Source of the DNA: Parachlorella kessleri
Taxonomy: Eukaryota; Chlorophyta; Trebouxiophyceae; Chlorellales; Chlorellaceae
Assembly (NCBI GenBank): GCA_001598975.1
Contig: BBXU01000034.1
Location: forward strand, 1 to 64,000
DNA length: 64,000 bases
Direction of reading: 5' to 3'
Below the pieces are notes generated by a model. The model worked only from the letters and a program-made list of their open reading frames with translations. It was not told the origin of the DNA and made no database searches. A program made the translations under genes and the position numbers. Positions 1-64,000 of this stretch are shown piece after piece (position 1 is the first letter of the stretch; the number at the start of each line of letters is the position of its first letter).

Positions 1-5615
<5,615 letters not shown>

Positions 5616-6182
5616 TGAAGCTACACAGCTGTCGAACCGTTACGCGTTCACCATAAGAACGAGCTCCTAAGCTGGACTACAATGAGACGACCATGCTACA
5701 CGACATGTATGTCTCCCGACACTTCGTAGGGGATGATCTAAGAAGCATGTGATGAGTGAAGACTGTGATGTTGCACTTCCAAGCCTTTGCTAGGTTAGTC
5801 TGCAGTGACTAACCCCATTTTCCGCCACTCCTTGTCGTTCAACACCTCGCAGCTTCACATCTGTACCAAACATAAGCTCTTCCACCATTACTCCTTGCTG
5901 TAACCTCTGCTCTTTGTGTGCGAAAGTTGTCTCTATGCGCCGGGCTTACACACTCGCAAGCTGTGCAGGCATTGCTTGACCATGACGGCCGTTTCCCTGC
6001 ATCCAACACCACCTGGCGGCAATAACCCAACACTATCTTCCCTCTGCTGGCTTGCTGGCTGAGGCAGACCAGCAACCTAGTTTCTGGCCACCACAGGCGA
6101 CCTGTGTGGTTGGAGAGGCCGATTGCCACACCACCCCTTGCTGCACAGCCTCGGCAGCCCCCAAGCTCCCTGCTTGGCTATT
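5616..6182. promoter_or_regulatory. Shared intergenic region of divergent DDX41 and COP1
   Basis: The start codons of DDX41 (-) and COP1 (+) are 567 bases apart with no exon between them, so both promoters and 5' UTRs must lie here. No TATA box or other defined element stands out by eye. That the region is bidirectional is inferred from gene layout only. Confidence 0.4.
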
Positions 6183-9100
6183 ATGAGCAAAGGCCAAGTC
6201 GAGGCAGGGCTGGGGCTGGGCGGTCTCTCGCTGGCAACCACTGCGGCCGGCGCGCTGACCACCCCATTGGACTGCCCCATCTGCCTGTCCCTGCTGACGG
6301 ACCCCTTCGTGACGCCCTGTGGGCACACCTTCTGCTACGGCTGCATCACCACACACCTTGATGCCGCCAAGAACTGCCCCTCCTGCCAGCGATACCTCAC
6401 CAAAGACCTCATCTATCCCAACTTCCTGCTAAGCAAGGTATGTTGTGGCTGTGCGCCGGCGCCATCACTCGGTCTACCCTGCTGGCCAGCCACTGCTGCC
6501 CAGCTGCTGCCATTGTGCTGCTCGCGCTAACCTGTGGGAGCGGCCAGGGGCCGTAGGAAGACCTTGTTTTCCTGCCCTGTGCAGCTGGCCCAGAAGGCCC
6601 ATGCTGCTCCCTCAGCCGGCGCCTCTGCATTTGAGCTCATCGAGCGCGCCATCCGAGACAGCGAGCAGGAGCTGCAGCCAGCACAGATCGACTCGCTCCT
6701 GGACCTGCTGCGGCAGCGGCGCCAGACCGTGGAGCAGTGCGAGCGGGACAACAACATGGGGCTGCTGCTGCACTTCCTGCAGCGGTCCAGGTGAGAGCGT
6801 CACCCTTGCGCGTTTGTTTGCTGCTGTGCAGTGGTAAAGGCTGTATGGTTTGGGAGTGACTTCAAGTTGGAAGGCAGCCCAGAGCATACAGACGTGCTCT
6901 TATTATATTGGGACGAGTGAGCTGTCTGGAGCGTAGGTCTTGGTAGGACAATCAGCGTGTCCTCTGATGGAGTCAGGGTAGCTGCAAGCCAGCGCCGCCT
7001 CCTTGTGCCCTCCGCACGCAGGGAAGACAAGGCTGCCCGCCTGGCTGAGCTTCATGCTGAGCTTGCTTTGCTGGAGCATGACATTCAGCATGTGGAGGGA
7101 GCTGCCGTGCCCATGGGGCCTTTTGGTGAGGCCTCGCTGCCCACCTTTGAAGGCAGCCAGGAGTCGGCTGGTCCGTCAGCTGGCGTGCACGCTCAGCAGG
7201 CACGGCAGTGGCAGGGTGCCGCAGCGGCAGAGCGGCATGCTGCCACAGGGCACGGGCAGGCCGAGGCGAGGCTGGCGGGGCCCACGTCTGCTGCCAAGGG
7301 CCGCCAGCCGCAGCAACAGCAGCTGGAGCTCGGGCATGCACCACAGGTGGCTCAGGTCCAGCCACATGAGCAGCAGCAGCAGCAGCAGCCGTCAGCCATG
7401 CCTCCGGCGTCGGCGGATGCTGGCTGCTTGTGGACGCCTCACTGGGCCTCGGCAGCGGCTCTGCCCAGCTCTGCAGCCGGCCAGGCCTGGTTGTCTAGCC
7501 CCCAGGCTGCTGCCCTCCTGCAGTGGAGTGCCAGCCTGCAGCAGTACCAGCAGCAGCAGGCGGCGGCGATGCAGGTGGCAGCAGAGGCAGTCACGCAGGT
7601 CGTGGAAGCTGTGCAGGGGCTGGCCAGCAGTGGGGATGGGCCAGATGTGGTGCGTCCCAGCAGCGCTGCGGCTGCTGTGGGGACACTCGTCGCAGCACAG
7701 CCAGTAGCTGGCAATGTTGTGGGCACGTGTGCGGCAGAAGTTGTGCAGCAGGAGCCAGCCTCGCAAGCCCAGCAGCAAGCATCGGCTGGTCCGGCAGTGC
7801 AGCATGTGGCAGCATCGCAACCGGAAGCCGCCGCAGGTGGTAACAGTAGCCCGCCGCCTGCGACATTACCTGCCTTATACTCGGCTCTGGCAGGGGGCCT
7901 TACCCGCCCTGTGTTGTTTGGCCCCCAGCACGTGGTTGAGCTGTGTGCAGCAGGCATGGCAGCTGGCCTGTTGCCTCCAGGGCTGTCGCTGCCAGGGGAC
8001 CCCTGCGGCGGCCTCATGGCGGCGTCAGAGGCGGCGCGCGGCGCGGCACCCCAGCAGGGCCTTCCTGTGTGGCCGCTGGCACCCCTGCCGGCTCAACCAC
8101 AGCCTCCGATCCAGCCCCAGCCGGAGCAGGAGCAGTCATGGGGCGTACTTGCCGCAGCAGGGGGGCCACCAGCAGTGGGAGGAAGCAGCCAGGCAGCAGC
8201 AAGCAAGGCTGGTGTTGCTGCTCTCCCTGCGGTAACAGCCGGGGGGCCGCAGGGCAGGCTGGCGCCCAGTGGAGCTGCCATGCTGGCGGCACGCAGCGCC
8301 CTCTTGCCAGCTGAGGATGACCCGGAGGCAGTGACTGACCCTCAGGCCGTGACTGACCCTCAGGCCAGGTGATGGCTGGTTGACAGCGGGGACATACTGG
8401 CGCCGGGCGCAGCGTGGTAGAAAGTAGTGGAGGAGCGCTGTGCATTGATAGATTCTAGGCCCCGGCCTGCTGGGCAGTCCGATAACCAAATGGGGCCCAG
8501 TCAAGCCTGGAGATGGGGTTATAAATCTGTTCCGTGTGCGCGGCTTGTCGTTGGCCTGCCTGACGGTGATTTATATCATTATTTCTTTGTCGCAGGCTGA
8601 AGCGGCGGCGCATCGCATCCCAGTTTGAGGACCTGCAGCAGTGCTATCGGCAGCTGCGGGCCCAGGCCAAAGCCAGCAGCCAGCAGCAGCAGGGCTCCAG
8701 CCTGGCCGGGGCACCGGCGGCTGACGGGGCTGCAGGGGTGGGCAGCGTAGGTGCCATTGTGGATGAAGGGCTTCAAGAGTTCAGCCGGGTGCTGTCAGTG
8801 CTGACGCGCTACAACAAACTCAAGGCAAGCCGTGGGTTGTTTTACTGCGTCTTTCTCAGCAGCAGTGTCGTGGTGGTGATGTTTACGTGGAAATGATTGA
8901 TGCCTAACACGGTCTTGCTTGCGCACGTGTGGCGATGCTGCCCAGACAGGCACTCAAGAAATCAAGGTGAGGTCGTAGTGCGGCGGTCCTGGTTGTATAT
9001 ATGATATGAGAGCCAGGCACGAGACAGAGCCCTTTGACCATGCGGCCGTGTCGCTGCCGCAGGTGCTGGCAGAAATCCCCCGCCTGTCAGCTCGTGGAGG

Positions 9101-11720
9101 AGCCAGCAGCAGCAGCAACATCATCTCCTCACTGGAGTTTGACAGGGAGGGCGCGCGCTTCGCCACAGCTGGCGTCTCCAAACGCATCAGGTGCGGCAGG
9201 CCTGCCTCTTTCGATGGTAGCAGGAAGCATGTACCCTAGCATGCACCCTGTAGCTGGTTGGTTGGCCCCTGCGCAGAAGGGACCTTCCTGTGCAATACCT
9301 GCTGACCATGGCATCAACTCTTATTCCTGGCTGGGCTGGCTGAGCTGGCTATGGGGAGCCTGCCCGTCTCATGGACACACCTGCTTACGTGCCTCCTTGC
9401 AGCATCTTTGAGTACGCTGGGGTGCTGGCGTCTGCGCGAGGGCCGCTGCCAGCGGGGCCGGTGCTGGAGCTGGTGACCCGCTCCAAGCTCAGCTGCCTGG
9501 CCTGGAACAGGCACATCTCCAGCCACATTGCCAGCTCAGACTACGAAGGTGGGTGGGTAGGCGCCGCTGTCAGCCTGGGTGCCTGGACAGGTGACTGCTG
9601 CCGTTGCAGCTGCAGGGCCAGGTTGGGGGCAGGGCTGCTGTGTTGCCCTGTGGTGTCCGATATGCTCGAGTCCTACTAAGCTTGCTTCGGCTCCGTCTCC
9701 AGGGGCTCGACTCCCCACTGCTCATAGCTTCCCAGCCAATTGCCGCCCAGCAATCTTAGCACCTGTGACCGCCGGGGGGTGTGGCGGCGCAGGCGTGGTG
9801 GCTGTGTGGGATGTGGCCAGCAGCCGGGTGGTGGCGGAGTACGAGGCTCACTCCAAGCGGGTCTGGTCCCTGGACTACTGCGGCGCTCCCGCCGCTGGTG
9901 GCACGCTGCTGGCGTCAGCGTCTGACGACTGCACCGTCAAGCTGTGGTCGACCCAGTCGCCCAACAGTGTCGGGCAGGCGAGTGGAGGAGAGCTCGGGGG
10001 CAAGTGCAGGGACAGAGCGGCCTGCACGTTTAGTGAAGACTCTGAAAGCATGTGCCCTGATGCATGAGTCTGTCCACCTTGCCAGAACTGCCAGGGGCCT
10101 GGTGGGGTGTGGCCTAGCTGGCTTGGGTATCCACTGTGACATCCCCTGCTGCAGGTGGACTTGCGTGCCAACGTGTGTGCTGTCAAGTGGCGCCCCGGGT
10201 CGGAGCATGAGCTGGCTGTTGGCAGCGCCGACCACTGTGTGTACCTGTACGATGTGCGCAGCCCCTCCCGCGCTGTTAGCGTCTTTGAGGGCCACAGGTG
10301 GGGCTTGAGGCTAGCACTCTCGCCTGACGGGCTGGATTGGCAGGAATTTGTCCTATATGGACTCACAACTTTTGGATGGCTCCCTGTGTGCTGTGGGCTA
10401 GGGGTTGAGCTGCCTCCGCCGTCCTCTGCTTTTGAGCACGCTGCCTGCTTGGGCACTTCCTGCCTTGAAGCCAGGTTGTTCCCTTCACAGCAAGCAGCCC
10501 TTCAGCTTTCGTGGCTTGCAACCTGGGTGCATCTGTGTGTGTTGTGCCTGCAGGAAGGCTGTGTCCTATGTGCGCTTTTGTAACCCTGCCGAGCTGGTCT
10601 CGGCGTCAACAGACTCCACCCTGCGCATGTGGTCCCTGGCAGCAGCAGCTGCCGCAGATGGGGATGGCACGGAAGCACTTCAGCGCGTTTTTGAGGGTCA
10701 CGTGAATGAGAAGAACTTTGTTGGGCTGGCAGGTGTGTAGACCGGGCGAGGGGGAAGGGTACGGGCCAGGACGGCATCCTTGAGAACTTTAGTTACTTTT
10801 TGGGCCTGTTGGCAGTCAGACTGAAGGGGTGCTAGACAACAAGGGGCACGGCAAGTGCCGTGTGGCTATTTCCTGAGCAACTCATTATTTGTTTGGTGTT
10901 GTGTTGTGGTGTTTATGAAGCCCTCATATGCATGGGTCGTGAGGTGGTCCAACAACAGGACTGGCGCTGGCCAAGCGGTTTGCATGGGAACCCCAACCAG
11001 TTGCTGCTTCACTGTGCAGTCGAGGGCGACTTCCTGGCGTGCGGCAGCGAGAGCAATGAGGTGTATGTGTATTATAAGGCCCTGTCGAAGCCCATAGCCC
11101 ACCAGACGATGACTGCCAGTGTCCACGGTGCGGTCCAGCCACAACCTTAACATTGTTGAGCACAGCATTGCGCCAGTTCGTGTATTCTGCCGCGGTAGCA
11201 TCAAGGGGGTGGGAAGGTGCAAGTCAGCTTCCTGCTGCCTGCACTATATAAGGTCCACCTGGCATGGTGCTACGGGCAGTAGTTGATAGGTTCACATGCG
11301 CCCCGCAATGGTGGGGAAGGGGCTGAGCTCCAGACAAGGGCAGGCGGGGCAGCTTGGCAGGTGCTTTTAGGGGACTTGTGTTTGGTGACACTTTGGAACC
11401 TATTGTGGGCTGGAGAGCCGCCGCGCTGCTATCTAGGCATCTCCTGTGACATGTGATGAATGGCCATAGAAGCTGTGCCTCTCCCCGCTTCGTGCGCGTC
11501 CCAGGAGTCAGTCTCAGTGTCTAACAGTGAAAGACCCGCATGTCTTTGTCTGTGCGTGCGCGCAGGCGGGGACGGGCTGCTGGAGGCGCGAGAGGCAGGG
11601 CGTGGTGCGCAGCAGCAGTTCATCAGTGCGGTCGCCTGGCGGCCCAACTCCCACGCCCTGCTGGTGGCCAACTCACAGGGCTCCATCAAGCTGATGCAGC
11701 TGACAGGCAGCGATGCCTGA
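6183..11720 (+). CDS. COP1: COP1 E3 ubiquitin ligase (RING, coiled coil, WD40)
   Basis: Substrate-recognition E3 ligase that, with SPA proteins and CUL4-DDB1, drives degradation of light-signalling factors in plants (family knowledge). Eleven exons: 6183-6437, 6585-6790, 7022-8368, 8596-8824, 9063-9190, 9403-9548, 9793-9977, 10155-10297, 10554-10732, 11020-11127, 11566-11720, giving 1026 residues against about 675 in Arabidopsis. A C3HC4 RING spans residues 31-68 (CPIC, CGHTFC, CPSC). A coiled coil lies at about 95-185 and seven-blade WD40 repeats at about 690-1026, with SSDYEG, GSADH, SASTDSTLRMW, NEKNFVGL and LACGSESNEVYVY. The extra length is one 1347-nt exon coding a Gln/Ala/Pro-rich tract (about 185-600) between coiled coil and WD40. 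Two introns have GC donors (8825 and 9978). The start at 6183 was chosen over an in-frame ATG at 6123 because it sits close to the RING, but the upstream one is possible. Confidence 0.93.
7371..7388 (+). repeat. CAG trinucleotide run in COP1
   Basis: Six CAG units code a Gln run in the large low-complexity exon of COP1. Shorter CAG runs recur nearby (for example 7310-7322 and 7547-7558). Confidence 0.8.
8328..8363 (+). repeat. Two 18-bp tandem units at the end of COP1 exon 3
   Basis: Two near-identical 18-base units code AVTDPQ twice, directly before the exon 3 donor. The copy number is likely variable because the repeat is in frame. Confidence 0.8.
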
Positions 11721-12573
11721 CATGTGATGCGAGTGCTGGACTTGTGGCAGTGCTGATAGGCACTGGCGTCTGACTTTGGTGCGGGTTTTGGACTTGTAGC
11801 AGGGCTGTGACGAGCGCGGGAGTTTGCCTCCCCAGCTTCTTGGGGTCTTGATGGCTCGTATTTCATGCTGTCGTTGACAGTCAACTTGTGGGCAAACTTC
11901 TAATTGCATTTCATACCTAGGGCAGGGGATGGCCTGCCAAATAACTAGCTGTACAGACTGGGCACAACTGTACACAACTCATCATTGCAACCTCGGCTAC
12001 CTAAGAACTGGTCTTGTACTTCGTAAATCAATCGCAATCTTTTGTAAGCAACCAAGGGAATGAAGGGAACTTTCTGGTGGAACATGCCACTGTAACAACA
12101 AGAAGAATGTGGTGACCTTTAGCAGTGTGAGTGCATCAGTCATGTGCAGTTGTTGGGGGTGCAACATTGTTCTGCAAGGGCACAACTAGGTTAGGAAATG
12201 CCATTCAGCCCTGTATACACAACCCCCTGGCAGTCCACACAGGGTTCTCTACCTTCTCTACTGCCACCCTGTTCAATAAGGCCATGGGCTGCACCCCCCA
12301 GCCTAACACACTACATAATGTCCACTACTCTCGCTCAAATACTTGTATGAACTGGCTGGCCTATGTGCTGAATGGGTGCACACAACTTGGGTGTGGAGGA
12401 GGTGGGCCGACACGTGGTGTACACAGGTCAGGCGCCACCCACCTCCGCTCAACCTACAACCTACTGGGGGCTGCTCTGAGGTGCTCACGCTGCTCCTAGC
12501 CTAGCTTAGCCATCCTGCGAGCCACCAACGGGCCACCTGCTAAGCATTGGCGGCGCTACTGCAGGCTGGCGCG
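11721..12573. other. Convergent 3' intergenic region, COP1 and CKS1
   Basis: This holds the 3' UTRs of COP1 (+) and CKS1 (-). A TGTAA, the usual green-algal polyadenylation signal, lies at 12043-12047 about 320 bases past the COP1 stop. No further gene is seen. Confidence 0.4.
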
Positions 12574-13457
12574 TCACTGCACCATGGGCTGCTGGCCGGT
12601 GGGCTGCCCATAGCCCTTGGGCCGCCGGAAGAGCATGATGTGGGGCTCAGGCCTGCGTGACATGCAACAGCACGGGCAACGTAACACCACTGCAAGGTAG
12701 CGGAAGGCTGAGCCAAGGCGTGTCCACCTGGGGTCCACTCCAAATTTTTGGCCTCTGGCGGCAGGGCCGGACCCCAGGCGCCATGTTATGAGCCCAGAGC
12801 ACCAATTATGCTGCCCTTCCACGGCCGCGTGTCCCAACTTGATACTCGCAGTCTGTTGGCGACCGACCAAGAAAACTAGGGAGAATCGAGGAAAGCGCAC
12901 TTACCTATGGATTGCATAGTGAACCCAGCCTCGTGACTGGCAGACTCCCAGCCCACGCCACTCAGCCTCACTCAGCAGCCGGTTCTTTGGAAGGCGCTTA
13001 GCAATATCCTGGGGCAGGACTACGTGCCTGCGGTCGCCAACGGAAGACACCAGCGTCTCCTTGATAGCCTGGAGCACTTCTTGGGGTAGGTAGGTAGGTA
13101 CCCCTGAGGTCACAGGGTGCTGGACCAAACAAAAGCTGGAGCCGCGACACCCCAGAAAAGCCACCCCGGTTACCTGTACTCATACACGTCATCATAATAG
13201 CGTTCACTGCAGGAAAACAGGGAAGTTCGCAGGTTAGGGGTCGCTTTGTCTATGTAGCACATTCAGGGCTGCTAGCTTTCAAAGCAAGACCCTGCAAGGA
13301 CTCGAGCCACACGCCTGGCCGCAGAACGCACCTGTATTGAATACCTGCATCCGGCACAAAGCATCGATCATGTCAGCTCCTCTATCGTGCAAGTGGAGTC
13401 TCCTGACCACATGCCAGGAGCTCAGCAGGTGCAGACCTCACCGTTGTGGCCAGACAT
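12574..13457 (-). CDS. CKS1: CKS1 cyclin-dependent kinase regulatory subunit
   Basis: Small CDK-binding adaptor of the cell cycle, 87 residues, the usual family length. Five exons on the minus strand: 13457-13442 (16 nt), 13344-13332 (13 nt), 13206-13174 (33 nt), 13027-12905 and 12652-12574. The spliced N-terminus reads [20 protein letters not shown], then [43 protein letters not shown] and a short Gln-rich tail. The beta-hinge motif IHRPEPH and the CDK-contact RHVVLP segment are intact. The first three exons are tiny; they were placed by matching splice sites to the conserved IQYS element, and the frame closes exactly at 264 nt. NEDD8 lies divergently upstream and COP1 convergently downstream. 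Confidence 0.92.
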
Positions 13458-13888
13458 GACGAGGATTACTCAGCCGTGTTCTGCAGTCAGCCCCGACGAC
13501 CCTGCACGTCTGCGGAACACTAGGAGACGTTTGTCTGTCGCATACCACAAGTAGAGGCAGGTGTAGGTGTGCCAGCCAGGCACTGGCTTTTGAACTGGCA
13601 GCACAGTACACTTGGATGCAGTACATACAATGCCCCACAGCCCATCCTCGTGCACTGCGGAGAGTCCCCAGCATACACATTGTACGTCTCACTGTTTGCG
13701 GACGGGAAGGATCGCAGGTAGAGCGTTCCTGCATGCTGACATGCCAGGAGTTCACCTCTGTTCCACCTTTCCGTGCAGCGGGAGGATCCACTGTGGACAG
13801 CCAGAAGTTTGTATTTAACGGTGTTCTGCAGGTTGATCTGCGCCACTTTTGGCTTCTACCTGTTTACCGAAGGTCAACAAAGAGCAAG
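13458..13888. promoter_or_regulatory. Shared intergenic region of divergent CKS1 and NEDD8
   Basis: There are 431 bases between the two start codons, with no supported exon. Promoter activity is inferred from layout only. Confidence 0.35.
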
Positions 13889-14657
13889 ATGATGATCAAG
13901 GCAAGTTTGCTGCTGGCGCCTGTGGGGTGCAGTACGCTTAGCCAGGTTTAAAACTCGACAGCCTCTTGCGAGTGGCACCTACCTTTCATAGACTGCTCGA
14001 GTGCTGGTGCATAGGCTGGGCAGCTTTTGCACGCCGTTCTGAAGCTCAGTTAACCCCTAAGACTACTTCAGCATTATGCTTAAGCAGTCAGTAACTTGGA
14101 GAGCAACACGTGCTTTCTAGCTCCAGCCCTTCATATCCTATGCAGGTGAAAACGCTGACAGGCAAGGAGATAGAGATAGATATTGAGCCCACGGATACAA
14201 TTGAAAGGATTAAGGAGCGCGTTGAGGAGAAGGAGGGCATCCCCCCTGTGCAACAAAGGTGACTGACTACTTGTGCCTGCGGTGGGGCGGAGAAGGCTCG
14301 AAGGGCACAGGGCATGTGGGATGAGGTGCCACTGCCTGAGGGGTGAGCAGTCAGTTTTCGTCGCTTGAAGTGTGACCAGCCAGTCAAGGCTTCGCTGCGC
14401 TACTCCTGCAGGCTCATTTTTGCTGGCAAGCAAATGAACGACGATAAGATGGCCAAGGAGTACAACATTGAGGGCGGCTCAGTGCTACATCTGGTGCGTC
14501 TGCGGTATGAGGCTGAATTCTGCGCCGGACCTTCCACTTGATCCAGGTTGAAATTACTAGGCAAATAGCAGTGGACGTGTGTTTCCCGCTTGGTTACAGG
14601 CCTTTATCATGGCCTATTTGCAATTTGCAGGTGCTCGCGTTGAGAGGAGGCTGCTGA
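13889..14657 (+). CDS. RUB1: NEDD8/RUB1 ubiquitin-like modifier
   Basis: Ubiquitin-like protein that is conjugated to cullins and activates cullin-RING ligases (family knowledge). Four exons: 13889-13900 (12 nt), 14146-14258, 14412-14493 and 14631-14657, giving 77 residues. It starts [19 protein letters not shown] and ends LVLALRGG plus one Cys. Ala72 in LALRGG, where ubiquitin has Arg, identifies NEDD8 rather than ubiquitin; [15 protein letters not shown] is also NEDD8-like. The one-residue tail after the diglycine must be trimmed to expose Gly76. The first intron has the GC donor AAG|GCAAGT; no GT donor restores the MMIK-VKTL junction. The gene is a single unit, not a polyubiquitin or ubiquitin-RUB fusion. 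Confidence 0.93.
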
Positions 14658-15519
14658 TGCTTGGGGTCTGCCGGCCTTGGTAGTGGAGATGTGGCTGGCA
14701 GCGGGTGCAAGAGTCAGGGTAGCTTGTACTTGTCAAACCGTTAACCATAGCTCTTATTTGCGTTCCAATCAACACCCTGCCAGCACATGTCTGGGTGGTC
14801 TGCGAGCCTGCACTGTCGCATCAGACGGGGTGTGCCACCATAGGTAGTAGAGGACCAAAGCCCATGGAGACCCTACCTTTTACTAACTCTTGGGCGGTTT
14901 CTTTTCAAATAAAATCTCGTGTCGCAGCCAGTTGTGCACGCAGTCCAGTCTTGCATGATGGTGCGCACGAAATGGCAACCCACAGCAGGTGCCCCCAATG
15001 GTTGTGGCTGTGCTCACAGAGTTAGTGCATGGACCAGGGACAGCCCAGACCCGAGGTGCCTGTGCTGACATGACCGTAGCGCAAGATGGGCCGTGGCTGG
15101 GTTGCGGAATCTGGCGTAGAAGGTTATACGTGGTCATCACCCTGCAGTCCAGGCCAGCTGTGGAGGGCGAGACCTGGTGCAGGTGCTCAGAACTGAGATC
15201 ACAAGCAGATGTTCGTTCACCAGGTAGTGATCACTGCTCAAGGCTATCACCAAATGAAGTCGTGCCTTAGTGGTAGAAGTAGATTGGATGCTTAGTAATG
15301 GGCACTTGTAAATTTAATTCACGAGTTAAAACAAGTTTAGTGGCTCCCATGTCTGTCTGGTACGCCTAGCAGTACGCTGGGTGTACAGCCTCTGCCATGT
15401 CTGTCCTAGTGGCATGGAGGGAGCGCCTAGCCACGTCAGCTGGCCCATTGTTGGGTCAATCTCGAAGTCCTACCCAACGATCTGCGTGTTTCTTATAGAT
15501 TGATTGATCATCTGCAGCC
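14658..15519. other. Intergenic region, NEDD8 to calcineurin B-like gene
   Basis: NEDD8 3' UTR and the upstream region of the next gene. Open frames here are short and show no recognisable product. Nothing else is seen. Confidence 0.35.
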
Positions 15520-16638
15520 ATGGGTCAGGCAGCGAGCTATGGACTTACCCAGTATGACGTGGACGAGCTTATTGCGTATACAAACGGCGCATGTGAGTCC
15601 TCCTTTGCTCAACGTTTCCTCCGCTTCCTGCAAGAAACTGGCACCGCGACACGGCTTCGAGGGAACCTTGGCATGAACCTTATTCGCTCCCTGCAGTCTC
15701 CCAAGCAGAAATCGGTGCGCTTTATAAACGCTTCAGGTCCCTTGATAAGGGTAGAAAGGTAGGTTGCTGTGCTGGCCAGAGTGGAGCTGGTCAGATCAGG
15801 CACATACGGGTCTGTGTGTGATGCATCGTGTAAGGAGCAGGCAGCGGTAGGGAGACAGAAAGGGCTACACACGAGGCTGTCAGTGAACTAGAAGCAGGTG
15901 CTTGTGTAAGGGCTAGTCTAACTAGAGCATAGCAAGGCTTGTCGGCTGCAGGGTTTCATAACATCTGAGGAATTCCTCAGTATACCAGAGCTTTCCATCA
16001 ACCCGCTGTCTAAACGGCTTGCTTTCTTTTTTGAGAGCATAAATTTCAAGGAGTTCCTTGGCCTTTTAACAGCTTTCAGCAGCAAGGCCAGCAGAGACGA
16101 GAAGCTACGCTTTATGTTTAACGTTTTCGATGTAGATGGTGAGCAGGCAGGGATGCACGATGAGCTTCTCACAGTGTGTCTGAAGAGTCACCTAGTTCCT
16201 GTTTATGGTATGCTGGGTGTGGGGTGCCCTGACAGCTGTTCTTGGTGGCCTGGAGATTTATTGGAGACAAGGTGGGGGAGCCTAGCCTTCCCTCCGGAGG
16301 CCCATGGCCTCCATTGCCCTTCACCCTTACCTGGCTGCTCCAAGAGGGCGATGCCTTCAGAAAGCCCCAAGCCCCTGTCAGCGGCTTTAACGATAACACG
16401 GATACACTGCCCTGCTGGTGCTGCAGGTGATGGTGCAATCAACGAGGAGGACCTCACGCTCATCCTGCGCCAGCTGGCGGGCAGTGGGCTCAGCGACAGC
16501 GAGGTGGCCAACCTTGTGCGGCGGGTGTTTGCAGCAACAGGGGCCAGCACGGATCGGGGGATCACCTTTGCAGAGTACCGCAATGCGCTGAGTGGGACCC
16601 ACATTGAGCTGCAAGTTGACGTCCCCGCCGAGGACTGA
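15520..16638 (+). CDS. Calcineurin B-like EF-hand protein
   Basis: EF-hand protein of the calcineurin B/CHP/CBL superfamily, 177 residues, close to the usual 170-190. Four exons: 15520-15592, 15697-15758, 15952-16138 and 16427-16638. The N-terminus MGQAAS is a good N-myristoylation site, which suggests membrane attachment. The spliced core reads FSQAEIGALYKRFRSLDKG, then FITSEEFLSIPELSINPLSKR, NFKEFLGLLTAFS and KLRFMFNVFDVDGDG. The third EF-hand loop (DVDGDGAINEED) is canonical. The first loop lacks acidic residues at positions 3 and 5, and the fourth is degenerate (ATGASTDRGITF), so it probably binds one or two calcium ions. No catalytic calcineurin A or CIPK partner is in the window. It cannot be assigned firmly to CNB, CHP or CBL without a tree. 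Confidence 0.88.
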
Positions 16639-17568
16639 ACCATGACAGTACTCTCCACTTACAACTGGGATTCTTTGCACGCTATATGCAGTGTGCATGA
16701 CAGTCGGGGCAGGGCCTGCTGCGGTTCCTTGCCAGGCTTGAAAACATCGCCCATGTTTCGTGCCAGTAGTTGACATGCAAATAATAGTAAAGGTGGCAGG
16801 TAGTGCGAACAGGGAGTGAGAGGCGAACTGGACTGACAGGGCTGGATGCATATGTGCTCCTCGGTCTTGCCTGAACTGTGATTTAGTTGTTATGCTTTGT
16901 TATGCTCTGGGTCTTGTCGGAGTTCTGTTCAATAGGCCCCTTCCTACGAAGTCCATATTCTATAGGTAGGAAAAGTTGGGTTGGCACAGAGTTTCACCAG
17001 GATGCCAAGCCGGTGAAGTGGGTGTGCACATGGCATTGTTTGCCCCAGTGCACCCAGCTGGCACAGACATGACAACGCTCGACACAGACACGGGCACTAG
17101 ACTTCAACATGGGCTGACAGTCTGACAAACTCAACAGACATTACTGCAGCTATAGCAGGCTGACATAGAAGCGATAGCACCTGACTTCTTACTTCACACT
17201 GACCTTCACAAATAACACCAAATATGACACACAGCAGGCATGCCTGTGTCACGAGCGTTTCAGGAGGAATAAGCACAAGGCAAACATCCAAGATGCGAGC
17301 GAAGTCAGTCGTACAAAACAAGGGTACAACAAGAGAACAATATCACACATGCAGCTCACACTTATAACAATGCCAGTTCGGCCTCATGTTCCGCACAGGA
17401 TGCGAAGATTAGCGCCAGCTGCTTGAGCAACAAAGAAAATGTAGTTATGGAAGGACACCCCTACTGTGCCATGTCAGCAATTAGTGATCCAAGCAAGCCC
17501 CGGCTTTGACTTCCATCCACCAGCTGGCATCCTGTGAAGCCTCTAGCTTGTCTAGCATCCTGAGTATT
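16639..17568. other. Convergent 3' intergenic region with a dispersed repeat
   Basis: It lies between the stops of the calcineurin B-like gene (+) and PYD3 (-). A 31-base stretch at 16792-16822 is repeated exactly at 62980-63010. No gene is seen. Confidence 0.5.
16792..16880 (+). repeat. Dispersed repeat, left copy
   Basis: Bases 16792-16822 are identical to 62980-63010, and similarity continues with gaps for about 55 more bases (shared CTGGACTGAC, CTGGATGCA and TCTTGCCTGA words). Both copies lie in intergenic DNA 46 kb apart. Confidence 0.7.
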
Positions 17569-20421
17569 TTACTTGAGGGAGGGGTCCTTGATGACCTGGG
17601 GCTTGTAATCCAGCGCAGTGTAGCGTGCCAGTAGGTCCGCATACATCTCATATCGCGCTGTCATCTGGAATCCCCACTTGTCCCGCACCTGCATAGCAAT
17701 AAGAATTGCATGTATTGGCTCATTGGTTTGCATCAAACACAGCAACCAAGTCAGCCTCACCATGCTCCCAGCCTCCTGTCTAATCCTTCCCCCTATCAGA
17801 ACAGCTGCAAGCCCCATCCCCTTTGCGACCATCCCTTGCAAGCTTCCATGCAGGGCAGAGAGGGCCCCCACCTGCTGGCACAGGTTGAGGTCCAGGTCGG
17901 CGACCAGCAGGCCCTCCTTGTTGCGAGCAAGCGAGGGGGTGCGGCTAGCGTCAGGCGCGGCCACGTAGCTGCTGCCGTAGAAGGGGCCAAAGTCCTTGTG
18001 GGCGGCCTTGCCATCCCCGCTGGTGAACGCATTTGGGAAGGTCTGCAGGGAAGGGATGCAGGGCAAGCTGGGTTGGTTGCTGGATGGGGGGCTCAAAGAT
18101 CTCTAAGGTGACCTCGCTTTCCCACACAGCCAAATCCCTGGTCCCCCATTCCTGGCCGCATCCCAACCGCAACCGCAAGCTCGCTTTAGCTGTATGAGAC
18201 CGGCTGTGTCAAGGCCTCCGCCCACATGATACTTCTTTAGGCCAGCATGGCTGACCAAGATGTACCGGTGGCGGGGCATCTCACACATGCGTCCTAGGGC
18301 TTCCCGGAAATCCTCACCCCCACGCCACTATGTCCACGTGCTGCCTGACCCACCTCCGTGCCGACCCTGTTAATGCCCGCCACATAATAGCTGTTGGCGA
18401 TAGCTGCATTGCGAGCCTCGATGGGCCACAAAGGCTCGCTCAGCGCCCCCACGGTAGCCGAGGGGTTGAACACAACCTCAGCGCCGTTCAGACCAAAGGC
18501 CTGCACACGGGGGCATGAAAGGGCTTCTGGGTGGCTGAATAGGGGACATGGCCAGGGCTTTGGGAAACAGAGGGTGAGCTCCAAAGGCTTCGGGGTCGTA
18601 GAGTGGCAACGTACGGCCATGACGAGGCACAATATCCAGCTATCCAGCACTCAAGCGGCCAGGTGGCGAGCCAGCCACCCTCACTCCAGCTTGCCAGCCA
18701 GCCCCCTTACGCACCTGCCAGTTCATGGGGTGGTGTCGGCCATAGCAGATGTTGACGGCGATTTTTCCAAAGGCGGTCTCAAACACGGGGTGCCCAGTGT
18801 TGCCCTCCATGTAGTAGCTGCTTTCATTGAAGTCGCCCACGCGTGGGATGTGATTCTGCAGGGTGCCAAGCGGAGCGTCATGAGGAGTTGTCTGGATGCC
18901 CATATGGATGGACAAGTTCACCCCCGCCTCCCCACACCAACACTTGCATAGGGATCACAGCAGTTAACTATGAATGGGCAACATTAGTGGTCCAGAGGGT
19001 GGTAGAGGTCTTCAACATGCAAGATACGCTGCTTTCTTTGGTAGGCCCAACAACCCACAGGTCTGTCGCCTCCCAGGCGCACAGGGGCGGATCCTTATGC
19101 ATGGCATCATCCACCTTCCTCAGCTAATACACCCCCGCCGAATCGTCCACGGAAGCCACACCTCCACCCAGCTGCTACTGTAGGGAAAGCAGCCGCATCA
19201 TGGCAGCAGGCAACCCACCTTGCGGTGCTTGCCAATGATGTTCCCGTTGTTGCCGATCACCACCGCTGTGTTCCAGATGGTCAGCCCGTGCTCCACGTCC
19301 CTCTCCAGGATGGGGCTGATGATGACCATGCCATGCTTGAGCGCCAGCGCCTGGCACAGCTTCACGCTGGGCCCGCTGATCGGCTCCGCAAACTCGCTCC
19401 ACTCACGCTCGCGCGTGCAGAAGGCAAAGGGCATGTGCCAGGCCTCCTGGAGGCACAGCACCTGCACGCCCGCCGCGCCCGCGGCCTCAATCAGCTCGGC
19501 TACACGTGCGTGGATGGCCTGCAGGGGGAGCCAACGCCGCAGGGTTATGGGATGGGTGTCAGGCGCAGTGGACAGACAAAAACAGGATGGCGGGCGGCGG
19601 GGGTTGCAGAGAGCAGGTGGCAACCTCTGTCACAGCAGTCATGGCAATTGGTGCTGCTGGCTTCGCGAGCCTTCGATCGTGCCTCAGTGCAACTGAATCG
19701 CTAGGTGACCTTACCAACCAACCTAATGAACCCTTGTCATCGCGCCCCCCCCCCCCCCTCACCCCACCCTTGTCGTCACCTTTTGCAAGTCATACCCCTG
19801 ACCTCACCTCGCGCTGCTCGGCATAGGGTGCCGTGGTGGGCGCATGGATTGCATTTTGCACCAGGCCAACCCGCACAATGCGCGGCGGGCGCAGCTGCTC
19901 TACAGCCGCAATAAAGCGGTAGGCTTGCAGGTCAAAGCCGGCCCCCTGGGCCGCTGCTAGGAGCTCCTTTGCCAGAGGCAGGGTCTGGACGGGCTTGCCC
20001 TGGTTGTAGCCATAGAGCACCCGCTTGACCTCCAGCAGCTTGTCTTCAGGGACATACTCCTGCAAAACCCAGGTGCTGCGCCATTTTGTCGTGTTCCTAG
20101 GAAGGTTTTATGCCTGACTGCCAAGCCATGGTGCGTGTAAACTGCCCCTAACCCCAAACTCCATTTTTGGGCGGCTGCAGGCCACTCCATGGTGCTGCCA
20201 ACCACAGTCCTAGGCTTCAAACCGTGCGTCTTTTAGCGCTGATGAACGATGCAAAGAGGCAGCCTTCCAGGAAACGCCTTCCAAAGGCCAGTTGGGTGGA
20301 TCCAAGGTCAGGGCAGGGCAGGGGTAGGGTGAGGTTTGGTAGCTACCTCTAGCAGCTGCTCCAAGGAGTCGAATCCCGCTAGAGAGCCGTCCACAGCAGT
20401 AGCAGTCCCGTTAGCAGTCAT
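17569..20421 (-). CDS. PYD3: Beta-ureidopropionase (PYD3), pyrimidine catabolism
   Basis: Hydrolyses N-carbamoyl-beta-alanine (or N-carbamoyl-beta-aminoisobutyrate) to the beta-amino acid, CO2 and ammonia, the last step of uracil/thymine breakdown. Seven exons on the minus strand: 20421-20347, 20059-19808, 19518-19219, 18855-18715, 18500-18354, 18042-17872, 17688-17569, giving 401 residues. All six introns are phase 0 with GT-AG ends. The carbon-nitrogen hydrolase triad is visible: Glu106 (TTAPYAEQ), Lys in GKHRK (about 206-209) and Cys246 (NICYGRHH). Other family blocks are [45 protein letters not shown] and [15 protein letters not shown]. The C-terminus lacks the long extension of some homologues. 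No other pyrimidine-catabolism gene is nearby. It is divergent from NPC1. Confidence 0.95.
19745..19758. repeat. Poly-C run in a PYD3 intron
   Basis: Fourteen consecutive C on the plus strand in the intron between PYD3 exons 2 and 3. The length may be unreliable in an assembly. Confidence 0.8.
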
Positions 20422-20737
20422 GCTTCAGTGGGAGGATCAAGCAGGCGAGCCCTAGCACGAGTTACGTGACTAGTTAACTGGGGCTGTCGGAGTAATTCAG
20501 GAGCCACACTATCACCTTGTAAAGCCTAACAAACGTCGGACTGAGGGATGACCTGGCCCCGGACCCTTTCAACAATGGAGCCAAGGGAACAGGGTGCCTT
20601 GATACCCTGAGGATCTCCTTGCTACAGTACGTAGCAGACAGAGGGTGGGAGTAGAAGAGGTTTCGGAGACCCTCATGAAGTGGCCGTGGACAAAGTAGGA
20701 CCAGCACCTGCCTGACTATGAGTCGTTGAGTGATCAC
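20422..20737. promoter_or_regulatory. Shared intergenic region of divergent PYD3 and NPC1
   Basis: There are 316 bases between start codons. This is the tightest of the three divergent pairs. No specific element is recognised. Confidence 0.35.
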
Positions 20738-23700
20738 ATGCGGGCCTTCAACCTGGCGAAGTTACGGCAGGCAGTGCCTTTTGACGGTCGGGGCTTCACA
20801 AGATGGACGATATATGCACTTATGGTGCTGTTGGCTGCTCCCAGGTAGGCAGTCTGGCATCAACAGATGCTGGGCTGGCAGGGGGAGTTAAGTGTGCGTA
20901 TGTTATCTAGGCTGCTAAAGAGCAAGGCTACGCTTTGACCGTTCTCGAAGCCTTGGTAAGGTTCCAGTATTCTCCAGGTGGCCCATATTTTGTGCAAAAC
21001 TTCATGAGCTGCGCAGATGCCGACTGTCTCTCCCATGTGTGCAGCACCTCCGCCGTCAGCGATAGCAGCGAGGGCAGCCATGAACCCGGCACTTGCAGCA
21101 TGTATGGCATTTGTGGCCACCGGAAAGATGGGGACGTGCTGAACTGCGCGACTCCCGAACCTTCCCAACCGCTGTCGCCCAGCGGTCAGCAGAAGCTGCA
21201 GGCTGTGTGCCCGCAGCTCGCCAAGGAGGTGGGGCTTGGGAGCGGCTTCTGCTGCACAGAGGAGCAGCTGGACAGGCTACAGGCACAGGCAAGTGTGGCA
21301 CTGTGCTTTGCACACCTTACGCACCTGACAGCTTGGGCAATCTTGGTCTCGCCACTGCCATAGCATGGTAGGGTATAGCAAGGTATAGGGTTGGGTTATT
21401 TGCCAGTGTGGCTGGGACATGACGGTGGTAGCAAGCTTGTTTACACGCATGGCAGACAAGCTTGTTACGATACCTGGTGTCACTGCTGCCCTTGCTGCCT
21501 GCCTGGCGCTGAAGCATTGGGGTTCTCTGCTCGTTGCAGATTCAAATAGCCAGCATCTTCCTGGTTGGCTGCCCCGCCTGCAACCACAACTTCAAGCACT
21601 TCTTCTGCCTGCTCACATGCTCACCGGACCAGGCCACCTTCTCCAATGTCACGGCCACACAGCAGGCCAGCGACACAAACGCCACTGCCGTGGCTGAGGT
21701 GCGGCCAGCTGCAGGCCTGCTGAAAGCTGGATGTGCAGCACAGCCGCACCTCAAGGGCGTGACTGCCGCGGTGTTAGACTAGCTGTATGTGCGTGGAGGT
21801 AACGTAGCATTTAGGATCGCAGCTGTCTTGGCAGCCTGTGAGAGCCGAGGCTGTCCGGTCCCAGTAGCAATGTGGGGCAACGTCGGGGGTAGTGCATGGC
21901 GGCGCCCGCTTGAGCTCCCTGTTGCCCCTTGGACTGCGGCAGGTGGACTACTACGTGACCTCGGCCTTTGGCAGGGCCTTCTTCGACAGCTGCAAGGATG
22001 TGGTCTACCCTGTCCTGAACCAGAAGGCCATGACCTATGTGGGCGGGTAAGCCGAGCTGCTGGGTGCTTGATGACAGCGCAGTGGGGGAGGTGTGGCATG
22101 GCTGACTTGCTGGACTTTGGGGGTTGGGAGAAATGACGCCTGGGTGACTTCTTCAGATTCAGTTTGCATCCTTGTTCCCCACTAGGTTTCGCACGCAGGT
22201 GAAGGGCGGGGAGGGGGGCTCGGGGGCGCTGCTGCAATGTGCTGACGGTGCTGTTGCTGCCTGAGGGGCTCATGCGGAGGTTTAACAAAGGTTCTCTCTC
22301 AACGCATGGTTGCTTTACTGCAGGGGAGCTAAGAACTACCAGGAGTGGTTTGGTGAGTGCGCCAGCTGTTGGGTTGCTCGAGTATAGTGGACTACTGCAG
22401 CTGGTCTGCACCAGGGAGCACACTCGGCAAGACCTAGAGGGTGCCAAGCGTTACCTTTAATGCATCAGGCATTGCCGAGGGCAGGAGGAACCTCTAATTC
22501 ATTGTTGAGGTGTGCAAGGCAAGCCAGTTGATTCCTGCACTGTGTTGGGTGTGCAGAGTTTCTAGGGGAGGTGAAGGACAAGCGAGAGCCGCCAACAGGC
22601 TCACCGTTCCAGGTGGGTGGGTGGGTGGGTGGCAGCCAGGGGAACCCCACCTGCACACACGTGCTTCGCTTCGCTGGGCCGTGTATGCATCAGGTGAATG
22701 TAGCCAGGTAGGCGCAATTTCCCTTTCCACGATGTTGTGATGCACTGCAGCAAGTGTGCGTGCACTCTTCCTCCAGACTTATGACATATCAATGAACATG
22801 CCCCAGAAGGAGTCTGTCCCTCCGGGTGTGCCGCCACAAGCTGGCATGACCGCGGCAGGCTTCTTGCCATTCAGCAGCTGCTGCGCCCCGCCCCGCCTGC
22901 AGATGAACTTCCCTCCAGAGGAGGCTGGGGTGCCGGAGGGGCTGCGACTCATGAATGACTCGCTGCCCTCCTGCGGTGACCCCGCCTTGGCCTGCTCCTG
23001 CGGCGACTGCCCAGCAGCACCAGGCTGCGAGCCCGTGAGTGTGGGAACTGGTTAGGATTGCTCTTGAGCCCTTTGCTGAACTGCAGGAGAGCGCTGTGAG
23101 CTCAAAAATGCCATCTGATCCGGTGCCATCCAGTGCCAGGGGAGGACGGTCCTCCCCACAAGAGGCGGGCCGGAAGCACAACCCCTCACTCCCCGCCCCA
23201 CTCTATGCCCACTTCTGAGCCAGGGGCCGCCCCCCAAGCTCCCTGCTCACTCCCTCCAGTGCTGCTGTGCCCTGCTGCAGCCGCCGCCCCCGCCGCCTCC
23301 CGCCCCCGGCGGCTGCCCCGCCCTCCACACCAGCAGCCTGTCCTGCACAGACATCTCCCTGCTGGCGGTGTATGCGGGCCTGCTGGCGCTCCTACCCCTC
23401 TTCCTGCGGAGCACCGTCTCTCAGCTACGGTGAGTGAGGTCGAGCACATAACTGCAAGATGCCTGCCTGAGGTAATCCCCTTCTTGCTTGTGTGCGTGTG
23501 GCTCATGTGGTCCGGAGTTGCTGCTGCTCAGCATCCTTTAGTCTTGCCGGGTACCCCGATGCGGCGGAGATGTCACGTATACAAGGTACCCTCTAGTGCC
23601 AAATAACCCTCAGGGTGGTTTTCTGGCTTCTCTGATGCTCATCTGACTTCCCTTTGCTTGCAGCTACTCGCGTGGTGAGGTGGACGGCTATGAGTGGCTC

Positions 23701-26700
23701 CACAGTGCGCCCTCGGCCGCCCTCCCAGAGTTGCGAGGGGAAGGGGCGGACGCCCTGCGGCGGGCAGCAAGCCTGCCAGTCAGGCCGCCCTCGTGGAACA
23801 AGGTGAGGGCGGCAAGAGTGCTAGGGCAGCATGAGCAGGGGCCATGGCCTGCCACACCTGCATCCTTCTTGAGGCTCAGGGCCTGTGTCCTCATCTGCAT
23901 GCTTCCTGTCTTGTGCAACTTCGCTTCCATGGAAAACCTCACCGCCTGGATAACACAGGACCTGCAGGGCCTTGCACCTTTCCATCCGATATATTAAACT
24001 AAGGTGGAATGCATGTGACAGCGATAGGCAGGCAGCAGTTTGGCAGGTGGCAGCTGCGTCAGTGACCAGAGCCGAGAGTGGGGACCAAATGAACGAGCAC
24101 CAAGGCCGTGGCTGCCAATGCGCGCTGCAGGACCGCTCCCGGCCCGCGCTGGAGCATGTGGAGGATGTAGAGGAGGAGTTCATTGAGTACTCGGCCGCTG
24201 AGCAGGCCATGCGGCGCTGGTTGTACCAGCAGGGCCTGCTGTGCGCGCGGCGGCCGGTGCTGGTGCTGACGCTGTGCCTGCTGTGCGTGGGCGCGTGCGC
24301 GCTGGGCATGGTGCGGCTGCGCGTCATGACGGACCCGCAGGAGCTGTGGGTGGGGCGGGGGAGCCAGGCGGCACAGGAGAAGGCAGACTATGAGGTGGGC
24401 GGGCCACCCTTGGTGTCACAGGGGTGGTAGTGCTGCGTGGTGGGCGTGCTGCCTGTTGGGAGGGAGCCGACCCTTGTATGCCATCCGCCAAGGAAATGGA
24501 CGCCCCACCAGGAGGCCCCTCGAGGGCCGTGCAGGGCTGTCGCTGCACTGTTGCTGCCCTGGCGTCCGGCAGTAACAGTGCAGCGCTGCTATTGACTGCG
24601 TCTGCCGGTTGGTCACCACAAGCTGTGCTACTCCCAATGGACAAATCCATCCGGTGAAGCTGACTGTCTTGAATCCACTGCAGGCCTCCTTCGGCCCCTT
24701 CTACCGCATCACCCAGCTGATCCTGACTACCACCCCCAAGTCAGATTCGTCTTACATTACCCCCTCCGGCCTACCCAGCATTGTCACAGATGCCAACCTG
24801 AGGCTGCTCTTCGACATGCAAGACCAGATAGACGGGCTGACCGCTGTGATTGAGGGCCCCCCAGTTGAAGTGGAGGACAGCAGCAGCGGCGCTGAAAACT
24901 TGGAACATAACAGAAGATCCTTCCGCAGTGATGGCAGCGCCAGCAGCGCCGCAGGGCAGCTTGCAGCCCCTTCTAAGCAGCGTACGGACCACAGTCAGTC
25001 CCATAGGGGAGCTGCCAGCAAGCAGGGCGGTAGGGAGGGTGCTGAGGAGGCTGAGGTACAGCTGGGTGATGTGTGCCTCAAGCCAATGGGAGACTCTTGC
25101 GCCACCCAGAGCGTTCTGCAGTACTGGAAGATGAGCAGAGACGTCTATGACAAAGGTGAATGCCCGGCCAACAAGCATGCCCTGCATGCTGTGAAGCCAG
25201 CCAAGCACTGAGTCACACTCCAGCCTAGCGCGCTGCCGGCTCAGCTTATCAGCATGCATGGACCCCGCTGCTCAGCGTGTGCACAAGCCGCCCATCAATT
25301 ACAGCGCAGTGCATGACATGGATCCGTGTGGGGGAGCTGGTACCACCCATCACCACCCTGGCTTCCTGCATGCAGGCGAGCCGCCGCTGTACGCCCACCT
25401 CACCCCCGACTTCTGCTTCAGCCACTGGTCCACCCAGTGCCGCGCAGCCTTCGGGGCTCCCATCGACCCCCACCTGGTGCTGGGCGGCTTCCCCACAGAC
25501 AGCAGCCAGTTCAGGAACTACACCGCTGATGCTACCGCGTTTGTGGTGACCTTCCCGCTGGACTCACACCCTGACAAGAGGCGAGGCCATGGGAGTGGGC
25601 TCTGTGTATGGCCGAGGCCATTTTGTGCGGCGCTGCTGGTACCTAAGGGGCTTTGCAATGGAAGACTGGGCAGTAGCAGATTTAGTGCAAAGCAGTGCTT
25701 AATACCTGGTAGCACCTCTTGCATCTGACCCAAGCTTGGACTCGCTGTGGCCTTGGAGTACCAGCAGACGCGTCACAACGGTGGAAGAGCCCAGTTGACG
25801 AGTGCGTGATTGCTTCTAGAAGCTTGGGGCCGCTTGCAGGGAGGCGGCATTGGCCTGGGAGTTTGCTTTTGTGGAGCTGGCCTCTACAAGGCTGACGAGC
25901 ATGGCGGCAGCTGCCAACCTGACCCTGTCCTTCTCCACGGAGCGGTCTGTGGAGGACGAGCTGCAGCGGGAGAGCACAGCTGACATCAGCACGGTGCTAC
26001 TGTCATACCTGGTGCGGTTCAGGCGCCTGCTTTGCCTTCTGTTTTGACGATGCAGTGCCCACCCTGGGTATGCTAGCTATCAGGGTAGAACTGCTATGGT
26101 GTGTCATACTAAGAGGAGTAGACAAAGGGAGGCTAGAGTTGCAGTTACATAAGTGTTTGCCTGGATGTTGTTTCAGGGCTGCACTTGTTCCTTCAGGGAG
26201 TAGTTCCACCCCTGGTATGCTGTGTACGAGTCCATCAGCCATGGTGGACCCAACAAGCCAAGCGCACCATAAGCCCACCCTGCCTTGGGCTGCAGGCTAT
26301 GCTGCTGTACATTGCTGTGGCGCTGGGCACCTTCCCCCGCCGCCCTACCTGGCAGGAGTGCCTGGTGCACAGCCGGGCGGGGCTGGGCCTTGGCGGCGTG
26401 CTGGTGGTTGCAGCATCGGTGGCGGGCGCACTAGGTAGGGTGAGGGCGGGGGTGAGGGCACTTACTGGAGGCTGCCTCCTGGCAAGATGCAGTGCTTCAG
26501 GGCCTGCCCTTATTACGCCTGTGATGCTAGACTTGTGTGTCTGGTGCCACAGCTCCGCTTTACCTGCTGTGGGAGACTGTGCGTCTCCTGTGTGTGGCTG
26601 GTTTGGCAGTCGGTTTGTGTGTATGTCTACCCTTGACATGGACGACGCTGCCCTGCCCCTGCTGCCCTGCCAGGTCTGTGTGGCTGGCTCGGCATGAAGG

Positions 26701-29700
26701 CCACGCTCATCATCATGGAGGTCATACCCTTCCTGGTGCTGGCAGGTGCGCAGCTGAATAGGTCGCAAGTAAGACAGCCCGTCTGGTTATTGGCTGTCAT
26801 ACACACAGGTGGAGCGCCGGTGCTTGTGCCGGGTCCCTGCACGGATAAGCGGAGGTGAACAGACCAGAGATGGCATGCTCCAGCTGCAAAGCCATCTGTC
26901 TCCAGCCTTCCCCTGAGCGTGCCCATGGCAATTCCCCACGCTGCCTGCTGCAGTGGGCGTGGACAACATGTTCATCCTGGCGCATGCCCTGGCGGACTCC
27001 CCAGAGCCGCGGGCACCTCTACCCCACAGGGTGGGCTTGGCTCTGGCAGCAGTGGGGCCCAGCATCACCCTGGCTGCCTCCTGTGAGGTGGTGGCGTTTG
27101 CCATGGGGGCCATGACATCCATGCCCGCACTGAGGAACTTCTCCGTCTGCGCGGCGGTGGCAGTGGCCCTAGATTATGTCCTTCAGGTGGGGCTCAAAGA
27201 AGCAGTGGGGCATTGCGTTTGGAGCTGCTGCTGATGCGACCTGCTGAGAGCTGTTTGCTTGTGCATAGGAACACTAGATGTGATCAGCCTCGAGGTGCTC
27301 ACCTTGAATTGCTGCGGTGCTGTTCAGCAGAGGGGCGGCGTGTGGTGACACGGAGTGGGGCTTCTGGTTTCTAATCAGCTTGCAGATTGCCATTGCGCCC
27401 GGTTTGCAGGTGACGGCGTTTACGGCGCTCCTGGCACTGGACACATACCGGGTGGAGAGCGGGCGATATGACTGCCTCCCCTGGCGCAGGCAAGCAAGCA
27501 ATGCTGTGCATCACAGCTCCCGCCCATGCTATGAGTCCCGCCCATGCTGTGAGTCCCGACCAGACAATGCAACCTGGCGCCAGCATGCCTTCGGAATCCC
27601 AAAAGCCGCCAAGCCCCACCCCGGACACTTGTGGCTGGCATGGGCATCGTGTTCAGCGCATGTTGTCCAGAGATGAACAACCATTGACTTGACAGTTTAA
27701 CCCTTGTACGGGGTCTTACCTGCCTTGATCAGCAGCTGAGCTGCTGCCCTTGCAAGGTGCAGGTCGACGCAGCAGCCCCTCTATGGCAGCGAGTACGATG
27801 AGGAGCTGCTGCCAGCTGGGGAGGAGGTGGAGGGCGGGGAGGAGGTGGTGGCCCTGGGGCCCGGCTTTGCCAGTAAGCCCTGCTTGGCTCTCGCTGCTGT
27901 AATGCTGCACTGGAGCAGCGCCTGTGGGTATCCATGTGTATGTTTGTGTGTGCGCACACGATGCTGGCCTCCGTGGTTGCTTCGGGGCCATGCGCAGCTC
28001 AGATGTATGTGGGGTGATTTGGCAGTGAGGGACATGTCAGCACTAGCACCCCTGACCCGCCCCTGCCTCCTCCGCCCGCCTGCCTGCCTGCCCGCAGTGC
28101 GCCGCGGCAGTGACGAGCGTGTCGGCGTCTGGCGTGCGCTGCGCTGGTACATGTCCGAGGTGCACGCGCCGCTGCTGCTGCGCCCGCTGAGCAAGGCGGT
28201 GGTGCTGGCGGTGTTTGTGGGCATGTTCCTGCTGTCCTGCGCGCTCGTACCGCGGCTGGAGAGGTGAGGGGCCTGGAGGCAGGGGTGGCTGCACACCCAG
28301 CTGCCCGCTTGTCGACGGGGTTATATGGAGGAGCAAGTGTGCATGGTGGTTCCGTGCACCGGGTGCAATGTTTTAGCCGCTGTACTCCTTTGGTGCAGCC
28401 ACCTGGCACCAGTGGTGCTTGAAACATAGAGGTCCCAGGTCGCATCCGCCAGGCTGCCGTCGTCTTCCCTTGCTGGCCATGAGCTTCACTCCTCCACTCA
28501 CCACCATTGGGTGCAGGGGCCTGGACCAGAGCGTGGCGCTGCCACGTGACTCCTACCTGCAGCCCTACTACCACGATGTCATGAGCTCGCTGCGGGTGGG
28601 GCCGCCAGCGATGCTGGTGGTGCGGGGCCTGAACCTCTCCGAGGCCGCCCCTGATGTGGAGGAGGTGTGCTCGGTGGCTGGCTGCCGCCAGGACTCCCTG
28701 CTGAACCAGGTGCGTGGGGTGGTGGAGTAGGCCAGGTGAGCAGGTGGCGCCTTGCTGACCGCGATTGGGAAGCTTGCGCACCCAGGCCGGCACTGGCACG
28801 CTGCAGTGCCGTGCCGGGTCAACAGAGCTTCCGCAGGTAAAGTACCTAAGCTAGCTTTGCTAATTATGGTTGCACTCGGAATGGGGCTGCTACTACTACT
28901 TTCCAGCAGGCGTCTCCCACAGGCCTCTGGCGTCCGCGCCCAGCCCAGCCGGGGGAAACAGCTGCCCACCCACCACCCACCCACCGCCTGCAGGTCTCCC
29001 AGGCCTCTCGTGCTCCCTGGTCCAGCTGGCTGGCCACCCCAGCCGCCTCCTGGCTGGATGACTTCCTGACCTGGGTCTCCCCAGAGATCCCCCAGTGCTG
29101 CCGCCAGTTCGCCAATGGCACCCGCTGCCCCCCGCCCGACCAGCCGCCCTGCTCGCTGGACCCCCTGGCCTGCCAGGTGTGGGTCATTGTCTGCTGTTGG
29201 ATGGGATGTCAACTGCGGGGATGTGTGTTTTTATAGTAGTGCTGCCCGTCTTGCCATGAGTTTCAGGGATGGCTTTAAGCAGTCTAGCACATCAGTAAAG
29301 TACCTGTCATATCGTTACAATGCCGTGCCTGCCGAGCACCCCTAGGCAGCTCCGTAGCACTGCACCAATACTGTCCCGCAGCCCTGATGCTCGCTGGTGC
29401 CCCCCCTGTTCAGCAGGAGTGCGCCGCCTGCTTCACTGGAGAGGACCTGCCTGGCGGCCACCCCAGCCTGGAGCAGTTCCAGGCCAGGCTGCCCTGGTTC
29501 CTGGCATCTAAACCCTCCCAGGCTTGCGCCAAGGGCGGGGCGGGGGCATACAGCGACGCCATCCAGGTGAGGCGGAGCCTCATGCCAGGACCTTGAGCGG
29601 GGGAGATTGCAGGAAGCTGGCATTGGCGAGCCCTGTACGTGGTTATGGCACATTTTGTTTGTGTTTTGTTGGGTCATAATGCGCTGCTTGACCTGGCAGG

Positions 29701-31999
29701 CCATTATTTCCACTAGACTCTGCTGGCAGCTGCAAGGCTATGTGGGGTGAATTGTTATTTCCTGCTTTTATCTGTGCTGCTGCCTTGACCAGGTTGGTGA
29801 AGGTTGCAATTCAGCAAGCAGCATGTGGCCAAGTTGTTCAGTGCCTGAAGTCACCCTGCTTCTTGTCAATTCTTTGTGCAGATGGACAGTGCCGACCCTG
29901 GGGGCGTTGCGGGGCTGCGCTTGGGCCTGGTCAACGCGTCCGCCTTCCGCACAAACTACGTGGTCTTGTCCAAGCAGTCAGACTTCATCGATGCCATGCA
30001 GGCAAGTGGGAGGTTCTTGTAGCGTGCGCGTGCACCTCTGCGGATGGAGCCTGTATTGTGTGGGCAAACGCAGCCAGGGCACGCCGCAATCCCGCTGGAC
30101 ATTATGCGGTGCAGGTTCTGACAGTTTCCCGTGAGGTGGTCAGGCTGCACCTCAGGCAGAACATGGCATATTTCTTTTCATGCAAATCAGGGCAGGCTTT
30201 GTAGTATCGGTCTGTCAACCACTGTGTCTTCACCTTGCAGGCCATGCGTGACTTGGCTTCCCGCCTGGGGGACCAGCTGGGCCTGGACGTGTACAGCTAC
30301 TCCATCTTCCACATCTTCTTCGAGCAGTACCTCACCATCGTGGGGGAGGCGCTCGTGCTGCTGGGCTCGGCCGCGGTGGCCGTCTTCCTCATCTGCCTGG
30401 CTGCCACAGGTACGGAGGATGGGGCTGGCGGTGGGAAGCCGATCAGCCGGGTGTGTGCATTGTGGGGGAGAAGGAGTAATTTGGCTTGCTGTGAGTTCAA
30501 TGGGTTGGACTTGTGTGGAGCCTATTCTGGAGGGTGATTTAGCATGTTCACTTGTCTACAGTGCAGGCACATGGGCGCTGCCCAGTGCAGCAAGGCATCC
30601 GCAAGGGCTATCTGCTGCAGTCAGCTCTCCTGTTATGATGCTGGCAAGTCCAAAAGGCAGCACAGTTGCGCAGAGCCCTCCCTGTTTCGCCCAGCCAGGA
30701 TGCCATCACCTCTTGTATATCTCGCTGCTGCCCGTGCCGCCCCTGCAGGCAGCCCCTGGGCGGCCTCCATGATCCTGCTCGTGCTGGGCATGCTGCTGGT
30801 GGACCTGCTGGGGGCCATGTACCTGTGGGGCATCCAGCTGAATGCTGTCTCCCTGGTCAACCTGGTGATGGGGCTGGGCATTGGGGTGGAGTTCTGCGCC
30901 CACATCATCCATGCATTCATGGAGGAGGAGGGAAGCCCCGACGCCAGGGCGGCTGCTGCGCTGGGGGACGTGGGTGCTGCGGTGCTCAGCGGCATCACGC
31001 TCACCAAGTTTGTAGGTGAGTGAAGGCTGGTGTTGGTGCTGGAGCTGGTGATGACCCTGGCATGCACTGTGTGTGGAGCTCCTCGGGAGCTTGGTCAAGT
31101 GTTCTTTGTGTTCCTCTTCAATATGCCTGGCTTCAAGGTGCGCTGATGTGGTAGTGTGCACAAGGCAGTGAGTAATTGGGTTACCCCAGATTGCTGATTT
31201 GCCGGCTTGTGTCCACCGCAGGTGTCAGCGTGCTGGCCTTTGCCCACACTCGAATATTTGAGGTAAGTGATGTGTTTGGAGGGGTTCTGGTACTGTAGGT
31301 GCACATGGGGGTCTTGGCTCACTTCTTGATCTAAATCTTAATCGCAAGCCAATTACCTGGCATCCCATAGCTGCCATGTGTGTACTGGCACGGCTGCTTG
31401 GTGTTAGGCATTGTGCTGACAAATGAGTTGGCCCTCATGTTTTCATTCCCTTCCTATCCTGCAGGTCTACTACTTCCGCATGTACATGGCCCTGGTTGTC
31501 CTGGGGGCAGCCCACGGCCTCATCCTGCTCCCTGTGCTTCTCTCCAGCTTTGGCCCAGGTTGGTGCCTTGGACCACTGGCCGCAACGATCATTGGCCTGC
31601 CAAGACTGGACCGGGTCGCATTTCCTATGGTCGTCCATCTGCTTCTTGGGCTGATCCATGGGCAGGTGCGCATTATAAGCCCGCCTCCCCTACCACGAAA
31701 TACCTGCTGCAGCTGCTTCCTGGCCCATGCCGTGGCCGTGTCTTGTTGCTGCAGATGCCTTCGACCACTGGCAGCTGCGCAAGCAGCGCAGGGGCACCTC
31801 CGAGGGGCGTGGCCAGCCGAGGCTGGAAGAGCTGGTGGACCAGGCAGCCAGGTCGCCTAGGGGAGCCCCAGGGCAGCAGCAGGGAGGGTTGCAGGCGCCA
31901 CCGCAGCAGCAGCAGCTTGGGGATGGTTGGGCAATCGGGCAACAGCAGGGGATTGCAGGTCAGGGAGCCAGCAGTGGAGCAGTGGAGTTAGAAAGCTGA
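20738..31999 (+). CDS. NPC1: NPC1-like intracellular sterol transporter
   Basis: Polytopic RND-family sterol transporter of late endosomal or vacuolar membranes. Twenty-eight exons, 1497 residues: 20738-20844, 21045-21288, 21540-21698, 21943-22046, 22324-22352, 22557-22612, 22903-23034, 23281-23429, 23664-23802, 24131-24394, 24684-25155, 25376-25580, 25840-26011, 26296-26434, 26674-26745, 26954-27186, 27410-27489, 27763-27872, 28098-28263, 28517-28709, 28994-29176, 29417-29566, 29882-30001, 30241-30409, 30749-31015, 31222-31262, 31465-31558, 31755-31999. Seen: a signal-like hydrophobic start; the Cys-rich sterol-binding domain ([30 protein letters not shown]); the sterol-sensing domain near 735-910 ([16 protein letters not shown]); and the RND repeat ([33 protein letters not shown]). 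About 60 Ser/Gly/acidic residues are inserted in the second luminal domain. The tail is Gln-rich and lacks the LLNF sorting signal of the human protein. Four introns have GC donors. The start exon is the least certain part. Confidence 0.92.
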
Positions 32000-33172
32000 A
32001 AATGCCTGGATCGGCAGGGATCTACCCCGATCTATGTGATGCATGCTTGCCTTCGCTTCGCGACAAAGTATGTCGTAGCGGGTGCATGAGCCTAGGAGAC
32101 TCCACAGCTGCAGGCAGTTGCAGATGGGGGGGGGGGGGGGGGTGCGGGGAAGCAACAAGTGTAAACAATGAGGTCTTGCCTGCACAGGGACACGAGGCTG
32201 AGGGGTAGTCCAAGCCCTCAGCTCTGTGATTTGTAGCAAACAGCTTCCTCGCAGCCACCCTTGCTGTGTGAGTGAGGTCAACAATGTCACGGCTGGGTTG
32301 TTTGTTGGAAGGCTTGGGCAAAGCAGGGGCACGTGCGTGGGGGCATCAGACGTTTGTGGGTGCTGATGCCGTTGCAGTACTGCAGTTAGTGCCTGCGGTC
32401 GGAAGGAGTGGCTAAATGTCTGCACGAGGCAATAACTATCTGACCATCATGCCATGTACAAGCTTATGTTATGCTAAATAGAAGACCAGCCAAGCACAGG
32501 AGTACCCGGCCCTTATAGCGCCTGCAGCTGTTACCTTGGTGGCATGTCTAGGGAGACATAAGTATGATTGAATGGGAACAGCAAGAACAACATATGCGCA
32601 AGGACTCCATTGCCGAGCGATGCAAGAATAAACACATGCGCTGCACTTGTTATCCCTGAGCCAGACTGGCCAAGACGACATGGGCATGCCTCATTGTAAG
32701 TCAACTGTTAGGGTGTACTTGTAGCACAGCCTCTAGAAGGTGTCATTTAGCTAGCCGGCATGTTTGATGCCCAGCTTCCAGCTGGAAACCCAGGCTAGCC
32801 CTGCACTGCAGTACCCTTTTATGCATGCGCAGTTGTTCCTGCTGGCCCCATGTAATCTGGCGGGAGCCTCATGGGGGTCTGAACATCTAGCACTGCCAAG
32901 TGAGTCGTGAGGATCACTGGACAGTATTGCGCATACATTTATGCCCGAAAAGGTCAAGCTGACCTGTGCCAAGGTAAAGCTTGCCAAGTGGTAACCAGAA
33001 GGCTTGCCTCGAGAAGGAAGTTGCACTACTGAGGGTAAGTAGCAATAGTGATTGAAAGCCTATTTCCATGCTTTCTGGCCATGGGTGAGCATCGAGGCTC
33101 ACTCGCTAAACCCGGCACGATGCTGGGTTTCCCACTGCAGCTCTGCGTCAAGCAACGAGCATCTGGAGTGCC
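32000..33172. other. Intergenic region, NPC1 to MYND cluster
   Basis: It holds the NPC1 3' UTR with the poly-G run, then about 900 bases with no recognisable coding region. It marks the step from conserved single-copy genes to the paralogue cluster. Confidence 0.4.
32126..32142. repeat. Poly-G run after NPC1
   Basis: Seventeen consecutive G lie 127 bases past the NPC1 stop, followed by a TGTAA (32160-32164) that may be its polyadenylation signal. A G tract this long may misassemble. Confidence 0.8.
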
Positions 33173-35115
33173 ATGCGCACAGAGTACAGTGCTGGAGTCA
33201 GCGTTTGCGGCTGGGAGGACCCTTTCACAGAGGAGAGCTTGGCTGTTGCGGCCGCCGTTCCACCAAGCCAGCGCAGCCCCGAGGTGGCAGCCTTCATAGA
33301 ATGTGGCCAGCTACAGCGAGAACTAGCAGAAGCACTATTGCAGGGCCGCCACTCCACTCGTCAGCAGGAGGCCCTGTACGCCCTCAAGCTCACTCGCTGC
33401 CACATACTCAGCCCAGCCGTGGCGCGCTGGTATCACACACCCGTTTATGACGTGGCACTGGAGAGGCTAAGAAGCGTAGCGACCATCTTGGGCACTCACC
33501 CTAGCGTTGCTGAAAACCCCATCATGGAGCTGGTCGATTCCAACTTCAGCCTGGACACGCTGTTGCTGATCGCAGCCGCGGCTCCTGCTTACGTCACTGG
33601 CATCGATTACCTCGCCAGCCCAAAGCTGCTGCGAGTGCTTAAAAGGATTGTGGAGACGACGCAGCGCCCAACAGTGACGGAGCAGCTGACACATGAGCTG
33701 GAGCAGCTGCAGGCAGGCCTTCACTGCAGCCTGCTGAGCTACAAGCAGCTGCTGACATTCTTCATCCAGCTGGCCTTCCACAGAGGTATTGAGATGCTGA
33801 TGAACATTGGCAAGGTGCATGGGATAGCCAGAAGCTTCAATACTGCCCATATTATAAGGTGAGCCAGGGCGGGATGGCTCAAAGTAAGCAAACGAGCAGT
33901 TGAAGGAGGCGCATGGGCTCGCTTTTGTTATTTGTGATCCATGCCGCCACAGTCGTGTCCTTGCTGTGATTTCCGTGTACAACTCTCTCCGGTATATATG
34001 AGACAAAAGAACAGCATGTGGACGCACCCTTGGTCTGCCTTCTGGTACGACGGTCTGCAGCAAAACCTTGCGCACCTAACACAGCACACCAGTGACAGTC
34101 TCAGTCGCGCTGGAGTTGCGTATTGCAAGTACGTGCAACAGCAAGAAGAAATGGTGTGTGTTTGTGCCCCACTATAAATTCTGCAGGGCAACCGCCAATG
34201 CAGCAGACCTGCTGCCCAGGCTGGCGCCTGAGGATGTCGATCAACAGGCCTGCGCCTTAGCCGCAGCAGACCAGTTAGCGGTGATGCGCTGCCAATCCCA
34301 GCACACCACAAACGTTTTTGCAGCAATAAGCCGCTTCAGACGCCTGCTGGAGCAATCCCATCAGCAGGGCAGCGACTACAGTGCTGCAATCACCTGCTAT
34401 CAACTGACCGAGTTCTCAGGTGCCTATGCTGTCCAGCTTGCATCTGGAAACCCAGGCTCATGTTGACAGCCCCCCTCCCAGCGCCTTTCTGGGCTGGCTG
34501 CAGCAGGCTCGGCAGGCGCATGAGCGCTGCCAGGTAGTACTGCCTCAGCAGTGGATCAGTGCGCTGGAGGAGAGGCAAGCGACGGCTCTGCCGCATGAGG
34601 CATTACTGCTGAAGCTGGTGCGTGAAGGGGACGCCTGGCAAACGCCGACCTGCCCTGGGGCCAGCCAAACCCAGGGTGATGCGCTCACGCAGCCCATTAG
34701 AGCAGTCCCAGCCCCTGCTAAGAGATGCAGCAGTTGTACAGAGCCACTGGCGCATGTCCGGATGTGCAGTGGCTGCAGACAAGCGCGGTATTGCAGGTGA
34801 GGTGAGGCGCAGATGGGTAAGATGCTGGTTTGGCTTGTGTGTGGCCTGGTCTTTCTTGTCAGTAACTTGAGTTGCAGTCAGTAACTTGAGTTGCAAGACA
34901 CTTGCATCAAGCCAGTGGCAGTCTTTGCCAGTGCCCACTGTATGTGCTTGGGAAACTCCACATAACATCAGTTTGGAATGAGAAATTTCACTAAAAGCTT
35001 TACTGCCAGATCTTGTCTGCCATGCAGCCGCGAGTGTCAGAAGGCGCACTGGCCTCAGCACAAGAGCTTCTGTAAGGCGCAGCAGCAGAGGGGGAAGGAC
35101 CGCGGGCACGAGTGA
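33173..35115 (+). pseudogene. MYND-family paralogue M1, frameshifted in exon B
   Basis: First copy of the cluster family. Exon A 33173-33858 codes module I (PPSQRSPEVAAFIE, ALKLTRCHILSPAV, LLSYKQLL). Exon B 34187-34796 codes module II (GWLQQARQAHERCQ) and the MYND start (CSSC, CSGCRQARYC). Exon C 35028-35115 completes the finger (RECQKAHWPQHKSFC). Introns are GT-AG, phase 2. Exon B changes frame near 34415 between YQLTEFS and PPSAFLGW, and its length (610 nt) is not compatible with the other exons. The family start codon is also changed: paralogues have ATGGAGGAC where M1 has TGGGAGGAC, so translation would need the ATG at 33173, thirteen codons upstream. A one-base assembly error cannot be excluded. 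Confidence 0.75.
34858..34895. repeat. Two 19-bp tandem units in an M1 intron
   Basis: Two exact 19-base units back to back in the intron between M1 exons B and C. Confidence 0.85.
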
Positions 35116-35220
35116 GGAGGTCTACAGCCAAGCTTTATTCAGTCATATATGATCAATGCGTCTACATGAAGCCCACTGTCATAACTTGTGCTTCAGAGTG
35201 CAACTGGTCACAGGCCAACT

Positions 35221-35430
35221 TCAATATAGCTTGTATGACAGCGGCACTGCCGGGCTGAGAAAGTGGGAGCGAGGGAGCTTCAGATCAGCCAGGGCTTCCT
35301 GATGGCGGCATAAGTGCCTGCGCTGCCACTGCTGATGTTCTGTTGCCACTTCTCGCTGCACCTGGCAGCACTCATTGGAGATGGCCACCATCCTGCTGGG
35401 TGACTGCAAGGAATGTCGGTAGCGGTCGCC
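35221..35430 (-). pseudogene. Isolated exon A fragment of the MYND family
   Basis: The minus strand reads SNECCQVQREVA, then HQEALADLKLPRSHFLSPAVPLSY, matching module I of the family (IECCQLQRELA, QQEALADLKLTRSHFLSPAVPLWY). Only the start of exon A is present, ending in a stop where others have WYR. Bases 35390-35430 keep a degraded PSQRSPEV segment. No exon B or C follows, so this is a relic. Confidence 0.7.
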
Positions 35431-36135
35431 GGCACCACTATTGTAAAGGCTGCGCCCATGCTTCACATGCATTGGTACAAGCTCCACAATTGTTGGCAGC
35501 CCATTGCCGTAACCTGCCTGGCAGAGCTCAGCAAGACACCCAAACGAGCAAGCCCTCCCTGTTCATCCTGCAAGCAGAGACTAGGCCCTTGTTAGCAGTC
35601 TGTGCTGAAGCCACAGTGTGGTAGGGTTAGTCTCCTTGGTGGAAGGCACTAAGCAAGCCTGTTGGGTGTCGGGTAGAATAACACACAGAAAATGACCCAA
35701 GGCTAACTCACCCAAGGATGTTATTATTATTATTACATTAGTGGCCTGGCCCAAGGATGTGTTAGCCAGCAGGGAAGTCCTTTGGAAACCTGTCACAATG
35801 AAAGAAGTGGCGGGAACCCCGTGATTCTCCATGGACCCTCTGAACACACACCCCTCACTTATCAGCTCCACCTCTAGATCTAAGATCCAGCACCTGAGCA
35901 GATAAGGTAAGGCTTGAACTGGGGTCGAACGCTTGGTGCAAATTTGTGTCTCCCACTGCCAAAAAGTAGTGTTGCAAGCAGGCCTGGTTGACCCCACCGA
36001 GCCGAGGTAGCTCTTGGGGATTGCAGTGCAATCCGAACGTTGAGGACTACCAGTTGCTAGTGCTTAGTAGTGGGCCCCAGGCAAAGCAGCTAACCCTTAA
36101 CAGCAGCAAGGCGTGCCTTGGTAGCAGGCATCGGC

Positions 36136-38384
36136 ATGGAGGAGCCTGTAATAGAACAACGACTGGCAGCTGCCACCGCCACCCCGCCCAGCCAGCGTAG
36201 CCCCGAGGTGGCGGCCTTCATAGAGTGCTGCCAGCTCCAGCGAGAGCTGGCAGAGGAGCAGCGACAAGGCGCTAACCCAGCCCGCCAGCAAGAAGCCCTG
36301 GCCGCCCTCAAGCTTGCCAAGTCAAACGCCAGTAGCCCAGCAGTGGCGCTCTGGTACCAGCCAGCTGTGTATGAGGCTGCCTTGGAGCGTGTGTTGTCCG
36401 CAGCAAGGATGAAGAAACGGTTCAAGCCGAGACCTGCCCGTGACCCTGCAACCCGCATCCTGGCCCTTGCAAACTCTGACTTCAGCATCAGAACGCTGCT
36501 CTTGGTAGCGGCAGCGGCGCCAGCATTTGGCGGAGCCAACATCAGCGGATTGTTGCCTGTGTACAACAGCATTGTAGAGAGGATGCAGCGCCCAGCAGAA
36601 TCAGCCAAGCTGCGGCCGGAGCTGGGGCAGCTACAATCGGAAGTTGCCCGCAGCCTGCTCAGCTACGAGCAGCTGCTGGCGTACTTTATAAAGCTGGCAT
36701 CAAACGAGGCTGCAGAACTGATGGCCAACGGAGGCTGCGGCATTGCTGCGCATATCGATGCTGCTTACAGGCATGCACACTGACCATTGGTGAAGTTCCT
36801 CAAAGGACATGTGTGCATGTGCGACCTCATCAGTGGTCTGGTATGTTTTTACAGTATTTTGGGCAACTTACGTTGTTGCTTGATTTCCTGCACCATGGGA
36901 AGTCCTGCCGCCCTTGCAAGTTCCAGCTCGAGTGTTGAACTGAAACGGTCAAGCCCCGGGCGGTACCGACTGCACATGCTCTCGTCAAACTTCCAAGTGA
37001 TTCGCATCAGTGTGAGAGGAAATGAGCTTTGCCCAGGAGCACTTGTGACCAAGATGTTCTGCCGTTTGCTTCTGTGCAGGGCTCAAGCAGAGCTGGTCCC
37101 CAAGCTGGTGCCTGACGCCCTGCATCGGCAGTTCTTCTCGCTGATGGCAGCAGAGGTGCAAGGCGCGATGTTGCAACCCCCAGCTTACGATCATTGCCAG
37201 CAGACCATCCGCAACCTAGCAGAGCTCCTTGAGCGGGCCCAGCAGCAGGATAGCGACTTCACTGTGGCCCTCTGCGGCTACCAGCTGGCATCACTGTGCC
37301 CAGACTACGGGGCAGTGGCCCACAAGAAGCAGCTGCATCAGCAGCAGCAGCAGCAAGCTGCGCACCTGCAGGGAAGCTCTGCAGGTCTGCCAGCTCACGG
37401 AGGAGTTGTCCCGCCCAGCGCATTCCTGGGCTGGTTGAAGCAGGCCAGGCGGGCGCATGCCCGCTGCCAGGCGACGCTGCCCAAGCAGTGGACGGTGGGT
37501 TTCGAGCGCCGGCAGCAGGCGCCGCTGGTCTGGAAGTCCTGGCTGCAGGGGCTGCAGCGGGAGGGCGACAGGTGGCAGCTACCATCTACAGCGCAGGCCA
37601 ACCAAGTAGATGCGCAGACGGTTGTGGGGCTGGGAAGAATGTTGGCGGACCCCTCCGCAAAAAACCGGTGCACCAGCTGCGGGTTGCCGTTGCCGCACCT
37701 ACGGAAGTGTGGTGGCTGCAAGCAAGCATTTTACTGCAGGTGCGTGGGTGGGTACTAGGCGGTACGCTGTCTGGCCAGCGTCACCCCATGGTGTGTTGTG
37801 GTGCAGCGCAGGAATTGATGTCCTACACACAGTGGTTGCACTTTATGTTGATTCTCTTCTGATCAAGTATGGCCCGCAGGGTGTAGGTAGTCGTGAAGCT
37901 TACCCCGCCATGGGATACCATCACGATAAGGGACACCCTTGTCGTGCCATGGGTCACGGGTTCGAACCCGGGAGGTTGTTGATTTTTCGGCCTTCCCGGG
38001 AGGGGGAAAGTGGTATCCAGCTTGCTGGGGGAGGGACCCCCGACGTAATGGCAGCAGGCGGGCCGACCCGTCTGCTTCCCGTCGCCATGATAGCTGTCCC
38101 CTGCCCTCTGGCAGGGGTATGCAGCCGTGGTGTCGTTAACCCACGCCGCAGGCACGTCAACCACTGGTTGTCCTCCTTGGGGAAGCCCCACGGGGCTAGG
38201 CCCCAAGTAGCCATGGAGTAATATTTCCCCTTTTTTTTAGTCGTGAAGCCCATTTGATGACACCACGGCTATGATTGGTAACAATTGGCAAGAAACACTG
38301 GCTGTGCCTTTTTGCAGCCGTGTATGCCAGAAGGACGACTGGTCAGAGCACAAGGACTTCTGCATTGCTCACAGGGAGCAGTGA
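36136..38384 (+). CDS. MYND zinc-finger protein M2, intact paralogue
   Basis: Function unknown. One of two paralogues that read intact, 453 residues. Exons: A 36136-36770, B 37080-37739, C 38318-38384. Module I (about 1-212) starts MEEPVIEQRLAAA and has PPSQRSPEVAAFIECCQLQRE, SPAVALWYQPAVYEAA, NSDFSIRTLLLVAAAAP, LLPVYNSIVERMQRPA and LLSYEQLLAYF. Module II (about 213-400) has ELLERAQQQ, FTVALCGYQLA, PPSAFLGWLKQARRAHARCQ, LPKQW and GDRWQLP. The MYND finger is complete: CTSC, CGGCKQAFYC, VC, H and C across the B-C intron. MYND fingers usually bind proline-rich partner peptides (family knowledge); no SET or other enzymatic domain is seen. The A donor is GC (CAG|GCATGC), where most paralogues have GT. 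The second intron holds a SINE-like insertion. Confidence 0.82.
37888..38249 (+). mobile_element. SINE-like retroelement in an M2 intron
   Basis: A 12-bp direct repeat (TAGTCGTGAAGC) flanks 338 bases: 37888-37899 and 38238-38249. The interior has a perfect RNA polymerase III B box (GGTTCGAACCC, 37959-37969) in a tRNA-like context near the 5' end, and it ends in a T run next to the right repeat. Target duplication, internal Pol III box and a short body without an ORF fit a tRNA-derived SINE. It lies in the M2 intron between exons B and C and makes that intron unusually long. The A box is not clear by eye. Confidence 0.72.
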
Positions 38385-39368
38385 AGCAAAGTTGAGGCAG
38401 ATTGAAAATGGGCGTCAAGCGGGAGGTGTACTTTATTGCTCATGATGTTGCTACGCTGATCAGATGCTCAAGGGCGCCCACGAGCCTGTGGTGGTACACA
38501 AGCCCATCTGCCCCACAGCTGGTGCTACATCAAAGCTTTACCTTCACAAAGGTAGCATGCTACCCACAGGTAGCATGGGTGCTGCAGGGTGAGTCTGCGA
38601 AGCTTCGCACCAGGCTGCTCCTTGCTGCCATGCTGTCAACCCTGGTGTGTTGAACTTTCTGCTTTATGACACTCGCAGCGGATGTAGCCTAGACAGACGT
38701 TGGCCCTCCTATGCAAGTTCAAGCAGCTGAAATGACCTTTGGCATCTGATGGATGGTTTTGTCCATGAGGCCAGGACGATTATGTTTGCGCTGTTGTCTG
38801 CTGTGAACCCAGGTGCGTCAGTAGTGTGATGATCTGCAGTTTAGGCAAAGTGCATAGCACAAAGGATGCTTTGCTTCTGCATGCATGTCGTCTATTGCAC
38901 ACATCGTATACCTATGCGGCCTGTTGGGCATGATTGGCTAGTATGCAGGACGGTCATGTCAACCCAAGACAGCTGTCACTCTCGTGTGGACGAGGCAAGT
39001 AAGGCGCCAGGCCACTATGACCTGCCAGCTGCATCACCAACCTACATACTCCTTGATTCTAATAAAAGACAAGATTTCAGACTATCACATGCCTGGTATA
39101 TTGAGAGCGAAACGTGTGTCAGTGGCTAGTGCGGCCAACAAACAGGCAATGAACAAGAGAGAGCCATTCTCAACAGCAAGGAAGTACTGTTAAGCAGGAG
39201 CCTGGAATGGTTTTGTGCACCCATTGGATTTTGTGCACCCATTGGGCCATTGGAACCTTCCGGGAGCAAGGCGCTCCAAGCCACGTACGGCTTCCAACCC
39301 AAAGTACCCATAGCTGATTCCATACACAGACACTGACCTTCTTCACAAATTCCTGCCGGGTGGCCTGC
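38385..39368. other. Intergenic region, M2 to M3
   Basis: Convergent 3' region between M2 (+) and M3 (-). It contains an 18-bp tandem pair at 39211-39246. No gene is seen. Confidence 0.4.
39211..39246. repeat. Two 18-bp tandem units
   Basis: Two 18-base units (TTTTGTGCACCCATTGG plus one differing last base) lie just past the 3' end of M3. Confidence 0.85.
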
Positions 39369-41086
39369 TCACTGGCTCCGAGTCGTGTGCACCTTGCAGA
39401 AGTCCTTGTGGCTCTGCCAGTGTGCCCGCTGGCACTCACGGCTGCAAAGCACAGTTGTGTCAGCCTGGTCATAGGGGCTGTCACCTGACAGACACGCCTT
39501 TGGCGATATGGTATGGACTGCCAGCTACCCAGCGCGACGGCCCATAAATTCCGCTGCGGTTGGCACCTTAACACATGACAGGTGCAGCACTGGTCTTTGT
39601 GAGCCACAGGAGGCAGTGCGGTGAGTGCCGTGTCTTCCTGACAGCCCTCCCTATGAGCCGGAGGACATGCCTCACCTGCAGTACTGCACTTGCTTGCATC
39701 TGCCGCACAACCTCAGATCGGCGCACAGGATGCCACAACCGTTGCGTGGCCCTCACAAGCTGCCCTGCGGAGTTGCCTGCCCTAGGCTGCACCTTGTTCT
39801 GCTGAGGTCCCAACAGCTCCCAGGATTCATTATTAGGCTGCTGCTGCTGCATCCAGGGCTTTAATGCCAGGGCTCTCTGCTGCCAGGACTTGTGCATTGC
39901 GGTCCACTGCTTGGGCAGCAGTGCCTGGCAGCGCTCATGGGCTACCCTCGCCTGCTGTAAGAAGCCCAGGAAGGCGCTGGGAGGAACGCATGACTCATGG
40001 ATGCTGCGATGATATTTTCTTATGATCGGGATTGAGGCACCCCAGGTACAGTAGCTCTTTGAGAGGTCTGCCAGTTCGTAGCCACACAGGGCCACAATGA
40101 AGTCGCTGCCCTGCTGCTCGGCCCGCTGCATCAAGTCCTTGAGCAGGCGGACTGAAATGGGCGTGTGGCTCAGTGGCACAGTGTGGTCAGCAAGCCACTC
40201 CGCTGCTCTGATTGCGGCAAAACAGAGGTGTAGGTTGTTGGGCACCAACTTGGGGAGCATCTCTGCCTCGGCCCTGGAGCAGCGGAGCAAGTCCATTCAT
40301 GAGCAGACCGGGCAGGGGCGGGTAAATGTAGAGGATTCCCTTGTTTCTTCATGAGGCTGCATATGCAGTACAATCACATGAGGCAGAGAAGAGTTGGGCA
40401 ACAAATGAAGGAAGCCTTGCCAACTTTAAAAGTCCACCATGACCCACCTGACAGCCGAGTGGATGTCAGCTTGTATGTCCGCGTCAGTTGCCCCTGCCCA
40501 GTCCCTAGCCTGCACGCCTGTCAGCCACACCAGGTATGCCAGCAGCTCTTCATAGCTCAGCAAGCTGCTGGGAAGGTCTGCCTGCAGCTGCTGCAGCTCC
40601 TGCCGTAGCCGAGCAGCAAGTACTGGGTGCTGCATCTTCTCCACTAGGCTGTTCAGAGCCGGCAGCACCCCTGTGAGGTGGGCTTGACTCCTTTCTAGTG
40701 TAGGAATCCCAGCTGACACCAGCAGAACTGACCAGATGCTAAGGTCATCCTCTATAAGTGTCATATATTCTTGCCGAGAGCACCGATCACTTGCACGTTC
40801 ATGCCGACTCCTGCCACCAAGCGACCCCAGGCAGCAGCATAAACTTTTTGCCTGTACCACAGCGGTACTGCTGGGCTGAGATAGTGCGACCTGGTAAATT
40901 TGAGCGCCGCCAGGGCCTGCTGCTGGCGGGTGGAATGCTTGCCCTGCCGCTGCTCATCCACCAGTTCATCAGCCAGCTCCCCCTGCAGCTGACAGCACTC
41001 AATGAAGGCTGCTACCTCGGGGCTGCGCTGGCTAGGTGGAACAGCGGTGGCAGCCGCCAGGCGCTCTTCTATAAGGTGTCCCACAT
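39369..41086 (-). pseudogene. MYND-family paralogue M3, three frameshifts
   Basis: Exon A 41086-40448, exon B 40273-39676, exon C 39441-39369. Modules I and II are recognisable (VPPSQRSPEVAAFIECCQ, SHYLSPAVPLWYR, LLSYEELLAYLVWL, PPSAFLGFLQQARVAHERCQ). Three lesions break it. One T is lost in the codons after the ATG (ACCTTATA where M6 has ACCTTTATA). One base is lost near 40765, after GALGK. Two bases are lost near 39733, removing the first zinc-ligand Cys codon of the MYND finger. Exon lengths fit these counts exactly. It is closest to M6, also on the minus strand. Confidence 0.82.
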
Positions 41087-41955
41087 CTGTGCACAAGTGC
41101 TGCAGAGCCACGGCGCTTTTTTTAGCTCAGCCCGTCAGTTCAGACCTGAGCCACTTCAAACCAAAGCCAGTGAGTAGCGACTCACGGTTGACTAGTGGAT
41201 GGTTCCCTAGGCTTGTACCCCGCTGGCTATTCGTCAGCCACTCCCTGCCTTTTTTTACCAAGCAGTCCTGAGGGATCACCTGATCACAGAGAGGCGAGGT
41301 TGCAACCCATTTGGGAGATCGGGCCGCTTTAACTTGCGTTACCAAGGCGGCCGTTGTTGTGTTGAGTACAAGTTGATCAGGCAATATGCGGCATGGCAAC
41401 TGTAGTAGGAGTCCTGTGCATGATCTCTTCAAAGTTCCCGCCACTTCTGCATGGGGGCTGGGGATCCGGCTACTTGCGGCTGGCTGGCTTAGCTTGCAGG
41501 TTTTGACAGCAAACAGGGCTACCACTGAAGCCCCTGTTTGTTAACCTTTCGCCCCAAGGCAACGGGACGTAGTGTCGACACTAAACACCCGGCCATCCGA
41601 ACTGATGGCCAGCGCCGCTAGCCTGCAGGCTAGCCCTTGAAGCTGCAAGGGTCTTAGGTAATAACTTACAAGCGTTTGACAAAACCCACTTTGGGTTGCC
41701 TGAACAGGAACCTGCCCTTGGTTGTGTCTTTCGTGTCTTTCAAGTCTTTCAGGTCCTTCATGGCAGCATATGTTGCCGAAGCGGCAAAGCAGCCTGAGGC
41801 TGGCCTGAGGCTGACCCATGGGTCGTCCAACTTGCTTGCTTGTTTCCTAACTTGTGCATGGTTGGCGCACTCTTAAGTAAAAAGGCTGCCGTCTAAATTA
41901 TAGGTGCACCAATACATGTGTGTCTAAGCTGCAGGCCTCGGAGGCCTAAGTCGGC
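41087..41955. other. Intergenic region, M3 to M4
   Basis: Divergent upstream regions of M3 (-) and M4 (+). Bases 41380-41460 resemble the upstream flank of M6 near 50120-50530, but without an inserted segment present there. No gene is seen. Confidence 0.4.
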
Positions 41956-43925
41956 ATGGAGGACCCCATCATCCAGCAGCGCCTGGCGGCTGCCAGTGCC
42001 ATCCCGCCCAGCCAGCGCAGCCCCGAGGTGGCAGCGTTCATAGAGTGCTGCGAGTTGCAGAGTGAGTTGGCAAGAGAGCTGCAACAACAAGGAACGCATA
42101 CTAGCCGCCAGCAGCAGGGCATGACTGATCTCAAGCTTACCAGGTCATGCTTCCTCAGCCCCACAGGCACGCTCTGGTACAGGCCGGCCGTGTACAATTC
42201 TGCAGCGCATCAACTGCTAAGTGCAGCAGCAGCAACTCTTGCGTCGCATGGTGCTCCCGGCGGCAGCATCAGAGCACTGGTTGAGTCTCAGTTCAGCATC
42301 AAGACACTCTTGCTCATGGCAGCGGGCGATCCTACTACCATAAGGTTTGTAGAACAGGAACCAGCAGCCACTGCTTCTTACCTACTACCGATATACAACC
42401 GCATAGTGGACCGCATGCAGCAACCAGCAGTGGCAGCCCAGCTGCGTCGGGAGTTGCAGCAGCTGCAGGCAGACTCCCCCCGCACCCTGCTCAGCTACGA
42501 GGAGCTGCTGGCCTACCTTACTGAGGTAGCATTCAAGCTAGCGGCCAAGGTGCTTACCGTGAGCGCCATGGTACATGGCAGCACGACCGTGGACCATCGC
42601 ACTGCCTCGGCTCTGACGTGAGTCCACGCTGGCTGGACTGCAATGATCAAGGGCAGGTGCCATGGTGTTGATGTCAGTGCAACCGCAGCAAGGAGCCAAC
42701 ATTCCTTTCAGGCGGCGGCATTGCGTCGCCTCCTGGTTACTATCGAACGGCTGGCGAGCTACATTGTATATCGTAGTCAAGCGCAGCTGCCTTTCTGCAC
42801 TCGTCTATACCTATACTGACGTACATAATGGCTTGCACAAACCGGAACTAGCGAAGGGAGGTGTAAAGTGACGCGCTGTTACAGGTCCCTATTGTGGCCT
42901 ATATGCAGGGCTGTGGCCAATTCAGCAAGCATACTTCCTCAACTGGTGCCTGGGGACCTGCACTGGGACTTCACAGCGACCTCAGCAGCTCAGCTTCATC
43001 TTTCGCTGAACAACAGCGCACCACAGGAACTCCAAAGCCTGGCTCCAATTGTCAGCCGCATGACCCAGCTGCTTGAGCGAGCCCAGCAGCAGGGCAGGGA
43101 CTATGTTGTGGCCGGTTGTGGCTACCAGCTTGCAGGTATCTCATACCCTTATGGCAAACATTTTGCACGCCATGGCCATGTCGCGGAGAGCATGCATCCT
43201 CCCAGCGCCTTCCTGGGATGGCTGCAGCAGGAGGGGCAGGCGCATGCCCGCTGTCGGGCAGTGCTGCCTAAGCAGTGGATGGGATTGCTCAAGGGCATGC
43301 AGGCATCAGCATTGGCGCAGAAGCCCACGCTGGAGCGGCAGCGTGAGCAGGGCGACCGCTGGCAAGAAAGAACTTTCATCGAGGCCAGTGAAGCAGCTGC
43401 GGGACTTCTCAAGGTCGCTGCTAAATTGGTTGCACCGCCCGCTCTGGACAGGCAGTGCATCAACTGCCATATGATCCCGCCATGTGTTCTGCTCTGCGCT
43501 GGATGCAGGCAGGTACCTGGCACCGGTGCGCTACTGCAGGTGAGGCCGCGTGTGACTGCAAGCCACACTCTCCTGTTGGTGGCAGGCAATGCGCACAGGC
43601 TAGAGGCAGGGGAGACAGCACTGACAGTGCCAAATGCCAGTTCTGCTCTGGGATTTTGAATCGTTCATTCTGACCCGCAAGAGGATGTTGGCCGCTTTTC
43701 ACCCTATGGAGCTAGCAGTTGCTTGGCACCTAGGAAAAAAAACTGGGGCCGAATAAGAAGTCTGAGTGCTAGTTCATGCACTTTGCACCACCCATACAAG
43801 TTGAGTTCCTGCTGCATACTAAGCTTTACTCCTTTTTGTGCAGCCGGGAGTGCCAGAGGGCTCACTGGCCACAGCACAAGGCGTACTGCAAGGAGCAGCA
43901 GAGGACAAGGAAGCCTGATGAGTGA
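41956..43925 (+). pseudogene. MYND-family paralogue M4, 13-nt insertion in the finger
   Basis: Exon A 41956-42617, exon B 42909-43539, exon C 43844-43925. Module I starts MEDPIIQQRLAAASAIPPSQ and is fully open, with LLPIYNRIVDRMQQPAVAA and LLSYEELLAYL; module II is open through RMTQLLERAQQQ and PPSAFLGWLQQ. The finger begins CINC and CAGCRQ, but 13 extra bases then separate CRQ from the YC codons, shifting the frame before the donor. Exon B is 631 nt; removing 13 gives the phase-2 length of intact copies. Exon C (RECQRAHWPQHKAYC) is intact. The protein would keep both modules but lose a proper MYND finger. It could be a recent pseudogene or a finger-less variant. Confidence 0.72.
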
Positions 43926-44983
43926 ATCGGCACCATTTGCGAGTGCAAATATGTAGTCCGCCCTAAATATGTCAAGGGCAAACAGAGCTGTTGAATTGCT
44001 AGCTAGATGATTGTACACTACAGAATCACCTATGGTGCAGGGGCCAGTTTACTCCTCCTGACTCAAACAGCTCAAACTGCGGTGCTTTGCTGGTTCCCTC
44101 CCTGTACGTCCGGGGGTTGCCTTCCGTACTTCCTGGCAAGTGCTGCCTATCAGTTCAGTAAGGTGCACATACTGCAATACGCCCTGCACCGTTGAAGGCA
44201 TGCGATTGCTACCATCAACCCCAGGTAGGCAAGAAGGCAGGAAAATGTAGAAAAATACAATTGAACTCCAGCAGCAACCAACATGCATGGCACCATTATT
44301 TGACAACGACGTTTCAAAAATAGCTGTGCTAGGCCCCATGTCACACTTTGCTGATAAGTAACTTGCACACCCAACACCCCACCCTACAGCATGCCTGCCT
44401 ATGAACAACTTCAACCTTGGTAAGATGTCACGGCCTCCAGCCTGTGAGCCTGGCAGCTGCAGCCTGCGCCAGTGAGTTACTGTAACAGCAGGAGGGGAGG
44501 GCCTTCATACAGGAAGGAAGTGGGGCAACACGGACAGCAAAAAACATAGAAGAGGAGGAGCTCTCAAACGTACCATTTGTGATGCTGCCACCCACAGCAT
44601 GGTACCTGTGCACATTGGGACACCACTTCCCGCCTCTTCAGGCCATGGGTGTGCCTCTCCTATGTGTTCAAGTGCTTCCTTATATTGCCTCCTATTGCAA
44701 TTCAGCCTAAAGGTAGCTACCTACCCTGAAGTTGTTACTGCTGGCCATCAGGTAGGGTTCGACCAATAGCCCTTCACTGGCTGCCTCATGGGTCCACCTG
44801 TAGCTGGTTGGGTGCACCATGCAGGTAGTACAGCGCCAGACCTTGAAACCTGGTTTCACTCTGCCCAAGTCTCGCTGGCTTGCAGGTTCCAACATCAACC
44901 AGCAGGAGCTAGCAAAGAGGCCTTCGCCTTCAAGCCTAAACCCAGGAGGCGAAGCCTGCTGCACAGTAGGTATCGGAGCCAGC
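43926..44983. other. Intergenic region, M4 to M5
   Basis: No gene is seen. The last 230 bases (44751-44983) resemble the upstream flank of M7 (50625-50868), so the duplicated unit includes promoter sequence. Confidence 0.45.
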
Positions 44984-45613
44984 ATGGAGGCCAGCTTCCT
45001 GGAGAAGCGCTTGGCAGCCGCCACTAAAATCCGGCCCAGGCAGCGCAGCCCAGAGGTAGCAGCCTTCATAGAGTGCTGCCAGCTGCAGCAGGGACTCACG
45101 CAGGAGCTGCAGCGCGGCCTGCACTCGACCCACCAGCAGCAGGCCCTGGCTGACCTCAAGCTCACCAGGTCGCACATCATCAGCCCGACAGTACCGCTTT
45201 GGTACAGAGAACCTCCCTATGCTGCTGCTTGGGAGCGCCTGAGGACAGCAGCGGCCTTACAAGCTTCAGAACCAATCGTTAACGCTGGCGACCGCATCAC
45301 GGCACTGACAGATATGAGCTTCACCTTGCCAACCCTGCTTCTTGTGGCGGCGGGGGCGCCCAGATTTGTCCAGGCACACATCACACGGCTGCTACCTGCG
45401 TACAACAACATAGTTGAGCGCATGCAGCTGCCAGCGTTAGCTGCTCGGCTGCGGCAGGAGCTGGCTCAGCTGCAGGCCGACCTACCCCGCACCCTGCTCA
45501 GCTATGAGCAGCTGCTGGCACACTTTCTGTACTTGGCATCTCAGGAGTGTGCAAACATCAGGGCTAACGGTAGCAAGAGCATGACAGAAGACATTGACAA
45601 GGCGCTCAGATGA
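44984..45613 (+). CDS. MYND-family paralogue M5, module I half
   Basis: Function unknown. An open frame of 209 residues codes the whole module I: MEASFLEKRLAAATKIRP, QRSPEVAAFIECCQLQQ, ADLKLTRSHIISPTVPLWYR, SFTLPTLLLVAAGAP, ITRLLPAYNNIVERMQ and LLSYEQLLAHFLYLA. At 45610 the expected donor reads AG|ATGAGT instead of AG|GTGAGT, which creates AGA TGA and ends the frame. No other donor of the right phase is near. The frame is open upstream to at least 44819, but the family ATG at 44984 is the likely start. Together with the next entry this looks like one gene split in two. Confidence 0.65.
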   Translation: MEASFLEKRLAAATKIRPRQRSPEVAAFIECCQLQQGLTQELQRGLHSTHQQQALADLKLTRSHIISPTVPLWYREPPYAAAWERLRTAAALQASEPIVNAGDRITALTDMSFTLPTLLLVAAGAPRFVQAHITRLLPAYNNIVERMQLPALAARLRQELAQLQADLPRTLLSYEQLLAHFLYLASQECANIRANGSKSMTEDIDKALR

Positions 45614-45786
45614 GTTGACCGAGTTGGCCTTGACCAGAAGAGACCCATGCATGGATTCAGCTTGGGAGCAAGTTGGGGTACAAAGGGTGACTGCTAGGTG
45701 CTTGTATTTGACCGCTGTGGCAGCAAAAGTCAATTGCAGGTTGTAGTGCCGCAGTACTGATTATCCTGTCAAGCATTCTTGCCCGC

Positions 45787-46862
45787 ATGGGCGCTCAACA
45801 CTCGCAAATTACCTTCATTCCACTGGTGTCCCAAACGTTGGGCGCATGCGGAAGATATCAACAAGAAATGAGCAAGAAATGCCTGACCTGCACAAGCGAC
45901 CTGCTTGGTTGCAGGGCTTCAGCAAAGCTAACTCCCCGGCTGGTGCCTGAGGATCTACACTTGCAGTTCATTGCCATGGCAGGGGGCTTCGAACAGTGTG
46001 AACACTGGAGTCACCACACTGTCCAATACTCACAGCTCCTTGAGCAGGCTCAGCGGGTCGGCAGTGACTTCACGGTCGCACTTTGCGGCTACCAGCTGGC
46101 AGACGTGTCCGTTAAGTTTGGAGTGACGGCTGTCGTAGAGCAGCAGCTGGGTGGGCAACTGGAGGGAACCTCGGCAGGCTTGCCTGCATCCTTCCCTCCC
46201 AGCGCCTTCCTGGGATGGCTACAGCAGGCCGAGCGGGCGCACGCACAGTGCAGCGCAGTGCTGCCCCTCCAGTGGACAGCAGGGTTGGAGCGCCGGCAGC
46301 AGGCGGCGCTGGCTTGGAAGCCTTGGCTGCAGCGGCAGCAGCAGGAGGGTGACCGTTGGCAGCTGCCGGGTGCCGAGGAGCTGAGCAGAGCCCAAGCTGA
46401 GGCGGCTGCGCAAGCGAGGGAACTCGTGGCGGACCCGGCCGCACGTATCACCTGCAGCGGCTGCGGGGAGTCGTCACCTCACCTACGCAGCTGCAGTGGC
46501 TGCAGGCAGGCGCGCTACTGCAGGTAAGCTGTCCCGCGGAGCGGCAATGCTCATGCGGCTGTGTGGTGTGAGTTGAGGGGCAAGAGGGGATGCTGTGCAT
46601 GGCACATCTTGCACCAACAATGTCTTTGATGGGCTACAGGTGCATCAAGATCGCACTGCCCAGCACAAACATGCATGCCCGTCGACTTGTGAGGGACAGC
46701 ACGGCTTCCCGGCAAATACCCTGCGTGATGGTGACAGATAGTGTATTTGGTGATCCAAGCTTAGCAGAATGCTTTTAAAAGTGTGTACTGTGCAGCCGTG
46801 AGTGTCAGAGAGCTCACTGGAAGCACCATAAGGACTTCTGCCGAGCGCAGAGAGGACAGTAG
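45787..46862 (+). CDS. MYND-family paralogue M5, module II and MYND half
   Basis: Function unknown. Exon B (family acceptor at 45915, end 46523) and exon C 46796-46862 are intact and in phase. Module II has TPRLVPEDLHLQF, VGSDFTVALCGYQLA, PPSAFLGWLQQAERAHAQC and GDRWQLP. The finger is complete (CSGC, CSGCRQARYC, then EC, H and C). The frame is open upstream of the old acceptor to an ATG at 45787, which would add 42 residues with no family match. If exon A can no longer splice here, this half could be made from its own ATG, giving about 258 residues. Alternatively a rare AT-donor splice still joins the halves. Confidence 0.6.
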
Positions 46863-47814
46863 GGAGGAGACGGGGTTGAGGACATTATGGTAGCATGAAG
46901 TGTGAACAGATGGGCCTACAGCTGCGAACCGACAGTGCTGGATGCAAGGTTTGGTGGCGGGAACTGTGAAGGTGGGCAGCCTGCAATTAGCCATGCCCGG
47001 TTGGGTAGGCAACGTTAAGGAATGCCGCAAGACCTTGGGTCCAATGAATTGAGTCGTAAGAAGCACCCTCGTGCTTTATATCTCTGTCATGCTCTGATCA
47101 CCATGATGTTGCCATTAGATCGCTGGCATAGGCCTGCCCCTTGGTCCTGCTTTGTTGGCCTAGTTACACGGAGTGCAAGCGGGTGAGAGCTGCAGGCGGC
47201 ACTGATTAGTGTAGGGTCGACAAATGATTCAAACCACCCCTTCATTAGCGACAACAACGCATCATGACCCACACATAGGGCCGCATGCTCGTGCTGCCAG
47301 CAGCCAGTGGCAAACGAAACTTGCCGCGCGACGCAGTGGCTCCATGAGTGGCTCCAGGCAGCCATACAGTCCGGCATCGTCCTGGATCAGATGAAGCCTC
47401 GTACCCCTGCATCTGCAGCTGGCGCTAACCTCACATGGTAAGATCTTAAACGCAATGCCAAAGGTAGCACACAACAGCTCTTGTCGAACTGGGGTGACAT
47501 GGCAGTTCACACCTAGGTGCACATGTAAGTTACAAATATTACCCTGCTGCTAGTAGTCTAGTGTAACAGCGAACCGCCACCTGACCATGCTCCCGTGAGT
47601 CCCCCGAGTGGGGCAAGAAAAGCCAGGATGTACTATGCCCACAAATCACAAGATCCAGATATCACTCTTTATGGCATGCACCACTCTGCCCACAACGAGC
47701 CAGCCCCCAGTGTATGGGGGGCAGGCTGCCACCAGGCTATCATGGCCTGCAGGCTCCACTGCATAACAGCCCAACGTACAACCTGCACATCACCGATGCC
47801 ACGTAGAAAGAGTA
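46863..47814. other. Intergenic region, M5 to M6
   Basis: Convergent 3' region between M5 (+) and M6 (-). No gene, repeat or family relic is seen. Confidence 0.35.
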
Positions 47815-49846
47815 CTAGACGGCATCATGGTACAAAGTGAGAAGCGTTGGCAAAATCGCAGCAATGGCTACTGCGGCGAACAAAGCTAGGAAAATACCGT
47901 ACCCTGACACCAACCTAACTATGCCAACTTTTGCCTGTTGGCGTGCTGACCGCCAGGTGTGCGCCCTGCAGAGGTCCTTGTGGCTCTGCCAGTGTGCCCG
48001 CTGGCACTCAAGGCTGCACAGCACAGTTGTGTCAGCCAGGGTTATAGATGCTGCCACCGCATAGGTACAATTTTGCCTGGAAGGTACACACTGCCAGCTG
48101 CCCGGCGGTACAGAAGTCTCATTCACTCAGGAATGGCACCCTTCGCACATGAGAAGTGCAGCAGTAATTTGTGACCAGAGGAGGCAGTGGGACGAGTGAA
48201 AGCCCTGTCTCCCTCACAAACCTCTCCGTATGCAGAAGGACGTGCCTCACCTGCAGTACTGCACTTGCTTGCACCTGCCGCACAACCTCAGGTCGGCGCA
48301 CAGATTGCTACAGCCATTGCACTTGTCCCTCACAAGCTGCCCTGCGGGGTTGCCTGCTGTAGGCTGCGTCTTGTTCTGCGCAGGTCCTAGCAGCTGCCAG
48401 GAGTCATTGTTACGCTGCTGCTGCTGCTGCAGCCAGGGCACCAATGCCATGGCCTTCTGCTGCCTGGCCTTCAGCACTGCGGTCCACTGCTTGGGCAGCA
48501 GTGCCTGGCAGCGCTCATGGGCTACCCTCGCCTGCTGCAGGAAGCCCAGGAAGGCACTGGGGGGAACAAACAATTCCTGGAACTCTGTGATCATCTTTTC
48601 TGATGATCATGATTGGGGCACCCCACACACAGTAGCTCTCCGAGAGAGCTGCCAGCTGGTAGCCACACAGGGCCACAGTGAAGTCCCTGCCCTGTTGCTC
48701 GGCCCGCTTCATCAAGTCCTTCAGCAGGTGGACTGAGAGGGCCGTGGGGCTCAGTGGCAAGGTGCGGTCAGCAAGCCACTCCGCTTGCTCTGATTGAGGC
48801 AAAACAGAGGTGTAGGTTGTTGGGCACCAGCTTGGGGAGCATCTCTGCCTCAGCCCTCAAGCAGGGGAGCAAGTTAGTTGGTAAGCAAATTGGGCAGTTG
48901 CGGTTGCTGCAGAGGGTGTCCTTGAGGCCTGGGCGTATTCATTTATTAATTTGCTGCAGAGGTAATCCCTCGTTTCTTCATAAGGGTTCCATGTGTCACA
49001 CTTATTGCGGCCTCCCTGTCCAACAAGTTCAACAACCTCGACCTGTCCATGCTCGGGTTCTCACCGCATGGACATTTACCCGGCTGCGAACCATGCAGTA
49101 CAATCCCATACAACTCCGAGAGGCGGAGCAGAGTCATAGGCAAGACGTTGGAGGTTTTGCATAACCCGACTCACCTTGAAGGTCCTACCTAAAACACCCA
49201 CCTGACAGCCGAGTGGATGTCAGCTTGTATGTCCCCGTCAGTTGAACCTGCCCAGTCTCTAGCCTGTACGCCTGTCAGCCACACCAGGTATGCCAGCAGC
49301 TCGTCATAGCTCAGCAGGCTGCTGGGGAGGTCTGCCTGCAACTGCTGCAGCTCCTGGCGCAGCCGAGCAGCAAGCGCTGGGTGCTGCATCTTCTCCACTA
49401 GGCTGTTCAGAGCCGGCAGCACCCCTGTGAGGTGAGCTTGACTCCTTTCTAGTGTAGGAATCCCAGCTGACACCAGCAGCACTGCCCAGATGCTAAGGTC
49501 GTCATCAATGAGTGCCGTAACCTGCTTGCCGAGGGCACCGACCACTTGTACCTGAATACCGACTCCTGCCACCAAGCGATCCCAGGCAGCCGCATAAACT
49601 TTGTGCCTGTACCAAAGCGGTACTGCTGGGCTGAGATAGTGTGACCTGGTAAACTTGAGCGCCGCCAGGGCCTGCTGCTGGCGGGTGGAACGCTTGCCAT
49701 GCCGCTGCTCATCCACCAGCTCATCAGCCAGCTCCCTGCTGCAGCTGACAGCACTCGATGAAGGCTGCTACCTCAGGGCTGCGCTGGCCAGGCGGAACAG
49801 CGGCGGCAGCCGCCAGCAGGCGCTCCTCTATAAAGGTGTCCCCCAT
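47815..49846 (-). pseudogene. MYND-family paralogue M6, frameshifted, with C-terminal extension
   Basis: Exon A 49846-49202, exon B 48855-48251, exon C 48013-47815. It starts MGDTFIEERLLAAAAAVPPG and is very similar to M3. One extra base near 49737 (after CQLQQ) shifts exon A. Exon B has two single-base gains, near 48785 and near 48600, so its three parts read in three frames. The finger itself is complete (CNGC, CGRCKQVQYC, then EC, H and C). Exon C lacks the usual stop after the finger and runs on for about 45 codons, including a strongly hydrophobic segment (GIFLALFAAVAIAAILPTLL) that would be a transmembrane helix if translated. Confidence 0.8.
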
Positions 49847-50138
49847 CTGTGCCAAGGTAGCAGCGCCACTGCGGGTGGGTTGGCTTCAGCTGGCTAACTC
49901 AACCCCAGTTCCCAGTGAGCAGTTGATCGGTTTGAGCAAACTGATCAAGGGTGATGGAGCTTGCCCCCCGCGGAATCTCCCTGCCTATCTATGGACGTCG
50001 CGCCCGGGCCGTGCATTTGATCACAAACAGCACATGGTGCGACAACAGAGTGCGAGATCAGATCAGCCCAACCTGCGTTACCAGCCAAAGCCGGATTTAG
50101 AAAGGGAATCTAATCAAAACAACATGCCGCATGGCTGC

Positions 50139-50168
50139 AGGAGTCCTATGCAGAGGAGTCCTATGCAG
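50139..50168. repeat. Two 15-bp tandem units at the edge of an insertion
   Basis: AGGAGTCCTATGCAG occurs twice in a row, where the M3 flank has one similar unit. It lies at the left end of the extra segment and may be a duplication made on insertion. Confidence 0.75.
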
Positions 50169-50219
50169 AGGCTGTGCACCCGGCATATAGCGGGACGCAC
50201 CAGCGGCAATGCAGAATGT

Positions 50220-50330
50220 GAAAATGCAGAAGTTGCCCCTCCCAGAATCGAACCCTGGCGTGTTCCATTAGGATCACAAGGTCAAAAGCTGCCAGCTGAC
50301 CGGGCTGGGGTTGAGGCACTCCGAAGGAGT
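50220..50330 (-). other. tRNA-like sequence with Pol III B box
   Basis: The minus strand has GGTTCGATTCT (B-box-like, near 50247-50257) preceded by GGTCAGCTGGCAGC, which resembles a D arm. Acceptor, anticodon and T stems do not pair well by hand, so a working tRNA is unlikely. A tRNA-derived SINE relic is more plausible, since this segment is missing from the homologous M3 flank. Confidence 0.35.
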
Positions 50331-50868
50331 GGTGGTTATGAACCCACTTACTCCCCAACGTGCTTTCTTCCCTGATGTGTTCTAACGGACCAGCAACGAT
50401 GCAATGTGAGTGCATGATCAGAATAGACCAGTCCGTAGACTAGGATCCTGACCGTTCCGAAGCTTGGGGACCCAAGCAACGGCGCTTTGCATAGCATATG
50501 ATCTCCTCTAGTTCCCGCCATTATGCATGGGGGGGTTAACCCCTCGAGGGGGCCCTCCCTAACCTATGGTTGCAAGCTGCTTCCCACAGGTGCCTGTAAT
50601 GTTCAAGTCTACCCCTTGCCCTCAAGTAGGGTTCGACCAGGGTGCCTCCCTGGCTGCGTCATGGGTCCAACTGTGCGGGTTTGGTCTGCCTTACAGTTTG
50701 GCTGCGTCCAAGGGGAAGGCCTGAGGCTTGCAAAACTTTGTTTCAGTTCTCCCGAGGCTGGCTGGCTTGCAGGTTTGAGTACCAAACAGGGGTCTTCATT
50801 GAAGGCGCTTGGCCTTGGGCATCAACCCATAGGGCAAAGCCTGCCACTCAGCAGGTACCAGAGACAGC

Positions 50869-52961
50869 ATGGAGGCCGGCTTCCTGGAGAAGCGCTTGGC
50901 GGCCGCTACCAGGGTCCGGCCCAGACAGCGCAGCCCTGAGGTAGCAGCTTTTATAGAGTGTTGCCAGCTGCAGCAGGAACTGGCGCAGGAGCTGCAGCAG
51001 GGCCTGCACACGACCCGCCAGCAGCAGGCCCTGGCTGACCTCAAGCTCACCAGGTCCCACATCCTCAGCCCGGCAGTGCCGCTTTGGTACAGGAACGCTC
51101 CCTACCTTGCTGCCTGGGAACGCCTGAGGACAGCAGCGGTCTTAGAGGATTCTGAGCCATTTGCTAATGCTGGCGAGCGCATCATGGCATTGACAGATAT
51201 CAGCTTCAGCATGCCGACGCTGCTCCTTGTGGCAGCAGGGGTGTCCAGATTTGTCCGGAGCCAGGCACACGTCACACGGCTACTACCGACGTACAACCAC
51301 ATAGTTGAGCGCATGCAGCGGCCAGAGTTAGCTGCACGGCTGCGGCAGGAGCTGGCTCAGCTGCAGGCCAACCTACCGCAGCCTGCTCAGCTATGAGCAG
51401 CTGCTGGCACACTTTCTGTACCTGGCAGGGCAGCAGTCTGCAAACATGGTGACCATGGGCATCAAGAGCATGGCTGAAGATATTGGCAATTCTGACAGAT
51501 GAGTTGCACCGAGCTGGCCACGACCAGCCTTAGCCCATGCAGGCGTCCGGTCTGGGGAGTTTGGGTTGCTGACTGCTGCCTTCAGATGCTGGTTCTTGAC
51601 CACCAGGGTTGCATATACAATACAATACAAAGCTTTAACGTCCACGGTGCCGTCGGACACATGGGACCGGGGGATGGGGGTGGAAGGTGCCAGCAACCAA
51701 GACCGGTTTCGCCCTTGCTGAAGGGGCTCATCAGTTGGCTTTTGCTAGGTGGGGAGAGGGTGGGCGAGCTTTGCGATATGTCACAAACATGGTAACATTC
51801 CTGCAGTACTACCTTGCTCAAGCGCTTCTTCCTGCCGTTAGAACTAGCAAGCTTCCTTCATTTAGTGTTGTCCTGTCTGCTGAGCGCATGCGAAGACTGT
51901 TGTTGATTAAACAGACAAGCTGTGCTTCACCTGCACAAACTGCCCTTCTTGGTTGCAGGGCTGCAGCCAAGCTAACTCCCCAGCTGGTGCCCGAGGCTCT
52001 GCACTTGCAGTTCCTTGCTACGGGAGCGGACATGTCAGTCCGCGTCAGAAATCAATTAAGCGACCGTTGGAATCACTACACTATACAACTCTCACAGCTC
52101 ATTGAGAAGGCTCAGCGGGTCGGCAGCGACTTCACAGTGGCACTTTGCGGCTACCAGCTGGCAACGGTCTCCCTATACTTTGGAACGGGGGCTGTCGTGG
52201 AGCAAGAACTGGCTGGGCAAGTTGAGGGGACTTCGGCAGCTGCTGCAGGCTTGTCTGTGCTTTTCCCTCCCAGCGCCTTCCTGGGGTGGCTGCAGCAGGC
52301 CGAGCAGGCGCATGCACGCTGCAGCGCAGTGCTGCCCCTGCAGTGGACGGTGGGGTTGGAGCGTCGGCAGCACGCGGCGCTGGCCTGGAAGCCCTGGCTG
52401 CAGCGCCTTCAGCAGGAGGGTGATCGTTGGCAGCTGCCAGCGGAAGAGACAGTGAGTCAAGCCCGAACAGAGACGGCTGCGCAGGCGGTGCAAGCAGTGT
52501 TGGACCCGGCAGTACGAATCACCTGCAGCGGCTGCGGGATCCCTTGGTCTCACCTACGCAGCTGCAGTGGCTGCAGGCAGGCACGCTACTGCAGGTGAGC
52601 TGTCCCACTGAGGGCAATGGTCATGCAGCTGTGTGGAGGGAGCCCAAGAGACAAGAGGGCATGCTGCACATGGCACACTGCTCACCAACCAGATCATTGC
52701 CGGCCACATCTATTTCGATGCTGCAGTAGTCAGCGTGTGCAATTGTGCCAGTTGATGATGAGAGCACCGGCTCCCTGGCCTACACCTCCTAGAGCTCGTG
52801 TGGAGCTGGGACAGGAGCTTTGATCTGGCAGGACTTCGTGCACTGGGAACTTCTCTTCGGTGTTAGTAGGGTGCCATATGTGCCTTTGCAGCCGTGAATG
52901 CCAGAGAGCTCACTGGAAACAGCACCAGGACGTCTGCCGAGCGCAGAGAGGACAGCAGTGA
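50869..52961 (+). pseudogene. MYND-family paralogue M7, lost donor and frameshift in exon A
   Basis: Exon A 50869-51498, exon B 51959-52594, exon C 52892-52961. It starts MEAGFLEKRLAAATRVRP and is closest to M5. Two bases are missing near 51378 (CTACCGCAGCCTG against CTACCCCGCACCCTG in M5), so module I ends early at 51396. The expected exon A donor reads AG|ATGAGT, the same change as in M5. Exons B and C are intact and in phase, with a full finger (CSGC, CSGCRQARYC, then EC, H and C), and the exon B frame is open upstream to 51687. A separate module II/MYND protein could still be made, as proposed for M5. Confidence 0.72.
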
Positions 52962-54519
52962 AGAGGGGGGTGGCGGTCTGCTGATTTGGAAACGGGTGGG
53001 ACGAACTGGCCTCTTAGAAGGACCTCTGCCTTTGGTATGACAGGTTGTTGCGAGCAAGTGCTATGCGGGGTGTGTGGATGTGATCATGTTGGCACTATAG
53101 TTGCATGGGTCTCGTAGGCAAGCTTTGGAGTACCCCAAACCTCGTCCCAGCGGTTGAAGCCCTGAAAGGCAACATCTCTGTGCTGCCCTTTGCTGGTATT
53201 GTAACAGCAATCATAGGCCAGCCTTATGCACGAGCTCATGAGTTTACCTAAGGACCAATGATGGGATTAGTGTGAATCTCTAATCAGCCGGCCTGGCGAC
53301 GACAGCCGTACTCAGCTGGTACACTGAAACCAGCTGAAGACCTACACCACCACAGCCGAATGCTGAACCGGCCCCCGCACCCCCAGCGCATACATTCACT
53401 CAGCCCGACTCTCAACTGCCTGCTGCCAGCTCCAGATGGGGAGGCCTGTCGGTAAGTGTTGCAGCTCCTTGCACAAACGCGCTCCACCACTGCACCATTG
53501 CATCCTCTCTGTGTTGCTGTCATACACAGGCAGCAAGTCGGTACGGTGAGCCTGCTACCACCCACTACTTGCGGCTGTGGCTGTCACTAGCAGGAGAGTT
53601 TCTGCGCTGCATCTAAGCTGACCAGCTGCAGCTTCATGATTCAACTGCCAATGGCACCAGCAGGCATTTTAAGATCTCGCATCATAGTACTAGTTGCGGA
53701 CAGCAAGCGATCCATGGCTGCGTCTGCAGTGCACGGCAACCTGTTAAGTGCGACTATGCTGGTTGAAGGAAGCTGAGTAAGTACCTTTGATTTTTGCAAG
53801 GGCCTACGGCCGCAGCAATGCTTCACCGGATACCAGGCCGCCTTTATTGTATTTCCTAGTGAAGCTGGCAGCACTTCCGAAGTAGACTGAGTCTAAAGGT
53901 GGTCACCGTGAGGCTGCGCTGTCTGTCAAGCACTGCAGTCGCCAGGCGTGCCTCTGGAAGCTGCCCTCTACATAGTATGTCTTGGGTGCAGACCTGCACA
54001 GCTTTCTTCTATTAAGATCGGTGCCCACTGGGTCGAGCGAGTAATGTACAAAATAGAAAGGCAACAGGCACACAGAGAGAGGCCATCAGCTCTTGCCTGC
54101 CAGCAGTGCTCTTCCATGCATGGCGTTAAATCCAGGATAAAAGCCAGGACTTCCCTATTGGCGGGAACCACATAAGGCGGCAGCTTGTGCACTGTCTCAC
54201 TCTCCTTGGTTCGGGTCCGCTGTCTGAGCCCCAAGCTTTCAAGATTGAAAGCTTGAAATGTCAGGCTGCTTGAAAGGTAGGCAACGCATGGATGGGGCTG
54301 CTCGGGTAGGGCCGCCCTGCTAGGGCTATAGCTAGCAAACAAAGCAGCAGGAAAACCTTTTTCAGATTTGCTTGCATGCCTGCTGTGACTGTGGCTGTAC
54401 AGCACACGTGCTTGTAGCGCTTTATGTCCCTGGGCACTCCTTGCTGCTGCCACCGGTGTTGGTTGGGCAGCTCAGCCTGAAAGCACAGCCTAGTGGGGAC
54501 GGGTCTGATAACCTAGTTG
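52962..54519. other. Long intergenic region, M7 to M8
   Basis: About 1.5 kb with no gene, no family relic and no clear repeat seen. Open frames are short and uncharacteristic. Confidence 0.35.
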
Positions 54520-54520
54520 C

Positions 54521-56575
54521 ATGCAATGCTCCCAGCTTGCCGCTGTCCCAGGACATATACATGGCTATGGCTGTTGCAGATGTTCTCATGATAGTAAGCT
54601 TTGCCATGCAGGCTTCAGCTTGGAATTCAGCTTCCTCGAAGAACGACTACAGGCTGCCAAGGCAGTTCCACCTAGTCAACGCAGCCCTGAGGTGGCAGCC
54701 TTTATAGAGTGCTGCAGTGGGAGGTATCAGAGGAAGAACAGCAGCAGAAACAGCACCCCAACAGCCAACAGCAGGTCCTGAAGGATCTTAAGCTCACCAG
54801 GTCGGTCGTCCGGAGCCCAGCCAGTACTCTTGGCTACAGAAATGCTGTGTACGCTGCTGCCTGGAAGCGCTTGCAAGCAGCAGCCAAAATATCAGCCTCC
54901 ATGTCCACCGCTGATGTTGCCTGCCGCATCATTGCGCTGGTAGATCATGACAGCAGCGTCGGATCACTGCTGGCAGTGGCGGCTGGGATTGTGGCAGCTG
55001 GCCGGACCGAGAGGCTGTCCATGTTGCTGGCGTGCAACAACATAGTCAAGGTGATGCAACTCCCGGAGCGTGCAGCGCAGCTGCGGCGGGAGCTGGAGCA
55101 GCTTCAGGCAGACCTCCCCCACAGGCTGCTCAGCTTTGAACAGCTACTGGCATATTTTGTGTGGCGGGCCTACAATGACACTTCTATCCTGACAGACACA
55201 GGGGATAGCGTGGTCACTGGAATAGCTGTGGCTCTCAGGTGAGGCCTCCTTCATGATCATTCACACCGCATGCATGAGGCAACGCGGAAACCTGGCCTCA
55301 GAAATCCAGCCAGGTTCTATGTCTTCAGTGGTTTGAGCCGGGGACGCAGAAGACCTTGATTAGAACACAAACAGGCAAACAAACAGGCTGCACCGGTGTT
55401 GTGGAATCTTAACCTAGTTGTATGTTTCTAACTAAAAAGCCTGCTTTGACCAGTTGTGTTGATATGCTGACCGTATGGAAGCTTGCATGCCAGAGCATGT
55501 TTGTCAGAGGGGTGCACATTGTACATCATGAGCATGGACATGCAGCACGCCCCAGTGTTGTACACCTGCCAATCACGAGATTCTTGACAGGACACACGCT
55601 GCTGACCAACATGCATGCCTCGTGTAGGGCTACGGTGGACGTGCTTCCGCAGCTTGCGCCTGAGCACCTCCAGTACTGCTTCCACTCTATTGAAGTCGCT
55701 GCCTGGTACGGCGGCCCAGGAAGTATACACCCACTCAGCACGAGAGGCCAGTCAGTCCGCAATCTAATAGACTTGCTCAGGCGGGCGCAGCAGCAAGGCA
55801 GCGATAACACTGTGGCCCATTGCGGGTACAAGCTGGCAGCCTTCTCAGCAAAGTACGGTGCCTGGGCCTACAGATGTCAGCAGTTCGCATTGCAGCAGAA
55901 GAAGGACCCTGAGAGTCTGGGCGGCAGCGCATTTGCCCGGCCCAGCGCCTTCCTGGGATGGCTGCAGCAGGCAAAGCAGGCGCATGCTCGCTGCAACGAG
56001 CTACTGCCCCTGCAGTGGACCCTGGAGCTGATGCGCAGGGAGAAACAAGCGGCGGTTTGCAAGCCGTGGCTGCAGCTGCAACAGAAGGAGGGGGACTGCT
56101 GGCAGCAGGAGGGATCCGAGCCAAATCCAGACCCAGAAGCCGACGCATATATGGAGCGTAGGAGGACAGCCAGGAACCTTGCAACAGTCTTCCAGTGCAG
56201 CGGCTGTGGCATGCCTCACTCACACTTGCAGACCTGTGCTGACTGCAAGCGGGCACAATATTGCAGGTGCGACTGCGTCCTGCTGCCCAAGGTCAGGGCT
56301 TTGACTGTTCCCGCAATGACTGTAGGCACACCCCAGTTCCCAGGGCAGTGTGGGCAGTATGCAGGGCAGCTCCGAGCATTATATCAGTCACATAGCTCTG
56401 GCAACTAGCGACCGAAAGACATAAGGTGCAGTTCACCTGCCAGGGGTGCATCGCGACTAGGTTTTAGTAAAGGCCTGTTTGACTGGGCCGGCTTTCTGTG
56501 CTGTGCAGCCGCCAGTGCCAGCGTGATCACTGGAAGAAGCACAAGGAGTTCTGCCGAGCCCACAGGAGGGAGTAA
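54521..56575 (+). pseudogene. MYND-family paralogue M8, frameshifted exon A
   Basis: Exon A about 54620-55238, exon B 55628-56266, exon C 56509-56575. The family start codon is TTG (LEFSFLEERLQAA where others read MEASFLEKRLAAA); an in-frame ATG lies upstream at 54521. About seven bases are lost after IECC near 54715, so QLQRE is missing and the frame shifts; the rest of module I is open (DLKLTRSVVRSPA, LLSFEQLLAYF). Exons B and C are intact and in phase: RARPSAFLGW is seen as FARPSAFLGWLQQAKQAHARC, and the finger is complete (CSGC, CADCKRAQYC, then QC, H and C). Confidence 0.75.
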
Positions 56576-57670
56576 AGGGGAGCGAAGGAGCAAGCCTTGA
56601 CTGTGGGTATAGTTGGGTCTGCCCTGCAAGGAATCACTGGTGCTAAAAGCTGGAGCCTTTGGCTTGGGTGGTTCTCCGGCACCATTGATGGGTTGCCAAC
56701 GAAGAAGCAAATTAGACACCCAAAATCTGACAGGTCCTTGGCAGCAAAATGGTATCATTCATCCTGGGTAACTAGGTCAGTCTGCGGGGTTGTAATGTTG
56801 GATTGCTTGCAACAGCTTTGCGTTGTTCTCAGAGAAGGTACTCGAAGTCAATGGGCGACATGCTGGCTGTGAAGAGCTTTTAACAGCTTCCGCCATGGCC
56901 CAAGGTATTCAAGGGCCAGAAAACAAGTGGTTTGATTGTGCCAAACCTCTAACAAGATTATCACCATGCCCCGGGGCTCACAAGGCCCTGCGAGCCCGCC
57001 AGGCACCTCACATGTTGCTGTTACAGGCCCAACTGCGGCTCGGCCAGGTGACACCAGCTGTTGATGGCAAAAGTGAAGTAGTTTGAAGCCAGGTATACAG
57101 TCATGCAGCCCTTGGGTGGTCCACACGCCCTATATCAGCTCATCCCACATGTCACACGCGTGTGCACAACAGCTTCCCCGGAGACTGAGTTCACTTGGGT
57201 ATTGGGTAGACAAGCGCACACATATCTGACGGCAACAACTCTGCTACTAAGGTGGCTATGCATGGCAATAACGTAACAACACAAGCGGCAGCAGCCACTG
57301 ACACTGGGACACTGGCATTGTTATTGTCACAGAGGTCAAATGCCAGGCCATGATATGCTCACAGCTCAGAAACTTCACAGCTTGTGTGCAACCAGGCATG
57401 CTGCGCCCTGCACCATAACTGTAAGTCCTCAATATGCCGCAGCCAGCTGTCAATCCCAGGTCACCTACCCCAGAGGGCACCACATATACCGCCATGAATA
57501 TTGGGGGAACAAGTATCCATTTGGCCCAGACCCCTCTTCAATAACCAACTTGTCTGCTAGCGTACCAATGGAGCCTGACCTCAGCATTACAGCCGCCATG
57601 TCCCCAGCCTTGCCCCAGGCTCAGGCCGTTATACAGCATGCCGGCCAGGGGCAGAAGGGTCCAACCTACT
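56576..57670. other. Intergenic region, M8 to M9
   Basis: Convergent 3' region between M8 (+) and M9 (-). No gene, family relic or repeat is seen. Confidence 0.35.
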
Positions 57671-59532
57671 TCAGCCCTTGCATTGTGCCTCCTCCTTCTG
57701 CTGGTGCGCCTTGCACAAGCTCTTGTGCACCGGCCACGCCGCCCTCTGACACTCTCGGCTGCAGGATGGCAAGGTCACAGTCAGCAAGCTTGCAATGTTC
57801 TCCTCCACTGCACCCTCCTACTAGTGTTGACAAAGCTCTTCTGCGTGCCACCACAACTCTCATGCGCGGTCAAAGCCTACATGCATGCCTTGGGCTCTAT
57901 ATTCCCAAGTCCTACAGCAAAGGTTGCCGCTGCGCACCCTTCCAAGCCTGCAAGGTTGGAAACTAGGCAGGAAAATGCTGGAGATTCAGGGTTGCTGCCT
58001 GGCAGCCAAACCCTGGCAGCCATGGCAGTGGCAGCTCACCTGCAGTACCGCACTTGCTTGCAACCACCGCACAGACGCAGGTGGGGCGACGGCGCTCCAC
58101 AACCGCTGCAATGGCCGGCTGCACCTTGGTCCGCCACAGAATCCATTGTCCATATCCCATCTTCTGCACGTATTCAACGACCTCTGCCGCAGCGGGCGCC
58201 TGCCAGCAGTCCCTCTCCCGCTGCTGCCGCTGCAGCCAGGGCTTCCAGACCAGCGGCGCCTGCTGCCTGCCCTTGACCAGCGCAATCCATTCAATGGGCA
58301 GCACTGCCTTGCAACGCGCATGCGCTTGCTTAGCCCGCTTCAGCCAGCTTAGGAAGGCGCTGGGAGGGACCACCACTTGCGAGCCGTCCGAGCTACAACC
58401 AGCTTGCCCAGCCTGCCGGTGGTAAGCCCACGCCCCATACTCCGGTGCCACGGCTGCCAGCTGATACCCACAGGTGGCCAGGGTCATGTTATTGCCCTGC
58501 TGCTGAGCGCGCTCTAGCAGTTCCCTGAGCTGATTCACAATTGGCTGCTCTGCTGCAATATGATATGAAGCCGCCAGAGACCTCTGCTGCCATAATGGAG
58601 TCGAAGCAGTACTGTTCAGGTGTTCTGGTACAAGAGTAGGAAGCAGTTGGCCAGCAACCCTGCACGAGACAAGGCCATTGGTCAGCGCCCGACAGCCATT
58701 TCGCAACATCTACCATCCAAATTAAAGCATGCTGAGCAGTACAAGATGTCTTCCTTACCAAGGGTGTCACCTGTTGTAAAGGCAAGGCTTCATTGGGGAA
58801 CACCTGACCAACAGTACGCCCAGTCAGACCAGCAGGGGTCTCCGACGGCTTCATATCACCTCGCTTGAATGGCAAACAAGACTAGCCTACTGGGAGACGA
58901 AGGCACACCTGAAGGTTGATGCAATATCGGCATCAGCAGTGGGTCTCACGGCCGGTAATGCTGCAGCGTCGTGGAATGCCTGGCAAATTTTGCTTGCCAA
59001 CAGCTCTTCATAGCTCAGCAGCCTCTGCGGCAGGTTTGCCTGCAGCCGATCCAGCTCCTGCCGCAGTATATTGGCCACTTCTGGGATTCGCATCTTCGCC
59101 ACAATGCTGCTGTAAACAGGCAGCAGCCTTGCCTTCTGCCGCTCCCTTAGTGACAGCATCTTAACACCGACTGTCACCAGCAGCAAGGTATCAATGCTGA
59201 GGTCTGAATCAAGCAGTGCCATGATGCGGCTGCCCACCGCACCCGGTGGCCGGGGTTCTGGTATCTCTGCTGCGGACTTCAGGCGCTCCCAGGCATACAT
59301 GAAGACAGGGAAGCTGCAACAGATTGGCGTTGGGCCGATCATGTTGGCCCGAGTGAACTTGAAGTCTGCTATGGCCATCTCCTGGTGCGTAGAGTAGCCC
59401 TGCCACTGCCCCTTTGCCAGCTCCCGCTGCAGCTGGCAGCATTCTATGAAGGCGGCCACCTCGGGGCTGCGCTGGCTGGGCGGTGGCCGCATCCAAGCGC
59501 CCCTTCAAGTCTCCGCTGCCCATCATGCTCAT
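57671..59532 (-). pseudogene. MYND-family paralogue M9, frameshifts at both ends
   Basis: Exon A 59532-58909, exon B 58659-58040, exon C 57758-57671. The family-like start (MSMMGSGDLKGRLDAAT) is out of frame with the rest of module I because of a small deletion before PSQRSPEV. However, an ATG at 59492 lies in the right frame (MRPPPSQRSPEVAAFIECCQ), so a protein lacking about 13 residues is possible. Exon B shifts frame near 58130, between module II and the finger, although the finger sequence (CSGC, CGGCKQVRYC) survives in the other frame. Exon C has REC, H and C but reads QRAAW where others have QRAHW. Confidence 0.75.
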
Positions 59533-60369
59533 GGGTATCTCCATGTTGCGTTGATTATATGTGGTCCTGCAGGGCATACCGTCTTGGTTGCCGTGGCAAC
59601 CTTGTTGATCAGTAAGCTGACACAGCAAGTTGCAAGGGGGCTTGGAACCCCCAGCCCGACACCATTTTCGCTCCAAGGCCATCCTTCTGGTCACAAGAGG
59701 CTAAACCATCATTTTGGGGGGGCGTCAGAGCCTGCTCATGAGCTCATGAGCAATCTGCTTCCCTTGGCACCACCCCATGGATGACCCTTCACCTTGTCAG
59801 GGTTTTTCTACAGTCATCCAGCTGAGCGGTTAGGTTCACCTCTCGAGCGGTGGTTTGGGGAGCCTGAGTGCCAGTTAATGAGAGAACTCTCCTATTAAAC
59901 CCTTGCAGGCTTGTTGGGGTTACTGACTGAGGGGGGCTACAGAGCCAGCTGGCTCATCTGCAGAGCAGGCTTCCCGCCACTGGTATGGAGCCCAAATGCG
60001 GTTGGCATCGTACCATGCAAAGGAAAGGGCGGAGCGGCACCTTTTGAAGACTTCAACGTAAATCACCTACTAAATTCATATTGCAAAGGATAAGTGAGTA
60101 TATCAAGAGCAAGTTCTCACGGCTGTGGGCACGTTTTGAGTCGCTTCCCAGGCAGGTCCGGGCTTGAGGCAAAAAGCCGTGGAGGCGTTGCTCACATGCA
60201 CCCCATGCATGGCCACCAACTGGCCAAAGCAAGGCGCTGGCTCAGTCCCAGCTCAAGTGCAAGGCTTGTCCCATCACTGCCTCTTCAGGTGCACCAAGTA
60301 GCTCAGGACATCCCTCAGCTGGAGACGCTGCAGCAGCTGCAAGGGACGCACCGCCCAACCCCTTGTAGC
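59533..60369. other. Intergenic region, M9 to M10
   Basis: Divergent upstream regions of M9 (-) and M10 (+). The M10 frame is open upstream of its ATG to 60094 without family similarity. No gene is seen. Confidence 0.35.
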
Positions 60370-62245
60370 ATGGAGGACACCTTCATAGACGAGCGCCTGG
60401 CAGTCGCCATGGAGCTGCCACCCAGCCAGCGCAGCCCTGAGGTTGCGGCCTTCATAGAGGCCTGCCAGCTGCAGCAGGAAGTAGCCATGGCCAGGAAAGG
60501 ACGCGGCGGCCGCTCCAAACGCGAGCAGCAGGCCCTGAGTGACCTCAAGCTCGTCAAGTCGCAGTTCTTGAGCATCGCGCCCTTCTGCTACCGCCCTGGT
60601 GTCCAACTGGAGGCCTGGCACCGTCTGTGTTCAGCAGCAAAAATTACAGACTACAAAATCGTTGGCGTCACTGGCAGACGCGTCATGGAGCTACTTGACG
60701 CTGACTTCCGCACGGGGACCCTGCTCTCGGTGGCGGCGGGCGTGTCAGCACTCGGCCTGGGGTCGGCCGACATCACAAGGCTGCTGCCTGTGTACAACAG
60801 CGTGGTCGAGAAAATGCAGCGCCCAGCGGTGGCAGCGTGTCTGCGGCAGGAGTTGGAGCAGCTGCAGGCGGATCTTCCTTGCAGCTTGCTGAGCTATGAA
60901 CAGCTGCTGGCAGTTTTTGTGATGTTGGGTATTCAAGACACTGGGGACTTGGCAGCCAAGAGGAAGGACGACAGCATGGCTGAAGATGCTCACTCGGCCC
61001 TCAGGTGTGATTGCTGTGTCAGACTTATTCGTATACGCCTTGCTCCTGTGCGCGGTTGTAGCAATTGAAGAATGCTATGCTTTCTATGCCATGTCCAACT
61101 ATGTAGGATCGCGCATACACTGTGTGCATAAATGAAGCGTCCTGATGACTGCCATTCGCAGAGCTGAACGTTGATAGTCAGTAGCGCTTTTCTGCTTGCA
61201 AGTATTAGCTGTGCAAAATAGTGTTTCCTCTGGCTAACATCATCAAGTTGGAATGAGCTGGCCCCCTTGCTTCAGGGCTTCGGCAAGGTTGCTTCCCATG
61301 TTGGCTCCAGACCACCTTTGGTTGCAATTCTGCTCAACCAGAGTAGTAGGGCGCTACCGCGGCTGCACAGTTGGGACCATCGGTAAACTGAAGCAAGTCA
61401 GGGAGCTGTTTGAGCGGGCGCAGCAGCAAGGCAGTGACTTTGTGGTTGGGTACTGCGGCTATGACCTGGCGGCAATGTCGGCAGATTATGCATGGTATGC
61501 CTGGAGGGTGACGCCCGGGCAAGCTTGGGGAAGCTCGGCCGCATTTGAGGCCATGGAAGTGGTGGTCCCTCCCAGCGCCTTTCTGGCCTGGCTGAAGCAG
61601 GCCAGACAGGCACTCATGCGCTGCCAGGCAGTGCTGCCTGGCCAGTGGTTAGCTGGGCTGAAGGTTAGGCAACAGGCAGCGCTGGCCTGGAAGCCTTGGC
61701 TACAGCGGCAGCAGCAGCTGGGTGACCGTTGGCAGCTGCCAGATTCGGTAGAGATGAAGCTCATCCGAGCCGAGGAGGCCCGTCAGGACGCTGCTGCGAT
61801 TGCTGATCGGAGCATGCGCGGCAGGTGCACTGGCTGTATGACCCCAGCGGCCCACCTGCGACTGTGTGGTGGCTGCAAGCAAGTGCAGTACTGCAGGCAA
61901 GTTGACTGCGGTCGGCTGGTTATTGGGAGGTGCTTGCAAGGTGTATGATCGCAGCATGCAGACGCACACCCTGGCAGGACAGCATCCTTCTCTGATGGCA
62001 TCCAGTAAATAGAGGTGACGGCTCAGGAGCTGACAGCCGAAATCTTCCAGCTGTGCATTGCAAGAACAGGGCCTCAGAGGGGGATATGCAGACTGGCTGG
62101 AGTTGGTGATGGCATAAAACCAACTGTAACGTTCCTCTTCCTGCCTTGCAGCCGCAAGTGCCAGAAGGCAGACTGGGCGCAGCACAAGAGTTCTTGCAAG
62201 GCAAGCCAGCAGCACCCCAAGGGGCAAAGTGTAGGATATGCATGA
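60370..62245 (+). CDS. MYND zinc-finger protein M10, intact paralogue
   Basis: Function unknown. It reads intact, 449 residues. Exons: A 60370-61004, B 61276-61896, C 62152-62245. Module I starts MEDTFIDERLAVAMELPPSQ, with QRSPEVAAFIEACQLQQE, SDLKLVKSQFLS, DFRTGTLLSVAAGVS, ITRLLPVYNSVVEKMQRPA and LLSYEQLLAVF. Module II has ELFERAQQQGSDFVVGYCGYDLA, VVPPSAFLAWLKQARQ, LAWKPWLQRQQQ and GDRWQLP. The MYND finger is complete (CTGC, CGGCKQVQYC, then KC, H and C) with a short basic/Gln tail. The B donor is GC (CAG|GCAAGT), where all nine other copies have GT. The start is the ATG that aligns with M4 (MEDPIIQQ). It is the most diverged intact copy and could be the conserved founder; that is an inference. 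Confidence 0.83.
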
Positions 62246-63420
62246 ACAAGGCTAGGCAGGAGGTGGGTAGGCCGAGCCATGATTTGCTTCACAGGTCCGC
62301 CGCGATGTATATTAAAGCTTACTCTGCAGCAACTGGCGTTTGCTCAGTGGGAAAAGAATATGCCGGAGGGCGATTCAAATTGCCCAGCTGGCCCCCCTGT
62401 GGGTTTCGTGCTGGCGGCAAGTTTGCTGGTGATGCAGGCCAATGCTTTCCCACCATGCAACAACGATGCTGTCCTATGCTATGGCTGCCTTAGGCCTGCC
62501 TTCGTGGGTCATGTGAGGCCAGCTTCAATAGTTTGCAAGTTAAACGGCCCTGTCAGTAGGTTTTCAGTGCAAAGCTGAAGCGAGGACGGGATGCGGTGGG
62601 CTAGGCAACCAACAGGGTGACAGGTTACAAACCAAGCAGGTCACAAGGGCTATCCTCTGGCTCGCATAACTGCTGAGTTAATAGGTCCCTCCAAAGGTGA
62701 GCTGTGGTCGCTTACTATGCAGACAGTGGTGGGGAATGCTGGTACCTTGTGGTGATGCATAGGAAAAGGGTGCTGGTTTGTGTGGACGGGGCAAGCAATG
62801 CATGCAGAGGAGCGGGAGGGGGTTGTCCTGACAGGCTGGCTTAGTTTGGAGCCTCCATTACTCGATAGTTTAATAATTGCGACAAGATGTGTCAGGGTGA
62901 TAGCTTGACCTGCCGTGAGAATGAGGATCCATTGGTACTAGCCTGTCAAGGTATGCTTTGAGACCCGGTTTTTGTTATGGGTGGCAGGTAGTGCGAACAG
63001 GGAGTGAGAGCTGGGCTGGACTGACTGACTGGATGCAGGGTGCGCCTGAGTCTTGCCTGAGTTGTGTTTGAACTGTGTAGCAGGTAGTGCGATATGTCCA
63101 GCAAAACTTGTAAGAATGGGCACAACATGTGTCCTGAGGGCTTGGCAGCGTTTACGAAGGTGACAAGTAGTAGATGACGGAACTGATGCCTGAAGCTGCA
63201 GTGCGCTGCCTCAAAACCGTCCACTCAAGTTGGTAGTGCACCATGGTATTGTCCACTAGAAGTTGTTGTCCCAAGGTTACACCTTTCCATTAAAGGTGCT
63301 TGCTACAATCACACCGCATATCTTTGCCAAGCTGGCCTGGTGCTGACCTGTTTTGAATATGATGGCCACCTCCCAGTTACAGGATTAGCTGCTTATGGTT
63401 GCTGCTCTCTAATCACAGCG
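62246..63420. other. Intergenic region right of the MYND cluster
   Basis: No gene is seen. It contains the second copy of the dispersed repeat (62980-63075). Confidence 0.4.
62980..63075 (+). repeat. Dispersed repeat, right copy
   Basis: Bases 62980-63010 are identical to 16792-16822, with weaker similarity continuing to about 63075. Confidence 0.7.
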
Positions 63421-64000
63421 CTAGCAGGCTCGATGCTGTCCCTGCAGAAGTTGATACCCGGACGCTCCAGCAACATGCTGTCCAACCACGTGGCTGGCCA
63501 TACTGCTCACTACAGCTTGACAGCTGAGTTTTTCTCTGCTGCAATGCGCCGCATCATTCGCTTGGGAAGGCCACGATTGCTGCACTGTTTGCTGATGAGT
63601 TGCATGGCTACTTCTTACCGACCCTTGGTGCCCAGAGTGCTGAGCATCGCTGCTGCCTTGTGCGGCAGACTGCCCTTGGAACGTGCTGCTTGGCCCACCA
63701 CTAGCATGCACCTGCAGCACAGGCTGCTGCTGCTGCTGCTGCTGGGGGTGCCAGTAAGGGTTCTGGTGGTCTGGCAAGTCGACAAAGTCCCTTGGCAGCA
63801 ACCCCCTCAGCCCGGTTTGCTCCACGACATAGAGACACTCGCTCACAGCCAGGGAGGGGCTCCACACGACCTGCATTCGCCGCAGGGGTGGTGGGCCGTC
63901 CGCCTGCCCCCGCCCAGCGCCGGCTGCCGCTGCCAGCTGTGCTGCCTTGCTGGGCTCACCGCAGTACACTGCCGAACCTCCGCTCTCTGCTGAGCCATAC
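63421..64000 (-). CDS. Gln-rich protein of unknown function, 3' exon, cut by window edge
   Basis: An open frame on the minus strand runs from the right edge to a stop at 63421, about 192 codons. It has an Ala/Gly-rich start, a segment with more ordinary composition (MQVVWSPSLAVSECLYVVEQ, then LRGLLPRDFVDLPDHQNPYW), a seven-Gln run and a Ser/Gln/His-rich tail. I do not recognise the family. The Gln run read in this frame, rather than as poly-Leu on the other strand, favours the minus strand. A splice acceptor inside the frame is possible, so the true exon may be shorter. Confidence 0.45.
   Translation of the reverse strand, partial: YGSAESGGSAVYCGEPSKAAQLAAAAGAGRGQADGPPPLRRMQVVWSPSLAVSECLYVVEQTGLRGLLPRDFVDLPDHQNPYWHPQQQQQQQPVLQVHASGGPSSTFQGQSAAQGSSDAQHSGHQGSVRSSHATHQQTVQQSWPSQANDAAHCSREKLSCQAVVSSMASHVVGQHVAGASGYQLLQGQHRAC
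63724..63744. repeat. CTG/CAG trinucleotide run
   Basis: Seven CTG units on the plus strand, read as seven Gln codons in the minus-strand gene. Confidence 0.85.

Follow-up and report, generated by a model that had tools for sequence, protein, structure and literature searches.

Between positions 33173 and 62245 of the window (the whole stretch of DNA analysed, 64,000 nucleotides long), copies of one MYND zinc-finger gene lie close together, some whole and some broken. The locus raises the question of what kind of family this is, whether the broken copies are really decaying, and whether the family could serve recognition or defence, as the first-pass annotation had suggested. On balance, the copies probably belong to a local, lineage-restricted nuclear family of intracellular alpha-solenoid-MYND adaptors of about 450 residues, evolving by birth and death.

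Gene copies in the window

The window was assigned to Parachlorella kessleri NIES-2152 by protein match (locus tags N2152v2). Spliced models of M2, M5, and M10 used as protein queries retrieved 12 proteins, of which 11 bear the name Parachlorella kessleri and N2152v2 tags. In tblastn with the exons of one copy, ten copies and two exon-1 fragments were located at 33173-62245; a single fragment had been counted before.

33173..35115, plus strand: M1; Trp in place of the usual start, exon 1 read from an ATG further upstream
35230..35436, minus strand: exon-1 fragment, found by tblastn
36136..38384, plus strand: M2; all three exons open, GC donor required at intron 1
39369..41090, minus strand: M3; several frame lesions, MYND finger without its first Cys
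41956..43925, plus strand: M4; exon 1 open, exon 2 with a frame lesion close to its end that disrupts the MYND finger in its first half
44984..46859, plus strand: M5; every exon open, only defect AT for GT at the intron-1 donor
47815..49846, minus strand: M6; one frame lesion in exon 1 and two in exon 2
50869..52961, plus strand: M7; a single frame lesion in the late part of exon 1, AT at the intron-1 donor, open frame in exon 2 and in the finger
53420..53608, minus strand: second exon-1 fragment, one internal stop
54620..56575, plus strand: M8; TTG at the place of the start, frame lesion near 54719, open frame in exon 2 and in the finger
57671..59492, minus strand: M9; exon 1 without its first part, exon-2 frame lesion near 58175, finger ligands kept
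60197..60337, plus strand: 5' flank of M10; 72-79% identity with the corresponding flanks on C18 and C21
60370..62245, plus strand: M10; three exons open, GC donor required at intron 2, groups with the C18/C21 copies

Seven copies are on the plus strand and three on the minus strand, and all ten have three exons and two phase-2 introns (phase read from the frames). The cluster of ten copies with a common three-exon plan in both orientations was recovered by tblastn and splice-site comparison, and its annotated span fits too, starting at an in-frame ATG upstream of the usual start of M1 and ending at the M10 stop. The best exon-1 match for each of the ten copies in the genome search has an E-value between 2e-132 and 4e-30. 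The acceptors are the same in all ten copies, AG/G at intron 1 and CAG/CC at intron 2 (slash at the splice site). Donors at intron 1 are GT in seven copies, AT in M5 and M7, and GC in M2; those at intron 2 are GT in nine copies and GC in M10. The order of the copies matches tags N2152v2_007612-007621, with nine of the ten numbers found among the matches and 007618 missing.

Frame lesions were identified in seven of the ten copies (M1, M3, M4, M6, M7, M8, and M9); some are single-base length differences and others are not. The lesion of M1 is in exon 2 near 34461, and exon 3 keeps the second half of the finger intact. The start is lost in M8 and M9. M5 is the nearest relative of M7 and both have AT at the intron-1 donor, so this change predates their split; the N2152v2 model of M5 splices further upstream, from a GT donor that is in frame. 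M2 and M10 are intact as annotated, and the eight copies described as broken become seven, with M5 doubtful. Exon 3 of M6 continues beyond the usual stop and adds a hydrophobic stretch resembling a membrane tail (47815-48000, minus strand).

Distribution in the genome

The genome searched comprises 50,861,048 bases in 1,642 contigs. All 21 matches of the exon-1 query are on C18, C21, or C23, and the 18 matches of the exon-2 query are on C19, C21, and C23, except for a finger-only one on C855. Apart from this MYND-only match, no copy outside C18/C19, C21, and C23 was found in the 50.9 Mb with either query. Five further copies were identified, N0 on C18, running on into C19, and N1-N4 on C21, which gives 15 copies and two fragments in total. 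The exons of N1, N2, and N4 are open, and the first ATG of N3 is out of frame. Judging by tags 007560-007571 and 007612-007621, the copies form two groups on a single contig, separated by about 40 genes. M10 clusters with N1-N4 in the tree (support 100), and M10 shares its 5' flank with the C18/C21 copies, as M5 does with M7.

The existence of exon-1 relatives P0013 and P0015 indicates that the lineages of M10 and of M3/M6 are older than strain NIES-2152. A second set of relatives (P0019 and P0021-P0030) is without intron 1 and is 39-51% identical to the lead sequence, one row excepted.

The Pfam family zf-MYND has 58 matches on 30 contigs of the genome, 4 of them in the solenoid-MYND family and 54 outside it. 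Many of the matches form tandem arrays, with seven on C1021 and five each on C573 and C574; C648, C1144, and C1146 are among the other contigs with matches. Kinship with the other arrays was set aside, as profiles of exons 1 and 2 gave only weak matches in 11 other stretches of 6-10 kb, although a deeper kinship may exist; the four alignments examined (L039, L043, L037, and L038) all fall at the finger end. Two origins were also rejected. When IMG/VR was scanned with A4, none of the 37 pattern hits proved to be a relative by tblastn, which speaks against a virus origin. A mobile-element carrier was discarded since the intergenic stretch 52985-54600 is single-copy in the genome; this is the one of eleven stretches that was searched genome-wide, the other ten having been compared with the window itself and with parts of C21 (20 kb) and C18 (5.5 kb).

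Predicted protein architecture

The AlphaFold2 model computed with 25 sequences is all-helical, with 21 helices (pLDDT 84.1, pTM 0.82). Residues 2-396 are modelled as one run of helices, a solenoid that crosses the boundary of exons 1 and 2. The two separate modules of the first-pass annotation are thus replaced in this model by one continuous alpha-solenoid, and an internal duplication linking exon 1 with exon 2 is unsupported. No match below E 0.001 was obtained in Foldseek with the all-helical model. Among the fold neighbours listed, TPR-like peptide-binding solenoids (Rap, LGN, APPBP2) are only 5-10% identical, with rmsd of about 5-8, a common arrangement that does not imply kinship.

The finger is interrupted by intron 2 in the window copies. 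Protein P0005 (copy N4) matches Pfam zf-MYND PF01753 with 45.4 bits (cut-off 22.7), and all eight C4-C2HC ligands are present in N1-N4 and in eight of the ten window copies, the exceptions being M3 and M4. SMYD lysine methyltransferases share the MYND finger and are the only solved proteins with best sequence E-values. In SMYD proteins the finger splits the SET domain, according to the part of PMC3924839 available; in contrast, the Parachlorella match is restricted to the finger, and a search of P0005 and four relatives at E 0.1 gave no SET domain. The MYND domains of DEAF-1, BS69, and ETO have the same C4-C2HC finger and, as stated in the available part of PMC3555993, recognise short peptides, either of co-repressors or of viral proteins; that peptide binding is known for those domains, and the remainder of those proteins is unrelated to the present family. 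Unlike NLR-type immune receptors, the proteins have no match to the NB-ARC ATPase domain (E 0.1, five proteins).

Comparable MYND expansions are already published for other green algae, in sources available here in part (PMC13126933, PMC8226300). In PMC13126933, MYND-type fingers are the commonest annotation (169) among new predicted organelle-targeted alpha-solenoid candidates, and species-specific expansions in Chlorophyta are listed for Edaphochlamys, Tetrabaena, and Gonium. Those families resemble the present one in the MYND finger and the species-specific tandem paralogues, which are here the 15 copies on C18/C19, C21, and C23, and perhaps in the helical solenoid, here a prediction; they differ in that organelle targeting is predicted there, and the comparison is by description. 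Parachlorella is not mentioned in the part of that study covered. The expanded MYND orthogroups of Edaphochlamys debaryana are alike, again at the level of description, in the lineage-specific growth of MYND-associated families (PMC8226300). A description of the Parachlorella solenoid-MYND family was not recognised in the parts of the literature covered, most subscription journals lying outside its scope.

The family could accordingly be read as organelle-targeted alpha-solenoid proteins acting on organelle RNA, as proposed for those green-algal candidates, and the rank of MYND among them, the species-specific MYND expansions, and the helical solenoid of our own model agree with this. Against it, the N-terminus of the copies is an acidic stretch, MEDTFIEERLAAA, which by eye is unlike a transit peptide, and a search of five proteins with PPR models was negative at E 0.1. 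Pfam is not known to include an OPR model. A role on organelle RNA is considered distinctly unlikely.

Age of the copies and nature of the lesions

Over the 45 pairs of window copies, dS ranges from 0.26 to 1.89 with a median of 1.17, and only two pairs, M3-M6 and M5-M7, are below 0.5. Most copies are therefore old, not young as had been supposed. In a 14-copy codon model omega is 0.431. The broken terminal branches have omega 0.374 versus 0.470 for the rest of the tree, and fixing them at 1 lowers lnL from -14031.05 to -14105.39, a cost of 74 units, which rules out old pseudogenes. The broken copies evolved under constraint (omega 0.37) for most of their history, so their decay is recent, and most divergence of the copies predates the loss of constraint.

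Pyrosequencing is prone to homopolymer errors. The NIES-2152 draft is described, in the available part of PMC4724957, as 1,643 contigs >10 kb from 27.8-fold pyrosequencing. On this account the 454 draft, the likely source of the window, would have introduced the lesions, and every copy would be a whole gene; the single-base length of some lesions, together with constraint on broken copies equal to that on whole ones, is in line with it. In a comparison of twelve N2152v2 protein models with the window and C21/C18, the segments listed agree at 98-100%, the pair below 100% being in P0004 and P0020. P0009, the model of M9, is ungapped over 58526-58056 across the lesion near 58175, and P0011, the model of M3, is ungapped over 41099-40893 across the start lesion. 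Models from a second assembly thus run straight through these two lesions, which might have been assembly errors, although the reads of that assembly are possibly shared and may not be independent. Other N2152v2 models start, stop, or splice beside lesions of M1, M4, M6, and M7/M8 and the other lesions of M3, which is indirect evidence, and not every lesion is a single-base change. Sequencing error as the cause of all lesions is very improbable. Of the rapid birth and death proposed at first, a local birth-and-death process is supported, with 15 copies and two fragments, many copies broken, and two lesions through which second-assembly models run; the youth of the copies is not.

Possible sites under positive selection

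Site tests were done on the close clade N1-N4 plus M10 and, for exon 1, on six sequences; N3 was included without a start frame. The code was self-written, the models are without recombination, and the negative controls are simulated nulls, not real genes. In the close clade, a class with omega >1 added at 4.7% of sites gave 2dlnL 27.4, above all 40 null simulations (maximum 7.63), and the three topologies gave 27.4, 29.8, and 28.5. Removal of columns near gaps lowered it to 16.3. When multi-nucleotide changes were allowed, 2dlnL for both exons was 9.95 (maximum 8.03 in 40 null simulations), that of exon 1 fell from 41.0 to 26.0 (maximum 5.11 in 40), and that of exon 2 from 8.9 to 2.5, which is not significant. 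The uncorrected value for all 14 copies is 34.8. Exon-1 sites with posterior >0.9 are 55, 135, 190, 199, 204, and 218 in the numbering of copy N4; sites 190, 199, and 204 are within predicted helix 184-205, and 218 is within helix 211-228. For the close clade, the tests thus favour a class of roughly 5% of sites under positive selection, a signal that is clearest in exon 1 and weaker after multi-nucleotide correction.

The same values bear on plain birth and death with relaxed constraint and no recognition role, where the site signal would be a product of the alignment, of multi-nucleotide mutations, or of gene conversion. A mean omega of 0.4-0.5 suits it, as do the drop to 9.95 after correction and to 16.3 without columns near gaps, and the closest pairs among N2-N4 differ between exon 1 and exon 2, which fits some exchange. 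It is opposed by the signal holding on all three topologies and by the corrected value of exon 1, which no simulation of 40 approached. Such an explanation is rather unlikely.

Possible role of the family

At the level of sequence, the family comprises 15 copies and two fragments in one region, with a common exon plan and mixed orientation, and most of the ten window copies have lost their frame recently. Its proteins of about 450 residues would be intracellular alpha-solenoids with a C-terminal MYND zinc finger. The solenoid may bind one partner and the finger, by analogy with other proteins, a short peptide of a second, so that the protein would act as an adaptor. The copies were probably born by local DNA duplication including the 5' flank, and a long constrained divergence, with a small number of rapidly evolving sites in the late part of exon 1, would have been followed by the one-by-one loss now seen.

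A recognition role for the solenoid-MYND family is possible. The recognition or defence function suggested at first finds partial, indirect support in the site tests; an average omega of 0.4-0.5, the five or six sequences tested, and the lack of a known partner weigh on the other side. In its specific form, a fast-evolving intracellular recognition system, the solenoid would read a variable, perhaps parasite-derived partner through helices 184-205 and 211-228 (sites 190, 199, 204, and 218 of copy N4), the finger would relay this, and copies would be kept or dropped as partners change; this form is tentative and unlikely. Tandem MYND families expand in several green algae with their job unassigned, and the present one is small and mappable. 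It offers whole copies next to recently broken ones, exon-1 relatives that are intact elsewhere, a fold prediction, and a set of identified fast sites. Since gene editing is reported for the strain (available part of PMC10916037), these features make the recognition role of such algal families directly testable.

Neighbourhood of the cluster

Ordinary genes are present on the low side of the window, e.g., an NPC1-like gene, a WD40 protein, and an EF-hand protein. The NPC1-like gene (20911-31900) adjoins the cluster; its N-terminal domain matches PF16414, and its distal part was assessed by eye. A 92-base repeat occurs at 16792-16883 and 62980-63069, its two copies being 83% identical and distant within the window.
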